A DNA stretch of 64,000 nucleotides from NCBI RefSeq assembly GCF_029872155.1, contig NZ_JARXLA010000002.1, forward strand, positions 248,001-312,000, written 5' to 3'. The translations under genes were made by a program, and so were the position numbers. Below the pieces are notes generated by a model, which worked only from the letters and a program-made list of their open reading frames with translations, was not told the origin of the DNA and did not search any database. Source of the DNA: Hyphomicrobium sp. D-2 (lineage in GTDB: Bacteria; Pseudomonadota; Alphaproteobacteria; Rhizobiales; Hyphomicrobiaceae). Below are positions 1 through 64,000 of this stretch, piece after piece. The first letter of the stretch is position 1. Every line of letters begins with the position of its first letter.

Positions 1-251
1 AGCAGGATCAGATACCACCACAGGCGCTTTGCCCGGACGATGGGGTTGAACAGCAGCCGCACGCCGAGGAAGAATCCAACGAGTGGAATGAAGAAGTGCG
101 ACAGCTCCAGAACGCCAAAGCCTTCCGGCAGCATATGGCGTTGATAGAATTCCGGCGCGGCATGATTGATGATCGGCAGCGCGATGATAATGGCGAGCGG
201 CAAGTACAGCCACCACCAGGGCGCGAATTTAGGATTCGTCAGACGGTCCAT
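1..251 (-). CDS. Membrane protein, N-terminal fragment (3' end outside window)
   Basis: Reading the minus strand from ATG at 251 gives MDRLTNPKFAPWWWLYLPLA followed by more hydrophobic sequence that runs open to the window edge (83 codons visible). Two hydrophobic stretches, at about residues 12-27 and 50-68, look like membrane helices separated by a short polar loop. No catalytic motif is visible and I do not recognise the family. The gene lies in the same direction as the MFS gene downstream of its start but is separated from it by a terminator. The start is the first in-frame ATG; no strong Shine-Dalgarno is seen. Confidence 0.55.
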   Translation of the reverse strand, partial: MDRLTNPKFAPWWWLYLPLAIIIALPIINHAAPEFYQRHMLPEGFGVLELSHFFIPLVGFFLGVRLLFNPIVRAKRLWWYLIL

Positions 252-404
252 CACAACGCTTCATTGCAATCCAGTTAGATCCCGTTCTTCGGCAAGCATG
301 ACAAAATTTTGACAGGCTGCAATCTTTTTGGCCTGGCGTGGTTGCGTGTGTGAGCCCTTTCCCGAGCGCAGTGACAAAACATCCATCGAATTGCTCGGGC
401 AAAG

Positions 405-436
405 TAAAACGGCGGCAGCCCGGAGGCCGCCGCCGT
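405..436 (-). terminator. Intrinsic terminator of the MFS transporter gene
   Basis: Read on the minus strand, ACGGCGGC (436-429) pairs with GCCGCCGT (416-409), followed by a short TTTTAC tract. It starts 37 bases after the MFS stop codon, the expected place for a rho-independent terminator. Confidence 0.6.
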
Positions 437-472
437 AGATTGATGTTCAACGTCTATCGTTGTGCGCTCAGG

Positions 473-2164
473 TTACTGGAACAGCTCCACGGCCTTGGCT
501 GCGGTGTTCCAGATGCCCCAGACCAGCGGAATGCCAACCAGAAGCCAGAACAGTGCTGCCTTGGTATCCAGTCCGCCCATGCCAATGCCGTAGGAACCTG
601 ACGCAGGCGAGGTGGAGATGCCGGTGTGAAGCTTGGCCTGCTCCGCCGAGACTTCCGCTTCGCTCATGTGCCACTTCGGATTGACCGGACGGATAAGCAG
701 GTTGGCGATGAAGCCGATCACCAGCAGCCCCGCGAGCGTATAGAAAATAGGCCCGTAGATCTGATCCGGTGCGATGCCGGCAGCCTGGCGGGTGTCGTGC
801 ATGTAGTTCACGATCACCGGACCGACGATGCCGGCTGTCGACCACGCCGTGAGCAAGCGGCCGTGGATTGCGCCCACGAACTGCGTGCCGAACAGATCGG
901 CGAGGTAGGCCGGAACCGTTGAGAAGCCGCCTCCGTACATCGAAGCGATGATGCAGAAGGAGCCAACGAACAGCGCCAGCATTTTCCACTCAGCGGCGGC
1001 GGATGCCAGAATGTAGAGCGAGGCGCCGAGCACGAAGAAGATGAAGTAGGTGTTCTTGCGCCCCAGCTTGTCCGACGATGAGGCCCAGGCGAAGCGCCCG
1101 AAGATGTTGAACAGCGAGATGAGGCCAACGAAGCCCGCACCAACGCCCGCAGCCTTGGCGGCCAGCGCTACGTTCTCCTGCAGCTGATTGTATCCGACGC
1201 CCGGATCGCCCGCGAGCGCGCCGCCGAAGGTTTCCTGCAGCATCGGAGACGCCGCACCGATGATGCCGATGCCGGCCGAAACGTTCATGCACAGCGCCAG
1301 CCAGACCAGCCAGAATTGCGGGGTCTTGTGGGCATCCTTCAGATGCACGTTGGCGGAAGAAATCATGCTGTTGCCGTTCGCGGGCGGCTTCCAGCCTTCC
1401 GGCTTCCAACCGCCGGGAGGAATGCGATAGCCGAACGCGCCGATGAGCATGAACACGAGATAGATCAGCGCCAGCGCAACGAACGTTTCCCATACGCCGG
1501 GTGTCGCATCGGTGCGGAAATAGTTCATGAGGTGAGTGGCGAGTGGCGAGCCGATCATGGCACCGCCGCCAAAGCCCATGATGGCCATGCCGGTGGCCAT
1601 GCCACGGCGGTCTGGAAACCATTTGATGAGCGTTGATACCGGTGAAATGTAGCCGAGACCGAGACCGATGCCGCCGATGACACCGGCGCCGAGCCACATC
1701 AGCCACAACTGGTGCAGATAGATGCCTAGGGCTGCGATGAGCAGGCCGCCACACCAGCAGGCCGTTGCAACAAGACCAGCTTTGCGCGGACCGGCGCGCT
1801 CAAGCCAGCCGCCCCACAACGCAGCCGATACGCCGAGCAGCACGAAGAAGAACGTGTACATCCAGCCGAGGTCGAACTGACTCCAGTTGCAGTCCGTCGC
1901 GGTCAGTGCATGCAGCGTGCCGAGCGATTTTTCAGCGAAGGTGACAGCGCCTTGCGAACACTCCGGCAGCGGCTGTCCATCAGCGCCGTGGAGCACACCT
2001 TGCAACGGTTTCCAGAACACCGAAAACCCGTAGGCCATGCCAATGCAAAGGTGAATGCAAAGCGCGGCCGGCGGCACCAGCCACCGATTAAAGCCCGGTT
2101 TGGCGACGATCCGTTCCCTCGAAAGCAAGGGCGCGGAGCCGGCCGCAGAAGTCGTGCTGGTCAT
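473..2164 (-). CDS. OFA-family MFS transporter (oxalate/formate antiporter-like)
   Basis: A 563-residue multi-span inner-membrane protein. The N-terminal half contains the OFA-type segment around residues 170-215, with GLGYISPVSTLIKWFPDRRG and then a glycine-rich MGFGGGAMIG helix, the signature of OxlT-like carriers. The first periplasmic loop is unusually long, and an extra hydrophobic segment (FWLLVGIPLVWGIW) closes the C-terminus, so it is longer than classical OxlT (about 420 aa). The likely role is exchange or uptake of a small carboxylate; the substrate cannot be read from sequence. It is monocistronic, with a terminator at 405-436 and a 240-bp leader of no recognised structure. No oxalate catabolism genes are adjacent. 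Confidence 0.85.
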   Translation of the reverse strand: MTSTTSAAGSAPLLSRERIVAKPGFNRWLVPPAALCIHLCIGMAYGFSVFWKPLQGVLHGADGQPLPECSQGAVTFAEKSLGTLHALTATDCNWSQFDLGWMYTFFFVLLGVSAALWGGWLERAGPRKAGLVATACWCGGLLIAALGIYLHQLWLMWLGAGVIGGIGLGLGYISPVSTLIKWFPDRRGMATGMAIMGFGGGAMIGSPLATHLMNYFRTDATPGVWETFVALALIYLVFMLIGAFGYRIPPGGWKPEGWKPPANGNSMISSANVHLKDAHKTPQFWLVWLALCMNVSAGIGIIGAASPMLQETFGGALAGDPGVGYNQLQENVALAAKAAGVGAGFVGLISLFNIFGRFAWASSSDKLGRKNTYFIFFVLGASLYILASAAAEWKMLALFVGSFCIIASMYGGGFSTVPAYLADLFGTQFVGAIHGRLLTAWSTAGIVGPVIVNYMHDTRQAAGIAPDQIYGPIFYTLAGLLVIGFIANLLIRPVNPKWHMSEAEVSAEQAKLHTGISTSPASGSYGIGMGGLDTKAALFWLLVGIPLVWGIWNTAAKAVELFQ

Positions 2165-2406
2165 TAAGATCCATCCCCGAAAGTGCGATTTTAGGCGGAT
2201 TGCGGCGGGCGCCTTCCGCTCTTACCCGTTACTTGGCACGGGTTTGCCGTCACGATCAACGACTTAGGGGGTAGAAGCAAGGCCAAACGCGCTGGAACCG
2301 GACTGATTGGGCAAGCCGAGCTAAGAAATACAGCGGCGAAACAGAGTTAAAGGGCAGCATTGTTAAACAGACAGTGCTGCCAACGTGCCCGGCGATGTTC
2401 GCTATA

Positions 2407-2961
2407 TTATGCGACACGCGCTGTTTCGGCTTCCGCATAATAGCTTTCAACGCGGAACGGAACGCATTCTGCAGCAATGCGATTGCGGCCCATGTTCTCA
2501 ACTGCTGCGAGCATTCGGCCCTGGCGGCGCATGATGTTGTCGGCCAGCGCGACGAAGCGGCGATTGGGAACCGCAGTGTCGGATGCTGCGCGCAGCGCCA
2601 ATGCGATCCGATCCTCGGGGGCCTTGGGATTGAGCGCGCACAGCGTGATGAACGCTGCAGCGGTTGAACGGCTGAGGCCGGCGAAGCAATGGATGAGCAG
2701 CGGAGCTTCACCATCCCAGCTTTGCGCAAAGTCGATCAGGCGGTGGACGTGGTCGACAGCAGGCGGCTCAGCGCCGGGGAGGGCATCGACAATGTCGTGC
2801 ATGTCGAGCCGCAGATGACGATCCGGTGACAGCGCTGGGGGCGTTTGAGGCGCGAGTTCAGCGTTGATTGCGCTGACCAGATGGCGCGCGCCGGTCTCCG
2901 CGATGATATCGGGAATATGCCTTAGGGCGCACACATGGATTGCTGCGGATTTGCTCTGCAT
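2407..2961 (-). CDS. Tyrosine phosphatase-like protein
   Basis: 184 residues. The P-loop HCFAGLSRST has the Cys-x5-Arg phosphatase signature with Cys92 and Arg98. An upstream RLDMHDI segment (about residues 51-57) holds Asp residues that could act as general acid. Similar rhizobial proteins are annotated as protein-tyrosine or dual-specificity phosphatases. The start is ATG at 2961 (MQSKSAAIHV). It is probably a single cytosolic gene, with the MFS gene 240 bp downstream on the same strand and the integrated element about 330 bp beyond its start. The physiological substrate is unknown. Confidence 0.75.
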   Translation of the reverse strand: MQSKSAAIHVCALRHIPDIIAETGARHLVSAINAELAPQTPPALSPDRHLRLDMHDIVDALPGAEPPAVDHVHRLIDFAQSWDGEAPLLIHCFAGLSRSTAAAFITLCALNPKAPEDRIALALRAASDTAVPNRRFVALADNIMRRQGRMLAAVENMGRNRIAAECVPFRVESYYAEAETARVA

Positions 2962-3288
2962 GGCCTGCTTCGATCCGGTTTCTTGTTGGCGCGGCTAGTG
3001 CCACCCAACCATGACCGTTTCAAGAATGCGCCGTCACTTTGGCGTGTGTTGCAGCGTGGATGGCAAATGAATGCTTGGCAAAGACCATCTTGGTCTAAGC
3101 GAATGCAAACGGCGCACACTGCTGGCACATTCGATGTTGCTCAAATGGTGTCCGGCGGCGGCCATACAAGGCCAGCGAAATATGTCGTGAGGCGCTGGAA
3201 ACAACAAGGACGCCGCATCTGCGGCTTAAAGCTGTGGCGCAGGCATTTAGCTAGCTCGCCCATCAGCCGATTTTAAAACTATTAGAAA
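2962..3288. other. Intergenic stretch without recognised gene
   Basis: About 330 bp between the phosphatase start and the left attachment repeat. Short open frames exist on both strands, but none has a plausible ribosome-binding site or recognisable protein. It should contain the phosphatase promoter; nothing else is seen. Confidence 0.4.
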
Positions 3289-3336
3289 TATTGGCGATCC
3301 CGGCAGGGCTCGAACCTGCGACCCTCTGCTTAGAAG
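3289..3336. repeat. attL: displaced 3' half of tRNA-Arg
   Basis: From TATTGGCGATCCCGGCAGG through to TTAGAAG this segment repeats 19529-19576, differing only at 3308-3309 (GC versus AT). It covers the T-arm, variable region and 3' anticodon arm of the tRNA-Arg gene. The sequence diverges immediately after TTAGAAG, inside the anticodon arm. It is the old tRNA end left behind when the element brought its own replacement copy. Confidence 0.9.
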
Positions 3337-3505
3337 TTACGTCCCGCGCTGATTCAAAACGCCGCAAACCACAACTTACACATGGACAATTTTGTTGTTC
3401 CTATTGGCGTTACGGAAGTTGGTTCGTATCATTTGCGAACAAACAATTTCCGGGCGGAACAGGTGCATCGCGTTACCCCGGCGCTACCCTTGGGGGAAAT
3501 GCGAC

Positions 3506-4840
3506 GTGGCGAAAATTCTGACAGCAGCAGCAGTTGAAAAGCTGAAGCCGAAGCCGCACCGATGGGAGGTTCCCGACGCGCGGCTACCGAACTTATACCT
3601 TATTATTCAACCAGGTGGCGCGCGGAGCTGGGCGGTGCGCTATCGCACTGGCGGTCGCACGCGCAAGTATACGCTCGGCCCGTATCCACGCATCGAGCTT
3701 GCCGACGCTCGTAGGCTGGCGCGCGATGCGCTGCAGGCGGTCGATGAAGGTCGAGATCCGGCGCAGGAGAAGCGGATCGTCCGCAGCGAGGCTGGCTTAG
3801 CCGGCGACAAGCGCTTTCCGGCGCTGGCGAAAGAATTCGTCGCCCGGTACGCAAAGCCCCGTAATCGCCGCTGGAAGGAATCGGCCCGCCTGATTGGCCT
3901 GCGGTACGATGAAGACGGAGGTGCTTCCGTCATTAAGGGCAGCGTGGCCGACAAGTGGTCCCATCGGCCGGTCGACCAGATAAAGAAGCGCGAGGTTGTG
4001 GCTGCGCTGGATACGATTGCAGACCGTGGCCATGGCTGCACCGCGCTCCACACCCTCACCGCCTTGCGAAAATTCTTCAACTGGCTTGTCGAGCGAGACG
4101 TCATTGAGGCGTCTCCGTGTTCCGGGGTCAAGCCGCCAGTCCCGGCCAAAGAGCGGGATCGCGTGTTGTCTGACGACGAACTACGCGCCCTTTGGCAAGC
4201 CGTCGACGCCGAACAGCCACCATTCCGCCAAGCGCTGAAGCTCTTGATGCTGACGGGCCAGCGCCGCACGGAGGTTGCAGGCCTTGTGCGACCAGAGCTG
4301 AGCTCGGACACCCGACTTTGGACGCTGCCGGGGGACCGATCCAAGAACGGCCAGGAGCACCTTATTCCGCTGACGGACGCCGCCGCTGCGCTGATCGAGC
4401 AGGCTCCGGCCATTGCCGAATGTCCGTTCGTGTTCTCGGTGACTGGGCGTAGTCCGATCTCGGGGTTCAGCCGGTCAAAGAAGCGGCTAGACGCTGCGAT
4501 GAGTAAGACGCTCGGCGCTCCGGTTCAGCCCTGGGTTCTGCACGATCTGCGAAGGACGGTCGCGACGCGGCTCGCTGAGCTGGAAGTGCCACCACATGTT
4601 GTCGAGGCCATTTTAAACCACCGAAGCGGCGTCATCAGCGGCGTGTCTGCGATCTACAACCGACACAGCTACCTGGATGAGAAGCGCGCGGCGCTCGAAA
4701 AGTGGGAGCGGCGCCTGGGCGAGATCGTCGGTTTTCAGGGGCATGGCTCGCCCGATGCAGAGCCGAAAAATCAGCAGAAGACGCGATTTACGGTGGATGG
4801 AGTTACCACAATGGTTGAGCTGCATTCCACAGTGCGTTAG
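3506..4840 (+). CDS. int: P4-type tyrosine site-specific integrase
   Basis: 444 residues from a GTG start at 3506, preceded by a GGGGGAAA ribosome-binding site; upstream in-frame ATGs would read through the att region. The N-terminal arm-binding domain (DUF4102-like) covers about residues 3-95 (WAVRYRTGGRTRKYTLGPYP). The catalytic domain has Arg253 in TGQRRTEVAGL, the HDLRR box near residue 346, LNHRSG, and Tyr384 in YNRHSY as the likely nucleophile. It lies 170 bp inside attL and should catalyse integration and excision at tRNA-Arg(UCU). All core residues are present, so it should be active. Confidence 0.95.
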   Translation: MAKILTAAAVEKLKPKPHRWEVPDARLPNLYLIIQPGGARSWAVRYRTGGRTRKYTLGPYPRIELADARRLARDALQAVDEGRDPAQEKRIVRSEAGLAGDKRFPALAKEFVARYAKPRNRRWKESARLIGLRYDEDGGASVIKGSVADKWSHRPVDQIKKREVVAALDTIADRGHGCTALHTLTALRKFFNWLVERDVIEASPCSGVKPPVPAKERDRVLSDDELRALWQAVDAEQPPFRQALKLLMLTGQRRTEVAGLVRPELSSDTRLWTLPGDRSKNGQEHLIPLTDAAAALIEQAPAIAECPFVFSVTGRSPISGFSRSKKRLDAAMSKTLGAPVQPWVLHDLRRTVATRLAELEVPPHVVEAILNHRSGVISGVSAIYNRHSYLDEKRAALEKWERRLGEIVGFQGHGSPDAEPKNQQKTRFTVDGVTTMVELHSTVR

Positions 4841-4928
4841 AAAATATCACTTTTTGTGACTTTCGGCATTGACGTTCAGCGTTTGTTCTGGCATATTTAC
4901 GAAATCTTAAGACTGACGAGGACTCCCG

Positions 4929-5207
4929 ATGACCGTTCAAATCGATTCGGTGGGTCGCAGCGAAGTTGGTTCCCGCGTCGGCAGCGTCCCCCCTGTGAAT
5001 GAAGCGCAGCGCAAGCCGCAGCCTCAAAACGTATATCTGTCGCGGACGCAGGTCCGGCAGCGATACGGTGGCGTCACTCGTGTGACGATATATCGATGGG
5101 TGAAAAACGAGGCGCTGGGCTTCCCGAAGCCGATCACCATATGTGCCCGCGACTACTGGGCGCTGTCGGATCTTGAGGCGTTCGAGCGATCCAAGAAGGC
5201 GGCATAA
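4929..5207 (+). CDS. AlpA-family DNA-binding protein / candidate excisionase
   Basis: 92 residues. After a variable 35-residue N-terminus it reads YLSRTQVRQRYGGVTRVTIY and then a RWVKN segment, followed by FPKPI, YWALSDLEAFERS. This is the MerR/AlpA-type winged helix-turn-helix typical of AlpA and Xis proteins beside P4-type integrases. ATG at 4929 is preceded by GACGAGGACTCCCG, a plausible ribosome-binding site. It probably directs excision and/or controls the integrase or the replication genes downstream. A terminator follows at once. Confidence 0.85.
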   Translation: MTVQIDSVGRSEVGSRVGSVPPVNEAQRKPQPQNVYLSRTQVRQRYGGVTRVTIYRWVKNEALGFPKPITICARDYWALSDLEAFERSKKAA

Positions 5208-5237
5208 CGTGAAAACACGACGCCGACCTTAGACAAG

Positions 5238-5276
5238 AAAAAACCCCGGCGGCGCTGTGCGCCATCGGGGCTGTTT
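5238..5276. terminator. Bidirectional-looking terminator after the AlpA gene
   Basis: A-rich tract, then CCCCG (5244-5248) pairing with CGGGG (5266-5270), with an inner GGCGC-TGT-GCGCC stem, then CTGTTTT. It separates the int-alpA unit from the replication operon. Confidence 0.75.
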
Positions 5277-5303
5277 TGCGTTCGTAAATTTGTATCGTCA
5301 CCC

Positions 5304-5354
5304 GATCCTTGTCTCGCGTTCCGAGGCGGACCAACGCCTCAGGAGAACAGGATC
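5304..5354 (+). promoter_or_regulatory. Long imperfect hairpin upstream of the initiator gene
   Basis: GATCCTTGTCTC (5304-5315) pairs with GAGAACAGGATC (5343-5354) in 10 of 12 positions. It encloses a perfect inner hairpin GAGGCG / CGCCTC (5323-5328, 5335-5340) with a six-base loop. It lies 110 bp before the initiator start. It could be an RNA leader structure, a DNA cruciform or a regulator site; the sequence does not decide between these. Confidence 0.5.
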
Positions 5355-5462
5355 TCGTCAACACAGGAGATCGTCAGAGCATGTATTCTGATACTCGCAT
5401 TCTCGCTTCCAAGCAAGCGAAAACGGTCGATCTCCGCGCTTACACAACGGAGTTATTCGACC

Positions 5463-6398
5463 ATGGCTGTTGTCATTCAACTGAGACCCGACGAGACGAA
5501 GCGGAGTAATCGCGGACGCCCACGCAAATGGCCAAACGGAAAGCCGCCGTCGCGCGCATGTGATGTTCGCCACTATGAGGAGGTGGAAGCGCATTGTCGC
5601 TCAGTGCCACGCAAAGACCTTTCAGACATTAAGGAGCGGGTCGCGCATCGTGCGGACATTGACCGGCTATCGCCTGCCGCAAAGGCAGTCCTGAACTTCT
5701 ACCTCCGTCATCTGAATTGGGGCGAGGGGTGCGACTGGCATTCGAATGCCGCCATCGCGGAGAGTAAGGCGCTTTCCGAGCGCAGCGTTGAACGAGGCAG
5801 AAAAGAACTGCGGGAGCGCGGTTACATCGTGTCGCGACCTATCCCGCTAGGTCGATCGTTGCCAGGCCTGACGCGGCAGCAGCAAGCTCGCAAACCGTGG
5901 CAGACGACCCTTGCAGTCATCCGTGAGGTGAGGACTTCGGAGGAAACAACTACCCGACAGAAAAATGCTTCTGACCCGACAGAAAATGTACCAGATGCCC
6001 GACAGAAAATGTCGAAATTGCCCGACAAAATTGTCGGACAAACACTTAAAGAGGAACAATTAAAGGTAACACCTAAGTGTGAGGTCGCTAAACGCTCCCG
6101 CTCGCGAGGGGCGCGAATTCGTCTTGAGCCAAGCGCTGAACTGGATCCTGATAGTCCGGCGATGGCCATAGCGCTGAAAGCCGGACTATCCGAGGGCGAG
6201 GCATTCCATGCGTTCAGCCGACTGCGCAACTGGGCCGTTGAACAGAACAAGTCCTGGCCGACGATGGATGCACTGCTTGCGCGGTGGGGCACTTGGGTCC
6301 GCGAGGATAGCGCTCGAAGCAAGAAAACATATGCGCGAGCCAGTGCTGCCGATCTTGCAAACTCAGCTTTTGAGATCTTCGAGGGGGCAACGCCATGA
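5463..6398 (+). CDS. Lambda-O-like replication initiator (putative)
   Basis: 311 residues. An N-terminal winged-helix segment (about residues 65-120: LSPAAKAVLNFYLRHLNW, then SNAAIAESKALSERSVERG and KELRERGYIVSR) resembles phage replication-protein DNA-binding domains. A low-complexity linker (about 160-200) is followed by a C-terminal domain of about 100 residues. The linker DNA holds four regularly spaced repeats (separate entry), the arrangement of lambda O, in which the origin lies inside the initiator gene. It overlaps the next gene by 4 bp (ATGA). The function is inferred from fold and origin layout; no biochemical motif proves it. Confidence 0.65.
   Translation: MAVVIQLRPDETKRSNRGRPRKWPNGKPPSRACDVRHYEEVEAHCRSVPRKDLSDIKERVAHRADIDRLSPAAKAVLNFYLRHLNWGEGCDWHSNAAIAESKALSERSVERGRKELRERGYIVSRPIPLGRSLPGLTRQQQARKPWQTTLAVIREVRTSEETTTRQKNASDPTENVPDARQKMSKLPDKIVGQTLKEEQLKVTPKCEVAKRSRSRGARIRLEPSAELDPDSPAMAIALKAGLSEGEAFHAFSRLRNWAVEQNKSWPTMDALLARWGTWVREDSARSKKTYARASAADLANSAFEIFEGATP
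5953..6037 (+). repeat. Four iterons inside the initiator gene: probable replication origin
   Basis: CCCGACAGAAAAATG (5953), CCCGACAGAAAATG (5975 and 5998) and a shorter-match copy CCCGACAAAATTGTCGG (6021), at start-to-start distances of 22, 23 and 23 bp, about two helical turns. These distances are not multiples of three, so the repeats are read in different frames (TRQKN, DPTENV, ARQKM, LPDKI). They must therefore be conserved as DNA, not as protein. The fourth copy is also a palindrome, CCGACAA-AA-TTGTCGG. An A+T-rich segment with inverted ACACTTA / TAAGTGT (6042-6080) follows and could be the unwinding element. Confidence 0.8.
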
Positions 6399-7111
6399 CA
6401 GTGAGCAAGGCGGTCGTGCCGATCCGCGCAAACACTCCGGCACAAACTACTGAGCCAGTTCTGCGAGTCAGCAAGGCGGTGGCTACTGGCCTGACTGATC
6501 TAACCATCGCATTCCGCCCCGGGCGCCAGCACATGGACGACGACCGCAAGCGGTGGCTGCAGATCTGCGCCAAGGCCGTCGCGAAGTTTGACGAGCAGAT
6601 CATCGTTGCTGTGCTCGACGAACTGCTGACGGACAACAAGGCAAATCCATTCTGGCCAACGCCGCAGGATATTTTCGAGGCGTGCAAAAAGAAGGAAAGC
6701 CGATGGCAGGCGGATACTTTCGTCAAATTCGGGCTGCTTAGCACACAACGTTGGAGTCCGTCCGAAGTCAGGGACATGCGCAGAAACGCAGGCATCGCGC
6801 CTGCTGCGTTCGAGTTGGCGACGCTGCGGCGGCACATAAACGACAACCTTGAGCGAATGCTCCGCCTGTTTAGAGACGGATACCGTGACGATTGCCACCC
6901 GATAATCACGATGGCAGAGGAAGTTTTTGCCGCCATTCCAAGAGCGGCCTTTCCTGAAAACGCTCACGAGCGGATCGTTGCTGCCCGCGGAAAGTACGCA
7001 GCCGCTGTGCAGCGTGAGGCGAATGATAGCGCCGCAAATCGGGCACGTCACTTGGAGGCGTGCGGCATTGAAATCCCGAAGCCGGAGGTGCGCGATGAAC
7101 GGCACCATTGA
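6395..7111 (+). CDS. Replication-module protein, possible helicase loader
   Basis: 238 residues, starting 4 bp inside the initiator gene. The part at about residues 45-100 (WLQICAKAVAKFDEQIIVAV, then NPFWPTPQDIFEACKKK) resembles the small helical domain of phage replication proteins that bind or load the helicase (lambda P and G39P-like partners). This is a weak, pattern-level resemblance. The remainder is charged and helical with no ATPase motif. Its position between a probable initiator and an SSB supports a replication role. It overlaps the SSB start by 17 bp. Confidence 0.5.
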   Translation: MTVSKAVVPIRANTPAQTTEPVLRVSKAVATGLTDLTIAFRPGRQHMDDDRKRWLQICAKAVAKFDEQIIVAVLDELLTDNKANPFWPTPQDIFEACKKKESRWQADTFVKFGLLSTQRWSPSEVRDMRRNAGIAPAAFELATLRRHINDNLERMLRLFRDGYRDDCHPIITMAEEVFAAIPRAAFPENAHERIVAARGKYAAAVQREANDSAANRARHLEACGIEIPKPEVRDERHH

Positions 7112-7505
7112 AACGGCCTTCAGCGGCCGTGTCGGCACGGATCCTGAGCGCCGAACCAGTCAGGCCGGCAAACCTTGGCTGCGCTTCAGCGTGGCAGTCG
7201 GATCGGACGACGCAGTGCAGTGGGTGCAGGTGGCAGTGTTCGGGCAGCAGGCCGAAGATCTGTCCACCAGGCTGCATAAGGGCGATCGCGTCTACGTCGA
7301 GGGCACGCTCCGTCTCAACACCTGGACGGACCATGACGGGCGTGAGCGATCTGGATTGTCAGTGGCTGCATGGAAAGGCGAAAGGCTCGGCGCCATTGGC
7401 CGGAACAAACCTCGCCGGCAGGACAAGCCATCGCTTCCGGCGACGGACGAACGCGCGATGCAGCGGACACAGCAGCCGCTCGACGAAGCGTTGATACCAT
7501 TCTGA
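7095..7505 (+). CDS. ssb: Single-stranded DNA-binding protein (phage-type)
   Basis: 136 residues from ATG 7095, with GGAGG seven bases upstream; a longer frame from 6927 has no such signal. The OB fold runs from about residues 5-95 (AFSGRVGTDPERR, KPWLRFSVAVG, VQWVQVAVFGQQAEDL, KGDRVYVEGTLRLNTW). A short basic tail ends in ALIPF, close to the IPF tip through which SSBs recruit partner proteins. It probably protects single strands at the element's own origin. Shorter than typical chromosomal SSBs. Confidence 0.9.
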   Translation: MNGTIETAFSGRVGTDPERRTSQAGKPWLRFSVAVGSDDAVQWVQVAVFGQQAEDLSTRLHKGDRVYVEGTLRLNTWTDHDGRERSGLSVAAWKGERLGAIGRNKPRRQDKPSLPATDERAMQRTQQPLDEALIPF

Positions 7506-7517
7506 GGGGGGAAGACC

Positions 7518-7802
7518 ATGAACGATAACGACCACGACCAAGACCACGACCACGACGAAGAACAGGCGCAGCAATTCATCGAGGGCGAATTGAGCGAGAT
7601 CGTTGGCGATCACTTCGAGCAAGGCGAGAGCACCGCCGTCATAGGGCAAGCACTGCTCAGCACCATGCTCGATTTTATCGAGAAGACGGCATCCTGCCCG
7701 CACGAGGTGGCGTTGTTCTTCTCGGCAATCCAGGACGAGGTGCACCGCCGCTTGGAACTACTCGTCGCGCAGCATCAAGCGCAAAATGCGGTCAAGCACT
7801 GA
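7518..7802 (+). CDS. Acidic hypothetical protein
   Basis: 94 residues, beginning with a run of Asp, His and Glu (MNDNDHDQDHDHDEEQAQQF) that could bind metal, followed by a predicted all-helical segment. ATG 7518 is preceded by GAGGGGGGAAGACC, a strong ribosome-binding site, 12 bp after the SSB stop. The family is not recognised. It is co-transcribed with the replication genes. Confidence 0.65.
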   Translation: MNDNDHDQDHDHDEEQAQQFIEGELSEIVGDHFEQGESTAVIGQALLSTMLDFIEKTASCPHEVALFFSAIQDEVHRRLELLVAQHQAQNAVKH

Positions 7803-8045
7803 TGCGCCACAAAACCGAAGCTTGCCGAACCAACCTTTTCTGCGGCAGCGGCTCGCAAGGCCTTCCGGCATTGCAGAAATCGCGACCTTCTGCTTGCGCA
7901 TCAGATGGTCCGAGCACGAAACGCCTTTGTTTTATGGGCTTTTATCGCGTCCGCAGGCTGCGAAACCAAGGGGCAGGGTATCGCATGGGTAACAACGGAT
8001 GCCGCCGCAAGGTGCGCGGACGCCGAATGGATGGGGGACGGATAC

Positions 8046-8462
8046 ATGCAGTTGCATGACGAAACGAGGTCGGACAAGCCGCCGAAGCTTCGAAAGCGTC
8101 GGCGCACCAAGATCGAGTTGCCGACAGTCGCGACCTTGGACATGCGCACCCGCGCCGGCAGACTCTATCGCGACACGAGGGAGGCCATCATATCGGATCT
8201 CGGCGGGCGAGACCAGCTATCGCGCGCGGAACTTGAACTCGTCGAACGCGTCGCCGGATTATCAACGAGGCTCAACGCCGCCGATGCTGAACTGCTGTCC
8301 GGCGAGACGCAGAGCTTGGCACCCGGCGAATACGCGACGTTGGCAAACAGCCTGGGGCGGATCCTGACGATCCTGGGCCTTCAGCGCCGCCAGCGTGACG
8401 TCACGCCGACGCTTCGCGCCTATATCGACGCCAAGTCACATCAGGGGGCGCGCGCAGCATGA
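8046..8462 (+). CDS. Probable small terminase-like protein
   Basis: 138 residues from ATG 8046 (MQLHDETRSDKPPKLRKRRR), with GGGGGACGG upstream; the frame stays open to 7905, so a longer form is possible. A basic N-terminus is followed by a helical region (TRAGRLYRDTREAIISDLGG, then LSRAELELVERVAGLSTRL). Its last codon overlaps the start of the large terminase gene by 4 bp. Small size, basic N-terminus, helical body and direct coupling to terL fit a DNA-recognition (small) terminase subunit. The role is inferred from position. The preceding 240 bp (7803-8045) hold no convincing gene. Confidence 0.5.
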   Translation: MQLHDETRSDKPPKLRKRRRTKIELPTVATLDMRTRAGRLYRDTREAIISDLGGRDQLSRAELELVERVAGLSTRLNAADAELLSGETQSLAPGEYATLANSLGRILTILGLQRRQRDVTPTLRAYIDAKSHQGARAA

Positions 8463-9955
8463 GGTACAGCGAAGCACGTAAAGACCCCAACCTGTTCGGG
8501 CCGTGGTTCTCCGGCCCTTCATGGGGCACCTGGGATGTGATCGCCAAGGCAGTGTTTGGCGAGGCGCTGACGGCTGATGAACTCAAGGTGTTTGCAGAGT
8601 TGGCCGGGCACGATCAGGCACCGACTTCGCAGGCCGATGAGATCTGGATCGCAGGTGGTCGCCGTGGCGGCAAGGACGTCAACGCCGCCTCACTGGTGGC
8701 CTTTCTCGCAACCGTTGGCGCTGAGCTTCTGAACTTCCGCGCGCACCTGGTGCGAGGCGAGCGGGGCGTTGTGCAGTTGCTGGCGGTCGACCGCGATCAG
8801 GCAAAGATCGCGATGGGGTATCTGAAAGCCTACTTTGAGCAACTGCTGCTGGCGCAGATGGTACTGGGCACGACTGCCGACACCATCGAGCTGAACAACG
8901 GGCTATCCATCGAAATCACGACGAACGACAAGCGCCGCGTGCGCGGGCGGACCGTAGTAGCCGCCGTGCTCGATGAGGTCGCACACTGGTTGCCGAGCGA
9001 GACCTCCACCAATCCGGACACGGAAGTATATCGGGCGCTCAAGCCCGCCATGGCGACCATTCCGAACGCCTTGTTGATCGGTATCTCGTCACCCTATGCC
9101 CGCCGTGGGCTGTTTTGGAAGAAATACCAAGCGCATTACGGCAAGCCGGGTCGCGTGCTGTTCCTGAAAGCGCCGACATGGGTGCTCAACCCGACGCTGC
9201 CGCGCGATGGTGACTTCCTGACTGAAGCCTTCAACGACGATCCCATCAATGCAGCCAGCGAGTTCGGCGCCGAGTTTCGATCCGATGTTGAGCGCTTCAT
9301 CACCTTGGAGGTGGTGCAGGCCTGCGTATCGCCCAGCGTGTTTGAGCGCCTGCGCGCTGCCGGTGTCACGCACTTCGCATTCGTCGATCCGGCAGGTGGC
9401 TCTGGCTCCGACAGTATGACATTGGCAGTCGGGCACCGGGATGGTGACATGGCCGTGCTGGATGCTGTCAGGGAGCGCAAACCGCCGTTCTCGCCGGAGT
9501 CAGTGGTGGTTGAGTTCGCGGAGACGCTGAAGGCCTACGGCATCACGCGCATCACCGGGGATCGGTACGCTTCCGAGTGGCCCCGTGAGCAGTTTCGCAA
9601 GCAAGGCATTGCTTACGACACGTCAGAAAAGACCCGCAGCGATCTCTATCGAAACATGCTCCCGGTGCTGAACAGTAACAAGGCGGATCTGCTGGATAAC
9701 GGCCGGCTCGTTGCTCAGATCGTGAGCCTTGAGCGTCGTGTATCGCGTGGGGGCAAGGAAATCATCGACGCACCGCCTGGTGGCCATGAGGACCTCTGCA
9801 ACGCAGTGGCTGGCGTCATTGATCTGTGTGCGGTCCGCCGCGAGTTCATGCCGCCAACTGCCGTTGTCGGGCGGTGGGGGCGACCGACCGAATACTCTGA
9901 GTTTTCCGATGAGCCGGAGTCCGCGTGCCCCTACGTGGGGCGTGTTGATCGGTAG
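8459..9955 (+). CDS. terL: Phage terminase large subunit
   Basis: 498 residues, complete. The ATPase domain has a Walker-A-like GGRRGGKD (66-73), Walker B VVAAVLDE (166-173) and a coupling motif GISSP (208-212). The RNase-H-like nuclease has Asp310 (FAFVDPAGG), Asp368 (TGDRYASEW) and Asp445 (GGHEDLCNAV). All key residues are present, so DNA cutting and packaging motor activity are expected. A portal gene normally follows terL in a phage; none does here. The packaged DNA would therefore enter a procapsid supplied from elsewhere, which is the key argument for a satellite-type life cycle. Confidence 0.95.
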   Translation: MRYSEARKDPNLFGPWFSGPSWGTWDVIAKAVFGEALTADELKVFAELAGHDQAPTSQADEIWIAGGRRGGKDVNAASLVAFLATVGAELLNFRAHLVRGERGVVQLLAVDRDQAKIAMGYLKAYFEQLLLAQMVLGTTADTIELNNGLSIEITTNDKRRVRGRTVVAAVLDEVAHWLPSETSTNPDTEVYRALKPAMATIPNALLIGISSPYARRGLFWKKYQAHYGKPGRVLFLKAPTWVLNPTLPRDGDFLTEAFNDDPINAASEFGAEFRSDVERFITLEVVQACVSPSVFERLRAAGVTHFAFVDPAGGSGSDSMTLAVGHRDGDMAVLDAVRERKPPFSPESVVVEFAETLKAYGITRITGDRYASEWPREQFRKQGIAYDTSEKTRSDLYRNMLPVLNSNKADLLDNGRLVAQIVSLERRVSRGGKEIIDAPPGGHEDLCNAVAGVIDLCAVRREFMPPTAVVGRWGRPTEYSEFSDEPESACPYVGRVDR

Positions 9956-10025
9956 TCTGTCTGCGTAGTGCAGTTGCGTTCGAGTGGAGGTGTGAGTTCA
10001 GACAAAACAACGAGAGAGATGGAAA

Positions 10026-10910
10026 ATGCTGAAAAGCTTGCCGGGCCAAGATGGCCGCATCACCGTGAATGGACGTTATGTTGGCACGTGGCAGTGGGGG
10101 GACAAACAGAACCCCATCTTTGCCAAGCTCAAGGATGCCTATGACTCCAGCTTGAACGTGGCGCGAGAGTTTGGGAAGCGTCGCCAGGATCTGCAAAGCA
10201 ACGAGCATCTGACGGACACCGGACGGAAGTTCGAACTTGAGAAGTGGGCTCGCGCTTCGGCTTTGGGGCCTCTTGCAAAAGCAAGGAAGCTTGCCATCCC
10301 GGCAGCGAAACGAGAAATCGAGGCGCGCACGAACCGCCTGCACGTCGAAGGGCCGGACAAGTCGGACCTAGCGGGCGCAGTGATGCGTGGCGAGATCCGC
10401 ACATGGCTACGGGGCTTGCCGGCCAAGGGGCGCAGCGCGGTTCTGGATGCGGATGCAGATCCACTGATCGCACTGGCAATCGTTGAGGGGCCGGCGGCGC
10501 TTTCTGGCGTTTCACCCTCGCGACACGCGCGGCTCGTCGAGAAAGCCATTGATGCTTTGCATCCGGGCGAACGCGAGGAAGTTGCCGAACTGCAGAAGGC
10601 CGTTGAAACGGTCGAGCGCATGGTCTCTGCGGCGGAGGTGAGCATGCAGAGTGAGTTCGCTCTCACGACGCGGGCGTTTCAGTCATGGCTCGACGGTGCT
10701 CCGCTTGAGGGCGTGAGCCGCACTTTTCTCAAGCAGCGCGACGGGCATGTGTACGCCTTCACACGCGGCGCAGACGGGCAGGTGAAGCAGGAGATCGCAA
10801 GCGTCGATCAGATCACGGTCGGCATCTGGATCAAGGACGACGATCCGTCGACGCACATTCCGAAGGACTGGCTGGGCAAGCCTGGCGACGTCCTGCTTAG
10901 CGCTGCGTAA
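10026..10910 (+). CDS. Hypothetical protein downstream of terL
   Basis: 294 residues; not recognised. The N-terminus (GQDGRITVNGRYVGTWQWGD) looks like a small beta element. The middle is helical and charged, with LPAKGRSAVLDADADPLIAL and coiled-coil-like REEVAELQKAVETVERMVSA. It has no membrane segment and none of the expected portal features (portals are usually over 400 aa). ATG 10026 follows GAGAGATGGAAA. Its place after terL suggests a packaging or head-related job, but nothing in the sequence proves it. Confidence 0.6.
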   Translation: MLKSLPGQDGRITVNGRYVGTWQWGDKQNPIFAKLKDAYDSSLNVAREFGKRRQDLQSNEHLTDTGRKFELEKWARASALGPLAKARKLAIPAAKREIEARTNRLHVEGPDKSDLAGAVMRGEIRTWLRGLPAKGRSAVLDADADPLIALAIVEGPAALSGVSPSRHARLVEKAIDALHPGEREEVAELQKAVETVERMVSAAEVSMQSEFALTTRAFQSWLDGAPLEGVSRTFLKQRDGHVYAFTRGADGQVKQEIASVDQITVGIWIKDDDPSTHIPKDWLGKPGDVLLSAA

Positions 10911-10941
10911 GGTTTCGCTGCGGGCAAGCTCGCGGCTTTTA

Positions 10942-10974
10942 GGGGGCGGCCGGGAAACCGGTCGCTCCTGTAGG
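10942..10974 (+). promoter_or_regulatory. GNRA-capped intergenic hairpin
   Basis: GCGGCCGG (10946-10953) pairs with CCGGTCGC around a GAAA tetraloop, in the 75-bp gap before the gene at 10986. There is no T-run, so it is not an obvious terminator. It could be an mRNA-processing or stability structure. Confidence 0.4.
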
Positions 10975-10985
10975 CGGAGGGAAAC

Positions 10986-11354
10986 ATGACGTCAGATCGT
11001 TGTCTCAAGGCCGCACAGGCCGGCCAAAAGCGTGATCGTGCATTCTTCAACTGCAACCCAGAGCGTCACTTCAGAGCGCGGCGGGCGCTACCCCACGAGG
11101 CCAAATACTGGTCATCAAGCAAAGACGAAATCGACGGAACTGAAGTTTGGCTTTTGGTCTGGCGCAATCCGCTTGGCGAAATCATTCCAATGGTCGTTAA
11201 GCCAAACAGCCGGACAGCGATAGTCGATGACGAGGCGTTTCTCTCGGAGCTATTCGCATCGACCAACTCACACAAGGACTTCGGCAAACCCGGGTTCATA
11301 CAATTTAGCGGGGAGCAGGCGCTCGCGTGGCGCCAGAAAGCAGGTGTGCAATGA
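10986..11354 (+). CDS. Hypothetical protein upstream of the tape-measure gene
   Basis: 122 residues; family not recognised. ATG 10986 is preceded by GGCGGAGGGAAAC, a strong ribosome-binding site. Predicted mixed alpha/beta (TEVWLLVWRNPLGEIIPMVV). The stop overlaps the tape-measure ATG in an ATGA junction, indicating translational coupling. In ordinary phages this place often holds a tail-assembly chaperone, but this protein shows no sign of the usual frameshift arrangement. Confidence 0.6.
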   Translation: MTSDRCLKAAQAGQKRDRAFFNCNPERHFRARRALPHEAKYWSSSKDEIDGTEVWLLVWRNPLGEIIPMVVKPNSRTAIVDDEAFLSELFASTNSHKDFGKPGFIQFSGEQALAWRQKAGVQ

Positions 11355-13897
11355 GCGTCGATATTGCGACTTTGGGAATCGAAGTCAAATCCGACAAGGC
11401 GTTGACTGCGAAGCAGCGCTTGGAAATGCTCGCTGAGACGGGCAGGAAACTCGAAGGCCAGATGACGCGCATGGTCTCTGGGGGTGACCGCTTGCAGTCC
11501 GGCCATGCCAGAATGGCGGTCGCAGCCGAAGCAGCCCGACGCGCTGCTGGCAGCTTATCTGTGCAGACTTCAGACGCGGCAGACAAACTTCGCAAAATGG
11601 CGCAGGCGGCATCGACTCTTGACGGCCCTCTGGGCGGCGTTGCTTCGCGCATCAGGTCTCTCGGTTCTCTGGTTCGGGAAACGAGCGTGGGACTAGCATT
11701 GTTGGCCACTGGTGCGGCGGCAGCGGTGTTAGCGATCACAAGGTTTGGGACGCAATTCGCAGATTCCTGGTCGGATATGTCAAGCCGGGTGGGCTTGGCT
11801 ATCGGTAACATGGACGCCGCGGCTGTCGTGATGGACCGCCTTGCAACAGTCGCGCGGCGGACCTACTCGGCACTTGAAACGACAGCCGAAAGCTTCGTCC
11901 GCAATTCGACCACGCTCCGCGAGCTTGGAAAAAACACAGCGCAGCAGCTCGATTTCACCGAAGCGTTGAACCTCGCCCTTGTCGTCTCTGGTGCGAAAGC
12001 GGATCGAGCCAGAATGCTTCAGGAATCTCTGGGCCGAGCGATGGCTGGCGGCGCGCTTCGCGGGACGGAATTAAATTCAGTCATTGAACAAGGCGGACGC
12101 GTTGCGGAGGCGATTGCGGAGGAACTCGGCGTTGGCGTGAACCAGCTTCGCGCTTTCGGCAATCAGGGCAAAATTACCTCTGAAGTCATGTACAACGCCA
12201 TGACAAAGCGTCTGATGCAGTTCCGCGAGGAAGCCGAAAAAATGCCTGCGACGTTGGGCGACGGCTTTACGCTACTACGCAATTCATTCATGCGACTGAT
12301 CGGAACTTACGATCAGAGCAACAAACTCAGTGAGTCTGTCGCTATGAGCTTCGTCGCAGTAGCCGACAGCTTGAAAACGGTTGCCCGTACTGCTGTAGTT
12401 GCGGCCAGCTCTATTGCTTTGGTATTCGCCTCATCAATTATCACCGGCATCTACGCGCTCAGCACTGCAATCTTGGTCGGCGCTGTCGGGGCCATGCGAG
12501 CGTTGACGGTGGCAGTGGCGGCAAATCCGCTTGGTGCTCTTGCTGTCGTTATCGGCACGGTGATTTCGACTCTGTGGCAGTTCAGCGACCGCATGGTTCA
12601 GGTCAGTGGCCGGACGATCCATCTCGGCAATACGCTCGATGCGGTCTGGACCACCATCACCGAGTCCGTGAACATCGCAATCACTGCCATCACCTCACTG
12701 CGAGACTGGCTATGGAAAAAGCTTGGCCTTGATGGTTTCGCCTCTATGGCAAAGTCGGTGTTCAGCGGCATCGCAGAATCTGCGACCAATCTTGCAACGT
12801 CAGTATGGGGCTTCATTAAGCGAAATTGGAGCGCTGCTGCCGACATTGCTGAATCCGGCGCGGCCAGCCTCAAGCAGTACATGAGTGAACTGGATGCCGA
12901 CACCAAAAAGGCGGCTGACAGTATCGTGGCGTCGGTGACGAAGATCGGCAAGGCTTGGGACAAGATCAATGTGACCCGTCTCGCATTCGCCGCCAACATG
13001 CCATCGAGCGTGGTGATGCCGGAGAAAGAAAAGACCAGCCCCCCGCCAGCCGTTGCTGATATGTCCGCGTACGATAAGGCGATTGAGCAAACTCAAAAAC
13101 GCATTGAGGGCATGCGGATCGAGGCGGCGTCATATGACATGGCTGGTGGAGCGGCTGCGCGATACCGCACTGTCATGGAGCTAACGAACCTCGCTACGTC
13201 AGAAGGCATTGTACTCAACGAAAGCCAGATTGCGCAGATTCAGCGGCTTGGAAGCGATGTTGAATCGCTGACGGCTCACCTCGACGGACTACAGGTGATG
13301 GCTGAAAACCTGACGCCGTTCGAGGCATATGGCAAAGAGCTTGAGCGGCTTGATTACCTTGTTCAGAAGAACGCACTGAGCATGGAGGATTACGAAAAGG
13401 CGGCTACACGCGCAGCAGAAAACGCCGGCATCGCATGGCACCAGACCGCCGACACGATAACGGGTGCCATCGTCGCTGTTGCCAAGTCGTCGGGTGAGTC
13501 CAACAAGACCATGTCGAAGATTGCGCAGGCGGCTGGCATTGCGCAGGCAATCGTCAACACCCACGTCGGCATCACAAAGGCATTGGCTTCATCTGCACCG
13601 CCTTGGAACTTCGCGCTTGCGGCTGCTGTGGCTGCGCAGGGTTTTGCATCTGTCGCGGCGATCCGTAGTCAGAGCACTTCCATCGGCTCGATTTCAACGC
13701 CGTCTGTGTCGTCGGCATCGAGTGCGCCTGCTCAGATCCCAACGGCCACGAACGATAAGCCGACGCAGCCAGCCACAACGATTGTCATCAACGGCGAACG
13801 GTTCGGATACAAAGAGATCGAAGAACTGGTCGAACGGCTGAGCGAGCATGGTCGCGATGGTGGTCGGATTGTCGTGCAGCGAGGGAGCGACTGGTAA
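11351..13897 (+). CDS. Phage tail tape-measure protein
   Basis: 848 residues from ATG 11351, which overlaps the preceding stop. The N-terminal tape-measure domain (about residues 130-300) includes LETTAESFVRNSTTLRELGK and LGRAMAGGALRGTELNSVIE, then EELGVGVNQLRAFGNQGKIT. Hydrophobic segments lie near residues 117-138 and 345-415. The C-terminal half is Ala-rich and helical and ends at DW. By the usual rule of about 1.5 angstrom of tail per residue it would specify a tail of roughly 125 nm. No tail-tube, sheath, chaperone or baseplate gene accompanies it, which is very unusual. Confidence 0.9.
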   Translation: MSVDIATLGIEVKSDKALTAKQRLEMLAETGRKLEGQMTRMVSGGDRLQSGHARMAVAAEAARRAAGSLSVQTSDAADKLRKMAQAASTLDGPLGGVASRIRSLGSLVRETSVGLALLATGAAAAVLAITRFGTQFADSWSDMSSRVGLAIGNMDAAAVVMDRLATVARRTYSALETTAESFVRNSTTLRELGKNTAQQLDFTEALNLALVVSGAKADRARMLQESLGRAMAGGALRGTELNSVIEQGGRVAEAIAEELGVGVNQLRAFGNQGKITSEVMYNAMTKRLMQFREEAEKMPATLGDGFTLLRNSFMRLIGTYDQSNKLSESVAMSFVAVADSLKTVARTAVVAASSIALVFASSIITGIYALSTAILVGAVGAMRALTVAVAANPLGALAVVIGTVISTLWQFSDRMVQVSGRTIHLGNTLDAVWTTITESVNIAITAITSLRDWLWKKLGLDGFASMAKSVFSGIAESATNLATSVWGFIKRNWSAAADIAESGAASLKQYMSELDADTKKAADSIVASVTKIGKAWDKINVTRLAFAANMPSSVVMPEKEKTSPPPAVADMSAYDKAIEQTQKRIEGMRIEAASYDMAGGAAARYRTVMELTNLATSEGIVLNESQIAQIQRLGSDVESLTAHLDGLQVMAENLTPFEAYGKELERLDYLVQKNALSMEDYEKAATRAAENAGIAWHQTADTITGAIVAVAKSSGESNKTMSKIAQAAGIAQAIVNTHVGITKALASSAPPWNFALAAAVAAQGFASVAAIRSQSTSIGSISTPSVSSASSAPAQIPTATNDKPTQPATTIVINGERFGYKEIEELVERLSEHGRDGGRIVVQRGSDW

Positions 13898-14208
13898 TGG
13901 AGAGGTACATCAACAGCGACAACAAGCCGGTGGAAGTCATTGTCACCGACAGGCTTGTGCGACCACTTGGCAATACGCTCACGGTTGCCATTTGGGCAAT
14001 CGTCGATTGCCTGGCGCGTGAGAACCCCGGAAAGCGGGCTGAAATCGAGGAGCGGCTATTGATGGTGGCAGAGATCCTCGACCGCGACCAAGATCAGGCA
14101 ACGAAGTACGATACCGAGCTTCTCCGAGAACTGGCGAAGATGATGCACTTGCGAACAGCGACACCTTGGAAGCCGCGCGTCGTTACGAATGACGACCCGC
14201 AGACGTGA
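13897..14208 (+). CDS. Hypothetical protein after the tape-measure gene
   Basis: 103 residues; starts in a TAATG overlap with the tape-measure stop, so it is translationally coupled. Mostly helical and charged (ERLLMVAEILDRDQDQATKY). Not recognised. It is the last gene of the long rightward operon; the hairpin array begins 24 bp after its stop. Confidence 0.65.
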   Translation: MERYINSDNKPVEVIVTDRLVRPLGNTLTVAIWAIVDCLARENPGKRAEIEERLLMVAEILDRDQDQATKYDTELLRELAKMMHLRTATPWKPRVVTNDDPQT

Positions 14209-14232
14209 AAGCGGCGGCACCGAGCGCTGAGG

Positions 14233-14508
14233 GGTACTCACCGGGTGAGTATCCTTCTTGCGCAAGGGTAGCCACAATGTGGTCCCCCTTGCAGGGTCCA
14301 TCCTCAGTCGGAGGACGGACAGGTTCATTCCCCATCGGGGGTTGGATGTTCACCCGCCGATGGCGGACGGATGACGTCCACCGTTGGTGAAGGTCTCAGT
14401 GGGGACACTTCCTCCAATGGAGGAAGACCCCGTGCCGGGTATATGCGTCACGCACATACCTTCAAGGTGTGGCCATGGTGGCAAAGGTGTGGGAATGACA
14501 CCCACACC
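14233..14508. repeat. Array of twelve tandem hairpins, most with three-base loops
   Basis: Nearly all of this 276-bp gap between convergent genes folds into consecutive, unrelated hairpins. Spans and loops: 14233-14254 (CGG), 14257-14266 (palindrome), 14272-14282 (AAT), 14286-14296 (TGC), 14297-14319 (AGTCG), 14330-14340 (ATC), 14354-14366 (GAT), 14379-14389 (GTT), 14408-14426 (AAT, 8-bp stem CTTCCTCC/GGAGGAAG), 14438-14460 (TCA), 14472-14482 (TGG), 14486-14508 (7-base loop, 8-bp stem). Nine have exactly three loop bases. Stem sequences differ from one another, so this is not a copied repeat, and U-tracts are absent. Function unknown. Confidence 0.75.
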
Positions 14509-14519
14509 CTGCTGATGCG

Positions 14520-15317
14520 TCAGGCTACTCTCTCCTCAAATTTGAGGGCAGTGCCGGTCATGCTGAACACGGCAGCGGCGAGTTCGACGGCAGCCCATTG
14601 CTCGCGGTCTTCACTCGGGTCGAGTTCAAGGCTAAGGCCGCGAAGGTGAGCTACCGGGTCATCCCAAACACCGGGAAGCCAGCTACCGTTGCTCATGTGC
14701 AATACGACTGCTGCGCGGTCGAGAAGGTCGCTCATGCCCCGCACTGGGCGCGAATGGATGCGTGCGCAGACGGAATGTGTTCTCCCTGTCGCTGCCATTA
14801 GCTGTTCGTGCCAGTAGGGATCGCCGGGTGGAGCATTGTCCCAGTGGTCGATCACAACGCTAAGCTCTGCCGCCAGACGGCGAAGCTCGATGAAATCAGC
14901 AGAGGGCGTAACAGGCGCTGACACCGCATCGAAGCCTTTCGTCACTGGCGACGGCGACGCTACATGCGGCTTGCTTTCCACCTTGCGTGTATCGTCGGCC
15001 AACATCAGCAGGCTCGCCACAATCTGGCGTGACAGGGTTGCGTCCTGCTCATCGTTGTCATCGAACCTGGCCGCTGTCGTGGTGTAGACCGAGGCAAGCG
15101 CGGCGGCCTTCGCTTTGATGCCTTGCACGGTCGTCACGCGCGCGGCGATGATCTGGTCGACGATGGCGTTGTAGGCGCCCAGTGCTTTGTCTAGCGTTGC
15201 ATCGTCGTAGGCCATCTTCACGATCTTTTCCGCACGCTCCAGCTTTCGGGCGAGAGAGATCAGCTTGGCATCGCGCTTCGGCGCGGCCTTGCGTTTGCGT
15301 TTAGCTGCCATCGTCAT
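14520..15317 (-). CDS. Hypothetical protein with RPVR-x3-DLLD motif
   Basis: 265 residues from ATG 15317, preceded by GGGGAGGG and overlapping the upstream stop as ATGA. Lys/Arg-rich start (MTMAAKRKRKAAPKR), a helical middle, then a C-terminal domain with SRPVRGMSDLLDRAAVVLHM. That motif matches RPVRSLADLLDIAEMVV in the gene at 15792, so the two share a paralogous domain. Third gene of a leftward operon. No known function. The hairpin array lies just beyond its stop. Confidence 0.7.
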   Translation of the reverse strand: MTMAAKRKRKAAPKRDAKLISLARKLERAEKIVKMAYDDATLDKALGAYNAIVDQIIAARVTTVQGIKAKAAALASVYTTTAARFDDNDEQDATLSRQIVASLLMLADDTRKVESKPHVASPSPVTKGFDAVSAPVTPSADFIELRRLAAELSVVIDHWDNAPPGDPYWHEQLMAATGRTHSVCARIHSRPVRGMSDLLDRAAVVLHMSNGSWLPGVWDDPVAHLRGLSLELDPSEDREQWAAVELAAAVFSMTGTALKFEERVA

Positions 15318-15799
15318 GCCCTCCCCACAGGTGGTGCCGGGATCGTCGCGGGGCGATGGCTGGGCAGCCATGCCGGCGCTGGCTGATTGAATGCGTTGCA
15401 GTCCATCAGTTCGAGTCCGTTCCAAAGAGCACGCTTCGATTCATGGAGCAGGTCTCCAATAAGTGCGAAGGTCCCATCCTGGATGTCGTGCGTGCGTCTT
15501 CCGCCGCCTTGCAGCATCATCAGGTCGTCGACCAGCCGGGCGATGCACTCGATGCGGTAGAGATGACATTCGATGCGTGGCGATTTTCCGAGATACTCAC
15601 GCCAGGCGTTAGCGTCCCGGAGCAGTAGTTCCTGACGAATTGCAGCGGCGCGGGCTGCATCAATCTCGGCGGGTGACGGTGGCACGGCCTTAGGCGCGCG
15701 CTTGGTGCGCCTTGGTGCTGCGGCTTTTGCCTTTCGCGGTTTGCGCTTCGGTGTCGGGACGACAGTTCCGGCGATGTTGTCGTTCATGTGCTTAGCCAT
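15314..15799 (-). CDS. Hypothetical basic protein
   Basis: 161 residues from ATG 15799 (MAKHMNDNIAGTVVPTPKRK); both ends overlap neighbouring genes, which supports this start over an upstream one at 15898. The first 55 residues are rich in Lys, Arg, Pro and Ala, like a nucleic-acid-binding tail. The rest is helical (RIECHLYRIECIARLVDDLM). Middle gene of the leftward three-gene operon. Not recognised. Confidence 0.65.
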   Translation of the reverse strand: MAKHMNDNIAGTVVPTPKRKPRKAKAAAPRRTKRAPKAVPPSPAEIDAARAAAIRQELLLRDANAWREYLGKSPRIECHLYRIECIARLVDDLMMLQGGGRRTHDIQDGTFALIGDLLHESKRALWNGLELMDCNAFNQPAPAWLPSHRPATIPAPPVGRA

Positions 15800-16169
15800 T
15801 GCAGCGGCCTCCGAACTGGAGCAACGCGCGCAGAAGGGCGCGCTCAATGTTGAAGCGGTGCCCTTCGCAGAACTGCTCATCGGGCAGGCCGTTCTCATCG
15901 GCGGTCCAGCGCTCGGCTACGACCATTTCTGCAATGTCCAGAAGGTCGGCCAACGAGCGAACTGGCCGCTCAAGCAGGGTGACGATGGCATCGTCGATCA
16001 GGTCACTGGCGACGGCTGCGCGCGCCTCGTCACCGGCCCAGATGCAGTCGACGTAGGCCGACCGGGCTTGGCTGAAACGGAGAAGTTCAGGGGATTGCTG
16101 GCGCGGTGCGCTTGGGCGCGGGCGCAGGGGTGGTGTATAAGCTTCGGCAGCTCTGAGCATGGCTTCCAT
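15792..16169 (-). CDS. Hypothetical protein with RPVR-x3-DLLD motif (first gene of leftward operon)
   Basis: 125 residues; first gene of the leftward operon. It contains LLERPVRSLADLLDIAEMVV, the same motif as the third gene (14520-15317), in a helical context with similar layout upstream. Start ATG 16169; an ATG at 16160 is possible. Its promoter must lie in the divergent region with the inverted-repeat operator (16242-16288). The domain is common in rhizobial mobile DNA as far as I recall, but no function is known. Confidence 0.65.
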   Translation of the reverse strand: MEAMLRAAEAYTPPLRPRPSAPRQQSPELLRFSQARSAYVDCIWAGDEARAAVASDLIDDAIVTLLERPVRSLADLLDIAEMVVAERWTADENGLPDEQFCEGHRFNIERALLRALLQFGGRCNG

Positions 16170-16241
16170 CCGTGCTTGGGGTTAGGCCCTTGCTCGGTGT
16201 TAGCGCACCTGCAGGGGCCGCTTGCATTTAACGGCACTTCA

Positions 16242-16288
16242 ATGTAATACAATGTCGTCAATAGCAAGTCAATTACATTGTATTACAT
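16242..16288. promoter_or_regulatory. 14-bp perfect inverted repeat, divergent operator
   Basis: ATGTAATACAATGT (16242-16255) is exactly inverted as ACATTGTATTACAT (16275-16288); the centres are 33 bp apart, three helical turns. It lies between divergent operons and ends 2 bp before the RHH gene start. The AT-rich repeat stands out from the GC-rich surroundings. The likely ligand is the RHH protein encoded next to it, acting as autorepressor and perhaps switching the leftward operon. Confidence 0.75.
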
Positions 16289-16290
16289 AG

Positions 16291-16452
16291 ATGCAGAAAA
16301 AAGACAGACAACACTCCATCCGCCTTACGTCAGAGACGTCTGAAGCTATTCAAGAGATGGCTGAAGCTGAAAGCCGGTCGTTTGGATCTATGGTGGAGAT
16401 CGCTTTGCGTGATTTCATCGCCCGCAAGGCGAAACCGAAGGCCAAGCGATGA
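16291..16452 (+). CDS. Small ribbon-helix-helix DNA-binding protein
   Basis: 53 residues: MQKKDRQHSIRLTSETSEAI and then QEMAEAESRSFGSMVEIALR, ending in a basic tail. HSIRLTSETSEAI is an RHH beta strand plus helix, and SFGSMVEIALRDFI fits the second helix (CopG/Arc type). It starts 2 bp after the inverted repeat and overlaps the next gene by ATGA. It is probably the regulator that binds that operator. A toxin-antitoxin antitoxin is an alternative, but the partner does not look like a known toxin. Confidence 0.75.
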   Translation: MQKKDRQHSIRLTSETSEAIQEMAEAESRSFGSMVEIALRDFIARKAKPKAKR

Positions 16453-16757
16453 GAAGCCGCTCGGTCGTTCATGTGGTCGCGAACGACGTAATTTCAGTCG
16501 GAGCGAAGGAGCGGGTGAAGGTTCTAGGGCGAGTTGGCCCAGGTAAAGCAGGACGCACACACGAGCTGATCAGAGGCGAAGAAGCTATCAAGTCCACTGG
16601 CGGGTGGGCGCAGAAGGTTCGACTGATCGATTGGGCGCGCGATTGGTATCTTGAGATGGTCTACGATCCGGAGGGCCGAAGTCTTCCACGCTATGAGAAT
16701 GGCCGGTTGTCAGATCATCAGGGCTATGGATCTGCGAGATTCAAAACCAAGCGGTAG
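16449..16757 (+). CDS. Hypothetical protein coupled to the RHH regulator
   Basis: 102 residues, starting in an ATGA overlap with the RHH gene. The C-terminal part (WYLEMVYDPEGRSLPRYENG, then LSDHQGYGSARFK) resembles a conserved tail of rhizobial hypothetical proteins that I recall from mobile DNA but cannot assign. No toxin family signature is visible. Confidence 0.6.
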   Translation: MRSRSVVHVVANDVISVGAKERVKVLGRVGPGKAGRTHELIRGEEAIKSTGGWAQKVRLIDWARDWYLEMVYDPEGRSLPRYENGRLSDHQGYGSARFKTKR

Positions 16758-16804
16758 CCCGCACCAGCAGTGGGATGAAAACGGGCAAAGGTTAGGTGGC
16801 ATCA

Positions 16805-17371
16805 TCACCACAATGAGCGCCAGTGAGCTCGCCTATACGGCGCCAGCATCGCCTCGACTTCTGTCATCTGTGCGGGTGAAGCGTTTTCTGCGGATAAAAC
16901 GCAATACCAAGCACTCACGTCACGTAAGCAGCCTCGTAGGTCAGCCACGGCGGATAACCCCCACGACATGTGCCATACAAACATTAGAGATGCCGCAATC
17001 GCGAATGCGGTTGGGCCTCGATGGACAGGGCGACGCCAGGAGCAAGTTGGTTTTACCGACTTCGGCATAGATGCCTGCACCCGCACCGCCAAATATATGC
17101 CCGAGGCCCACAGTGCTGCCATTCCGAATGATGTCGCCATCGTCAGAAAGATGACGCGTGGAAAAGGCATCGTCCAAAGCTGGCTACCCGCCGCTAACCC
17201 AGCGACGGCAATAGCGCCAAGAGCAGCGATGAAAAGCTTCCAAAGATCTCCGGTGAAGGAAAGGCTGCTGCTCTCTTGAGCGATATGAGGTGCCTCTTGC
17301 GGCGACTTCTGAGCGAAATTTTTCATCGCGCCATCGTTCACGAACTTGGCGCTAGGGCCATGGCCGGTCAT
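16805..17371 (-). CDS. Hypothetical inner-membrane protein
   Basis: 188 residues with three probable membrane helices, around residues 45-65 (LFIAALGAIAVAGLAAGSQL), 72-95 (VIFLTMATSFGMAALWASGI) and 120-140 (AFAIAASLMFVWHMSWGL). The C-terminal soluble part has a Cys pair (LRGCLRDVSAWYCVL). Start taken at ATG 17371; ATG at 17326 (MKNFAQ) is an alternative. Not recognised. A membrane accessory protein in a phage-like element could act in superinfection exclusion, but this is a guess. Confidence 0.5.
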   Translation of the reverse strand: MTGHGPSAKFVNDGAMKNFAQKSPQEAPHIAQESSSLSFTGDLWKLFIAALGAIAVAGLAAGSQLWTMPFPRVIFLTMATSFGMAALWASGIYLAVRVQASMPKSVKPTCSWRRPVHRGPTAFAIAASLMFVWHMSWGLSAVADLRGCLRDVSAWYCVLSAENASPAQMTEVEAMLAPYRRAHWRSLW

Positions 17372-17501
17372 TTCAATGTTGTGGAAAGATTTTCACTCTG
17401 TCGCGTCATCCACAGTTTGAGTCTGGCTTCAGGTTGCGTGCATCTCTCTGGCGACTGACCTTCTCACTGATATTTCGATTCTGAGAATATTTGAGGTCGC
17501 G

Positions 17502-18107
17502 ATGAACCGAATTGCTGCATTGGCAGCCACCGTTTTTCTTGGCGGATGCGCTGGCTTGGCTGACGGAACCGACGCATTAGTCGGCATCGGCAGCATTTCC
17601 GCCGAGAAGTCCACTTTTAGTGGCGCTTACGAAGTGCGAATGCAGCCTGCATGGGTTTACGGCGGCGATTTCTTCGGTGTTTCGATGGTAAAGCTTGGCG
17701 CGTCCTGGACCGCTGAAAATGCTGAAACGGTTTATCTTGTGATGATGGTGAACAGCTCCACACAGAGCTCCCTCGTTTACGCTGGACTGGAAGGACTGCA
17801 GATCAACTTAAACGGTCAGATCCATTCGTTTAAGGCGGGCGCAGGGACCTCCATGAGCAGCAGTCCTTACAATACCGTGACACGACAGATATACACGCAG
17901 AGTAAGAACGCGGTTGCCGTTCCTCTCAGCTTGGTGCGTGAGATGGTAAGTTCGGAACACTGCAAAATTCGCTTTATCACCAGCGCGGGGTATCAAGAAG
18001 CTGACTTCTCCATTGAGCGGTCAGAGGCTGGTGGGGCTGGTGCGCGGCATTACATGCGCGAATTTCTTCAAAAGATTGATGCTGTGTCGAGTGGCGCGCA
18101 AGCGTAG
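17502..18107 (+). CDS. Hypothetical lipoprotein
   Basis: 201 residues with a clear type II signal: MNRIAALAATVFLGGCAGLA, lipobox LGGC, cleavage before Cys16. The remaining domain is predicted to be beta-rich (VYLVMMVNSSTQSSLVYAGL). ATG 17502 follows TTTGAGGTCGCG. It is a single gene transcribed against its neighbours, a morphogenetic-cargo (moron) arrangement. An envelope lipoprotein in a mobile element may alter the host surface; the function is unknown. Confidence 0.7.
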   Translation: MNRIAALAATVFLGGCAGLADGTDALVGIGSISAEKSTFSGAYEVRMQPAWVYGGDFFGVSMVKLGASWTAENAETVYLVMMVNSSTQSSLVYAGLEGLQINLNGQIHSFKAGAGTSMSSSPYNTVTRQIYTQSKNAVAVPLSLVREMVSSEHCKIRFITSAGYQEADFSIERSEAGGAGARHYMREFLQKIDAVSSGAQA

Positions 18108-18114
18108 CCTGTTT

Positions 18115-18375
18115 TTATATTCTTGCCCGGAACCTCAGTCCACACACCCAGATATCGCCACCAACATCGTCGGCATCGCATCGCAGTTTCAGCGCGCCGA
18201 TGATTTCGCGAAGCTGCTGGCCTAGCTGGTCCGCTGGCAGCCCTTCAACCTGCTGGCGGCTGCACCAACCGGGATAGAGGCTGTGGATCTTGCGCAGCGA
18301 CACGGCAGCACCCGGCACGCTTGGCGCAATGGTGCTGTTGAGAAAAGCGGAGACGTGTTCGCGGGCATCAGTCAT
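18115..18375 (-). CDS. Hypothetical third gene of the partition operon
   Basis: 86 residues; ATG 18375 overlaps the stop of the RHH gene upstream (TCAT on the plus strand). Mixed helical, with VSLRKIHSLYPGWCSRQQVE. Co-transcribed with the parA-like and RHH genes. Not recognised; perhaps an accessory of the same module. Confidence 0.6.
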   Translation of the reverse strand: MTDAREHVSAFLNSTIAPSVPGAAVSLRKIHSLYPGWCSRQQVEGLPADQLGQQLREIIGALKLRCDADDVGGDIWVCGLRFRARI

Positions 18376-18653
18376 TTGATGCCTTTCGTCTTGGCAGCCT
18401 TTTCGATGAGCTGCTCCAGCAGATCGGCTTGGGAAATGCCCTCAGCCTCACACAGTGCCTTGGCGAGATCGGATACCGATTTGCGCACGCGGGTGTTCAA
18501 CGGGGTGTTGCGGGTTTCCCGTTTCTTCCGCCGCCGGTCGTTGACCGCCATTCCCGCCCGCCGTTCGGCGCGCGCGCGGCGTTCGACGTTGGCGTGACTT
18601 CCGAAAGCACCCAGCAGCGCCTTGAAGTTCTGATCGTCGGCATCTTGCGTCAT
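18372..18653 (-). CDS. RHH protein, probable ParG/ParB-like partner of ParA
   Basis: 93 residues from ATG 18653, overlapping the ParA stop as ATGA. A disordered, basic N-terminus (about residues 1-50, Arg/Lys-rich) is followed by NTPLNTRVRKSVSDLAKALC and EGISQADLLEQLIEKAA, which match a ribbon-helix-helix DNA-binding domain. ParF-type systems pair a small ParA with such an RHH centromere-binding protein, so this is the likely centromere and operator binder. It fits the repeated GCTAGC sites upstream of parA. Confidence 0.7.
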   Translation of the reverse strand: MTQDADDQNFKALLGAFGSHANVERRARAERRAGMAVNDRRRKKRETRNTPLNTRVRKSVSDLAKALCEAEGISQADLLEQLIEKAAKTKGIK

Positions 18654-19282
18654 TGGCGGCCGCCTTTCTCCAGGGCAGCCTTCACCTCGGACCACAGCGC
18701 GTCGATTTCTTCAGCCGCGCGCTTGTCGCTGCCTTCCGCGCCGGTCTTTCCCGCTGCCATGGCGACCATGAATGCAGAGCGATGCGCCACCACAGCGCCA
18801 GCAACCGGCACGCCAGCGCCTTCCAAGTATTCCCGCGCCGATGATAGCCCTTTCCATCGGGTATCGACGTCATTGAAGACACAGAGGTATGGCCGCCCGG
18901 CCTCAGCAGCGAGCTGCACCGCGCCTTCGCTGCCGATTAGATCCAGCGCGCCAGGCCGGAGAGGGATGACCGACAGATCGGCGGTCGCAATGGCATCAGC
19001 AACCGCGGGCACGAATGCCGGCGGGGTGTCGAAGATCACAAGGTCAGGGGCTTCGGTCTGGTGCAGCGCCTCGATGGCATCGCTTGCCAGATCGGCATTG
19101 TGGAAGAGCGCCAGCCCAGTCCGATCCGCCCGGCGGCCAAACCAGTCGGCAAGGCTTTCCTGCGGGTCGAGGTCCACCAGCGCCACCCGCAGACCGTCCT
19201 GTGCGGCACGGACTGCAAGCGCTGCCGCTAGCGTGGATTTTCCGACGCCGCCTTTTAGGGATGCAAGCGCAATTGCTTTCAT
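18650..19282 (-). CDS. parA: ParA-family partition ATPase (small ParF type)
   Basis: 210 residues. Deviant Walker A LKGGVGKST at residues 9-17, Walker A' VALVDLDPQESLADWFGRR, and Walker B LVIFDTPPA. The short length and absent N-terminal HTH match ParF/ParA type Ib. It drives segregation of extrachromosomal DNA with an RHH partner. Its presence next to replication genes implies that the element has a replicating, partitioned phase outside the chromosome. It heads a three-gene leftward operon with repeated operator sequences just upstream. Confidence 0.88.
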   Translation of the reverse strand: MKAIALASLKGGVGKSTLAAALAVRAAQDGLRVALVDLDPQESLADWFGRRADRTGLALFHNADLASDAIEALHQTEAPDLVIFDTPPAFVPAVADAIATADLSVIPLRPGALDLIGSEGAVQLAAEAGRPYLCVFNDVDTRWKGLSSAREYLEGAGVPVAGAVVAHRSAFMVAMAAGKTGAEGSDKRAAEEIDALWSEVKAALEKGGRQ

Positions 19283-19284
19283 GT

Positions 19285-19330
19285 GCTAGCGCTCCAATGT
19301 TGCTAGCAACAAGATAGCGCTTTCGCTAGC
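19285..19330. promoter_or_regulatory. Repeated GCTAGC sites: partition operator / parS candidate
   Basis: The palindrome GCTAGC occurs at 19285, 19302 and 19325, and AGCGCT at 19288 and 19316, all within 46 bp directly upstream of the parA start. Such clustered short palindromes before a parF-type operon usually bind the RHH partner for autorepression and can serve as the centromere. Confidence 0.65.
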
Positions 19331-19376
19331 GGACAACAAGCGCAAGCAGGTGATTCGTCAGAACAGACGCCCGGAA

Positions 19377-19412
19377 GGATACCCACCCGGTGGGTAGCCC
19401 CGGAAATCGGGG
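19377..19412. repeat. Hairpin pair related to the first array hairpin
   Basis: TACCCAC-CCG-GTGGGTA (19380-19396), flanked by GG/CC, is followed by CCCCG-GAAAT-CGGGG (19398-19412). The first hairpin is the reverse complement of the one at 14233-14254 apart from one compensated pair (T-A there, C-G here) and one bulged base. Base-pair compensation between the two copies suggests that structure is kept. It lies between the parA promoter and attR. Confidence 0.6.
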
Positions 19413-19528
19413 TTCAGACGATGCTGGTTGAAGATTGTCGGCTGGCGTGGCTTTCGAGACTCACTAGGCTTTTTGTTACCCCAGTCGTTACCCTGGGGCC
19501 GTTCGAAAGCCCAATGAAACCAGCTAAG

Positions 19529-19576
19529 TATTGGCGATCCCGGCAGGATTCGAACCTGCGACCCTCTGCTTAGAAG
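19529..19576. repeat. attR within tRNA-Arg
   Basis: Second copy of the 48-bp attachment repeat (see 3289-3336). It now forms the functional 3' half of the tRNA gene, so integration preserved tRNA function. Confidence 0.9.
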
Positions 19577-19608
19577 GCAGATGCTCTATCCAACTGAGCT
19601 ACGGGACC
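19532..19608 (-). tRNA. tRNA-Arg (anticodon UCU)
   Basis: The reverse complement folds as a 77-nt cloverleaf. Acceptor GGTCCCG pairs with CGGGATC (one G-U), the D-arm starts with AGCTCAG, the anticodon loop is CTTCTAA with anticodon TCT, the T-arm is GCAGG-TTCGAAT-CCTGC, and CCA is encoded. It reads AGA. The integration target of the element. Confidence 0.97.
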
Positions 19609-19742
19609 ATGCCTGAGCGCCCTTATAGCGCCTGCGGCGGCGTCTGAAAGCCCGTTCTGATTGTCGCGGCCGGATTGTTTGCCCTTGGCGATGCGTTGCA
19701 GACCGGAACGTGAAGCATTGATGGCTGCGGATTGATAAAGCG

Positions 19743-19813
19743 TTCACCTCGCAGGATTCAAGCCTGCGACCCCTGCTTGGAAGGCAGGTGCCTGCTCTGT
19801 CCTGGGTGCCGAA
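19743..19813 (-). pseudogene. Degenerate tRNA-like sequence
   Basis: The reverse complement contains CCTGCCTTCCAAGCAGG (an anticodon arm with TCC, Gly-like) followed by a T-arm-like TCGCAGG-CTTGAAT-CCTGCGA, but the T-loop has TTGAAT instead of TTCGAAT and the acceptor ends pair poorly. It looks like a decayed tRNA or att-site relic 135 bp from the intact tRNA-Arg. Confidence 0.55.
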
Positions 19814-20134
19814 GCCGAGCACCTGCCGAATGTCAGGGTGTCAAGCGACACCTGCCGCAAGGCCGCGATCGCATGGCGCACAGCTTCGATACGCTGCATA
19901 CGCCATAGCGACGGATGATAGCTTTCCTATTCCAGAAGGCTGCTGGCGCGCTGCCCAATACGATGCATTCCGGCAACAAGCGCCGTGCTGACGCATCTGC
20001 GTATCCTGTGCGCAATGGGTGGGAAATCGGTGTGTGGTTTGAGAACTCAAATACTACATCTAGTGGTTGGGGCGAGAATCGGGCCTTATGGGTGCGTCAC
20101 GGGTCGCCGAGCCAAAACACTCGGCGCTAAGAGG
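19814..20134. other. Intergenic stretch before the riboswitch
   Basis: No convincing gene on either strand. A short hairpin GGTGTC-AAGC-GACACC lies at about 19838-19853. The nrd promoter should be near the right end, close to the riboswitch. Confidence 0.35.
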
Positions 20135-20300
20135 GAATTCGGTGCGCTGTCCTCGCTAGAGGCAACGGCAATTCCGGAGCTGCCCCCGCAACTGTAAGCG
20201 GCGAGCTGTCTGTCGATCATGGTCACTGATGCAAATGCGCATCGGGAAGGCCAGACAGACGGTGTTGAACCGCGAGCCAGGAGACCTGCCTGCGACACCG
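20135..20300 (+). ncRNA. Cobalamin riboswitch upstream of nrdAB
   Basis: It shows the conserved blocks in order: CCGGAGCTGCCCCCGCAACT, GTAAGCG, GTCACTGAT, CGGGAAGGC, and the B12 box GAGCCAGGAGACCTGCC (20274-20290), with CGGTG/CACCG able to close the aptamer. Arms such as CTGTCTG/CAGACAG pair. It precedes a B12-independent ribonucleotide reductase; in other bacteria this arrangement shuts the oxygen-dependent enzyme down when cobalamin allows a class II enzyme to work. Confidence 0.92.
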
Positions 20301-20395
20301 TTTTTCACGTCCGCGGGCGGGGTGTCCCGGTGGGTGGTGTTCGTTGCTGCCTGCATTTCTGCGGCGGCCTGAACCCGTGTTCCCATTCGGCCCAG

Positions 20396-20416
20396 CCCCC
20401 TTAATCGATGCAGGGG
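20396..20416 (+). promoter_or_regulatory. Hairpin covering the nrdA ribosome-binding site
   Basis: CCCCT (20397-20401) pairs with AGGGG (20412-20416), the Shine-Dalgarno eight bases before ATG 20424. It could be the translational output of the cobalamin riboswitch. An additional pairing ACGGTGT (20259) with ACACCGT plus TTTTT (20295-20305) overlaps the aptamer and could terminate transcription. The choice cannot be made by eye. Confidence 0.5.
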
Positions 20417-20423
20417 TTCGCCG

Positions 20424-23291
20424 ATGTCCATCACAATCGAAGCACGCCGTTCCGAAGCGGATTTCACGCCCGCTGCCGAGCGTACGAAAAGTGCGGCCAC
20501 ACAAACCTATCAGGTCATTCGCCGCAACGGTTCCGTCACGCCATTCGACGGCACCAAGATTGCGGTTGCGCTGACCAAGGCGTTTCTTGCGGTTGAGGGC
20601 AATCGCGCGGCGGCTTCGCGCCGTGTGCATGAGATCGTCGAGCAGCTCAGCGAGCAGATCACATCGTCGCTGACGCGCCGTCAGGACCGCGGCCGCACGT
20701 TCCACATTGAAGAGATTCAGGATCAGGTCGAGCTGGCACTGATGCGCGGCGAGCACCACAAGGTTGCGCGCGCTTATGTGCTGTATCGCGAGAAGCGTGC
20801 CCGCGAACGCGCCGAGGCGGAGCAGGTGACAGCCGTTGAGGCGCCGAAGATCAACGTGCGCGCGCCGGATGGCAGCATTGCGCCGCTGGACGACAAGCGC
20901 TTGCAGAGCGTTGTTGTCGAGGCGTGTGCAGGGCTGGCGGATGTTTCCGCAGAACCGATCCTGACCGAAACATTCCGCAACATCTATGACGGCATCACGG
21001 CGTCGGAACTGATGCTGGCGCCGATCCTGGCTGCCCGCACGCTGATCGAAACCGAACCGAACTACACCTACGTCAGTGCGCGCCTGCTGATGGACAAGCT
21101 GCGTCAGGAAGCACTGTCGTTCGTGCATGGCGGCTACGAGCAGGCGACGCAGGCGGAAATGGAAACCCGCTATGCGGAGTATTTTCCGGCCTACATCGCG
21201 AAGGGCGTGGAAGTTGGTCTGCTCGATCCGGAGCTGCAGCGTTTCGACATCAAGCGCATCGCCAATGCACTGCGCGCCGACCGAGATATGAAGTTCCAGT
21301 TCCTCGGCCTGCAGACACTCTATGATCGTTACTTCCTGCATACACGCGGTGTTCGCTTCGAGCTGCCGCAGGCGTTCTTCATGCGTGTGGCGATGGGCCT
21401 TGCGGTGCGCGAGATCGACCGAGAAACCAAGGCAATCGAGTTCTACGATCTTCTGTCGTCGTTCGATTTCATGTGCTCGACGCCGACGCTGTTCAATGCC
21501 GGCACGCCGCGTCCGCAGCTTTCATCGTGCTTCCTCACCACCGTGTCCGACGATCTCGACGGCATCTTCAAGGCGGTGAAAGACAACGCGCTGCTGGCAA
21601 AATATTCCGGCGGCCTCGGCAACGACTGGACTCGTGTGCGCGGGCTTGGTGCACACATCAAGGGCACCAACGGCGAGAGCCAGGGCATCGTGCCGTTTCT
21701 GAAGGTGGCGAACGATACTGCCATCGCGGTCAACCAGGGCGGCAAGCGCAAGGGTGCGGTGTGCGCGTATCTTGAGACGTGGCACATCGACATCGAGGAA
21801 TATCTCGACCTGCGCAAGAACACCGGCGATGACCGGCGCCGCACGCACGACATGAACACGGCGAACTGGGTGCCTGATCTGTTCATGCAGCGCGTGGCCG
21901 AGGACGGCCAGTGGACGCTGTTCTCGCCCGACGAAGTTCCGGATCTGCACGATCTTTACGGCCGGGCATTTGCTGAGCGCTATCAGCACTACGAGCAGAT
22001 GGCCGAGCGTATGGAGCTGAAGATTGCCCGCCGCGTGCGCGCGGTCGATCTGTGGCGCCGCATGCTGACGATGCTGTTCGAGACCGGCCACCCGTGGGTG
22101 ACGTTTAAAGACCCATGCAACCTGCGCTCGCCGCAGCAGCATTGCGGCGTGGTGCATTCGTCAAACCTGTGCACCGAGATCACGCTGAACACATCGGATA
22201 ACGAGGTTGCGGTTTGCAATCTTGGTTCGATCAACCTTGCTCAGCACATCACCGAGAAGGGCCTCGACCGTGCCCGTCTGGCGCGCACCGTGAAGACGGC
22301 GATGCGGATGCTGGATAACGTGATCGACATCAACTTCTACACGATCCCGGAAGCGCGGCGCTCGAACCTGCGTCACCGTCCGGTCGGCATGGGGTTGATG
22401 GGCTATCAGGACGCGCTGCAAATCCTGCGCATTCCGGTTTCTTCAGACGCAGCGGTCGCATTTGCCGACGAGAGCATGGAGGCGATCAGCTACGAAGCTA
22501 TCTCGGCGTCGGCTGATCTTGCCGAAGAGCGCGGGCGGTATGCTTCGTATGACGGATCGCTGTGGAGCCGTGGCATCCTGCCGATAGATTCCATCGCCCT
22601 GCTTGCGGAAGCCCGCGGCGAATATCTGCGGATGGATACGTCATCGACGCTCGATTGGGATGCCCTGCGCGAACGGGTGCTTGCTGTCGGCATGCGCAAC
22701 TCGAATGTGCTGGCGATTGCGCCGACGGCGACCATCTCGAACATCTGCGGTGTGGCGCAGTCGATCGAGCCGGCATTCCGCAATCTCTACGTCAAGGCCA
22801 ACATGTCGGGCGATTTCACGGTGGTGAATCCCTATCTCGTCGCCGACCTGAAGGCGCGCGGCCTGTGGGACGAGGTGATGATCTCCGACCTCAAATATTT
22901 CGATGGTTCTTTGGGCTCCATCGACCGTGTGCCAAACGATTTGAAGGCGCTTTATGCCACCGCGTTCGAGATCGATGCGCACTGGCTGGTAGATGCAGCA
23001 TCGCGACGCCAGAAGTGGATCGATCAGGCGCAGTCGCTCAACCTTTACATCGCCGCACCGAACGGCCGTGCGCTGGACGCGCTGTACAAGCTGGCGTGGG
23101 AGCGCGGCTTGAAGACGACCTATTACCTGCGCTCGCAGTCCGCGACGCACGTTGAGAAGTCGACGCTGAAAGGCACGGACGGCAAGCTCAACGCGGTATC
23201 GAGCGGTGGCGGCATGCTGTCTGCGCCGGAAGAAGCGATGAGCGGCAGATCGTGCTCGATTGACGATCCGACCTGCGAAGCCTGCCAGTAA
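20424..23291 (+). CDS. nrdA: Class I ribonucleotide reductase, large (alpha) subunit
   Basis: 955 residues; reduces ribonucleoside diphosphates together with NrdB. Two ATP-cone-like regulatory domains occupy about residues 28-130 (YQVIRRNGSVTPFDGTKIAV) and 140-235 (INVRAPDGSIAPLDDKRLQS). The catalytic barrel has LSSCFLTT (near residue 370), the N-x-C-x-E active-site motif in NLCTEITLNT (near 582) and VCNLGSINL. The C-terminal tail SIDDPTCEACQ carries the Cys-x2-Cys pair that reloads the active site. Longer than E. coli NrdA because of the extra cone; multiple cones are common in class Ic partners. Preceded by the cobalamin riboswitch. Confidence 0.95.
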   Translation: MSITIEARRSEADFTPAAERTKSAATQTYQVIRRNGSVTPFDGTKIAVALTKAFLAVEGNRAAASRRVHEIVEQLSEQITSSLTRRQDRGRTFHIEEIQDQVELALMRGEHHKVARAYVLYREKRARERAEAEQVTAVEAPKINVRAPDGSIAPLDDKRLQSVVVEACAGLADVSAEPILTETFRNIYDGITASELMLAPILAARTLIETEPNYTYVSARLLMDKLRQEALSFVHGGYEQATQAEMETRYAEYFPAYIAKGVEVGLLDPELQRFDIKRIANALRADRDMKFQFLGLQTLYDRYFLHTRGVRFELPQAFFMRVAMGLAVREIDRETKAIEFYDLLSSFDFMCSTPTLFNAGTPRPQLSSCFLTTVSDDLDGIFKAVKDNALLAKYSGGLGNDWTRVRGLGAHIKGTNGESQGIVPFLKVANDTAIAVNQGGKRKGAVCAYLETWHIDIEEYLDLRKNTGDDRRRTHDMNTANWVPDLFMQRVAEDGQWTLFSPDEVPDLHDLYGRAFAERYQHYEQMAERMELKIARRVRAVDLWRRMLTMLFETGHPWVTFKDPCNLRSPQQHCGVVHSSNLCTEITLNTSDNEVAVCNLGSINLAQHITEKGLDRARLARTVKTAMRMLDNVIDINFYTIPEARRSNLRHRPVGMGLMGYQDALQILRIPVSSDAAVAFADESMEAISYEAISASADLAEERGRYASYDGSLWSRGILPIDSIALLAEARGEYLRMDTSSTLDWDALRERVLAVGMRNSNVLAIAPTATISNICGVAQSIEPAFRNLYVKANMSGDFTVVNPYLVADLKARGLWDEVMISDLKYFDGSLGSIDRVPNDLKALYATAFEIDAHWLVDAASRRQKWIDQAQSLNLYIAAPNGRALDALYKLAWERGLKTTYYLRSQSATHVEKSTLKGTDGKLNAVSSGGGMLSAPEEAMSGRSCSIDDPTCEACQ

Positions 23292-23425
23292 TTTCCGCGT
23301 AAGCGGACTGCTGAACTGAACGAAATGCCGGGGCGCTTTGTTGTGTTGCCCCGGTCCACCCCTTCTTGTGCCCCGTCTGTAGCGCGTCGGCACGAAGTAA
23401 CATTGTCGTACACGGAGAATACATC

Positions 23426-24562
23426 ATGCTCGACTGGTCGGAACTGACGCGCGGCCCCGCTGTAAACCCGCAGACCATTGCACCCGCCGCACCACCCGCT
23501 GTGGCCGATGCCGGAACGGGCCTCGGCTCGATTGACCGCACCGCGGGCCGCGTACGCGTCGACGACAAGGCGATGATCAACTCGCGCGCCGACGTCAATC
23601 AGTTGCTGCCGCTGAAGTATGTCTGGGCGTGGGAGAAGTATCTCGCCGCGTGCAACAACCACTGGATGCCGACAGAAGTTTCGATGCAGGCCGACATTGC
23701 GCTGTGGAAGTCGCGCGATGGACTGATGGAAGATGAGCGGCGCATGGTGAAGCGCAATCTCGGCTTCTTCGCTGCATCGGAAAGCCTGGTCGCCAACAAC
23801 ATCGTGCTGGCAATCTATCGCCATCTCACCAATCCGGAGTGCCGCCAGTATCTGTTGCGGCAGTCGTTTGAGGAGGCCGTGCACACGCACACATTCCAAT
23901 ACATCGTTGAAAGCCTCGGCCTCGATGAGGGTGAGCTGTTCAACATGTATCGCGAGGTGCCGTCAATTACCGACAAGGCGGCGTGGGCGCTGGCCTACAC
24001 GCAGCATCTCGATGATCCGAGTTTCCGCACCGGCACGCCCGAGGCTGATCAGGCATTTGTGCGCGATCTCATTGCGTTTTACGTCGTGTTCGAGGGCATG
24101 TGGTTCTACACCGGCTTTGCGCAGATCCTGTCGCTGGGCCGTCGCAACAAGATGGTGGGCATCGCGGAGCAGTATCAGTACATCCTGCGCGATGAGAGCA
24201 TTCACATGAATTTCGGCATCGACGTCATCAATCAGATCAAGGTGGAAAATCCGCACCTATGGACCAAGGCGTTCCAGGATGAAGTGCGCCAGATGATTGA
24301 GGACGCGGCGCGGCTTGAAGCTTCCTATGGCCGTGACACGATGCCGACTGGCCTGCTTGGGCTGAACGCAAACCTGTGCGAACAGTACATGCACTTCATC
24401 GCCAATCGCCGTTGCGCTCAGCTTGGCCTGAAGCCGGTATTTGCGGAGACGGAAAATCCGTTCCCGTGGATGTCTGAAGCTATGGATCTCAAGAAGGAGA
24501 AAAACTTCTTCGAGACGCGCGTCATTGAATACCAGAATGGCGGCGCGTTGAGCTGGGATTGA
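23426..24562 (+). CDS. nrdB: Ribonucleotide reductase small subunit, class Ic type
   Basis: 378 residues from ATG 23426 (GGAG upstream). Metal ligands: Glu119 (FFAASESL), Glu150 and His153 (EEAVHTHTF), Glu223 ([11 protein letters not shown]), Glu257 and His260 (RDESIHM). The first ligand is Glu rather than Asp, and the position of the radical Tyr is Phe157. Both are hallmarks of class Ic R2 as in Chlamydia, which uses a Mn(IV)/Fe(III) cofactor and no tyrosyl radical. The ligand spacing (31, 73, 34 residues) equals that of the chlamydial protein as I recall it. It lies 135 bp after nrdA, with a GC hairpin between, and ends at a terminator. Confidence 0.93.
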
Positions 24563-24630
24563 CCTTTCCGGCGACGCGACGGGGTGCGCGCTCGTCGCGC
24601 GATTGGCTCGCAGCTATCAGGAGCTTTACG

Positions 24631-24660
24631 GGCATCGGCGTCACGCGCCGGTGCCTTTTT
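24631..24660 (+). terminator. Terminator of the nrdAB operon
   Basis: GGCATCGGCG (24631-24640) pairs with CGCCGGTGCC (24646-24655), followed by TTTTT. Located 69 bp after the nrdB stop. Confidence 0.85.
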
Positions 24661-24827
24661 GTTGGCGTCGACAACGGCCGATAAGGCTGGGCAGCCATTA
24701 GGGCTGGAATTCGCGAAGCTACTTGCTATTCTGCATTCTTTGCAGCCTGACAGTTATATTTGAGGATCAAAATTTCATATTTGGCGAAGTGACCCTTCGC
24801 GATATTTGCAAATTGGAGGAGCTGGTT

Positions 24828-25955
24828 GTGCGTGGACCGCAAACGGATTACCTCAATGAATTGATTGCCAAAGTATACGATGCCGCTTTCGATTCATCGC
24901 TTTGGTCTCCCACTTTGCATGAAATTTCCGGCGCGCTCGGCGCCAGCGGCGCGGTGGTTTTCGGCGCTCCGCTTGGGATCAATGGGACGCGTTGTTCGCC
25001 GGGGCTGTGCGAAACTATGGATTGGTTTTTTCGCGAAGGCATCGCGATGAACAATCCGCGGCCCGAGCGCGCGATGCGCCTGCGACACAAATCGCCGGTG
25101 CTGTGCGAAAGCGACATGTTCTCACCATGGGAGCTGGAACACCTTCCCTATAACGCGGCGGTGAACCGGTTCTATCGTTGGGAGATGGGGGGCATTTTCA
25201 GCCGCGCCGACGACGCGCCGCTGTTTTTTACTGTAACGCGTGGACGCAACACCGAGCGGTTTGGTTCTGCTGAAAAGGAATTGATGGCAGCTCTGTTTCC
25301 GCATTTTGAAAGGGCGGCGCAGGTTGCGTTGAGGCTGAACCTGGCCGAGGCCAACGGCATGATCAACGCCTTCGAGCATACGGCGACGGCTGCGGTACTG
25401 CTGGGAGCCAGCGGCCGTACGCTGAACCTCAATCCCTCAGCGGAACTGCTGATGGGGCCGGATCTTAGTGTGTGTAACCGGCGTCTGGAGGCCAAGGATC
25501 CACGTTCCAACCGCGATTTGCAGGCGCTGGTCCACGATCTGACCCTGTGTCCGCCGCAGCTGACAAAGCGCGCCATTTCGTCCGCTGTCACTGTGCGCCG
25601 TGGCAACGGCAACCCGATCGTTGTCCATGGCTTGCCTCTCAGTGAGGTCGGCAGGGATCGAAACATCTTCCAGGAGGCGTGCGCGGTACTGGTGTTGGTG
25701 TCTACGGACGACCGCCGGCTGCCATCTGCGAGTTTGTTGTCGCAGACCTACGGCCTGACCGGAGCGGAAGCGCGATTGGCCTGCCTGCTAAGTGAGGGGC
25801 TTGACCTCGGCGAGGCGGCGGACAGGCTGCGGGTGACGCGGCACACGGTCCGTAGCCAACTGAAATCCGTCATGCATAAGACCCGGACAAACAGGCAGGC
25901 CGAACTCGTGTCGCTGCTGGCGCATCTGGCGATTGTGCCCGGGAGCAAACGCTGA
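24828..25955 (+). CDS. LuxR-family transcriptional regulator
   Basis: 375 residues from GTG 24828, chosen because GGAGGA sits seven bases upstream; the frame stays open to 24723. The C-terminal 65 residues form a LuxR/FixJ HTH: YGLTGAEARLACLLSEGLDL, then EAADRLRVTRHTVRSQLKSV. The N-terminal 300 residues resemble a PAS/GAF-like sensory region with no residues that reveal the ligand (not an AHL-binding signature). It is a single gene between nrdAB and a membrane-protein gene. Targets unknown. Confidence 0.8.
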   Translation: MRGPQTDYLNELIAKVYDAAFDSSLWSPTLHEISGALGASGAVVFGAPLGINGTRCSPGLCETMDWFFREGIAMNNPRPERAMRLRHKSPVLCESDMFSPWELEHLPYNAAVNRFYRWEMGGIFSRADDAPLFFTVTRGRNTERFGSAEKELMAALFPHFERAAQVALRLNLAEANGMINAFEHTATAAVLLGASGRTLNLNPSAELLMGPDLSVCNRRLEAKDPRSNRDLQALVHDLTLCPPQLTKRAISSAVTVRRGNGNPIVVHGLPLSEVGRDRNIFQEACAVLVLVSTDDRRLPSASLLSQTYGLTGAEARLACLLSEGLDLGEAADRLRVTRHTVRSQLKSVMHKTRTNRQAELVSLLAHLAIVPGSKR

Positions 25956-26088
25956 GTGGGTGCCAGAATGAAAAGCAGCGTTGGCGGAATATTTGCGTTC
26001 GGCGGTTAGGATGGTGGGTTGAGCGTGCCAATCGTGGCGCCGCCCGCAGTAGGCAGTGGATGAAGACTGCCGCAATCGGAGCAGCCTG

Positions 26089-26622
26089 ATGGAAGACTCC
26101 AACGTAGAAGCGTCCGCCACACCCGCCTCCACCCACAGCTGGCAAAGCTTCCTTGTACGCAAATTGCCATACATTGCGCTGTTGGCGCTAACGATCGGCG
26201 GCGTCGCGTTTACCAGCATCGCCAACACGCCGCTTATTCGCTATTGGGAAATTCTGGCGGTGCTGACGGGGCTGCTGTGCATCTTCACCGCCTGGCCGCA
26301 TTACGATGGTCAGGGGCGGCTGCAATTGATCCTGCGCCAGTCGGCGCATTGGCTCGCGATCATTGTGGCGATGCGCATCGTGTTGATGCCTGGCATCCAG
26401 ACCATGTTCACCGGGCCCGCAACGGGCTATGCGCTGCTGCTCATTCTGGCGCTCGGGACATTTCTGGCCGGATTGAACATCTCGCTGGAGCTCTGCGTGT
26501 TGGGGCTGGTGATGGCGGCTGCGGTGCCGGCCATGTTGTGGCTGAAGCAGACTGCGCTGCTGGCGGTTCTGATCGGTGCGGCCGGTGTTGCGTTGTTCGC
26601 GGTGTTGTGGCGTCGCAAGTGA
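26089..26622 (+). CDS. Hypothetical integral membrane protein
   Basis: 177 residues from ATG 26089 (MEDSNVEASATPASTHSW). Five probable membrane helices: 24-44, 51-68, 82-104, 107-129 and 148-172, with short loops and a basic end (LWRRK). No motif recognised. It follows the LuxR gene by 130 bp and converges on the AI-2E-type gene. Confidence 0.65.
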   Translation: MEDSNVEASATPASTHSWQSFLVRKLPYIALLALTIGGVAFTSIANTPLIRYWEILAVLTGLLCIFTAWPHYDGQGRLQLILRQSAHWLAIIVAMRIVLMPGIQTMFTGPATGYALLLILALGTFLAGLNISLELCVLGLVMAAAVPAMLWLKQTALLAVLIGAAGVALFAVLWRRK

Positions 26623-26679
26623 CCGACGTTTGCCTGCGTTTATTGATCGAGCATGATCGGTCTTCTTGCAGGCAACGTT

Positions 26680-27723
26680 TTACGTGACAGCCGGTGTTTC
26701 TTCGGGTGCTGGCGAGGACACATAAAAGGTGTCGAGGGCAGCCATGATCACCACTGTCAGCGGTGCGGCGAGAATGATGCCTAGCGTTCCAAACAGCACG
26801 CCGAATGTGAAGATCGCCACGATCAGCACCACAGGTGCCAACGACAGCGTTCTGCTCTGAATATAGGGCGTGATCAGATAGCCTTCGACCGCGCTTGCAA
26901 TCGTGAATACGAACAGCACGTAGAGCGACAGCGTTATGCCCTGGGGCATCACGGCGAGTGCAGCAATGCCCATCGCGATGATGGTGCCAACATAGGGAAT
27001 GAACGACAGCAGGCCTGCCAGCATTGCCAACGCGCCGGCCTCTTCGACACCGAACAGCCACAGGCCAATGCCGGTGAACAGTGCGTTCAACACCACAACG
27101 ACGAGCTGGGTCGACAGCCACAGTCTCAGCAGGCGGGCGGCGCGGTCGAAAAACTGGCGGATCTTGTTGCGGTAATCACCGGGAATGAAACGCAAGGCAC
27201 CGTCCACGTATTGTGTCGGGCTTAAGGCGAAATACAACGCAGCAAACATCAGCAGCGTGAGATAGGCCAGCACGCTGCCGATCGACGACAGTATGCTGGT
27301 TAGCCGGGCGCTAACCGGTCCTGCGATCGTCGTCATGTCGAATGGCAGCGAGAGTTTCTCCAGCAGCACAACGGACGGATGGCTTTCCAGGTTGAGCTTG
27401 ATGGATTCGATGGTGTTGGGAATGTCCACCGCCAGTTCATCGAACTGGGTCCACAGGCGTGAACCGAACAGGAAGAACGGCCAGCCGACCACCAACACGA
27501 AAAGTGCCGCCGCGATCAGAATTGCGAGCGGACGGGGTACGCCTGCATATCGGGTGATGGGGCGGGCGATTGAACAGAGCGCCAGTGCCACCAGCATCGC
27601 TGCAAACGTCACCAGAAGCACATTCGACAGATACCAGCCCGCTACCGCTGCAATGCCGAAAGCGGCGGCGGTGCGCAGGTTCATCGGAGCAGGGGCTGCC
27701 GGTTGCGGCGGAAGTGGTGTCAT
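26680..27723 (-). CDS. AI-2E / PerM-family membrane protein
   Basis: 347 residues from ATG 27723 (MTPLPPQPAAPAPMNLRTAA); an upstream frame to 27882 has no better start. Typical topology: three N-terminal helices, a long amphipathic region (about 95-180), then four or five C-terminal helices including LLSFIPYVGTIIAMGIAALA, the family's conserved core. Members include putative AI-2 exporters, PerM-type permeases and Na+/H+ antiporters, so the substrate is open. Confidence 0.85.
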   Translation of the reverse strand: MTPLPPQPAAPAPMNLRTAAAFGIAAVAGWYLSNVLLVTFAAMLVALALCSIARPITRYAGVPRPLAILIAAALFVLVVGWPFFLFGSRLWTQFDELAVDIPNTIESIKLNLESHPSVVLLEKLSLPFDMTTIAGPVSARLTSILSSIGSVLAYLTLLMFAALYFALSPTQYVDGALRFIPGDYRNKIRQFFDRAARLLRLWLSTQLVVVVLNALFTGIGLWLFGVEEAGALAMLAGLLSFIPYVGTIIAMGIAALAVMPQGITLSLYVLFVFTIASAVEGYLITPYIQSRTLSLAPVVLIVAIFTFGVLFGTLGIILAAPLTVVIMAALDTFYVSSPAPEETPAVT

Positions 27724-27992
27724 GGCAGCCGCAAGCTTAGATGCAGTCCCTTGATAATCTACTGCGTACGGATGGTAACGGATTCCATAACTCTGCCGGA
27801 CTGCGGGTAGGCGCCTGATGGCGGCCTGCCCGATGGGCGCGCCCGGGAATGGCGAACTCCGCAGTCTGGCGGACACCCCCAACTAGTATGGGTGATGGCG
27901 GGGCCTCCCCGGGCGCTGGAGCATTGTCAGTGTTCCATCCGCCGTGGGCATCACCCAAATGGGCTATGCCGCAGGCTCGGGGCCGGGATGGG

Positions 27993-28697
27993 TTAATTGC
28001 GCGAGCGCTGCCGGATGAGGTGCATTGTCAGCAATGCCAGTGCCGGCAGCGTCGTGGCGGCCGCGAAAACCAGCGCGATGCCGAGCCAACCCTCCGCCGT
28101 TGCGCCAACAAATGCGTAGAGCGCTGCGATGCCAAAGTTGGCCAGGGTGGTGGTAATCAGAACCGGTGCTGCCGGCATGCCCAGGGCGGCCGCTGCAATG
28201 ACGGATATTTCCGCCAGGATCGGCACCGGGCGGGCAACAACCAGCGCGACGGCCCCGTATTGTTTCAGCATGGCCGTAGCGGAGGTGAACTCCTTCTGCT
28301 CGCGTTCGTCGGCGGATGAGAAGTCGCGTCCAACGCTCCTGCCGAGCAGGAAGCCCCACACGCAGGCCAGCGACAGGCCGATTGTCCCGGCAACGGTGGC
28401 CGCAGTGCTACCTATCAGTCCGCCCATGAGGGCAATGACCAGGGCCGAGGGGATGGCAAGAAGCAGATCAGCCACAAGCAGGGCAATGCCGATGGCCGCC
28501 ACCGCGAGGGAGGATTCCGGAGCAGTCATCCAATCGCGGATGATGAGATCGAACCGATCCCCCAGAACAACAAGCGGAACAGAAACGCCGATTACGAGCG
28601 CGATGGTCCAGGCAGTATATTTCGCGATCAGGCCCCAGGCCTTGGAGGTGCGCGTTGGTGAGTGCGGGCTGGGGAGGGGCTCTTGCTGCACGTGCAT
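27993..28697 (-). CDS. VTT-domain (DedA/TVP38-like) membrane protein
   Basis: 234 residues, five or six hydrophobic segments. The central block VALVVARPVPILAEISVIAA, then ALGMPAAPVLITTTLANFGI, fits the VTT/SNARE-associated domain of TVP38/DedA proteins, including the Arg-Pro and Gly residues of the re-entrant loop. Such proteins act in lipid or proton-dependent membrane transport. Start ATG 28697. It is probably a separate transcript from the AI-2E-type gene 270 bp downstream. Confidence 0.7.
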   Translation of the reverse strand: MHVQQEPLPSPHSPTRTSKAWGLIAKYTAWTIALVIGVSVPLVVLGDRFDLIIRDWMTAPESSLAVAAIGIALLVADLLLAIPSALVIALMGGLIGSTAATVAGTIGLSLACVWGFLLGRSVGRDFSSADEREQKEFTSATAMLKQYGAVALVVARPVPILAEISVIAAAALGMPAAPVLITTTLANFGIAALYAFVGATAEGWLGIALVFAAATTLPALALLTMHLIRQRSRN

Positions 28698-28878
28698 CCG
28701 TCCCCGTCATCAGCCTATCGCAGGAATGCGCGGGCCAACCTTAAAACGCTAGCTGTCAGGGTGAGAAGCGTTTTTCCGCAGAACTTCGGCGCCGTTGCCC
28801 GAGGGTGCGTATTAGCGGAGCGGGAAGTTCAGATCCTCCCGCATCCAGCACAGGCTTTCGCCGCGCGTCAGCTGCTGA

Positions 28879-29091
28879 TCAGTCCGTCGCCAGACGTCTG
28901 GCCTGCACATAGGGGCGCAACTCGCGCCACAGGCGATGGTAATCGTTGGCGTTGCGCCGCTGCTCATCCAGCTCATCGGCCAGGCGCGAAGCCTCACGCA
29001 GACGCTCCATCTCGCGAATGGCCTGCTCGACTTGTTCTCTGGTCATGGCGGAAATGTCCTGTTGGGCACCCGCAGAAATCACGTTGGTCAT
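28879..29091 (-). CDS. Small coiled-coil-like protein
   Basis: 70 residues from ATG 29091: a predicted long charged helix (MTREQVEQAIREMERLREAS, then LADELDEQRRNANDYHRLW) ending in RRLATD. The larger open frame to 29712 is antisense to the tautomerase gene and is not credible. Not recognised; conserved small helical proteins of this type are common in the order. Confidence 0.5.
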   Translation of the reverse strand: MTNVISAGAQQDISAMTREQVEQAIREMERLREASRLADELDEQRRNANDYHRLWRELRPYVQARRLATD

Positions 29092-29343
29092 GGGCGGATA
29101 ATAACGGTATTTGGGCCGATGAAACAATATGAAACAGTTTGTGCATCGCACACATCTGAAGTGCCACCCATCCGGGTAGGAATTTTCTGCGCCGCGCAAC
29201 ATTGGGCACGAACCGACGTGGCGTGGCGGCTTCGACGATGGTGGCAGGCAGGTTATGCGCATGGCGTGTTGTTTGCTGGCGCGCACATGACTACACAGTT
29301 CCGAGGTTTCACCTTTCCGCAAACGCAACCCCGGTGAATTGCT

Positions 29344-29733
29344 ATGCCGCTGCTCCGCTTCGATCTGATTGAAGGCCGCACTGACGACGAACTGAAGACG
29401 CTGCTGGATGCCGCGCATCGCGCGATGCTGGCCGCGTTCAAGGTGCCGGAGCGCGACCGCTATCAGATCGTCACCGAACACAAGCCCTCGCGTATGATCA
29501 TGGAGGACACGGGGCTGGGTTTCGCGCGCACGGAAAAGGCCGTGCTGCTGCAGGTGATTTCGCGACCGCGCGGCAAGGAGGCCAAGCAGACATTTTACCG
29601 GTTGCTGGTGGAGGAGCTGGAAAAGAGCTGCGGGATTGCGCCCACGGACGTCATGATCTCGATGGTCGAGAATACGGACGAAGATTGGTCTTTCGGCCTT
29701 GGCCGTGCGCAATTCCTTGAAGGCGACCTGTAA
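29344..29733 (+). CDS. Tautomerase-family protein
   Basis: 129 residues; starts MPLLRFDLIEGRTDDELKTL, so Pro becomes the N-terminal catalytic residue after Met removal, as in 4-oxalocrotonate tautomerase and malonate semialdehyde decarboxylase relatives. YQIVTEHKPSRMIMEDTG and FSFGLGRAQFL-like tail (actual DWSFGLGRAQF) match the single-chain Tautomerase_2 type. The substrate is unknown. A single gene. Confidence 0.85.
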   Translation: MPLLRFDLIEGRTDDELKTLLDAAHRAMLAAFKVPERDRYQIVTEHKPSRMIMEDTGLGFARTEKAVLLQVISRPRGKEAKQTFYRLLVEELEKSCGIAPTDVMISMVENTDEDWSFGLGRAQFLEGDL

Positions 29734-29867
29734 GATCTTCCAGAAATACCGGGCGCGCGGATCAATCAGTCCGCGCGCAGGTGTTCAGACTTGTTCAGAT
29801 TTCCGTTGTGCCGGATGCACGCGCCGGACACGCGCGCTTAAGCTGCGTCGGCAGCGCGTTTTGCAAG

Positions 29868-30542
29868 TCAGGTTTCTTTGGATTTGGCGCTGGACTTGGT
29901 GCCCGCCTCGCGCTCTGAAACCGCATTTTTGGCGGCAAGGGCTTCGACTTCAACCTTCGGGGCGTGATCGGCCAAAAGGGAGCGCAACATGCGCACGACG
30001 CGTAGCGCCGGCCCCTTTGAGCAGCACTGAATTGAAATGCGCGCGCCCTCGAACAGCAGGAAAACTTCGTCGGCAACCTGCTCGGGCTCGCCGTAACCGG
30101 CTTCGCTGAACAGGCGAACGAGCTGATCGCGTTTGCGGGTTTTGTAATCGTCGATGATCTGGCGCGCGGGGTGATCGATCTCGCGCATTTCGACGGCGGC
30201 GTTCGCCATCGCGCAGCCCCGTTCGGAGCAGTCGGTCAGAACCTGCTCGACGTGCTGGACCCAGGCTTCAATCTGGGCGTGGGGATCGTCAGGGTAGGTG
30301 TCCCTCAGGCGCTGCCAGAGGTCGTCACCCTCCTTGGCGAGCTCCTGCAAGTAAGCCGAGATCAGTTCATCCTTGGAGCCAAAGTGACGGTAGAGCGTCA
30401 TCTTGTTGGTGGCGGCAGCCTCAGCAATGGCGTCAACACCTACGGCTCGGATGCCATGGCGGTAAAACAGATCGCGTGCCGCGGCAAGAATGCGCTCGCG
30501 CGGCGGTGGCTGCACAGCGGCGGTTTTGATGGTCTGTCCCAT
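29868..30542 (-). CDS. TetR-family repressor beside efflux genes
   Basis: 224 residues. N-terminal HTH: ARDLFYRHGIRAVGVDAIAE and AATNKMTLYRHFGSKDELIS. The remainder is a helical ligand-binding domain with Cys residues (SERGCAMANAAVEM, SIQCCSKGP), then a Lys/Ala-rich tail. Divergent from an azoreductase-like gene and RND efflux genes. Two near-identical operators lie between them, so it probably represses that operon until an electrophile or drug binds. Confidence 0.9.
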   Translation of the reverse strand: MGQTIKTAAVQPPPRERILAAARDLFYRHGIRAVGVDAIAEAAATNKMTLYRHFGSKDELISAYLQELAKEGDDLWQRLRDTYPDDPHAQIEAWVQHVEQVLTDCSERGCAMANAAVEMREIDHPARQIIDDYKTRKRDQLVRLFSEAGYGEPEQVADEVFLLFEGARISIQCCSKGPALRVVRMLRSLLADHAPKVEVEALAAKNAVSEREAGTKSSAKSKET

Positions 30543-30623
30543 TGCCTCTCTAAGTCCGGGCCTCGGTATACGGCTGCCCCTGGAAGTCTTGAGCCTTGGC
30601 GACTTGGCCTCTTGACATGGGGT

Positions 30624-30662
30624 GTTACCGGTCAGTATACCACGACGTTACTGGTCAGTAAC
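30624..30662. promoter_or_regulatory. Two TetR-type operators
   Basis: GTTACTGGTCAGTAAC (30647-30662) is a perfect palindrome around GT. TTACCGGTCAGTAT (30625-30638) is a second, imperfect copy; the centres are 23 bp apart. Located in the divergent tetR-azoR promoter region. Confidence 0.8.
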
Positions 30663-30770
30663 ATAGTGTGCGGCGGCTGTCATCCAAGACTTCGACCTCC
30701 TGATCCTGATCAGTGTTCTGCCTTTTCAGGGCAGGACGATACTGCACCGCACGAACCACGCGAGCGTCAA

Positions 30771-31460
30771 ATGCAGTCAGCACGTGCACCGCAATCGAAC
30801 GAGCGCCCGCCTTCCCGGAAGGTCGAGGGTCAAGGCCAATCGCACATTCTCTGCCTGACCAGCAGTCCACGGCGCGATACCTCTTATTCCAGTCTGGTAG
30901 CAATGCGCGTGCTCCGTGAGCTGCGTCAAGTCTATCCAGATGCAAGTGTCACGATTCGCGATCTGGCGCGGCATCCGCTGGCGCATATCGACGAAGACTT
31001 CGTCATTGCGACCCGATCGATCGCCGGCGCGCGCAACGATCGTCAGCGTGAAATGATCGATCGCTCCGATGTCCTGATCGATGAACTTCTGAGCGCGGAC
31101 ACGCTGGTCATTGCTGCGTCGATGATCAATTTCGGCATCCCCTCGACGCTCAAGGCGTGGGTCGATCACGTCATCCGCCCCGATCGCACGTTCCGTTACA
31201 CCGACAACGGTTCGCAGGGGCTGTTGCGTGGACGGCGGGCAATTCTGGTGCTGTCTCGCGGCGGCTTCTACAGCGCTGGCCCGCTTTCTGCATACGAGCA
31301 CGACGAAAGCTACCTGCGTTCGGTGCTGAACTTCATCGGTATCTCGGACGTGCAGACCATCCTGCTGGAAGGCATGGCGCTAGGGCCGGATTGCGCGGAG
31401 CGCGCGGTGGACGCGGCCCTGCGACGGGCTGGGGCGGTGGCTGGCGTTCTGGCGGGATGA
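30771..31460 (+). CDS. FMN-dependent NADH:quinone/azo oxidoreductase (AzoR-like)
   Basis: 229 residues from ATG 30771; the true start may be slightly different because no clear Shine-Dalgarno is visible. The flavodoxin-like fold begins ILCLTSSPRRDTSYSSLVAM. LVIAASMINFGIPSTLKAWV and DHVIRPDRTFRYTDNGSQGL are AzoR hallmark segments for FMN binding and the dimer. It reduces quinones and azo compounds by two electrons. Downstream of TetR operators and 110 bp ahead of the RND adaptor gene, suggesting one electrophile-responsive operon. Confidence 0.85.
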   Translation: MQSARAPQSNERPPSRKVEGQGQSHILCLTSSPRRDTSYSSLVAMRVLRELRQVYPDASVTIRDLARHPLAHIDEDFVIATRSIAGARNDRQREMIDRSDVLIDELLSADTLVIAASMINFGIPSTLKAWVDHVIRPDRTFRYTDNGSQGLLRGRRAILVLSRGGFYSAGPLSAYEHDESYLRSVLNFIGISDVQTILLEGMALGPDCAERAVDAALRRAGAVAGVLAG

Positions 31461-31569
31461 CACAATATTCCGGCAGCGGTCCAAAATCGGGACCGGGCCG
31501 GAGACGATTTACCGGAGCGGCGCAGGGGGCGCTTGTTCCGCAGCAATACAACCTATGGACGGATGGCAG

Positions 31570-32784
31570 ATGTCCTTCACTTCTCTCGCAAACTTCCGCA
31601 GCACTTCAGCGCGCGTGGCTACGTTTGCCTTGATCGGAACTTTCCTGGCCGGCTGCAATCAGGAGCAGGGCCCGGCAGCAGCGGCCTCCGCGCCACCGCC
31701 GCCGGCTGTTTCTGTCGCCAAGCCGGTGCAGAAGCAGGTGACCGAGCGCGATGAATATGTCGGCCGGTTCGTAGCCTATGACTACGTCGAGGTGCGGGCG
31801 CGCGTTTCCGGCTATCTGGAAAAGATTCACTTCAAGGACGGCCAGCTCGTGAAGGAGGGCGATCCGCTCTTCACCATTGATCCACGTCCGTTCCGTGCCG
31901 CTGTCGAACAGGCGAAAGCATCGATCGAGCAGGCCAAGGCGAACCTTGCGTTTGCCGAAAGCGACCGTAAGCGCGGCGAGAGCCTGCGTGCGGGCACCAC
32001 GATCACGCAGCAGGCGCTGGATCAGCGCTTGCAGGCTTCGCGTGTCGCGTCGGCGGGCGTTACAGCCCAGCAGGCCGCACTGGAGCAGGCCGAGCTGGAT
32101 CTCAGTTTCACCGAGCTTTCCGCGCCGATTTCCGGCCGCATCGGTGATCGCCGCGTGTCGGTGGGCAACCTCGTTTCGGGTGGCGCTTCCGGCAGCACCA
32201 CGATGCTGGCGACGATCGCATCCATCGATCCGATCCGCTTTGAGTTCACGATGGATGAAGCATCCTATCTGCGTTACCTGCGCATCGCGGGCGGTGAAGC
32301 CAGCGCTGCTGCCGACCGTGGCATGACGCTGCCGGTGCATCTGAAGCTGATCGACGAAGACACGTTCGGCCACGAGGGTCGGATCGACTTCGTTGATAAC
32401 GCGATCGATCGCTCAACCGGCACCATTCGTGGCCGTGCGCAGTTCGCAAATGCGGATGGCAAGCTGACGCCGGGCATGTTCGGCCGCGTGCAGATTGCAA
32501 CGTCCGCACCGACGACGGCGCTGCTGGTTCCCGATTCCGCCATCAGCACCGAGCAGGTGCGCAAGTTCGTTTACGTGGTGGGTGCCGACAACGTCGCGAC
32601 GCAGAAGTTCATCACGCTGGGTCAACTTGTCGATGGGTTGCGCGTCGTTGAAGGTCTGGCGGCCGACGACAACGTCATCGTCAACGGCCTGATGCGGGTG
32701 CGCCCCGGCGCTCCGGTAACCCCGGAAGTCGTTGCCATCGAACCGGACGGCACGCCGGCCACCTCTTCCATCCGCACCAATTAA
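31570..32784 (+). CDS. RND efflux periplasmic adaptor (AcrA/MexA type)
   Basis: 404 residues from ATG 31570 (an ATG at 31555 is also possible). The N-terminus has a lipoprotein signal ending LAGC. The lipoyl half-motif RARVSGYLEKIHFKDGQLVK (about residues 70-90) is followed by a coiled-coil hairpin (100-165), a second lipoyl half with LSAPISGRIGDRRVSVGNLV, and beta-barrel and membrane-proximal domains. It links the inner-membrane pump to an outer-membrane channel, whose gene is not in the window. 11 bp before the pump gene. Confidence 0.92.
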   Translation: MSFTSLANFRSTSARVATFALIGTFLAGCNQEQGPAAAASAPPPPAVSVAKPVQKQVTERDEYVGRFVAYDYVEVRARVSGYLEKIHFKDGQLVKEGDPLFTIDPRPFRAAVEQAKASIEQAKANLAFAESDRKRGESLRAGTTITQQALDQRLQASRVASAGVTAQQAALEQAELDLSFTELSAPISGRIGDRRVSVGNLVSGGASGSTTMLATIASIDPIRFEFTMDEASYLRYLRIAGGEASAAADRGMTLPVHLKLIDEDTFGHEGRIDFVDNAIDRSTGTIRGRAQFANADGKLTPGMFGRVQIATSAPTTALLVPDSAISTEQVRKFVYVVGADNVATQKFITLGQLVDGLRVVEGLAADDNVIVNGLMRVRPGAPVTPEVVAIEPDGTPATSSIRTN

Positions 32785-32795
32785 GGTAGGGCGCG

Positions 32796-35700
32796 ATGCG
32801 TCTGTCGCATTTCTTTATCGACCGGCCGATCTTTGCCAGCGTCATCTCGGTGGTGCTGATTATCCTCGGCGCGGTGGCGCTGGGGCGCTTGCCGATCGCG
32901 CAGTATCCTGAAATCGCGCCGCCGGTGGTGAACATCACCGGCCAGTATCCAGGCGCGAGCGCGGAGGTGGTGGCGTCGACGGTTGTCGCGCCGCTGGAGC
33001 AGCAGATCAACGGTGTGGAGCACATGCTCTACATCTCGTCGAACTCCACCGTTGACGGCCGCTTCACCATCTCGGTGACGTTCGATCTCGGCACCGATCT
33101 GGATACCGCACAGGTGCAGGTGCAGAACCGCGTCGCCATTGCGCAGCCGCGTTTGCCCGCAGACGTGCGCAACATCGGCGTCACGGTGGCGAAAGCATCG
33201 CCCGACCTGATGATGGTGGTGCATCTTTATTCGCCCGATCAATCGCGCGACACGCTGTTCATCTCCAACTACGCCAGCGTCAACGTCGTGGACGTGTTGA
33301 CCCGCATTGAGGGCATCGGCTCGATCACGGTGTTCGGCAGTCGCGACTATTCCATGCGCGTGTGGCTCGATCCGGACCGGCTGCAATCGCTTGGCCTGAC
33401 CGCAAATGACGTGACGGCCGCTCTGCAGCGCCAGAACGTTCAGGTGGCGGCGGGTATTCTCAATCAGCCGCCGGTCGAACAGCCGGGCGCGTTCCAGATC
33501 TCGGTGCAGACGCTGGGCCGTCTGGCCGATCCCGATCAGTTCGGCGAGATCATCGTCAAGCAGGATGGCGACGCGGTTGTGCGCCTGAAGGATGTCGCGC
33601 GCACCGAACTTGCCGCGCTCGACTATGGCATCATCTCGTATCTCGATCGCAGCCCTGCGGTGGCGCTGGGTGTGTTCCAGTTGCCTGGCTCGAACGCGAT
33701 CGATACGGCCGAGCGCATCAAGACGACCATGGCGGGGCTGTCGAAGAGCTTCCCCGACGGCATCAAGTACGACATCGTCTACAACCCGACGGAGTTCATT
33801 CAGCAGTCGGTTGACGCCGTTGTCATGACCATCATCGAGGCCGTGATCCTCGTGGTGCTCGTGGTGATGCTGTTCCTGCAGACCTGGCGTGCGGCAATCA
33901 TCCCGATCGTGGCCATTCCGGTGTCGCTGGTTGGCACGTTCTTCCTGATGGCGATGTTCGGCTTCTCGCTGAACAACCTGTCGCTGTTCGGTCTTGTGCT
34001 GGCCATCGGTATCGTTGTCGACGACGCCATCGTGGTGGTGGAGAACGTTGAACGCAACATGGCGTCGGGGCTCAGTCCGCGCGATGCCGCGTTCAAGACC
34101 ATGGATGAAGTAGGCGGGGCGCTGATCGCCATCGTGCTGGTGCTGACAGCCGTGTTCGTGCCATCGGCATTCATCACCGGCATCACCGGCCAGTTCTATC
34201 AACAGTTCGCGCTGACCATCGCGGGTGCCACGATCATCTCGTTGGTCGTCTCGCTCACGCTGTCGCCCGCACTGTGCGCGCTGCTGCTGAAGCCGCACGC
34301 GGAGCATCATCGCACGCCGTGGTACATGCTGCCGGTGCGCGGCTTCTTCCGTGTCTTCAACTGGAGCTTCGACAAGCTTTCCAACGGCTATGCGTGGTCG
34401 ATCGGCAAGATGATCCGGATCCCCGTGATCATGCTGGTGATCTACGGCGGCTTCATTGTGTTCGGCATGAACGAATTCCGCAAGACTCCGGTGGGCTTCA
34501 TTCCCGCGGTTGACGGCGGTTATCTCATCGCTGTTTCGCAGTTGCCGCCGGCATCGTCGCTTTCGCGCACCGATGCCGTCAACAAGCGCATGGTGGAACT
34601 GGCGCTGGAAACGCCCGGTGTCGCCCATGCGGTGAACTTCGTCGGCTTCTCTGGCGCAACGCGCACCAACGCGCCGAATGCTGGCGCGGTGTTCGTGACG
34701 CTGAAACCGTTTGAGGAACGGGCGAAGGATCCGAACCTGTCCGCGCGCGCTATCCAGGGCGCGCTGATGCAGAAGTATGCGTCCATCCAGGATGGCATGG
34801 TGTTCGTTGTGGCCCCGCCTCCGGTGCGTGGCATCGGCAGCGCGGGCGGTTTCCGCATGATGGTGCAGGATCGCGGCGGTGCCGGCTCGGCGGCGCTGCA
34901 GCAGGCGACCATGGCCATGATGATGAAGGCCAACCAGACGCCGGGGCTGCAGCAGGTGTTCACGATGTTCGAGAACACGACACCGCAGCTCTACCTCGAC
35001 ATCGACCGCGTCAAGGCGCAGATGCTCGGCATCAACATCACCGAGGTGTTCACGGCGCTGCAGACGTATCTCGGCTCGGCCTATGTGAATGATTTCAACC
35101 TGCTCGGGCGCACGTTCCGTGTGACCGCTCAGGCCGATAGTCAGTATCGACTGGACGAGCGCGATATTCTCAACATCCGCGTGCGCAACAACGCGGGCGA
35201 CACGGTTCCGCTCGGTAGTTTCACGACGGTGCACAACATCTCCGCGCCAGCCCGTGTTCCGCGCTACAACCTTTATCCCGCCGCTGAGCTCGATGGTTCC
35301 GCAGCACCGGGTTATTCGCAGGGACAGGCCATCGATCTGATGGAGAAGATCGCCGCCGAGACGCTGCCGCAGGGCTTCGGTTTCGAATGGACCGAACTTG
35401 CGTTCCAGCAGATCAAGGCTGGTAACACGGCGGTGTTCGCATTCGCGCTGGGCGTTGTGTTCGTTTTCCTTGTGCTGGCGGCGCAGTTTGAAAGTTTGAC
35501 GTTGCCATTGGCGGTCATCCTCATCGTGCCGATGAGTTTGATTGCGTCGATCACCGGCGTCGTCATGCGCGGCATGGACAACAACATCCTCACGCAGGTG
35601 GGCTTCATCGTGCTGATCGGTCTGGCGGCCAAGAACGCCATTCTGATTGTGGAGTTTGCGGCCCAGCTTGAGGCGGAAGGCAACGACAAGTGGTCGGCTG

Positions 35701-35990
35701 CGAAGGAAGCAGCGCGCCTGCGTATGCGCCCGATCATCATGACGTCGCTGGCGTTCATTCTCGGCGTGGTGCCGCTGGTGTGGGCTGTTGGCGCCGGTTC
35801 GGAATTGCGTCAAGCGCTGGGCACGGCGGTGTTCGCCGGCATGATCGGCGTGACGATCTTCGGCCTTATCTTCACGCCGGTGTTTTATGTCACCTGCCGC
35901 TGGCTGGGCGATCGCTTCTCGCGCGGCAAGAAGAAGTCGGGCAGCGCCGATGAGCAAGCGCATCCGCCTGCAACGCAACCGGCTGAATAA
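32796..35990 (+). CDS. RND multidrug efflux pump (AcrB/HAE1 family)
   Basis: 1064 residues with full RND topology: a first helix, a large periplasmic loop, helices 2-6, a second hydrophilic repeat and the last six helices. The proton-relay pair is present in GIVVDDAIVVVENVERNMAS (about residues 403-422). The family block SPALCALLLKPH and the second-half FIVLIGLAAKNAILIVEFAA are intact. It starts 11 bp after the adaptor stop and is followed by a terminator. Expected to export hydrophobic drugs by proton antiport, probably under the divergent TetR. Confidence 0.95.
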   Translation: MRLSHFFIDRPIFASVISVVLIILGAVALGRLPIAQYPEIAPPVVNITGQYPGASAEVVASTVVAPLEQQINGVEHMLYISSNSTVDGRFTISVTFDLGTDLDTAQVQVQNRVAIAQPRLPADVRNIGVTVAKASPDLMMVVHLYSPDQSRDTLFISNYASVNVVDVLTRIEGIGSITVFGSRDYSMRVWLDPDRLQSLGLTANDVTAALQRQNVQVAAGILNQPPVEQPGAFQISVQTLGRLADPDQFGEIIVKQDGDAVVRLKDVARTELAALDYGIISYLDRSPAVALGVFQLPGSNAIDTAERIKTTMAGLSKSFPDGIKYDIVYNPTEFIQQSVDAVVMTIIEAVILVVLVVMLFLQTWRAAIIPIVAIPVSLVGTFFLMAMFGFSLNNLSLFGLVLAIGIVVDDAIVVVENVERNMASGLSPRDAAFKTMDEVGGALIAIVLVLTAVFVPSAFITGITGQFYQQFALTIAGATIISLVVSLTLSPALCALLLKPHAEHHRTPWYMLPVRGFFRVFNWSFDKLSNGYAWSIGKMIRIPVIMLVIYGGFIVFGMNEFRKTPVGFIPAVDGGYLIAVSQLPPASSLSRTDAVNKRMVELALETPGVAHAVNFVGFSGATRTNAPNAGAVFVTLKPFEERAKDPNLSARAIQGALMQKYASIQDGMVFVVAPPPVRGIGSAGGFRMMVQDRGGAGSAALQQATMAMMMKANQTPGLQQVFTMFENTTPQLYLDIDRVKAQMLGINITEVFTALQTYLGSAYVNDFNLLGRTFRVTAQADSQYRLDERDILNIRVRNNAGDTVPLGSFTTVHNISAPARVPRYNLYPAAELDGSAAPGYSQGQAIDLMEKIAAETLPQGFGFEWTELAFQQIKAGNTAVFAFALGVVFVFLVLAAQFESLTLPLAVILIVPMSLIASITGVVMRGMDNNILTQVGFIVLIGLAAKNAILIVEFAAQLEAEGNDKWSAAKEAARLRMRPIIMTSLAFILGVVPLVWAVGAGSELRQALGTAVFAGMIGVTIFGLIFTPVFYVTCRWLGDRFSRGKKKSGSADEQAHPPATQPAE

Positions 35991-36019
35991 CATCAGGCTG
36001 TTGCAGTTCTAAACAACAA

Positions 36020-36050
36020 CGCGGGTCGCAGCATTGCGGCCCGCGTTTTT
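36020..36050 (+). terminator. Terminator of the efflux operon
   Basis: GCGGGTCGCA (36021-36030) pairs with TGCGGCCCGC (36035-36044), with one G-T pair, followed by GTTTTTG. Thirty bases after the pump stop codon. Confidence 0.9.
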
Positions 36051-36174
36051 GTTGCACGAAAGGCTGTGTAATTCGCAAAAGGTTCATTGCGCGCTGCCGG
36101 CTACGCCGTCGGACACAGCAATATGTTAGCGTTGCGCTGTGTGCATTGATCCGGACGCATTTGCGGGGAACCTG

Positions 36175-37206
36175 ATGAGCCGTGCCGCCAGCAACGACAA
36201 TCACAATGATAACGACAACGATCGCAACGGCGCGCGATCGGTTTGGGAACAGGCGCGTGAATGGATCGAACTGCACGGCGCTGCGGCGGTCGTCACAGTG
36301 GTTGATACATGGGGCACTGCGCCGGCGCCGGTTGGATCACGTCTTGTGATTGCCGGACAACGGTATGAAGGCGATGTTTCCGGTGGCTGTGTTGAGGGTG
36401 AGCTGGTTGCGGTCGCGGAGGGGGCCATTGCAGAGGGTGCGCCGCGCGTCGTTGACTATGATGTTTCCGATCAAGCCGCATGGCACGCAGGGCTTGCGTG
36501 CGGCGGCCGTCTCAAGGTTGTTGTGGAGCCCTTGGGGCAGGCGGATATAGGCTTTCTCGATACTGTTATCGCGGCGGAGCAGGATCGCCGTGCGGTGGTC
36601 GTGACAACCCGTATCGCAGATGGAACGCGCACACTTTATGCGGAATGCGATGCATTACCCGCCGATGTCACCGCTGCGCGGGATGCCGGTACGGTGGTGC
36701 TGGCCGGCGACGACGCGAACGAGCTGCTTGTGCAGCCGCTGCTGCCGCCGGTGCATGTCGTGATCGTTGGCGCGGCGCATATCGCACAGGCGCTTGTGCC
36801 GTTGGCCCATCAGGTCGGCTACCGTGTCAGCGTGATTGATCCGCGCCGCGAATTCATCGACGCCTTCCGTTCCGTTGATGCCACGACGATGGTTGCGCAA
36901 CCACCGGAAGCGTTTGCAGCGTTGGGGCTGGATACGCGGACGGCGGTTGTCGCGCTGGCGCATACATCGGCATTCGATGACGCCACGCTCATTGCAGCAC
37001 TGCGTAGCCCATGCGTTTACATTGGCGCGCTGGGTTCGCGCACCAATCAAGGTCGCAGGCTGGAGAGGTTGCGCGCGGAAGGCTTCAGCGATGCAGATCT
37101 CGCCCGCATTCACGGCCCGGTTGGCCTGTCGATCGGTGCGAAAGGCCCGGCGGAGATCGCAGTGTCGATTCTCGCTGAGATCATCAAGGTTGTGCGAGCG
37201 GGCTAG
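36175..37206 (+). CDS. XdhC/CoxF-family protein
   Basis: 343 residues from ATG 36175 (GGGGAACCTG upstream). The first domain has the family block APVGSRLVIAGQRYEGDVSG and GCVEGEL with its conserved Cys. The C-terminal Rossmann domain has VIVGAAHIAQALVPLAHQVG, and the end has YIGALGSRTNQGRRLERL, then GLSIGAKGPAEIAVSILAEI. Members insert or sulfurate the molybdenum cofactor in xanthine dehydrogenase or CO dehydrogenase. No such enzyme is encoded nearby, so its client must be elsewhere. Confidence 0.88.
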   Translation: MSRAASNDNHNDNDNDRNGARSVWEQAREWIELHGAAAVVTVVDTWGTAPAPVGSRLVIAGQRYEGDVSGGCVEGELVAVAEGAIAEGAPRVVDYDVSDQAAWHAGLACGGRLKVVVEPLGQADIGFLDTVIAAEQDRRAVVVTTRIADGTRTLYAECDALPADVTAARDAGTVVLAGDDANELLVQPLLPPVHVVIVGAAHIAQALVPLAHQVGYRVSVIDPRREFIDAFRSVDATTMVAQPPEAFAALGLDTRTAVVALAHTSAFDDATLIAALRSPCVYIGALGSRTNQGRRLERLRAEGFSDADLARIHGPVGLSIGAKGPAEIAVSILAEIIKVVRAG

Positions 37207-37273
37207 CGCGTTTTCACATGCTTGTTTGATGCACCGGCGGCTGGCTCCCCCGATGAGAGCGAAGTATCCCTAC

Positions 37274-37314
37274 GCGCTCGGCGGCCGGCTCCGCGCAGCG
37301 GAGTCGCCGAGCGC
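37274..37314. repeat. REP-like palindromic element (copy 1)
   Basis: GCGCTCGG...CCGAGCGC outer arms around GCGGCCGGCTCC...GGAGTCGCC. The same structure occurs at 59585, 60804, 60937 and 60986. The core GGCCGGC on one side faces GTCGCC on the other, giving a fixed asymmetric interior. Located between convergent genes. Confidence 0.75.
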
Positions 37315-37337
37315 CAGAAAAGCAGCGCGGCAGGCAA

Positions 37338-38522
37338 TCAACCCGTTGCGTTCAACCGTTCGAAGCCCGCTTCCAGATCGGCGCGCAGGTCGTTCACATC
37401 CTCAAGGCCGATGTGCAGCCGCAGCGTCGGCCCTTCGGGTTGCCAATTGGTGGCGGTGCGATAGCTACGTGCATCGAACGGGATCACGAGGCTTTCATAG
37501 CCGCCCCACGAGAAGCCCATGCCGAACAGCTCCAGTCCGTCGAGCATTGCCGCAACGGCCTTGTCGCTTACCGGTTTCAGCACCACACCGAACAGTCCGC
37601 TGGCGCCGAGGAAATCGCGCTTCCACAGTTCGTGCTGCGGATGGCTTTCCAGCGCCGGATGCAGCACGCGGGCAACCTCGGGGCGGCTTTCCAGCCACCG
37701 CGCGATCTCAAGCCCCGCGCGATGATGCTGCGCCAGCCGCGTCGGCAGCGTGCGCAGGCCGCGCATGCCGAGATAGGTTTCTTCCGAACCGGGGCAGACG
37801 CCGAGCTGGTCCTTGGCCATGGCGACATACTTCGCCGCGCGCTCGTTGCAGGTAATGGCGCCCAGCATCGCGTCAGCATGGCCGACGATGTATTTCGTTG
37901 CCGCCTGAATGGAAACATCAACGCCATGTTCGAACGGGCGGAAGTAGAGCGGGCTGGCCCAGGTGTTGTCCATCAGCAGCCACAGATCACGCTCGCGGGC
38001 AATGCGCGCGATGGCCGGGATGTCCTGCACCTCGAACGTTTGCGAGCCGGGGCTCTCCGTGAAGATGAGGCGCGTGTTCGGCCGGATGAGATCGGCAATG
38101 CCGGCGCCGATGAGCGGATCGTAATAGGTGGTCTCGACGCCCAGTCGCACCAGCAGGTAGTCGCAGAATTTGCGCGTCGGCTGATAGACATTATCAACCA
38201 TCAGGATGTGATCGCCCGCCTTGACGAAGGCGAGGATGGCGGTGCTGACGGCCTGATAGCCCGATGCGGTCAGCTCGGTGGTCGCGCCGCCCTCGATGTC
38301 GGCAATCGCGTCCTGCAGGGATTTGACCGTCGGCGTGCAGGTGCGGCCGTAGGTATATGCCTGATCCCGGTTCCAGAGCTTTTCGACCGTGGGGAACAGC
38401 ACCGTCGATCCACGATAGACCGGCGGATTGACGAAGCCGAAATTGTCGTGGGGCGCGCGGCCCGAGTGCACGGCTCGGGTGGCAGGTGCATGGGGGCGCG
38501 AAGATTTTTTGTCGGAGGACAT
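37338..38522 (-). CDS. metC: Cystathionine beta-lyase / PatB-MetC-type PLP enzyme
   Basis: 394 residues from ATG 38522 (MSSDKKSSRPHAPATRAVHS). A Cys/Met-metabolism PLP fold: YGRTCTPTVKSLQDAIADIE, GYQAVSTAILAFVKAGDHIL, cofactor-contacting LLMDNTWASPLYFRPFEHG, and the PLP Lys in SIQAATKYIVGHADAMLGAI. The end, PTLRLHIGLEDVNDLRADLE, is typical. It cleaves cystathionine to homocysteine for methionine synthesis; related gamma-lyases cannot be fully excluded. Monocistronic, leftward. Confidence 0.9.
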   Translation of the reverse strand: MSSDKKSSRPHAPATRAVHSGRAPHDNFGFVNPPVYRGSTVLFPTVEKLWNRDQAYTYGRTCTPTVKSLQDAIADIEGGATTELTASGYQAVSTAILAFVKAGDHILMVDNVYQPTRKFCDYLLVRLGVETTYYDPLIGAGIADLIRPNTRLIFTESPGSQTFEVQDIPAIARIARERDLWLLMDNTWASPLYFRPFEHGVDVSIQAATKYIVGHADAMLGAITCNERAAKYVAMAKDQLGVCPGSEETYLGMRGLRTLPTRLAQHHRAGLEIARWLESRPEVARVLHPALESHPQHELWKRDFLGASGLFGVVLKPVSDKAVAAMLDGLELFGMGFSWGGYESLVIPFDARSYRTATNWQPEGPTLRLHIGLEDVNDLRADLEAGFERLNATG

Positions 38523-38710
38523 CTGTCGCATCCTGTTCCTGGCGGGAAAAGCCCCGTGTGGAGCAAGTTTGCCGTGGGGTCAAGGCCTTGACCCCGCCAC
38601 CAATCTGCGGGATTGAGCAGTTTATCGATTGATCGGCAAATGTTTCATCAAACCGCAGCACTGTGACCCTTGCGCCGCTGGCGTGATCGGCCCACACTAA
38701 CATTCAAGCC

Positions 38711-39751
38711 ATGCAGATTTTTCAAACACTTCGCTGTCCGGTCCGGGTGATCCTTGCATTTGGGTTGCTGCTCGCGGCCTTGTCGGTGGCGCACGCGCAA
38801 ACGTCCACGCTGGATACCATCCGGGCGCGTGGCGTGCTGAACTGCGGGATCGGTGAAGCGCAGGCCGGTTTTTCGCAGACCGGTGCGGCGGACGTGCGCA
38901 GCGGCATGGACGTTGATTTCTGCAAGGCGCTGGCACTAGCGGTGTTTGGTACGGCCGATGCCGTCAAATTCTGGCCGCTCGGACCCAATGATCGCTTCAA
39001 GGCGCTGACATCCGGCGACGTAGACGTGCTGGCCCGTGGCGGCGCTTGGACCCTGACCCGGGATACCGAATTTGGCGCCCGGTTTGCTGGCGTGCTGTTT
39101 TATGACGGCCAGGGCTTTCTGACCCGGCGCGGCAATGCTGTAGCGTCCGTGCTGGAGCTTTCCGGCGCATCGATTTGCGCACTGCCTGGCGCCATGGGCG
39201 AGCAGGGCGTGGCGGAATTCTTCGGCACACAGCGGATGCGTTATCAGATCGTCGCGCAGGAGAGCTGGGACGATCTGGTGCAGGCCTATGCGGCGGGCAG
39301 CTGTACGGTGTTGACGGGTGATGTCTCCCTTCTGGCGGTGGCGCGCAGCAAGCTGAAGACGCCCGCCGATCACATCATTCTGCCGGAGCTCATCACCAAG
39401 GAGCCGCTCGGCCCGGCCGTGCGACAGGGCGACCCGCAGTGGTTCGGCGTCGTGCGCTGGACGCTGATGGCGCTGATCGAGGCTGAGGAACTGGGACTCA
39501 CCTCAGAGAATGTCGATGCGCAGCGCGCGGCAACACAGCCGAGCATTCGCCGCTTTCTCGGTCTGGAGGCCAATCTCGGGCAGGCATTGGGGCTGCCGCG
39601 TGACTGGGCCTATCTGATCGTCAAGAACGTTGGGAATTACGGCGAGATCTTCGACCGTAATCTCGGTGCCAAATCGGATCTCAAGCTTGCCCGTGGTCTC
39701 AATAATCTTTGGACCAAAGGCGGCTTGATGTACGCAGTGCCCTTCCGCTGA
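38711..39751 (+). CDS. Periplasmic amino-acid-binding protein (AapJ-like), orphan
   Basis: 346 residues with a signal peptide cleaved after AHA (residue 29). The body follows the general L-amino-acid binding protein: LDTIRARGVLNCGIGEAQAG, SGMDVDFCKALALAVFG, NDRFKALTSGDVDVLARGGA, and the conserved C-terminal block RDWAYLIVKNVGNYGEIFDR. Permease and ATPase genes (aapQMP) normally follow; here the next genes are unrelated, so it is an orphan that may feed another ABC system. Confidence 0.87.
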   Translation: MQIFQTLRCPVRVILAFGLLLAALSVAHAQTSTLDTIRARGVLNCGIGEAQAGFSQTGAADVRSGMDVDFCKALALAVFGTADAVKFWPLGPNDRFKALTSGDVDVLARGGAWTLTRDTEFGARFAGVLFYDGQGFLTRRGNAVASVLELSGASICALPGAMGEQGVAEFFGTQRMRYQIVAQESWDDLVQAYAAGSCTVLTGDVSLLAVARSKLKTPADHIILPELITKEPLGPAVRQGDPQWFGVVRWTLMALIEAEELGLTSENVDAQRAATQPSIRRFLGLEANLGQALGLPRDWAYLIVKNVGNYGEIFDRNLGAKSDLKLARGLNNLWTKGGLMYAVPFR

Positions 39752-39860
39752 AGCTGTCCAGCTTGCGGTCTTGCGTACGGTGCGATGCCGCGCAAGTCCG
39801 ATACCCAGGCTGATAGCCCCATCCGTGTTTGGAACGTCGCGATGAAAAAGGTGCGGTGAG

Positions 39861-40556
39861 ATGACGTGGCCCGCCGATCTGAGCGTCGATCCTGAACGGG
39901 CGCTGGTGCTGATCGCAGTTTTTATCGCGGCGCTGATGATCACCATCATCGCTCTGGGATTATCCAGACGTGCGGCGCGATACGGCAGCGAGATGGAGCG
40001 CGCACGGTTAGCGGAAGAGAAGCGTCAGGCCGCTGACGTTGAGAGAATGGACGACCGGAATGCAGTGCCGAATGTTGAGACCGTTGCGGGTGATGTCGCA
40101 GACATCGAGGACCATGATGGCGCCGCGCCAACGCCGCCAGAGACCCGCAACGTGATGCTCGGCGTTGCCGCTATCGCTCCGGAAGCTGATCGGCCGTCTC
40201 TTCTGAAAGCCATCGACGTTGCTACGGCAATGGGGGCCAACGATCGGCTGCCCGAACTCAACCTTGCATTGGCGGAATGGCACCTTGCCAACGGCAGCCC
40301 GGAGAAAGCTGAAGAGTTGCTGCGCTCCTGCGTGCGCGGCGCCACTGAGTTTGGCCTGAAGGAACCGCATGCCCGCGGGCGGGTAATACTGGGCGATATC
40401 GCACAGGCAAATGGCGACCCCTCTACGGCCTGCGAGCACTGGCAGATCGCGCGGATTCTCTTTCACGAGATCGGCAGAAAAGACGCCTACGATGACGTCG
40501 ACGTCCGCATGCAGCGCAATGGCTGTCCGAGCGATTGGGTGTTGACCGATTTCTAG
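39861..40556 (+). CDS. Membrane-anchored TPR-like hypothetical protein
   Basis: 231 residues. One N-terminal helix (ALVLIAVFIAALMITIIALG) is followed by a charged linker. A C-terminal region of helical repeat character (LPELNLALAEWHLANGSPEK, AEELLRSCVRGATEFGLK, GRVILGDIAQANGDPSTACE) resembles tetratricopeptide repeats. Probably a protein-interaction module at the inner-membrane face. Not recognised as a named family. Confidence 0.65.
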   Translation: MTWPADLSVDPERALVLIAVFIAALMITIIALGLSRRAARYGSEMERARLAEEKRQAADVERMDDRNAVPNVETVAGDVADIEDHDGAAPTPPETRNVMLGVAAIAPEADRPSLLKAIDVATAMGANDRLPELNLALAEWHLANGSPEKAEELLRSCVRGATEFGLKEPHARGRVILGDIAQANGDPSTACEHWQIARILFHEIGRKDAYDDVDVRMQRNGCPSDWVLTDF

Positions 40557-40614
40557 AGCACGATCGCCGTTGAACGGAACGACGGCACAGCATCGCGCCT
40601 CACGATCGTAAGCG

Positions 40615-41688
40615 TTACTGCATGACGACTTCGACGTGGGCGATGTCACCATCGGCCAGCGTGAAATCGCGCTTGTAAACGCCGGACTGTCCCTTGGCTG
40701 TCACCGCATAGGTTCCCGGTGCAAGTATGTGGGTCGGCAGCGCGCCAACGCTGCGCATCACCAGCTGGCCGTCGGGCGTCTGCACGGTCCACTGCGTGTC
40801 GGGCAACGCCACACCGCCTTCACGTGCCACCAGCTTGAATGTTACACGAGCAGCCGCATGGGTCACCGTGGCTTCGGTCAGTTTGCCAGCTTCGACGGTA
40901 ACGTCGGCCTCGACCTTCGCGTTGGCATCGCCATATCGCGACACGATACGATAGATGCCCGCATTCAGGCGGTTGACGATGTTGGGTTTGGCGCCAGCAA
41001 GCACGCGCATGCGGTTATCCAGCTGGTCGCGTTCGCTGGAGAGAATGTCATAGGCAACGGTGTTGGTCGGCGGCTCGGCGCCATCCACCAGCACCTTGAC
41101 CTTCAGGCCGCCAGCATTGAGCACAAACTTTTCAGACGTGATGGTGCCCGCAGTCACGACGATCTTGCGGGTGATATCGGCGCGCCCGAACGCTGCGTTG
41201 ACAATGTATTCGCCCGGATCAAGTTCAATCGTCGGGCTGGGCTCGCGATTGGTGATGAGCGGCTTGGGGCGCGCGCGCGGATCGCGTGACGCTGCGTATA
41301 CGCGCCAGATCACACCGGAATCTATCCTCTGGCCGTCAACAGTGAGCAGGGCGGTTAAATTCACCTGACTGCCGGTCGGCGTCGTGCCGTCGGCGGAGGG
41401 TGCGCGCGGAACAACCGTTGTGTTTGTCGGCAGCGAGGGGCCAGGCACGGAATCGGCCGGCGTGTCGCGACCGGTGTCGGGCGGGAAAGCGCCGCGCAGC
41501 CGCTCAACGGAGGTGTCGAAGTCGGACATCTGCGCCGAAGCAGGCGCGCCAAGTGACCCGCTCAGCAGCAGCGCACAACCGCAAGCCAGCGCGCGCACAC
41601 AGCCAGCAAACGTCGGTGCGCCTTGCGCCTTGGCATTGCCAGCGCGTGGCCCAGCGGGCAGCTTCATGTCAGAGCAGGCGGGGATCAT
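40615..41688 (-). CDS. Exported protein of repeated PG-x-Y modules
   Basis: 357 residues; ATG 41688 used, 41667 is also possible. A signal peptide with a hydrophobic core ACGCALLLSGSLG ends near ASA. The mature part has at least three beta modules ending in the same motif: LDPGEYIVNAAFGRADITRK, LNAGIYRIVSRYGDANAKVE and LAPGTYAVTAKGQSGVYKRD. The neighbouring vWA protein uses the same module, so the two are related and probably work together in the periplasm. Ligand unknown. Confidence 0.7.
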   Translation of the reverse strand: MIPACSDMKLPAGPRAGNAKAQGAPTFAGCVRALACGCALLLSGSLGAPASAQMSDFDTSVERLRGAFPPDTGRDTPADSVPGPSLPTNTTVVPRAPSADGTTPTGSQVNLTALLTVDGQRIDSGVIWRVYAASRDPRARPKPLITNREPSPTIELDPGEYIVNAAFGRADITRKIVVTAGTITSEKFVLNAGGLKVKVLVDGAEPPTNTVAYDILSSERDQLDNRMRVLAGAKPNIVNRLNAGIYRIVSRYGDANAKVEADVTVEAGKLTEATVTHAAARVTFKLVAREGGVALPDTQWTVQTPDGQLVMRSVGALPTHILAPGTYAVTAKGQSGVYKRDFTLADGDIAHVEVVMQ

Positions 41689-41833
41689 AGCTGCATGCGT
41701 CCGGACATTACGCGGCTTTGTGGCAGAACGGTCATGACCTCTTCAAACTCTCCGACGTGGTTGAATTATGACATTTCCGTTCGTCTGATTATCGGCAGGC
41801 AGCCGAGACCGCCCGCCCGTTTGAAAGCAGCCC

Positions 41834-43879
41834 TCACTGATCGGTGAAATCGAACGTGCGGTGTTCGTTGGCTTTGATCTCGACCGTGCTCAGCAATGGG
41901 CGATCGGCTGTGTCGGCGCGCACGACGTAATGCCCCGGCGCCAGCACTGCGGTGGGCTCGGGATCGCTGCTGCGCAGAACGGTGCGCTGCTTCTCATCCT
42001 GTATTTCCCAGAATACGCTGCCGGGCACGTTGCGGGCATCGGCCCGTTTCAGCGTCACACTGCCACTTTGCAGCGGGAGAGAAACACGCTGCTCCTGTCC
42101 GGCGCCAAGCGTCAGTTCGGTGGCGGCGATCACGTTGCTGTCGGCCACGGTGGCTTCAAACCGATATCGGCCGGCCGAAAGATCAAACTGCGGTTCGGTA
42201 TCGATGGTGCGGGCTATTTCGGCAGCATCGGAGCCAAGCCGGATGACGCGGTAGGTTATCTGGCCCAAGGCTGTGCCGGTCGCTTCGCCACTGTGCACGG
42301 CGGCCAGCGTCACGCGTGTCAGCGCCAACGGCAGCGCGTGCCGGACGACATCGCCCGCGCCAACTGCCACCTGCGTCCGCGCTTCTGCCATCGCCGTTTT
42401 GGCGGTCACATGATAGGTGCCAGCCGGCAGCATGAAGGTGGGCTTGGCTGCAGCGGAGCGCAGAACCTCGCGGCGGCCCTGCGGCGCATCCGGATCGTCC
42501 CGATAGAGAATAAACGTGACGCCTTCCGTCAAAGGCTCGCCCTGCGTTGCGCCGGTTCCGCCCGTAGCCGAGAGTTCCAGTCGCCCGGCGGTGAGAACCG
42601 GCGTGAAGCCGCTGCCTGCGGCTGCCGTGACGGTGACGGTGCTTTGCTGCTGCACGGCGCCGCTCTGTGCGGTGACGTTATAGTCTCCCGCAGGCACAAC
42701 GATTTCCGGCCCCGCTTCGCGACCCAGCCAGACGGGCGGTGTGCCCGCCGGAGCATTCGCGGGTGTCACCGTGAAGATCGGATAGGCCAGCGGTGCGCCG
42801 GAAGCGGAAGGGCGCGCCTGCATTTTCAACACGCCGGCGTCCAGATCAAAGCGCGCATCGACAGCCGCATCACCGGTAAAGGTGACGGTCTGGCGTGCCG
42901 ATGCCAAACCAAGCTGCGCTTCGATCTCGTAGGTTCCGGGGGCAAGCTTTTCGATCAGGGAAGGCGCTGCAATCTCTTTCACGATTTCGCCGCCCGCGTC
43001 AGCATGACGGATGCGCCAGCGCACAGGCACATTCAACGGTGCAGCCGATGCGCCGAGGCTTGCCGTCAAATAAAGGCCAGCCGGTCGGGCGGGCGCTGCC
43101 GGAGCATCCGGCTGAGCGGCGTCATCGGCATGGGCAAGCGGCGCCGGTTCTTCAGCCTGCGGATCGGGGATGAGCTTTGCAAGCCGGAATGCCTGTGTCA
43201 GCGCCGATGAAACGGTGCCGGTGTCAGTAGCATTCCACATCTGGCCACCGGTCAGACGCGGCAGGCAACTCATGTGCGCGATCTTAGCGGCGGAAAGGCC
43301 GAGCGTAACGGTGTGGATCACAAGGCCGGGATTGGCGCGGAGCAGGTTCTCGGTCGCGCTGCAAATATCCTGACCGCAGTTGTCGATGTCGTCTGCAACA
43401 AGAACGATGCTGGCGGGTTTGGCGCCCGCGATTGCATTGACTGACTCCCGCAGCGCCAGCACCACCGGTCCCTTGCCAACGGCGTTCATGCGGTCGACCG
43501 CTGCCGACAGGTTGCGAGCCGCATTGTTGCCGGGAGGCAGAACGATCTCGGCATCGCCGCAATTGCCACGCCGCCGATGGCCGAACGCTGCCAGGCCGAC
43601 ACTGGCCTGCGCGCGCAGGTCTGGCACCAGCGTGCGCAGCGCATCGCGCACGATCTCCAGCTTCGAACGCTTTTCATCGCCCAGATGCCCCCACATCGAG
43701 CCCGAACCATCGACGATGATCATGGCTGTTGGCGCAGCGGTCGGGGTAACAGTGGCGGCAGCAGCGGCTTCCTGCGCGCGTGCCGAGACGCTGCCAAGGC
43801 TCGCGATGGCGGAAATCGTGCCGATAGCGATCACGGCGGCGGCGCAAAGCGAGGTGAGCGGTCTGTTGAGCTGCAACAT
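41834..43879 (-). CDS. Exported vWA-domain protein with repeated PG-x-Y modules
   Basis: 681 residues from ATG 43879 (AGGGACAC upstream). The signal peptide ends near ARA. The von Willebrand A domain (about residues 45-215) has the metal-site motif IIVDGSGSMWG (DxSxS), and LVADDIDNCGQDICSATENL inside. A Pro/Ala linker is followed by five beta modules with LAPGTYEIEA, VPAGDYNVTA, LPAGTYHVTAK, LSAGRYRFEATV and LAPGHYVVRA. Related to the gene downstream (145 bp). It may be an adhesion or envelope-assembly factor; this is inference. Confidence 0.8.
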   Translation of the reverse strand: MLQLNRPLTSLCAAAVIAIGTISAIASLGSVSARAQEAAAAATVTPTAAPTAMIIVDGSGSMWGHLGDEKRSKLEIVRDALRTLVPDLRAQASVGLAAFGHRRRGNCGDAEIVLPPGNNAARNLSAAVDRMNAVGKGPVVLALRESVNAIAGAKPASIVLVADDIDNCGQDICSATENLLRANPGLVIHTVTLGLSAAKIAHMSCLPRLTGGQMWNATDTGTVSSALTQAFRLAKLIPDPQAEEPAPLAHADDAAQPDAPAAPARPAGLYLTASLGASAAPLNVPVRWRIRHADAGGEIVKEIAAPSLIEKLAPGTYEIEAQLGLASARQTVTFTGDAAVDARFDLDAGVLKMQARPSASGAPLAYPIFTVTPANAPAGTPPVWLGREAGPEIVVPAGDYNVTAQSGAVQQQSTVTVTAAAGSGFTPVLTAGRLELSATGGTGATQGEPLTEGVTFILYRDDPDAPQGRREVLRSAAAKPTFMLPAGTYHVTAKTAMAEARTQVAVGAGDVVRHALPLALTRVTLAAVHSGEATGTALGQITYRVIRLGSDAAEIARTIDTEPQFDLSAGRYRFEATVADSNVIAATELTLGAGQEQRVSLPLQSGSVTLKRADARNVPGSVFWEIQDEKQRTVLRSSDPEPTAVLAPGHYVVRADTADRPLLSTVEIKANEHRTFDFTDQ

Positions 43880-44205
43880 GCGTGTCCCTGATTGCCGCGC
43901 ACGTGTGCGCAGGGCGGATTCGGCCCGGGCACAATAGCCTATCCGCTTCCCCACCGGTATCGCCCGGCGGTGAAACCCCAACATCAGAATTGCTGCGGCA
44001 ATTTCGGCTTGGCGGGAAGCGGTCGCGACGGTTAGACCACCTGAGGCAGGTGCCGTTACGCCTATTGGTCTGGCTAAGGGACGATGGCGGGCCGATCTGT
44101 CCGTTGCCGGCTAACCCAGCGATTCAGAATATGAATTCAGGCGGCCAGCCTTTCCCGCTCATAGCTTTTGCCGTTTCTGCCCCGCAATTTCACAGGAGTG
44201 TCGCA
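43880..44205. other. Intergenic region between divergent vWA and nitroreductase genes
   Basis: About 325 bp holding the promoters of the two divergent genes. No convincing gene, repeat or strong hairpin seen. Confidence 0.35.
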
Positions 44206-44781
44206 ATGGAAAACCCCGTCATTGATTTTCTGTCGAAGCGCCGCTCCGTGAAGCCGGATCGCCTGCAGGCTCCCGCGCCCACGGCGCAGGAGCTGGAAAC
44301 TATTTTCACCATTGCTTCGCGTGTGCCCGACCACAAGAAGCTGGCGCCGTGGCGCTTCATCGTGATCGAGGGCGATGCGCGGGCGAAGCTGGGTGAGGCG
44401 ATCGCCGAGGCCTGCGTCGCGGCGGAGCAGGAGCCACCGTCCCACGTGAGGCTCGAAACCGAACGCAACCGGCTGCAGCGGGCGCCGATGGTGATTGCCG
44501 CCATTTCGCGCGTTACGCCCCATCGCAGCGCGCCGGAGTGGGAGCAGGTGCTTTCGGCGGGCGCGGCGTGCCTCAATCTGTGCATTGCGGCCAACGCGTT
44601 GGGTTACGGCACGGCCTGGCTGTCGGAATGGATTGCCTACAACGCCGACGTGGCCAAGGCGCTCGGCCTCGGTGAGCATGAGCGCGTTGCGGGCTTCATC
44701 TATATCGGCACGCCGATGGAGGCGCCCACCGAGCGCGAACGTCCCGCGCTTACGGATATCGTTAGTCGCTGGGGCGAGTGA
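44206..44781 (+). CDS. Nitroreductase-family flavoprotein
   Basis: 191 residues from ATG 44206 with AGGAG upstream; a much longer open frame has no start signal. The FMN-binding start FLSKRRSVKPDRLQAPAPTA, then ASRVPDHKKLAPWRFIVIEG, and LNLCIAANALGYGTAWLSEW, GFIYIGTP are typical of the RutE/HadB-like nitroreductase group. NAD(P)H-dependent reduction of nitro or quinone compounds is likely; the natural substrate is unknown. Confidence 0.88.
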   Translation: MENPVIDFLSKRRSVKPDRLQAPAPTAQELETIFTIASRVPDHKKLAPWRFIVIEGDARAKLGEAIAEACVAAEQEPPSHVRLETERNRLQRAPMVIAAISRVTPHRSAPEWEQVLSAGAACLNLCIAANALGYGTAWLSEWIAYNADVAKALGLGEHERVAGFIYIGTPMEAPTERERPALTDIVSRWGE

Positions 44782-44847
44782 GCTGCGCTCCGGTGGTTTG
44801 ATCGGCCAGTAATTCACACTTCACAGGCATCACCCATCAAGCGGCGC

Positions 44848-45717
44848 ATGCACAGCGCTCGGTTCATGCTGCGCCGGGACTTAACGCCATCTTCACCATG
44901 GTCGTGCAGCCTGTTTGTGTCGGCCCGTGAGGTGGCGGGCAGGCTTGAACGATCGTCGCGCACCGCCGCGGAGGTGAAAGCCTTGAGCCCGCTGTTGGAT
45001 GTTCCAGCCCAGCTTGCATTGGCGCTCTCGCTCGCTGCGGCGTCGGTGGAAGGTGCCCAGCCAAACCTGCCACCGCCCATCGCGCAGCCTCCGTTGTCAG
45101 GACATGTCGAGCGTGACCTTGAAGGCCCGCTGCTGTTCTCCGAGCGCTCATGGATGCAGGCGCTGCATGGCGTTCCCGATGATGCGCAGAAGTTGGGCGG
45201 GCGTGTTTTTGTAACAAGTGGCGGGCGGTTTTATGTTCCGGCTCCGGGTGCGCATCAGCGCCTGCTTGTCGCCCGTAACAACGCCAAAATCGCTGCGAAG
45301 ATTGCGCAAGCTGCTGCACGTGAGAATGCCCGGCGCATGCAGCCGCTGCTTGGAAAACCGGCTGTTGCGGCTGATCTTTTCATCGCTCACGTTGTCGATG
45401 TTCCAACCGCCGTCGCGCTGGTTTCAGCAATAGCAAACACGCCCGATCTGGCGCTCGCCACCGCTGCTCCTCGGCTGGCGGCAGCATTCGGCATCGGGGC
45501 CGACGAAACGCGCCAAGCCATGACGGTTGAGCAGTTCTATCGGCTGTTGATTGCCAAGACGGCGGCACCGCCGCGGCTCGTCGCCTTGGGTCTGAAGCCA
45601 AGGCCCCGATCCGAAAATGAAACAGCGGAGCAGGCGGCGCGGGTTGATCGCGAGCGTGTTATCGCCGCCTGGCGCGCACGCATCAACGCTGTTCCCGCCG
45701 CCGCTGCAACTCAATAG
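44848..45717 (+). CDS. Lytic transglycosylase (SLT)-like protein
   Basis: 289 residues (an internal ATG at 44866 is a possible start). The middle block [17 protein letters not shown] and [20 protein letters not shown], then [20 protein letters not shown] and [17 protein letters not shown] follows the layout of rhizobial SLT-domain proteins, which have FLFIEQTW, LR-D, and DLYLAHFLG in these places. No classical signal peptide is seen. Assignment is by remembered pattern. The stop overlaps the convergent NAD kinase gene by 7 bp. Confidence 0.55.
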
Positions 45718-46493
45718 CGGAACTGTTCCGCCAGCACCCGCTCATCAAGGCTGTGGTTGGCGTCAAACATCATATAGAGCTCGACGTTACGCGCTTTTTC
45801 CACTTCGACACGCGTCACCGCACGGGTTTCGAAGTGATCGGCAACGGCACTCACCGGCCGCTTGTCGGCCTCCAGCACATCGATGACGATGCGCACCTTG
45901 TTGGGCAGCAGGGCGCCGCGCCAGCGTCGCGGACGGAACGGGCTGATGGGCGTCAACGCCAGCAACGGCGCGTTGATCGGCAAAATCGGCCCGTGCGCGG
46001 AAAGATTGTACGCGGTCGATCCGGCGGGGGTCGCCACCAGCACGCCATCGCAGATCAGCTCTTCCATGCGCAGCGTATCGTCGACCATGATGCGCAGCTT
46101 GGCGGCCTGATAGCGCTCTCGGAAAAGAGAAACCTCGTTGATTGCCAGCGCTTTGTGCGCCTTGCCCGATTTCTCGTAGGCGATCATCGACAGCGGATGG
46201 ATGCGGCTTATATCGGCGGCGGCGAGGCGTTCGCGCAGGTTGATCTCGCTGTAGTCGTTCATCAGGAAGCCGACCGAACCGCGGTTCATGCCGTAGATCG
46301 GCACGCCGTTGTTCATGAACCGATGCAGCGTTTGCAGCATGTGGCCGTCACCACCGAGGGCGACGATGGCATCCGCTTCGGGAACCTCGCAATCGCCATA
46401 GACTTCCACAAGCCGTTCGCGCGCGGCCATGGCTTCGGGCATCTCGCTTGCCACGAACGCGATCTTGTCGAATGTGTTTTTCAATTTTGACAT
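45711..46493 (-). CDS. nadK: NAD kinase
   Basis: 260 residues from ATG 46493 ([20 protein letters not shown]). It has the ATP-NAD kinase motif [20 protein letters not shown], the conserved NEVSLFRE, and [20 protein letters not shown]. It makes NADP from NAD in the cytosol. An upstream TTG start (46514) is possible but lacks a ribosome-binding site. Divergent from cutA across 41 bp. Confidence 0.93.
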
Positions 46494-46534
46494 CGAGCTC
46501 TGGAACGCAACCAAGGCGTGGGAGGCTGGCGCAA

Positions 46535-46870
46535 GTGCAGCAAAACGACAAGCCCGTTCTCGTCTATTCCACTTTCCCTTCAGCGGAGGTGGCGGAGCAG
46601 GTGGCGCGGGAACTCATCGAGCGGAGGTTGGTGGCCTGTGTCAACATCCTGCCCGGCATGACCTCAATTTACCGTTGGGATGGCACAATCAACCGGGATA
46701 GCGAAGTCGTGGCGATCATCAAGACACGTTCGCAGCTCGCCGCCAAGGTCATGCAGGAGGTGGCAGCCCGTCATCCCTATGACCATCCCGCGCTGCTGGT
46801 GATTGAGGTGGCCGACGGCGCCGCCGATTATCTCAACTGGCTGATGGCTGAAACAGCCGGGCCGGATTGA
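46535..46870 (+). CDS. cutA: CutA-type divalent-cation tolerance protein
   Basis: 111 residues from GTG 46535, preceded by GGGAGG nine bases upstream; an upstream in-frame ATG lies inside the nadK gene. [40 protein letters not shown] and [20 protein letters not shown] match CutA1 along its full length. CutA forms stable trimers with a ferredoxin-like fold; the role in metal tolerance is debated. Confidence 0.93.
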
Positions 46871-47090
46871 TGTCTGATGAGCCAGCAGTGGCATTGCCCG
46901 CCGCCGCGATGCAGTCGCCACTGCGGCAGAAGCGAGAGTGATGATGCAACCTATGCCGGCGTACTGCTGGCATGCAGATCGCTCACGGCGCACGCTGGTG
47001 CATCGCAACCAAGTGCGCGCGGAAGGGCGTGAAAACGCAGCGTGTCATAAGCCGGGGCTCAGCGTTTGGATCAGCGCTAGCGCCGATCAA

Positions 47091-48086
47091 TCAATAAACG
47101 CCGCCGAGGCTCAACATCAGATTATAGCGTGGTGTGCCTCGCGCGGGACGGCGCGAATTGTTCGACTTCTTGACCTTGCGATTGGCCTTTGGCGCCGCTG
47201 CCTGCCCGGGTGGAACTGCAGCCGGTGGACTGTATGCCGACCGGTCCTGATCCAGCGATGCAACGTTGCTACCCGGAATAAGCGGCTGTTGCGGCACCGG
47301 CTGGAAATCGCGCGGGCCACCGATCGCCATGCGGCCCGGCAGCGGAGCGGTGTTAGCGGCGCTGCTTGGCAGAGGCGTATAAAGTCGGGTGGCTGCTTGC
47401 GCGGAATTGGCCTTCCAGGGCAGCACTTCCTGCTTCGCAGCGGTGGCGACGCTGCCGGCGCCAGCTGCAACAGACGCGGATTCTACCTGCTCGGCGCCAC
47501 CACAGGTGCGGCCGTTATAGGATTTCAGCAGCGTCAGCAGAAGATAGTCAGGCTCTTCCACCGGCAGGGTAGCGTTGGCCCGAGTGGTGAATTCCTGCAT
47601 GGCTTCGCGGGTGTTGGCGGTCCAGGAGCCGTTGACCCGGCCCGGATAGCAGCCAGCACGCTTCAGATTTTGCTGAATATCGACAATGAGGCGATAGCGA
47701 GCATCGGCATCCGTCGGTGCAAGCGCACCATCGCTGGACACCGCGGCGGAAACCTGTGTCGACCAGCCGTCGAGACCGGAAAGAGCGGCTTTCTCTACGC
47801 GGGGGGCTGACAGAGTCGGCGCGGCGGTAAGTGAATGCGACGGCGCCAGATTGAGAGCGGGGGCAAAGGCGCCAAGACGTGAGCCGCCATTTGCTACGGC
47901 TTTTTGGATCTGGCTGACGCGGGAAGGGGGCCGATGGGCTGCAACTTCGCCATCAGCGGCATGTCGGACCGCCAGCGCCTGCGTCGCTTGCTGGAGCGTG
48001 GTGCCGGAGTCAACGGGGGCCGGAAAGTAGACGAACAGGCCTACGCCGACACCTGCCAACAACACGAAGCCACCGAGGCCGCGCAT
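47091..48086 (-). CDS. Membrane-anchored protein with peptidoglycan-binding-like domain
   Basis: 331 residues from ATG 48086 (GGGAG nine bases upstream). One N-terminal helix (GLGGFVLLAGVGVGLFVYF) is followed by a low-complexity region. A PG_binding_1-like segment (about 120-175: YRLIVDIQQNLKRAGCYPGR, VNGSWTANTREAMQEFTTRA) comes next, then a Pro/Ala-rich tail with KVKKSNNSRRPARG. A near-consensus CtrA box lies 166 bp upstream. Probably an envelope protein; a second protein with the same domain at 58820 also has a CtrA box. Confidence 0.7.
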   Translation of the reverse strand: MRGLGGFVLLAGVGVGLFVYFPAPVDSGTTLQQATQALAVRHAADGEVAAHRPPSRVSQIQKAVANGGSRLGAFAPALNLAPSHSLTAAPTLSAPRVEKAALSGLDGWSTQVSAAVSSDGALAPTDADARYRLIVDIQQNLKRAGCYPGRVNGSWTANTREAMQEFTTRANATLPVEEPDYLLLTLLKSYNGRTCGGAEQVESASVAAGAGSVATAAKQEVLPWKANSAQAATRLYTPLPSSAANTAPLPGRMAIGGPRDFQPVPQQPLIPGSNVASLDQDRSAYSPPAAVPPGQAAAPKANRKVKKSNNSRRPARGTPRYNLMLSLGGVY

Positions 48087-48251
48087 AATGGTCAACTCCC
48101 TTACGCTTCGATCCCGGATCTGCGGCGGTCCAACCGCCGGGTCGCCAGGATGACCGGACGCACATCCCAGTACAGACGGCGCCGCCAGACACTACGGCGG
48201 CAGCAGTGTCAAACCACTTAAAGGACGCGAAAAACTTCAGCTTCCTTAGAT

Positions 48252-48266
48252 GTAACCTAATGTTAA
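48252..48266 (-). promoter_or_regulatory. CtrA-like site upstream of the gene at 47091-48086
   Basis: Minus strand TTAA-CATTAGG-TTAC, seven of eight bases of the TTAA-N7-TTAA consensus for the cell-cycle regulator CtrA, 166 bp before the start. Confidence 0.5.
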
Positions 48267-48631
48267 CTAAAATAAGTCCGCACACGGGCGGATGCAACTT
48301 TATTTCGTGCGTTATCGACAGGTGAGGGAGGGGGGCTGGCGCAGGCGATGTCGCCATGTTGCAGGTGCGAGGTGTTAACAACTCGGCCGCGGCCTGGGGA
48401 CAAAATGCAGCGCCAAAGTGGGCAACCTGTGGACGGTTGCGTGGCTGAAGACAGTCAAGAAATGGGCCAAAAATCAGGCGTTTCTGGCTATCGCGCTGAT
48501 TATCTTAACAAAAGATTTCGAATCGCGTAGCAAGGAAAGCCGAGGGGCAGTACCGCGTCTGTTAACTTGTCGCCCCGTCCCGTGGGGAAAGTTACGCACA
48601 GGGGAGATCGAGCGGCGATGCTCTCCAGTGC

Positions 48632-48769
48632 ATGGCACCCGGCGGGAAGGGGATCCAGCTCTCGATATACGTTGCGGCGCGTTATCGCCGGTCCGACCAG
48701 GAACATTGGGGAATGATCCTGGAGCTCAGCGGATCGATTGAGACCGTCACCGTGGCAGATATCCCGTAA
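48632..48769 (+). CDS. Possible 45-residue small protein
   Basis: ATG 48632 to TAA 48767-48769 encodes MAPGGKGIQLSIYVAARYRR and then a stretch ending SGSIETVTVADIP. The composition looks protein-like with alternating beta character, but there is no clear Shine-Dalgarno and no known homolog comes to mind. Weak call. Confidence 0.25.
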   Translation: MAPGGKGIQLSIYVAARYRRSDQEHWGMILELSGSIETVTVADIP

Positions 48770-48886
48770 ATCGCGTCAGAGATGGAGCCATTCTGTCCAA
48801 CACGCCCTTCTTGTGGACAGAGACAAGTCAAGCGTTGGCGTTGGCTTCGAGCCAACAGCTGGCGAACATAATTCATGAGGGCAAAC

Positions 48887-50206
48887 ATGAGACATGCTCT
48901 AGGCGTGTTGGGGGTTCTAGCTGCCGGCGTCTTGCTCGCCGTATCGGCAGCGATGAACTGGCGATTTGGCGTCAGTCTCGGACGAACCGAGTTTGACGGT
49001 CAGATCTACGGCGCAGCCAGCGCGGCTGCGGACTGCATGAAGGCCTTGGTGCCTTTCTTTTTCTTCGCCGCAATACGCACGAAAATGTGGTCGCAGGCAG
49101 CCGCCTCCGCCCTCGTTTGGGTTGTGGTCACAGCATATTCGCTGACCTCTGCCCTAGGGCATGCCGCATTGAACCGGCTTGATACCGCCGGCCAACGCGC
49201 AGTGTCCTCTGAGAGCTATCAGTCTTATCGCGCCGATCTGGCACGGGCCCAGGAACAGCTTTCCTGGATCCCGCAGCACCGCCCTGCTCAGGCTGTGCAA
49301 GCTGAGATGGAGGTGCTCAAGAACGATAAGGCCTGGAGCTCAACCAAGGGATGCGCGGAAGCGACGATCAAGCGTTCGCGCGACTTTTGTCAGGGGTACC
49401 ATGCACTTGCAGCTGAGCTAGGCTCGGCACAGCAGGCATCATCCCTTGAGGCCCGCATTTCGGACATCCAGTCCAAGATCGCGGTGGTAACCAGTGGCGG
49501 CAAGAACGTTCTGGCTGAAGCGGATCCGCAGGCTGCGGTCCTGGCCAAGCTTGCTGCGATTATTGCTCCGAACATCAGCGTAGAAGATGTGCAGACCGCG
49601 CTCACGGTCTTCATCGCACTGCTTCTCGAAGTTGGTTCGGGCTTTGGCATGTACATTGCCTTTAGTCAGTGGCGCCTCTACGAGCGTCAGACGCCTGCCG
49701 TTGCACCTGAGATGGTCACGGTCAGCACCGCTGCGGCAGTGGTGGCAGCTCCCAAGGCTGTTGCGATAGAAAAGCCGCGTTCCGGCGCAAACGACAACAA
49801 GTCGGTAACCGAGGAAATTGAGACCGAGGTTATTGAGACTGTTGCTGAGATTGCAGCGCCGGCTGCTACTGAAGAAACTGCTGCCGTCATCGTTGCGACG
49901 AATGCGCAGCAACCAAGACTGATCGCTCCCGAAACGGATGTGGAGCGCTTCTACAAGGAGAGAATCGAGACGCAAGACGGATCAAGTATGACTGCAACTT
50001 CTCTATATGAGGATTACTGCGCATGGTGCGAAGAACAACAGAAAGAGCCACTTGCTCTACCCACGTTCGGTCGTGAGTTCGGTGAACTCGGTGTGCAGAA
50101 GGCACGTATAGCAGGAAGGGTGCGATACATCGGCATTGCGCTGAAGTCCGCCAGCGACCTCGCGGAGGATAAGAAGCTGACGGCCTTCAATGATCGGGCC
50201 GCCTAG
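48887..50206 (+). CDS. Membrane protein with coiled coil and D5/P4-primase-like C-terminal domain
   Basis: 439 residues from ATG 48887 (GAGGG seven bases upstream; ATG 48875 is also possible). Four probable helices: residues 5-25, 48-64, 70-92 and 245-268 (TALTVFIALLLEVGSGFGMY). A helical, coiled-coil-like periplasmic or cytosolic stretch (100-205) lies between. The last 70 residues (VERFYKERIETQDGSSMTAT, SLYEDYCAWCEEQQKEPLAL, PTFGREFGELGVQKARIAGR) resemble the winged-helix C-terminus of D5/P4-type phage primases. Joining this to a membrane anchor is unusual. Tandem terminators follow. Confidence 0.65.
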   Translation: MRHALGVLGVLAAGVLLAVSAAMNWRFGVSLGRTEFDGQIYGAASAAADCMKALVPFFFFAAIRTKMWSQAAASALVWVVVTAYSLTSALGHAALNRLDTAGQRAVSSESYQSYRADLARAQEQLSWIPQHRPAQAVQAEMEVLKNDKAWSSTKGCAEATIKRSRDFCQGYHALAAELGSAQQASSLEARISDIQSKIAVVTSGGKNVLAEADPQAAVLAKLAAIIAPNISVEDVQTALTVFIALLLEVGSGFGMYIAFSQWRLYERQTPAVAPEMVTVSTAAAVVAAPKAVAIEKPRSGANDNKSVTEEIETEVIETVAEIAAPAATEETAAVIVATNAQQPRLIAPETDVERFYKERIETQDGSSMTATSLYEDYCAWCEEQQKEPLALPTFGREFGELGVQKARIAGRVRYIGIALKSASDLAEDKKLTAFNDRAA

Positions 50207-50219
50207 TAGATAGGCTTCT

Positions 50220-50305
50220 GAAAGGTCGCGAAAGCGGCCTTTCTTGTATTTGAGCTCCAGTGTGGAGCACATCAAAAAAGGGCGGTCCTTCGGGCCGCCC
50301 TTTTT
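50220..50305. terminator. Tandem terminators between convergent genes
   Basis: First: AAAGGTCGC-GAAA-GCGGCCTTT (50220-50241). Second: A6, then GGGCGGTCC-TTC-GGGCCGCCC (50280-50300), then TTTTT; it is symmetric enough to work for the leftward TonB-receptor gene as well. Confidence 0.88.
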
Positions 50306-50330
50306 GCGTTTCAGATTTTGGATGCGACAC

Positions 50331-52607
50331 TCAGAATGTGCCGCGCAACGTCAAACCAATCAGCTGGGTGTCACCGACGGTGGCCTGCCGCGCGTTCTGT
50401 CCGATGCTGGTGACGTAGTCTTCGTTGAAGAGGTTCTTGGCGAACAGCGTGAGTGTGTAGTTCGTCCATTCATAGCCGATCCGCGCATCCACCAGCGTAT
50501 AGCTATCGACGAAACGCAGCGCGGTATTGCCGAGGTCGCCGCCCGTGTAATAGCCGTCGGTGTAGCGGACATTGGCGCCAGCGAACCAGCCGGATGCATG
50601 ACGATACATGCCGCCCGCCGCGATCGTGTATGCGGGTGCGTCGGGAAATTCGTTACCGCTGAAGTCGGCGGTGGGGCTTACGAAGGTATCGAACTTCGTC
50701 CGCATCAGGCCGAGCGAGCCATAGAGCTGCAGCGGCGCGATCGGACGCCAGCGTGCCTCGAACTCCGCACCATAGGCGTGTGAGCTGTCGGCATTGAGGA
50801 TGTACGAGACGGGGTAGGGCAGCATTCCGAACAGGTCTTCTTCGAACGCAACCTGCTGGTTCTTGTAGTCATAATAGAAGGCGTTGGCGTTGAACGAGAT
50901 CGTGTTGTTGGCCCAATTCGAGCGGTACGACAGCTCATAGGCGTCGAGGTACTCGGGCTTCACCGTGTTGAACTGCTGCGTGTTGATGTTGAACTCGGTG
51001 TAGCCGTTCCGATAGCCCTTGTTATAGGTGACGCCCACGGTCTGCTCAGCTGTCAGGTCGTAGGTCAGGCCCAGGCGCGGCAGGGCTTCAGTGAAATCGT
51101 TTGAGAAGTTGTTGTGCAGCGAGACGCCGGCGATGAGTGGCAGAATATCGCCGACAGTCGAGCTTTTGACGGTATCTTTGAGCAGGCGCCCGCCGCCGAT
51201 CAGAACGAAGCGATCGAAGAAGCGATAGCGAAGGTCGGCATAGGCCGCCATGCTTTCTGTGTCGACGTCGACGGCCAGATCCTGCACGGTGATGGCACCT
51301 GGAAATGGCAGCCCGAGAGAAGCTGCCTCAATCGTGTCGAACGTATTATTCGCGTATTTGAACGAGCCATAAAACAGACCGACGACGCCGGAGAGCCCGT
51401 TGCCGCGGTTCTCGATTTCCAGTCGCAGATCCTGGGTGAAGTCTCCGCCTTCGCGCATCACTTGGCGCTGATAGGAATTGCTGGGTGCCGAACCGATTGC
51501 CGTCTCAGTGTCGGCATAGGCCGTAATGGATCGCACGCTTAGGCCTGCGCCCAGGTCATAACCAACGTCGGCGATGTAGTTCGTGGTTTTGGTTTCGCGG
51601 AAGTCGAGGTTTGCTGTGGCGTCGAGATGGCGCTCGAAGAATGGCGGCGACACCGACATCACGGCCGGCCGATCATCTACCCGCGAGATGGTGAACAGCG
51701 CGCTGAGACCGGGAAGGCTGTCCGGTTCCAGCAGCAGCTTGCCGCGGACGGTGCGCAACACGTCTTCGTCGAGCGAATTGTTCTCGGGATTGCCGTAGGA
51801 GATGTCGTGGTTGCGCTGGAAGGACTGGCCGGAAATACGCAGCGCTGACTGACCGACGACGATGGGAGCGTTGAAAACAAAACCGCCGCTCTTCAGATCC
51901 TGGCCGCCGACCGTTCCTTCAACGATCGTCTCCCACTTATAAGTCGGATCGTTGGTTTTTACGAATACCGCACCGGCCAACGCATTGCGTGCCTGCAGTG
52001 TCGTCTGCGGTCCGCGCAAAACTTCCACCTGCTCCACGTCCCACAATCCGCGCGCGCCGCGCCGGGTGGCCTCGGCATTCTGCGTGGCGCCGTCGATGAC
52101 GACTGAGATGAGCGGCGCCGCTGAAGGGTTCTGGTTGTTCGTCAGGCCTTCAGAATTGAGACCGCGGATCGCGAAGCCGTTGTTGCCGCCCGCGCCTTTC
52201 GGCGCGATCACGTTGGCTTGCGAATTGAGTGCGCCCTGCAGATCCTCGATCTGTTCGTCGCGTATTTGCTGGCCGGTGACGACGCCGATACTTGTGGTGG
52301 TGTCGCGCATGGTGCGGACAACCTTCTCGCCCTCGACAACAATGCCGGGCAACGCCGCAGTGCTGACGACACCGGACGATGTGCCAGCGCTGCCGCTGGC
52401 GGCGTTGCGCTTGAGGGTCTGCTTTTTCTTGTTGCGCTTGGCGGGAGCTGCTTCCGTCTCGACACTGAGCTCGGGAAGGGAAATGGCGGCTGCTTCATCT
52501 GGGCTGGCAATGGCCTGGCCCGCATCTTGAGCGCTTGCGGGCCCAATAACGGATGCGGCAACCGCGGCAGAAATTGCCGCGGACACGGAACGCCGTACAA
52601 AACGCAT
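50331..52607 (-). CDS. TonB-dependent outer-membrane receptor
   Basis: 758 residues. The signal peptide ends near ASA. Plug domain: TSIGVVTGQQIRDEQIEDLQ, NVIAPKGAGGNNGFAIRGLN and ARNALAGAVFVKTNDPTYKW. The barrel ends with FAKNLFNEDYVTSIGQNARQ and a terminal aromatic (LTLRGTF), needed for outer-membrane insertion. The ligand (siderophore, carbohydrate or other) is not evident, and no transport partner genes are adjacent. A long Lys/Arg-rich stretch (KRNKKKQTLKRN) precedes the plug. Confidence 0.92.
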   Translation of the reverse strand: MRFVRRSVSAAISAAVAASVIGPASAQDAGQAIASPDEAAAISLPELSVETEAAPAKRNKKKQTLKRNAASGSAGTSSGVVSTAALPGIVVEGEKVVRTMRDTTTSIGVVTGQQIRDEQIEDLQGALNSQANVIAPKGAGGNNGFAIRGLNSEGLTNNQNPSAAPLISVVIDGATQNAEATRRGARGLWDVEQVEVLRGPQTTLQARNALAGAVFVKTNDPTYKWETIVEGTVGGQDLKSGGFVFNAPIVVGQSALRISGQSFQRNHDISYGNPENNSLDEDVLRTVRGKLLLEPDSLPGLSALFTISRVDDRPAVMSVSPPFFERHLDATANLDFRETKTTNYIADVGYDLGAGLSVRSITAYADTETAIGSAPSNSYQRQVMREGGDFTQDLRLEIENRGNGLSGVVGLFYGSFKYANNTFDTIEAASLGLPFPGAITVQDLAVDVDTESMAAYADLRYRFFDRFVLIGGGRLLKDTVKSSTVGDILPLIAGVSLHNNFSNDFTEALPRLGLTYDLTAEQTVGVTYNKGYRNGYTEFNINTQQFNTVKPEYLDAYELSYRSNWANNTISFNANAFYYDYKNQQVAFEEDLFGMLPYPVSYILNADSSHAYGAEFEARWRPIAPLQLYGSLGLMRTKFDTFVSPTADFSGNEFPDAPAYTIAAGGMYRHASGWFAGANVRYTDGYYTGGDLGNTALRFVDSYTLVDARIGYEWTNYTLTLFAKNLFNEDYVTSIGQNARQATVGDTQLIGLTLRGTF

Positions 52608-52833
52608 GACTTACCTGCTACGCAATACCCTCAGACCGGCGACACGGCACCCCCCGGAGCAGGCACTAGTGTGCAGCGCTGCTCAGATGCCTGGAGCACG
52701 GTTCGCCGCCGACCCCCTTCCGTTATTGTTGACTCGTATCGGGCACAATAAAAGTGCAGCGGAGCAACACCGGACGCATATCCGTGATCGCTCCGCCGCC
52801 GATGTTCAGGCCGCCAGACTTTGGGCTAACACT

Positions 52834-54966
52834 TCAGGCCGCTTTTTCATGCTGTTTGCCGGGTGCATCCAGCAAGCCGGCAACCTTGAGGGCGAACGCG
52901 TAGTCAGCTGCGATTTCTTTCAGCTGCTCATAGCGGCCAGAAGCGCCGCCATGTCCCGCATCCATGTTGATCTTCAGCAGGATCAGGTTGTCGGACGTAT
53001 TTCGCTCACGCAGGCGCGCGATCCATTTTGCCGGTTCCCAGTAGGTGACGCGCGGATCGGTCAGGCCGCCATAGGCGAAGATGTGCGGATAGGCTTTTGC
53101 CTCCACATTCTCATACGGGCTGTAGGAATGGATGATGCCGAATTCCTTTTCGCTCTCGATCGGGTTGCCCCACTCGGGCCACTCCGGCGGTGTCAGCGGC
53201 AGTGATGCATCGAGCATGGTGTTGAGGACGTCGACGAACGGAACATCGGCGATGATGCCAAGGAACAGGTCCGGAGCCATGTTGGTGACAACGCCCATCA
53301 GCATGCCGCCAGCAGAGCCACCGTTGGCAACGATGCGCCCCTTTTGGGTCAGGCCCTGATCCACCAGATGCTCGCCGGCTGCGATGAAGTCGGTGAAGGT
53401 GTGGATCTTCTTTTCGAGCTTGCCGTCCGTGTACCAGCGATAGCCTTTGTCCTTGCCGCCGCGGATGTGGGCGATGGCATAGATGAAGCCGCGATCTACA
53501 AGCGAAAGTCGGGTCGTTGAGAACGATGCCGGGATTGAGATGCCGTAGGCGCCATAGCCATAGAGCAGCACCGGCGCCGAGCCATCCAGCGGCGTATTCT
53601 TGTGATACAGGATCGAGACCGGAACGGTTTCCCCATCCGGCGCGGGTGCATAAAGGCGGCGCGTGACGTAGTCGGCTGCATTGTGGCCGCTTGGCACTTC
53701 CTGCCGCTTGCGCAGTGTGCGGGCGCGCGTGTTCATGTCGTAATCGTAGACTTCCGAAGGTGTCGTCATCGACGAATAGACGAAGCGCACCGTTGCGGTA
53801 TCAAACTCGTAACCGGCCGATGTCGACAGCGAGTATGCTTCCTCGGGGAAGGCGATCGAGTGCTCGTTGCCATCGACATGGCGAATGATGATGCGGGGCA
53901 GACCGTTCTCGCGCTCCAGTAGCACCGTGTAATCGCGATAGACGATAGTATCGAGGATGAGACAGCCGGGGCGATGGGGGATGACCTCACGCCAGTTCTC
54001 AATACCCGGTGTAGCGACAGGCGCTTCACAGATGCGGAAATCCTCCGCACCGTCCGAGTTGGTGGTGATGATGAGGTTGTCGCCGCGGTGCTCAACCGAG
54101 TACTCGTGTCCGTGCTGGCGTGCTGCGACCAGCACAGCCGGACTGGTCGGATTATCGGCGTCGATCAGGCGGACTTCGCTTGTCTGGTGGTCGTGGGCAT
54201 CGATGACGATGTACTTGCCGGATTGGGTCTCGCCGATGGCGACGTAAAAGCCGATGTCGCCTTCAGCATATACGAGCACGTCATCTTCAACCGGCGTGCC
54301 CAGCGTGTGCCGATAGACCTTCAACGGGCGGTGGTTGTCGTCGAGGCGAACGTAGAAAAGCGTCTTGCTGTCATTCGCCCACACCACGCCGCCGCGCGTA
54401 TCGGGGATGGTGTCCGGCAGGTCTTCGCCGGTTGCCGCGTTGCGGAAGCGGACGGTGTAGAGTTCTGAACCCTTGTCGTCGGAGGCGTAGGCGATGAGGC
54501 TGTGGTCAGGGCTGTGCTGGAAGCTGGCCAGATCCCAGTAGGCTTTGCCTTCCGCTTCGCGGTTGCCATCAATCAGGATGTGCTCGCCCTCGCCAGAGCG
54601 GTTCTGGCGGTAGACTAGAGGGTATTGGCCGCCGGCGACGTAACCCGAGTAATAGGCATAAGGGCCGTCCGGAGCGGGGACGGAGCTATCGTCTTCCTTC
54701 AGTCGCCCGCGCATCTCCTTGAAGAGCAGATCCTGCAGCGCGGCAGTGTCTGCAAGCTGGGCTTCGCTATAGGCATTTTCGGCCTCTAGGTAGCTGCGGA
54801 TCTCCGGCGCAAGCGCGGTCGGGTTGCGCATGACTTCCTGCCAGTTTTCCGCCCGTAGCCACGCATAATCGTCAACCAGTTCAACGCCGTGGCAAGTGGA
54901 GCGGGCTGGCTTCCGATCGGCCTTTGGCGGTGTGGTTACGACGGCATGCTTAGCGGGAACGGACAT
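52834..54966 (-). CDS. ptrB: Oligopeptidase B (S9A prolyl oligopeptidase family)
   Basis: 710 residues. N-terminal beta-propeller (about 70-400) and C-terminal alpha/beta-hydrolase. The catalytic Ser is in VANGGSAGGMLMGVVTNMAP, the Asp in YGGLTDPRVTYWEPAKW and the His in INMDAGHGGASGRYEQ. The conserved LLYGYGAYGISIPASFS also fits. It cleaves after basic residues in short peptides. No signal peptide, so cytosolic or surface-adsorbed. Single gene. Confidence 0.93.
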   Translation of the reverse strand: MSVPAKHAVVTTPPKADRKPARSTCHGVELVDDYAWLRAENWQEVMRNPTALAPEIRSYLEAENAYSEAQLADTAALQDLLFKEMRGRLKEDDSSVPAPDGPYAYYSGYVAGGQYPLVYRQNRSGEGEHILIDGNREAEGKAYWDLASFQHSPDHSLIAYASDDKGSELYTVRFRNAATGEDLPDTIPDTRGGVVWANDSKTLFYVRLDDNHRPLKVYRHTLGTPVEDDVLVYAEGDIGFYVAIGETQSGKYIVIDAHDHQTSEVRLIDADNPTSPAVLVAARQHGHEYSVEHRGDNLIITTNSDGAEDFRICEAPVATPGIENWREVIPHRPGCLILDTIVYRDYTVLLERENGLPRIIIRHVDGNEHSIAFPEEAYSLSTSAGYEFDTATVRFVYSSMTTPSEVYDYDMNTRARTLRKRQEVPSGHNAADYVTRRLYAPAPDGETVPVSILYHKNTPLDGSAPVLLYGYGAYGISIPASFSTTRLSLVDRGFIYAIAHIRGGKDKGYRWYTDGKLEKKIHTFTDFIAAGEHLVDQGLTQKGRIVANGGSAGGMLMGVVTNMAPDLFLGIIADVPFVDVLNTMLDASLPLTPPEWPEWGNPIESEKEFGIIHSYSPYENVEAKAYPHIFAYGGLTDPRVTYWEPAKWIARLRERNTSDNLILLKINMDAGHGGASGRYEQLKEIAADYAFALKVAGLLDAPGKQHEKAA

Positions 54967-55568
54967 CTGGGTATTTCTCCACCGGGGGAATTTCAGGAAC
55001 AGGGGTGCTACTAGGAGCTGGTCGTCAAGGATGCCGGGCCGTACGGGGCATCTCTCAAAACGGCCAGATCAGAGGGTTGGGCTAGGGTGTTTTGTCAAAC
55101 TTAGACATAGCGTCCCTATAATATTGGCAGGCTAAGGCACTTCGTCCAGATTGGATATTCCCAGGCAGTGTATTTTTGAATTACGGGTCTTAGAGAGAAT
55201 ATAATTGTTAAATGGGCAAATTTCAGAACAGGCGTTAGTAGCACACCGGCGCTCAAGCCCGTGAGCGTGAAGCTATTTATTCTAGTTTTTACTTGGAATG
55301 CTTAAAAACTATAGTGCGCTATTATATGGCATGGCGAGTTTCAGCTTGCAGGCTTTAGCATTATCCATACAAGGTGGCACTCGCAGTGACGTAGTTGACT
55401 TTACTACCATGCAGTGCGAAATCAGCCGCAACAATAAAATTTTACGGCTTTTACTGGCGGCGGAGCTAATGCATCCGCGCCGTTGTGTATAGGGCCAGAT
55501 TTTTATCAAGGCACAACACTGACGAGGCGATTAAGAGACTTCGTCTGTACTCGCCTCGGGAGGGCGAT
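54967..55568. other. AT-rich intergenic region before mucR
   Basis: About 600 bp, markedly richer in A+T than the surroundings (for example 55180-55340). MucR/Ros proteins bind degenerate AT-rich DNA and repress their own genes, so this region is a natural autoregulatory target. Open frames here look random. Confidence 0.45.
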
Positions 55569-55970
55569 GTGGAGAATACACCGGCACCGGAACTCGTAGA
55601 ACTGACGGCGAAGATTGTTTCAGCCTATGTGAGCAATAACTCTGTTATCGCTACTGACCTTCCGCATCTCATCAGTGAAACCCATGCAGCGCTCAGCCGT
55701 GCGAGCGGTGGCGTCGCCGTTGTTGAGCGGGAAGAGCAGAAGCCGAAGGTGCCGGTTAAGAAGTCTATAATGCCAGATTATCTGATCTGCCTGGAAGACG
55801 GAAAGAAGTTTAAGTCGCTGAAGCGCCATCTGCGCACGCACTATAATCTTTCGCCCGAAGACTATCGGGAGAAGTGGGGCTTGCCGCACGACTATCCGAT
55901 GGTGGCGCCAAACTATGCGCGCGCGCGCTCCGATCTGGCCAAGAAGATGGGCCTCGGTACACGTCGCTGA
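55569..55970 (+). CDS. mucR: MucR/Ros-family transcriptional regulator
   Basis: 133 residues from GTG 55569 with GGGAGGGC upstream; the frame stays open to 55485 but that start lacks a signal. C-terminal zinc-binding domain: [20 protein letters not shown] with Cys and the two His of HLRTH, then [20 protein letters not shown] and [16 protein letters not shown], near identical to rhizobial MucR. An H-NS-like global silencer of AT-rich genes in this order; it may act on mobile DNA. Confidence 0.93.
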
Positions 55971-56008
55971 GAGAACGACAACCTTGCCGACAAGTTATCG
56001 CGCGCCAC

Positions 56009-56329
56009 CTATGCTGGCGCGCGTTTTTCGTTCTGGTCTCGGTGCAGCGCAACCTCGATCCTGTATGCACGCAATAACATGGCATGACGATTGAGATCGT
56101 ATGCCCAATGTCCCGCCCGTCCCCGTTGACGTTCCAGTCTTAGGGCTCGCCGCATGCGCGCCAGCAAGCGGGCATGCGTTGCGCTGTCTGGTACTTCAAG
56201 TTCATATGGCCATAACGAGAGTAACTTGGGCAGATCGCGTCGACGATCGTAGCTCTGTGCTGCCGCATTTTCTGCGGTGCTGTGCCGAGGTGGCGAAGGG
56301 CGTGTGTGTCTTTGTGCGGAGGGGGACAT
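56009..56329 (-). CDS. Hypothetical small helical protein
   Basis: 106 residues from ATG 56329. The conserved-looking stretch DLPKLLSLWPYELEVPDSAT, HARLLARMRRALRLERQRGR and AGHWAYDLNRHAMLLRAYRI has the shape of a small domain family common in Hyphomicrobiales hypothetical proteins. No function known. Convergent with mucR. Confidence 0.55.
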   Translation of the reverse strand: MSPSAQRHTRPSPPRHSTAENAAAQSYDRRRDLPKLLSLWPYELEVPDSATHARLLARMRRALRLERQRGRAGHWAYDLNRHAMLLRAYRIEVALHRDQNEKRAPA

Positions 56330-56508
56330 GGGGGTGCCGCGCTGTTGGTAAGGAAGCGGCAATCTTTGCGTTCTGCTTTCCGGGCGGGGACAACGACGGC
56401 GACTGCGAATTATCCCCTCCGTTCACTCGCTCTATAACCTGCACACGCATAAGTAGTTGTGTTGCGCTAATGTGCACGCAGCAGTGACGCAGGACAGAAA
56501 GTTGAACG

Positions 56509-56991
56509 ATGCCGTCAGAGTGCGCCTTTCCAACCCATACCGCTGACATGCCAATGGCTGTTCGCGTGCAAGCACAAGGTGGGGCCGGTGCGTGCCCGCC
56601 GGATGATTTCGGCCAGGAAGATCTGCGCCGCTACGCTATCGAACATGCGGTGGTGCAGGTGTTCGGGGTTTCGGAGTCGGAGTTGCGTCGGGCTTCGCGC
56701 GGGCGTGCCAACGTGGCTTTGGCGCGGCAGGTCGCGATGTATCTGGCGCACGTTGGATGCGGGCTGTCGTTGACGGAAGCGGGACGTCTTTTTGAGCGCG
56801 ACCGAACCACGGTAGCCCATGCGTGCGGTGTTATCGAGGACCGCCGAGACGATCCGCTTTTTGATCGCGCGCTTGATCTGCTTGAGTGGGCGATGCCGGC
56901 GCTGCTCGATCGCCACGGCAATGATGCAGCAGACGTGGCGCGGGGTGAGCATGTCAAAAACTCCTTCGGCACCAACCCTGAATACCCGTAA
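56509..56991 (+). CDS. Stand-alone DnaA domain-IV protein
   Basis: 160 residues. The core IEHAVVQVFGVSESELRRAS, ANVALARQVAMYLAHVGCG and LSLTEAGRLFERDRTTVAHA is the DnaA C-terminal DNA-binding domain (recognition loop RDRTTVAHA) without ATPase domains. Such orphan domain-IV proteins occur in rhizobia. It overlaps the next gene by 41 bp. It could modulate DnaA-box occupancy or act as a transcription factor. Confidence 0.85.
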   Translation: MPSECAFPTHTADMPMAVRVQAQGGAGACPPDDFGQEDLRRYAIEHAVVQVFGVSESELRRASRGRANVALARQVAMYLAHVGCGLSLTEAGRLFERDRTTVAHACGVIEDRRDDPLFDRALDLLEWAMPALLDRHGNDAADVARGEHVKNSFGTNPEYP

Positions 56992-57517
56992 TGACGCGGG
57001 CGCGCGCATCAACGATGATGAAAGCCCATTGGTCTGGTTGCGTCGGCGCAAGGACCGCAGCGGTGCTGCAATGATTTCGCAGGCGCAGTTTGAGGCCGGA
57101 GAGCGATTGCGCGCCGACTTCTGGTTTGCACAGATGACACCGCGCACGACCACCAACTGGTCGGCAATGTCACCGACGAAGCGAGGCCGCCGTTATGGAG
57201 CTTCCCGTGCTTCAACGTCGGACATGATCGACAGTGCATCGTCAGCGGCAGAACGCGTACGCAACGCCCTGGCAGCAGTGGGGCCAGAACTCTCCGGTGT
57301 GCTGGTTGATGTGTGTTGTCACCTGAAGGGACTTGAGGAGGCGGAGCGGGCGGCGGGCTGGCCGCAACGCTCGGGCAAGATTGTGCTGCAACTGGCGTTG
57401 AGCGCGTTGGCGCGGCACTACGGAATAACGCGTAAAGCAGAGTGTGGCTTGCGAGCACCGCCGACGCGTCACTGGGGCGCGGAAGATTTCCGGCCACTGA
57501 TCGACGGCGGCGAATGA
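56951..57517 (+). CDS. DUF6456-type protein coupled to the DnaA-domain gene
   Basis: 188 residues from ATG 56951 (GGGGTGAG upstream), beginning inside the preceding gene. ESPLVWLRRRKDRSGAAMIS, FEAGERLRADFWFAQMTPRT and GVLVDVCCHLKGLEEAERAA, then GKIVLQLALSALARHYG match the conserved DUF6456 region of rhizobial proteins. In this order the domain often follows an HTH. The gene pair points to a shared DNA-linked function. Confidence 0.75.
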   Translation: MSKTPSAPTLNTRNDAGARINDDESPLVWLRRRKDRSGAAMISQAQFEAGERLRADFWFAQMTPRTTTNWSAMSPTKRGRRYGASRASTSDMIDSASSAAERVRNALAAVGPELSGVLVDVCCHLKGLEEAERAAGWPQRSGKIVLQLALSALARHYGITRKAECGLRAPPTRHWGAEDFRPLIDGGE

Positions 57518-57616
57518 CGCTGCTCGACCGCGGGAGCAGTGAGCAGCAGAAGCGACTGCGGCCGGCGTCTGTCTGTCGAGGTCATCGACGGTTCGTGTCA
57601 GCAAATGCGAACGAGA

Positions 57617-58039
57617 TTAAAGCTCTTTGCTGGCGGCAGCGTCGGAGCGCACGCGTGCCACCATCGATGCAAAACCGTTGGAGCGCTGCGGTGTGATATG
57701 CTCCTTGAGGCCGAGTTCCGAAAGGATCGGATCGGCGTCAGTGGAAAGCACTTCGTCGACCGTTTTGCCGTCGTAAATCGCGACCAGAATTGCGATCAAC
57801 CCACGCACGATGTGGGCGTCGCTGTCGGCGACAAAATGCAAGGTCGGGGCGCCGTTGTTCGGCTCAATACGTGTGGCGAGCCAAACCTGACTGGCGCATC
57901 CACGCACCTTGTTGGCTTCGGTGCGCTCTTCTTCCGGCAGTGGGGCAAGCGTACGGCCAAGCTCGATCAGATAGCGATAGCGATCCTCCCAGTCATCCAG
58001 AAGGGCAAAATCGCTCGATATGTCGGAAAGGCTGGTCAC
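57617..58039 (-). CDS. sufE: SufE-family sulfur acceptor
   Basis: 140 residues from GTG 58039 (a longer TTG-started form to 58111 is less likely). DWEDRYRYLIELGRTLAPLP, EANKVRGCASQVWLATRIEP with the active Cys, and DAHIVRGLIAILVAIYDGKT are SufE hallmarks. It accepts sulfur from SufS for Fe-S cluster assembly. The suf operon itself is not nearby. Confidence 0.9.
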   Translation of the reverse strand: MTSLSDISSDFALLDDWEDRYRYLIELGRTLAPLPEEERTEANKVRGCASQVWLATRIEPNNGAPTLHFVADSDAHIVRGLIAILVAIYDGKTVDEVLSTDADPILSELGLKEHITPQRSNGFASMVARVRSDAAASKEL

Positions 58040-58186
58040 GCTGCAGCTCGCTTGGTGATTGGTTGCAGCCTTCACATAGGTTGGCGCGGCGCCATCGCGC
58101 AAGTGCGTCAAGCTGTTATGCCGCTCAAGCGTGATGCTGGTTGAGCTGCTACGCGCTTCATGTGATGCATTGCAGCCCGGATCGCG

Positions 58187-58570
58187 TCAGATGCGGCCGC
58201 CGTTCGGCTGAGCAGGCATTGCGCCGCGCCACACCGGTTCGAGATCTTCGGCGCGCAAAGTGCCACGCGGGGTGAGGTCGACGCCCGGCTCGATCACGTT
58301 GTAACGGACCGTTTGCGCCGTGGCAGGTGCACCTTCGCTGTCTTTGGTGACAAGCTCATATGCCATCGCGGCACCGAACTTTGCCTTCTCGACAAACGCT
58401 GACCAGATGACGCCGGCTTGATCGCAGGTTGTCCCATTGCGATCGCAGAACGTTGCCGTCCAATGCACCGCCGTTGCGGCCTTGTCATAGAGTGCGGCCT
58501 GCTGTTCGCGATCTGCAGGCAGAACCGCGACAACCACCGCAATCAGGATACCTAATTTCAATAGGGACAT
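58187..58570 (-). CDS. DUF5330 protein
   Basis: 127 residues from ATG 58570 with GGAGAGG upstream. N-terminal membrane/signal helix (LLKLGILIAVVVAVLPADRE), then a soluble domain with CDRNGTTCDQAGVIWSAFVE as its conserved core. Common single-copy gene in Hyphomicrobiales, function unknown. Divergent from the peptidoglycan-binding gene, sharing the CtrA-box region. Confidence 0.75.
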   Translation of the reverse strand: MSLLKLGILIAVVVAVLPADREQQAALYDKAATAVHWTATFCDRNGTTCDQAGVIWSAFVEKAKFGAAMAYELVTKDSEGAPATAQTVRYNVIEPGVDLTPRGTLRAEDLEPVWRGAMPAQPNGGRI

Positions 58571-58737
58571 GTTGGCCTCTCCAACCGTCTCGGGACTGGG
58601 ACTGTTCACCGTATTAGCAGAGCGATCTCAATAAACTTGCCTCATGGACTTGGAAAAATTGCGTCCAATTTGATCTAATTTTTAAGGGGTTGCGGTGAGG
58701 ATGAGAGGCGATGCAACCCGCGAAATATCAACACTTC

Positions 58738-58752
58738 TTAAACGAGAGTTAA
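58738..58752. promoter_or_regulatory. Full-consensus CtrA box
   Basis: TTAA (58738-58741), seven bases, TTAA (58749-58752): an exact TTAA-N7-TTAA. 68 bp before the peptidoglycan-binding gene and 168 bp from the divergent DUF5330 gene, so either could be under cell-cycle control. Confidence 0.65.
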
Positions 58753-58819
58753 GAGATCGTTTACGAAGTGGGCCGCATATTGGGTTCATTAAGGTAAGCA
58801 GCGCGTTGAGGGATGAGTG

Positions 58820-59521
58820 ATGCTGCCCAAAAAAGTGACGGTGCAACTCCTGGCCTTTCTGGCCCTTAGTGGGGGCGTTGCTGCAAATATTTTTCTTTTG
58901 CAATCCCGTGGAGCTCATAGTCCGGTTGCGAGCGCAAACGATCTGACCGCGTGGAACATCGCTGCGATTGAGGCGGCCGAGTTCGGCGACACCGGATCGA
59001 TCGGCGGTAATTCCAAGCATCCCGCTGAGGGGCTGGATCTTGCTGCGATCGGCGGGGATCTTTCCGCGCCCGCTATCAGCGCCACGGATGTTACGCGCGC
59101 GATCCAGCGCGAGCTGCAAATCCGCGGCTACGAGACCGGCTCGCAGGACGGCATTGCGGGCACGATGACCCGCGGCGCTATCATGGCCTATGAGCAGGAT
59201 CATGGATTGCCGCTGACGGCACAGCCGAGCGATGCGCTGTTGAAGGCGATCGTGCTGGGCGAGGGCGGCAAGCCGCTCAAGGGGCAGATCACGCCAAAGA
59301 CGGGCAATGCGCGCGAGGTTATCCGGTCGGTCCAGCAGTCGTTGAAAAAGCTGGGCTACAAGCCGGGCGATGTCAATGGAGTGCTGACGCTGCAGACGGC
59401 GAGCGCTATTCGCGCGTTCGAAAGCGACCAGGGCCTTTCGGAATCGGGCCGCATCTCGGGGCCTCTGATCGCAAGGCTTGGGCGCTTGGCGGGTGAAGGG
59501 CGCGTCGCCGCCGCTCCGTGA
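58820..59521 (+). CDS. Peptidoglycan-binding protein with two PG_binding_1 domains
   Basis: 233 residues from ATG 58820 (GTG 58817 is equally possible; GAGGGATG upstream). N-terminal membrane anchor (VTVQLLAFLALSGGVAANIF). Domain 1 at about 97-152: IQRELQIRGYETGSQDGIAG, TMTRGAIMAYEQDHGLPL. Domain 2 at about 168-225: SVQQSLKKLGYKPGDVNGVL, TLQTASAIRAFESDQGL. It should tether to or remodel the wall. The upstream CtrA box suggests cell-cycle timing. Confidence 0.85.
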   Translation: MLPKKVTVQLLAFLALSGGVAANIFLLQSRGAHSPVASANDLTAWNIAAIEAAEFGDTGSIGGNSKHPAEGLDLAAIGGDLSAPAISATDVTRAIQRELQIRGYETGSQDGIAGTMTRGAIMAYEQDHGLPLTAQPSDALLKAIVLGEGGKPLKGQITPKTGNAREVIRSVQQSLKKLGYKPGDVNGVLTLQTASAIRAFESDQGLSESGRISGPLIARLGRLAGEGRVAAAP

Positions 59522-59584
59522 TGGTTTTTTAGTTCTTTTGCGCTGGCGGCAGCGCTTCGCACAGCCGGCCGTAGTTGTTTGTTG

Positions 59585-59623
59585 CGCTCGGCGACTCTCC
59601 TCCGGAGAGCCGGCCGCCGAGCG
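59585..59623. repeat. REP-like palindromic element (copy 2)
   Basis: CGCTCGGCG ... CGCCGAGCG arms with the core in opposite orientation to copy 1 (GCGACTCTCC ... GGAGAGCCGGCCGCC). Same asymmetric core as the other copies; different inner stem. Confidence 0.75.
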
Positions 59624-59658
59624 TGTAATGGCTTGTGCAGAACGGCCCGCCTCCGCAC

Positions 59659-59693
59659 GCCGTCATCCGGACTACGGTCGGGATCCACGTCAG
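59659..59693 (+). repeat. GCCGTCATCC interspersed repeat (copy A)
   Basis: 35 bp running from GCCGTCATCC to ATCCACGTCAG. It matches copy B (60856-60890, opposite strand) at 29 of 35 positions. Paired with REP-like elements at both places. Confidence 0.65.
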
Positions 59694-59937
59694 CCGCTGC
59701 GGAGCCGGCCGCCGGTGCGGGGTTTTTCACCCGCGACGCCCATAGGCGTGTTGCTTTGGCCCTACAGCTCTCTTCGGCGACCGCAGGGATGGTGCGGCTG
59801 GGATGACGGTCTGAGAGGCCGAACGGTCCAGAGCGTAGCGGTGTTGTTTGCCTTAAGATGCCAACCGGGCGGCAGTGCTGGCGCGCATGCGTTTTGCGCG
59901 GTAGTGCATTCAGCCTGAAACCGGAGCATCACATGCC

Positions 59938-60288
59938 ATGCGACTGCGCGCCGACATATGGGTGAGCGCCTACATCCGCCGTTGCGCCTCCGCTGGAGCG
60001 TGGGCCGCCGTGGTGCGCCATGGCGACGACGATGCCGGAGCGATCTTCATTCGCATCGACCGGCTGGATGGAACTTGCCAGCTGTTCGGACCTGCTCCGG
60101 CCGGGATGGACGGCGCGGAATGGGATCGGCGCTGGATCTGTCATTTGCCGGCGGGAAGCGCGTACGACAAGGCGGATGATTTTATCGCCCGCGAGCAGCG
60201 GTTTGATTCCGATCTTTGGGTCGTGGAAGTCGAGGATCGTCAAGGACGACATTTCCTCGACGACAGCATCGTCACAGCGTCCGACTAA
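59938..60288 (+). CDS. DUF1491 protein
   Basis: 116 residues. MRLRADIWVSAYIRRCASAG, AVVRHGDDDAGAIFIRIDRL and WICHLPAGSAYDKADDFIAR cover the whole DUF1491 family, small conserved alphaproteobacterial proteins of unknown function. ATG 59938 with GGAG upstream. Confidence 0.85.
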   Translation: MRLRADIWVSAYIRRCASAGAWAAVVRHGDDDAGAIFIRIDRLDGTCQLFGPAPAGMDGAEWDRRWICHLPAGSAYDKADDFIAREQRFDSDLWVVEVEDRQGRHFLDDSIVTASD

Positions 60289-60420
60289 GTGCACGCCGAG
60301 GTTTACCTTTTGGTAACGGATGCGGTCGCCAAATTGTACACTGTGATTCGTATCGCTTTGCTGGAATGTTCTTGACGCCCAACCCGAATCAAAAATCAGC
60401 CATGTTACGGGGGAAAGCAC

Positions 60421-60615
60421 ATGGCACAGATACTCACATTCAGTGCCCCGGAATCTCGCAGTACTGATCCATCCCACCGCAATGGCGGTGGCGAGACTGG
60501 GGAAGTCATAATTTTTCCAGGCGTTCGTTATGAGCGCTGGAACGAATTGCACGATGAGCAAACATCACGGCGCGGCCGCCAGAATGAGCGCGACGTGCTG
60601 GATCTGGCAGAGTAG
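60421..60615 (+). CDS. Small hypothetical protein
   Basis: 64 residues (MAQILTFSAPESRSTDPSHR, then GGETGEVIIFPGVRYERWNE). A short beta segment EVIIFPGVRYERW within disordered flanks. Preceded by GGGGGAAAGCAC. Small proteins with an IIFPGVRYER-like motif occur in this order; function unknown. Confidence 0.65.
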   Translation: MAQILTFSAPESRSTDPSHRNGGGETGEVIIFPGVRYERWNELHDEQTSRRGRQNERDVLDLAE

Positions 60616-60803
60616 CCGGCATTCGTTTGCAAGACCGCCGTTTGCGGGAGAGATGAGCCCGCAGACGGGCTGTTGGCTGCGAAGCCCTTTCGCAGCGCGC
60701 GTCAGCGAGTGCGCACTGGCGCATGTTCATATTTGCCCATGTTTTATTTGATCGCGTCGTCAGCTGCCTCAAGGTGCAGCGTGCTGCGGGTCTGCACAAT
60801 CAT

Positions 60804-60842
60804 GCACCGGCGGCCGGCGCCCCGAAGGGGTGTCGCCGGTGC
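60804..60842. repeat. REP-like palindromic element (copy 3)
   Basis: Arms GCACCGGCG / CGCCGGTGC differ from copies 1, 2 and 5 but remain fully paired; the core GGCCGGC ... GTCGCC is the same. The inner stem is GCCCC-GAA-GGGGT. Confidence 0.75.
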
Positions 60843-60855
60843 GAGAAAGTGGAAA

Positions 60856-60890
60856 CTGGCGTGGATACCGACCTGCGTCGGGATGACGGC
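60856..60890 (-). repeat. GCCGTCATCC interspersed repeat (copy B)
   Basis: Minus strand, 29 of 35 bases identical to copy A. Lies between REP-like copies 3 and 4. Confidence 0.65.
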
Positions 60891-60936
60891 GTATGGAAAC
60901 GACTGCCGGGCGGCGCTGCCGCCCTCGTACAAATCA

Positions 60937-60975
60937 GCGTTGGCGGCCGGCTGCGCAGAGCGCAGTCGCCAGCGC
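60937..60975. repeat. REP-like palindromic element (copy 4)
   Basis: Arms GCGTTGGCG / CGCCAGCGC (one T-G pair), core GGCCGGC ... GTCGCC, inner stem CTGCGC / GCGCAG. Confidence 0.75.
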
Positions 60976-60985
60976 CAACTTAAAT

Positions 60986-61026
60986 GCGCTCGGCGGCTGG
61001 CTCCCCGGGAGGGAGTCGGCGAGCGC
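60986..61026. repeat. REP-like palindromic element (copy 5)
   Basis: GCGCTCGGCG arm as in copy 1; core GGCTGGC ... GTCGGC has two substitutions; inner stem CTCCC / GGGAG. It ends at the 3' end of the DUF1254 gene. Confidence 0.7.
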
Positions 61027-61029
61027 CAC

Positions 61030-61614
61030 TCAGAATGGACGGGCGACGCACTTGGCGTCCCGCAGCAACGTTTCCACGTGCGGCGTGTATGCGAAGCCCT
61101 TGTCGGGCGCGCGCATAACGACGATGCCACGGCTGGCGGAAAGCGGTGTCGGCGGCTGGATGTTGCGCGCTATGCCGCGTGCTTCCGGCGTGACGCCCAG
61201 AAATGCATCTTCAGACGGAACAAGCACGAGAGTGATCGGTGTGGGACGGCTCGGCACCGAGGCCGCTGCGTAGATGTTGTCGCCAGCGGGCGTCACAACG
61301 CTGAGGCTCCAGCCCTGATCGGCGGGAAGCGTTGCGGAAACGTCGATCGGGCCACCGCGCGCATCGAAGCTGCACATGGCATAGCGCGCATCGGGTGACA
61401 TGAAGGGCAGCGGTTCGGACCCTGGCGCAGCGACGCTGAGCACCTGCATGCTGTTGACCGGCAGCCCCGGCGCGAGACGATTGTAAGCCGATGCCGCCGT
61501 GAGATAGGGCGCCGCCATCGTCGCGCAGATGTGCAGGATGCCAGCAGCTACAGGCACGGCGAGAATGAACAGCCAGTTGGCATTGCGGATCGCGTTGAAA
61601 AGCTTCATCGGCAT
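61030..61614 (-). CDS. DUF1254-type small protein
   Basis: 194 residues (ATG 61614; ATG 61608 gives an ATGA overlap with the upstream stop). N-terminal helix (WLFILAVPVAAGILHICATM), then a beta-rich domain (ARYAMCSFDARGGPIDVSAT, GWSLSVVTPAGDNIYAAASV) in the style of rhizobial DUF1254 proteins. Always seen with a DUF1214 partner, here immediately upstream. Exported or membrane-anchored; function unknown. Confidence 0.75.
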   Translation of the reverse strand: MPMKLFNAIRNANWLFILAVPVAAGILHICATMAAPYLTAASAYNRLAPGLPVNSMQVLSVAAPGSEPLPFMSPDARYAMCSFDARGGPIDVSATLPADQGWSLSVVTPAGDNIYAAASVPSRPTPITLVLVPSEDAFLGVTPEARGIARNIQPPTPLSASRGIVVMRAPDKGFAYTPHVETLLRDAKCVARPF

Positions 61615-62273
61615 TGCACGCGCCTTATCGCCGGTAGCGCCTTGGGCTCATCATCGGCGCGCTCCAGCATGGACGCGCCTGCATCGAATACGGTGTATTG
61701 CAACGCCAGCCGTCCGGCGCCGCCGGTGGGGAGCCAGTTGCCGGAACTTGCTTGGCGCCCAAGCGCGATAGCGAATTTTCCATCGGGCCTGATGGCGGCG
61801 GTCTGGCGCGTATAGGTGTGGCGGTCGGCAGCGTTGGCAATCAGATCGCCGCGATCGTTGAAGACAGTGACGCTCCACCAGCCATCGTCGACGTCGCGTC
61901 CCTCGACGCTGTACTCGCACGAGGAGTGGAGACGCTCGCCGGTATCGTCAGTGAAGGCGGTGTAGGTGAGGGCGATGTCGGAGCTGAGCGGCAGGGTGCC
62001 GAAGCGTGCGAAATGCGCGCGGGTGTAGGGGTCGCCATCGGAGCGGCCGGCCGACGTCCATGCAACCCACGGGCCGTGCCGCTCGGTGGTCAAACCGGTG
62101 CCGATGTCGATCATGTACCAGCTTGTGCCGAGGCCAAGGATCAGCACGGCGCCAATGAAGGCGGCCCAGTCGCCGAGGATGCCGACGACGATGCCGACGC
62201 GCTTCTGCAGGCGGTTGAGGACGACGGAAAGCGGCGCGCGGGCGCTATGGGACAGCACGGAGCGATGTTCCAT
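61605..62273 (-). CDS. DUF1214 protein
   Basis: 222 residues from ATG 62273 (ATG 62306 possible). A hydrophobic helix near residues 32-52 is followed by the DUF1214 core: GLTTERHGPWVAWTSAGRSD, PYTRAHFARFGTLPLSSDIA, GWWSVTVFNDRGDLIANAAD and GNWLPTGGAGRLALQYTVF. Overlaps both the DUF1254 gene downstream and the penicillin-binding protein gene upstream, so the three are one leftward operon. Confidence 0.82.
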   Translation of the reverse strand: MEHRSVLSHSARAPLSVVLNRLQKRVGIVVGILGDWAAFIGAVLILGLGTSWYMIDIGTGLTTERHGPWVAWTSAGRSDGDPYTRAHFARFGTLPLSSDIALTYTAFTDDTGERLHSSCEYSVEGRDVDDGWWSVTVFNDRGDLIANAADRHTYTRQTAAIRPDGKFAIALGRQASSGNWLPTGGAGRLALQYTVFDAGASMLERADDEPKALPAIRRVQCR

Positions 62274-64000
62274 TGTTGGCTGCCGGGTTGGCGTTGATGG
62301 CGGCATCTGCGCGCCGGCCCGGCGCGGATGGCGAGCCGGGAGTGGCCGGCGCTGCGCCGGAACGCGTGCTGCCGGTACTGTTTTCCGGCTGCGGTGAAGC
62401 GGCTGGCTCCTCTATGCCGCCGGCCTTGCGCAGGGCCTGGGCAACGTTGCGCAACGCGTCGCGCGTTTTATCCGACATCAGGCTGGAGCCCTTGCGCTGC
62501 TCCTGCGGTGCCACGCCAGCGGGATGCATCGCGGCGATGCGCTGCTGCTCGGCAACCTGCACTGGATGAGGCTCCAGACCGGGAATGGTCGGGATGTTCA
62601 TGTCGCGATGGATTACCGACATGAAGGATTGGAACACCGGCGCTGCATACTGGCCGCCGGTGGTGCCGTTGACCATGGCGCGGTTGTCATCCTTGCCGAG
62701 CCACACGCTGGCAACATACTTGCCCGTGAAGCCGACGAACCAGACGTCCTTCGGTCCGCTGGACGTGCCGGTCTTGCCGACGACGTGGGTGAAGTCGAGC
62801 TTGGCGCGCTGGGCGGTGCCGGTTTCGACGACCTTGTGCATCATCCAGTTCATGCCTTCAGCGACCTTGCGCTCGACGATCTGGGGTGCTTCCGGCTCGT
62901 CGCGGTCACGGCTGTAAACAAGATCGCCGCGCGAGCTGACGATGTCGAGAATGGCGTAGGGCTTGGCCTGTTTGCCGCCGTTGGCGAAGGTGGCGAAGCC
63001 GCCCGCATGTTCCAGCGGGCTGATGCCATAGTCACCCAGAGCCATCGAGCAGGTTTTACGGATGCCGGTGATACCCAGCCGCTGGGTGAGCTCGATAACC
63101 TTGTCGCGGCCGACGGCGAACGAGAGTTCGGCGGCGACGGTGTTGAGCGATTTGGCGAGTGCCATCCAGAGCGGCATGCGCCCGCCGCTGCCGTGGCTGC
63201 CGCCATAGTTCTGCGGATGCCAGTTGCCGCACCGGCGCGAGGCGTCGCGCACGCTGGTTGTGGGCGTGTAGCCGTTTTCGAGCGCGGCGGCGTAAACATA
63301 GACCTTGAACGACGACCCGGGCTGCCGCCGCGCGCTGGTGGCGCGGTTGAACTGGCTTTCGCCATAGTCCGGTCCGCCGGTGATGGCGCGCACGGCACCG
63401 TCGGTTTCAAGCAGGGCGATGGCGCCGCTGGTTACACGGTTGCCGCGGTATTTGCGCAGTGCGGCCGTGAGCGCATCGTCAGTTGCCTTCTGGATGTTGA
63501 GATCGACGGTGGTGCGGGCGGTGAGAACGTATTGCCCCGTTCCGGCGGCGATACGCTGCACTTCCTCGAAGGCCCAGTCCAGGAACCAGTCCGGACTGGA
63601 GGTGTTGCGGTTCTCAACGATATTGGCGGGATGCGTGCGGGCCCAGTGCACCTGGCCGGCGGTGTAGAAACCGGCTTCAACAAGGTTGTCGAGCACGATG
63701 CTGGTGCGCGCGCGGGAGGCGGGCAGATTGACGTGCGGCGCGTATTTCGTGGGCGCTTTGAACAGGCCGGCGAGCATTGCCGCCTCGGCCATGTTGATCT
63801 GGCGCACCGACTTGGCGAAATAGAACTGCGATGCCGCTTCAGCGCCAAATGCGCCGCCGCCCATGTAGGCGCGGTCGAAATAGAACTTCAGGATCTCACG
63901 CTTGGTGAAGCGGCTTTCGAGCAGCAGCGCGAGGAAGGCTTCCTTGATCTTGCGCTGCATGGAGCGCTCGGACGAGAGGAAGAGGTTCTTGGCGACCTGC
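62245..64000 (-). CDS. Class A penicillin-binding protein (PBP1A-like), N-terminus outside window
   Basis: At least 584 residues are visible; the frame is open to the window edge. The transglycosylase part shows QVAKNLFLSSERSMQRKIKE and FYFDRAYMGGGAFGAEAASQ. The transpeptidase part has Ser-x2-Lys in RQPGSSFKVYVYA, SLN in LAKSLNTVAAEL and KTGTSSGPKD. It polymerises and cross-links peptidoglycan at the inner membrane. The C-terminal 100 residues are disordered and Pro/Ala-rich. Heads the operon with DUF1214/DUF1254. Confidence 0.93.
   Translation of the reverse strand, partial: QVAKNLFLSSERSMQRKIKEAFLALLLESRFTKREILKFYFDRAYMGGGAFGAEAASQFYFAKSVRQINMAEAAMLAGLFKAPTKYAPHVNLPASRARTSIVLDNLVEAGFYTAGQVHWARTHPANIVENRNTSSPDWFLDWAFEEVQRIAAGTGQYVLTARTTVDLNIQKATDDALTAALRKYRGNRVTSGAIALLETDGAVRAITGGPDYGESQFNRATSARRQPGSSFKVYVYAAALENGYTPTTSVRDASRRCGNWHPQNYGGSHGSGGRMPLWMALAKSLNTVAAELSFAVGRDKVIELTQRLGITGIRKTCSMALGDYGISPLEHAGGFATFANGGKQAKPYAILDIVSSRGDLVYSRDRDEPEAPQIVERKVAEGMNWMMHKVVETGTAQRAKLDFTHVVGKTGTSSGPKDVWFVGFTGKYVASVWLGKDDNRAMVNGTTGGQYAAPVFQSFMSVIHRDMNIPTIPGLEPHPVQVAEQQRIAAMHPAGVAPQEQRKGSSLMSDKTRDALRNVAQALRKAGGIEEPAASPQPENSTGSTRSGAAPATPGSPSAPGRRADAAINANPAANNGTSLRAVP

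Follow-up and report, generated by a model that had tools for sequence, protein, structure and literature searches.

Phage satellites have so far been known to hijack or reshape the heads of their helpers and to steal their tails. P4-like satellites and classical PICIs combine an integrase, an AlpA-like regulator and a replication module of their own in elements similar in size to the one described here, and the P4-like group is further recognised by a P4-type primase and a capsid-size gene. Both are packaged by the terminase of the helper, which is redirected in some cases. The cf-PICIs possess their own small and large terminase subunits (TerS and TerL) and depend on helper tails; they encode capsid, protease, portal and connectors (PMC10690885), and a sampling of them encodes a putative tape-measure protein (TMP; PMC12987554, legend of Extended Data Fig. 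10). Replacement of the tail ruler by a satellite was reported in 2026 for the PLEs of Vibrio cholerae (PLE11, PLE1 and PLE4), by its authors' account as the first case. According to that report, these satellites form a chimeric tail from the phage shell and the satellite TMP, the virions of PLE11 contain the PLE TMP and exclude that of the phage, and tmp deletions in three PLEs cut transduction by 96–99.9% (PMC12987554). The PLEs exploit a contractile-tailed phage and pair their TMP with a TAC, some also with a baseplate hub (PMC12987554).

An integrated element at tRNA-Arg(tct)

The window analysed here is a stretch of 64,000 nucleotides from the environmental bacterium Hyphomicrobium sp. 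D-2, to which all positions refer. Its sequence shows a mobile element that has integrated at a tRNA gene, with intact predicted genes for integration, replication and packaging and without recognisable shell genes. The element (3286–19576, 16,240 bp) lies in tRNA-Arg(tct) between the two copies of a 51-nt direct repeat (48/51 identical, spacing 16,240), attL (3286–3336) and attR (19526–19576), the latter of which overlaps one end of the tRNA gene (19532–19608, minus strand). In the close relative H. sulfonivorans S1 the same site is empty, and the counterpart of window 1–3336 directly abuts that of 19526–24348 with a single shared att copy. The repeat and the empty site, together with the site-specific integrase, are what would be expected of a phage satellite in general. 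The 16-kb element that the initial annotation had placed at 3289–19576, with intact int, rep, ssb, terL and TMP genes, is confirmed.

On the plus strand the element encodes a tyrosine integrase of 482 aa (3392–4840, start codon uncertain; PF00589 3.5e-17, PF13356 6.9e-19, phrog_1 5e-64) and a small putative DNA-binding protein of 92 aa (4929–5207), which had been annotated as AlpA-like; the ORF is present, but its family match is weak (PF05930, E 0.021, below the cut-off). The replication module on the same strand comprises an O-like replication initiator with HTH_36 (rep, 5463–6398; HTH_36 1.8e-7, O-like PHROGs 5e-6), a 238-aa protein (6395–7111) with relatives upstream of TerL in the loci L035 and L037 (cluster c61), and a single-strand DNA-binding protein (SSB) of 136 aa (7095–7505; PF00436 2.2e-21), whose gene is overlaid by an alternative frame (7108–7491). 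Iterons lie within the rep gene, where CCCGACA repeats start at 5953, 5975, 5998 and 6021 (the last a shorter match) with a spacing of 22–23 bp. Three accessory ORFs occupy 14520–16169 on the minus strand (14520–15425, 15314–15898 and 15792–16169), the latter two conserved at 75%; none gave a PADLOC match, and the first two also no Pfam match. They are followed by a putative lipoprotein of 201 aa (17502–18107, plus strand; signal read by eye, no family match) and, on the minus strand, by an RHH-like regulator (18372–18695; PF10723 5.4e-5, 94% identical in a relative) paired with a ParA ATPase (18650–19282; PF01656 2.1e-16, dN/dS 0.068). Pfam, PHROGs and the repeats hence agree with the previously listed integrase, terminase, SSB, ParA/RHH pair, replication module with iterons and intact overlapping frames, while two starts had to be corrected, that of TMP to the likelier 11351 and that of TerS to the likelier 8046.

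Genes for portal, capsid, protease, tail tube, baseplate or lysis, already listed as not seen in the initial annotation, were not matched among the scanned ORFs, of which 10, including the frame over ssb, were covered by Pfam and PHROGs and 10 more by Pfam alone; 15792–16169 and 16449–16757 were covered by PADLOC only, and 15702–16247 and 16291–16452 were left out. Among these ORFs the virion gene set is incomplete, as in phage satellites generally, and none of the portal, capsid, tail tube, tail tip and lysis genes of a complete siphophage prophage was recognised.

Compared to the systems above, the element resembles P4-like satellites and classical PICIs in its integrase, weakly AlpA-like protein, replication module and size. 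It differs from both in its own, intact TerL, which takes the place of the helper large terminase used by classical PICIs, and from P4-like satellites in its O-like rep gene, no P4-type primase being matched in Pfam or PHROGs. With cf-PICIs it shares TerS and TerL, the former assigned by position and conservation only, whereas no capsid, protease, portal or connectors were matched by Pfam or PHROGs. The likeness to PLEs, one of gene content, is that of a small satellite whose own TMP has diverged from that of the phage; the element, which sits at tRNA-Arg, differs from PLEs in its TerL, its TMP_3-type TMP and in having no recognised TAC or hub. AH14b, a 16.8-kb satellite of the Pseudomonas prophage AH14a, is similar in size, integrase, AlpA and the lack of structural genes, but has a P4-like primase, and the available text names neither a terminase nor a TMP for it (PMC4936722). 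Virus Rctr16k (KX853514; 16.7 kb, DAMO/AAA enrichment culture), recorded as a partial genome, likewise has a TMP-like protein, an integrase and rep-like proteins, but is distant (TerL identity 23%, query coverage 83%) and carries a head maturation protease (phrog_328).

Packaging motor and tape measure

The packaging genes lie on the plus strand. A protein of 138 aa (8046–8462) is the candidate TerS, since its gene overlaps terL in an ATGA and its relatives are found upstream of TerL in many loci; it matches no Pfam or PHROG family. For TerL (498 aa, 8459–9955; PHROG terminase large subunit 7.9e-18) the initial annotation had claimed a complete protein with ATPase and nuclease residues, and an alignment of ten TerLs, from the window and nine relatives, bears this out with G67, R68, G71, K72, D172-E173 and D310/D368/D445 invariant. 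We take the first four to belong to a Walker A motif (GRRGGK) and the remaining ones to be ATPase and nuclease residues. Its nuclease half gives a weak alignment with TerL nucleases of solved structure (5m1f, E 0.005).

Next to terL lies the gene of a conserved, mainly helical protein of 294 aa (g10026, 10026–10910, plus strand), which had not been singled out before. In several host families, elements carry a conserved homologue beside TerL. The predicted structure consists mostly of long helices (model pLDDT 72), and a Foldseek search of viral and PDB structures returned no match at E below 0.001. Its role can therefore only be guessed: g10026 is the best candidate for linking the element's terminase to a helper head, as a head or portal adaptor or as an assembly redirector. 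A profile comparison with the protein after TerL in L035 and L037 gave no sign that the two correspond (probability 0.1%).

The TMP gene (11351–13897, plus strand, 848 aa) stands in a single tight run with terS-terL. Its ORF opens at GTG 11327, the ATG at 11351 being the likelier start in view of an ATGA overlap. Matches to TMP families cover most of the product (PF20155 1e-50, phrog_3336 3.7e-83), in line with the full-length tape measure first annotated. The gene is flanked on the same strand by that of a 122-aa protein in the tail-chaperone position (10986–11354; 61% identical in H. sulfonivorans), a fitting place for a TAC of the kind that PLEs pair with their TMP, and by that of a 103-aa protein (g13897, 13897–14208; 82% identical in H. 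sulfonivorans, dN/dS 0.122) coupled to it by a TAATG overlap. The former matches no family in Pfam or PHROGs, and none of the element's proteins was recognised as a tail assembly chaperone. The TMP resembles siphophage-type TMPs, with 60% over 292 aa to that of a complete-looking prophage from the same bacterial family and 45% over 682 aa to the 798-aa TMP of a 32.8-kb viral contig. Since the related TMPs of prophages and of larger viral contigs span 767–1587 aa, a shortening of the helper TMP to the 848 aa seen here is not a given, and we rejected it as a general explanation. The TerL that accompanies the nearest prophage TMP found (G850) differs clearly, with phrog_9 as its best family and no blastp match to that of the element at 1e-3.

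Relatives, core genes and selection

A scan of viral contigs with a single TerL found nothing, while an alignment-based TerL scan yielded 80 loci; genome contigs gave one locus, in H. sulfonivorans S1. Of 19 loci or assemblies searched for att sites, six had tRNA-overlapping repeats; 12 of the other 13 had none and one only a 17-nt match away from a tRNA, several being cut by contig ends. Together with the window element this makes seven tRNA-bounded elements of 10.2–16.5 kb. Relatives of 35–45 kb in which a full head-tail module separates terL from the TMP gene, which the initial annotation had named as the mark of a deletion remnant, were looked for and not found. The closest relative, in H. 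sulfonivorans S1, carries a diverged packaging-TMP module (TerL 87–88%, TMP 79% identical) at another tRNA gene, tRNA-Ser; its integrase is a different one, and the window rep genes have no match there.

Common to the seven bounded elements are an integrase, a replication gene and TerS-TerL, with g10026 in six; TerL of one (G238) is in two pieces. A TMP was detected strongly in three, weakly in two and not in the other two, for which reason the family cannot depend on it: it is an accessory and not a core gene, and was discarded as family-defining. In a quick tree of TerL, the nearest relatives are L035/L037 with L036, which carry other cassettes, either protease, capsid and TMP or a tail-fibre gene. 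In L035 and L037 (contigs of 15–17 kb) the protease and capsid genes separate TerL from TMP, and head building by some family members is therefore possible. These two are nearer to cf-PICIs, but show no portal-sized unassigned ORF in the available part; that of L037 contains none above 350 aa. Contigs with portal genes, maybe ordinary phages, also belong to the wider TerL family.

Between the window and the H. sulfonivorans element, dN/dS is 0.084 for TerL, 0.118 for TerS, 0.144 for g10026 and 0.108 for TMP (839 codons). By these estimates, purifying selection acts strongly on TerL, TMP and their neighbours (dN/dS 0.08–0.14). dS amounts to 1.08–1.78 for terS, terL, g10026 and TMP and to 0.73–0.98 for five other genes, far above the 0.23 of the hosts (one gene, nrdJ), which argues for independent arrivals of the two elements.

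A probable satellite with its own motor and ruler, and the alternatives

An element with its own packaging motor and tail ruler, but without recognisable shell genes, probably spreads via the shells of a passing virus. We consider it rather likely that it is a satellite whose own terminase packages its DNA into helper heads and whose TMP takes the place of the helper TMP in the tail. Upon siphophage infection or prophage induction the element would excise and replicate from the iterons inside its rep gene; the TerS-TerL pair would dock on the helper portal, possibly via g10026, and fill helper proheads with element DNA. The element TMP, probably partnered by its small neighbours (10986–11354 and 13897–14208), would replace the helper TMP during tail assembly and give element particles chimeric tails. 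The gain, at the expense of the helper, may be a tail matched to these particles or one that evades blocks directed against the helper TMP. A satellite tape measure, which had seemed an unusual strategy when first proposed here, has since been demonstrated in PLEs (PMC12987554); the present element suggests the same ruler replacement in an unrelated bacterial order, by a satellite that encodes its own TerL and has no recognised capsid genes. The relatives suggest that the supplied virion part changes between elements, which makes them a natural series in which to explore what a satellite has to encode of a virion and what it can take from others. More tentatively, and at somewhat less than even confidence, they may form a lineage of alphaproteobacterial satellites in which integrase, replication and TerS-TerL stay constant and single virion parts are exchanged, namely TMP alone, capsid with protease and TMP, a tail-fibre gene, baseplate hub with TMP, or a portal. 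Each satellite would then rebuild a chosen piece of the helper particle around its own motor, with the window element as the minimal 'motor plus ruler' form.

The TMP might instead act as a weapon that enters or jams helper tails in a dominant-negative manner, protecting the host or favouring the element, and would then not be needed in element particles. Interference with tail assembly is a known defence route (Tai, PMC11364771; PMC10884400), also for Rta in PLE11 (PMC12987554), and some bounded relatives have no recognisable TMP. We find this unlikely for a full-length TMP that is conserved as described and tightly linked to terS-terL, the more so as PADLOC had no match for nine of the ten element proteins tested and only ParA matched, to PDC-M28B (2.6e-8) and two weaker models spanning 25–58 residues of its ATPase part. 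A deletion remnant left by a siphophage prophage, with terL and the TMP gene retained by chance, would fit the genes between TerL and TMP in L035/L037, the portal genes of the wider family, the decayed look of three loci, two of them from G376 and the third from G238, and the enrichment of incomplete Hyphomicrobiales prophages in integrase and tail genes that is reported in PMC11080155. The same source, however, has terminase genes preferentially lost from such remnants, whereas terL is kept here; the frames are intact, tightly overlapping and under strong selection, the module recurs in a copy at a dS of 0.73–1.78, and the G850 TMP comes with a different TerL. Given that seven tRNA-bounded elements all fall within the small size range above, this explanation is improbable and already largely refuted.

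That the element forms capsids of its own, with g10026 or another unassigned ORF as a highly diverged capsid or portal protein, is highly improbable. While g10026 sits at the position of a portal or head gene and is conserved beside TerL across host families, its long-helical model found no match in Foldseek, its homologues adjoin a true portal (phrog_145) in two loci (L060 and L079), so that it is not the portal itself, and none of the other called ORFs without an assignment in the element is longer than 301 aa. Barely credible is a packaging into gene-transfer-agent (GTA) particles of the host with the element terminase in place of that of the GTA. GTA heads hold only about 4–5 kb, far below the 16 kb of the element, and a full siphophage-type TMP would presumably not fit a GTA tail. 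This idea draws on the host genome, in which the single PF04860 portal site and the single PF05065 capsid site both lie within a GTA-type cluster about 46–48 kb from the element; a search for PF04860, PF05065 and PF05136 there revealed no PF05136 portal and no resident helper for the favoured satellite. Five other genomes (G124, G356, G249, G191 and G363) also have one PF04860 and one PF05065 site each, with similar scores.

Architecture of the element

Within the window (contig 2, bases 248001–312000), a 51-nt direct repeat (48/51 identical; 3286–3336 and 19526–19576, spacing 16,240) delimits the element, and its right copy overlaps a tRNA-Arg(tct). On the + strand, an integrase gene at the left end is followed by genes for a weakly AlpA-like protein, an O-like initiator, an unknown protein, SSB and a small ORF, and then by a candidate small terminase subunit (TerS), the large subunit (TerL), a conserved 294-aa helical protein (10026–10910, hereafter g10026), a 122-aa ORF (10986–11354), the tape-measure protein (TMP) and a 103-aa ORF (13897–14208). 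Accessory ORFs lie beyond, and RHH-like and ParA genes occupy the right end on the − strand. TerS and TerL, as well as the 122-aa ORF and TMP, overlap by ATGA, and TMP and the 103-aa ORF by TAATG. The initial annotation had described a 16-kb element with an integrase, its own replication module with iterons, SSB, ParA/RHH and overlapping genes, all of which were confirmed; the assignment of the proposed AlpA-like protein is weak. That TerL is complete is borne out by an alignment of ten sequences (the window's and nine others), in which four Walker A positions, D172-E173, D310, D368 and D445 are invariant. As had been noted, portal, capsid, protease, tube, baseplate and lysis genes are not seen: no match to these families was obtained among the ORFs scanned, ten with Pfam and PHROGs and ten more with Pfam, which covered all but four small ones.

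The iterons lie within the initiator gene (5953–6035), and those of lambda are likewise inside its initiator gene O. ParA and its RHH-like partner are located at 18372–19282, just inside the tRNA end, and at the same place (19962–20872) in another element, L018. The two elements differ in their integrase and rep genes yet both carry the pair, which may point to a plasmid-like stage or to a module for maintenance on the att side.

Mobility, age and selection

In the nearest named relative found, Hyphomicrobium sulfonivorans S1 (NrdJ 98.7% identical), the same tRNA-Arg site is empty: the counterparts of window 1–3336 (93.3%) and 19526–24348 (94.2%) adjoin, with one att copy common to both. From this comparison of sequences, we regard the element as mobile. 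S1 carries a related element of its own between 22-nt repeats at a tRNA-Ser(gct), a region also present in the window's genome, where the match runs from the tRNA outward. Both elements possess TerS, TerL, g10026, the 122-aa ORF, TMP, the 103-aa ORF, two accessory ORFs and ParA/RHH. Their integrases are only 28% identical, and the rep, 238-aa (6395–7111) and SSB proteins of the window have no match in the S1 element (blastp, 1e-3), which harbors a helicase/primase gene in place of theirs.

A simple Nei-Gojobori count between the two elements gave dN/dS ratios of 0.084 for TerL (495 codons), 0.108 for TMP (839 codons), 0.118 for TerS, 0.144 for g10026, 0.122 for the 103-aa ORF, 0.204 and 0.165 for the two accessory ORFs, 0.068 for ParA and 0.039 for RHH; for the 122-aa ORF dS was saturated, hence no ratio was obtained. 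These values indicate that the element is kept by selection. Since dS between the elements amounts to 0.73 to 1.78, compared to 0.23 for the hosts (one gene, nrdJ), the elements split long before their hosts diverged, and they probably arrived separately.

Relatives and their virion-part cassettes

TerL relatives were found in 11/397 genomes of the order and, at E 1e-20, in 4/385 genomes of the class, the own genome being counted in both. A search for att sites in 19 loci or assemblies revealed tRNA-overlapping repeats in 6, and seven elements, the window's included, carry such direct repeats. Relatives of 35–45 kb with a full head-tail module between terL and the TMP gene would have pointed to a deletion remnant; the seven measure 16,240 bp (window), 16,513 bp (S1), 16,012 bp (G238), 14,403 bp (G356), 12,668 bp (G249), 11,657 bp (G191) and 10,187 bp (G142). 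A survey of Hyphomicrobiales prophages by 13 gene classes reports that, in genera not associated with animals, incomplete prophages retain integrase and tail genes but have lost those for terminase and head (PMC11080155). The element resembles such remnants in keeping a tail gene, but differs from them in keeping its terminase. The proposal that it is a phage satellite is supported by the comparative evidence.

Within the seven elements, g10026 is absent solely from G191. TMP matches are strong in the window, S1 and G356 and weak in G249 (568 aa, phrog_305 1.1e-4) and G191 (291 aa, phrog_1272 0.0018). G142 and G238 contain no ORF >260 aa downstream of TerL within the element; among the ORFs of these two elements, one of G142 was scanned and gave no hit. 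TerL of G238 is split into two pieces, between which lies a minus-strand 270-aa ORF (L028, 9544–11811), perhaps an insertion. A further member, G841, shows the order TerS, TerL, g10026 (51%), a 182-aa ORF and a TMP-like protein close to a contig end; the latter (565 aa, phrog_9483 9.7e-19) matches the C-terminal region of the window's tape measure at 39%.

Among viral contigs, 80 of 95 loci with TerL relatives were kept. In a quick tree of 86 TerL sequences (93 less duplicates, SH-aLRT), the window and S1 fall into one clade with contigs L035, L036 and L037 (support 100). L035 encodes a protease (phrog_80 3e-49) and a capsid protein (phrog_10 1.7e-84); L037 has the same protease and capsid clusters plus a TMP (phrog_24 3e-18), with no unassigned ORF >350 aa in 15,754 of 17,124 bases; L036 carries a tail-fibre gene (phrog_5616 6e-56). 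Elsewhere in the family, g10026 occurs with a baseplate hub and TMP (L041), with a 956-aa TMP (L040) or followed by a portal (L060 and L079, the latter additionally with TMP), and is scattered across the tree. L067 carries protease and TMP, L062 and L064 a portal, and the genome G099 TAC (tail assembly chaperone), TMP, neck-labelled, fibre-labelled and small head-labelled genes. Portal genes are present in many members (cluster c2 and others), which may be ordinary phages. Because several of these contigs are incomplete, only in the tRNA-bounded elements can virion parts be taken as firmly absent, within the ORFs scanned. The most interesting point raised by this family is that virion-part cassettes may be swapped around a constant packaging core. 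Virus Rctr16k (L003, KX853514; 16.7 kb) combines a distant TerL and a TMP-like protein with a head protease, an integrase and rep-like proteins, and might be a satellite rather than a virus.

The tape measure and candidate helpers

The TMP_3 part of the window's tape measure matches, at 60% identity over 292 aa, a prophage TMP of 1143 aa in G850, a genome of the same bacterial family; besides genes for portal, protease, capsid, tail terminator and fibre, this prophage encodes a TerL that is clearly different. The 798-aa TMP of L170, a 32.8-kb viral contig with a capsid gene, is 45% identical to the window TMP over 682 aa. The C-terminal part of the window TMP (about residues 574–853) is common to the element TMPs of G356, G841 and L037 (29–39%). 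These likenesses suggest a functional TMP of siphophage type whose parts can be exchanged. The 11.4-kb contig L166 (IMGVR_UViG_3300017548_000134) holds a relative of the window TMP broken into several frames (4450–6748, 39–83% by stretch) and no TerL match; it is possibly decayed or poorly assembled.

Satellites with a tape measure of their own have a precedent in the PLEs of Vibrio cholerae. PLE11 virions have tails about 10 nm shorter and contain the PLE TMP but not the phage TMP, deletion of tmp in PLE1, PLE4 and PLE11 lowers transduction by 96 to 99.9%, and predicted tmp genes occur in other putative satellites, cf-PICIs (capsid-forming PICIs) among them (PMC12987554). The window's element fits this scheme but has a TerL of its own and no recognised capsid genes. 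Its anatomy, the selection on its genes and the example of the PLEs lead us to infer that its TMP would play a role in the tail. Titles and abstract openings of the papers found on satellites with tape measure and terminase describe no such alphaproteobacterial family.

Regarding a helper, the window's genome has a single PF04860 site (contig 2, 315367) and a single PF05065 site (317624), 3.4 and 5.6 kb past the window's end. They belong to a cluster (L164, about 313.1–330 kb) with HK97 portal, protease, capsid, an Rcc01695-family distal tail protein, megatron and baseplate hub. NCBIfam matches of the last three (GTA megatron, the Rcc01695-family protein and the phage/GTA hub) identify the cluster as a gene transfer agent rather than a helper. 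PF05136, the third head family searched, has no match in this genome and one in S1. Hence a visiting phage is the likelier helper, likely a siphophage with a TMP of the G850/L170 type.

The contig L037, which is of satellite size and carries capsid and TMP genes, stems from metagenome 3300036987, as does the phage-like L170. Their TMPs do not match each other (blastp, 1e-3), their capsids are 36% identical, and the two form a possible satellite-helper pair.
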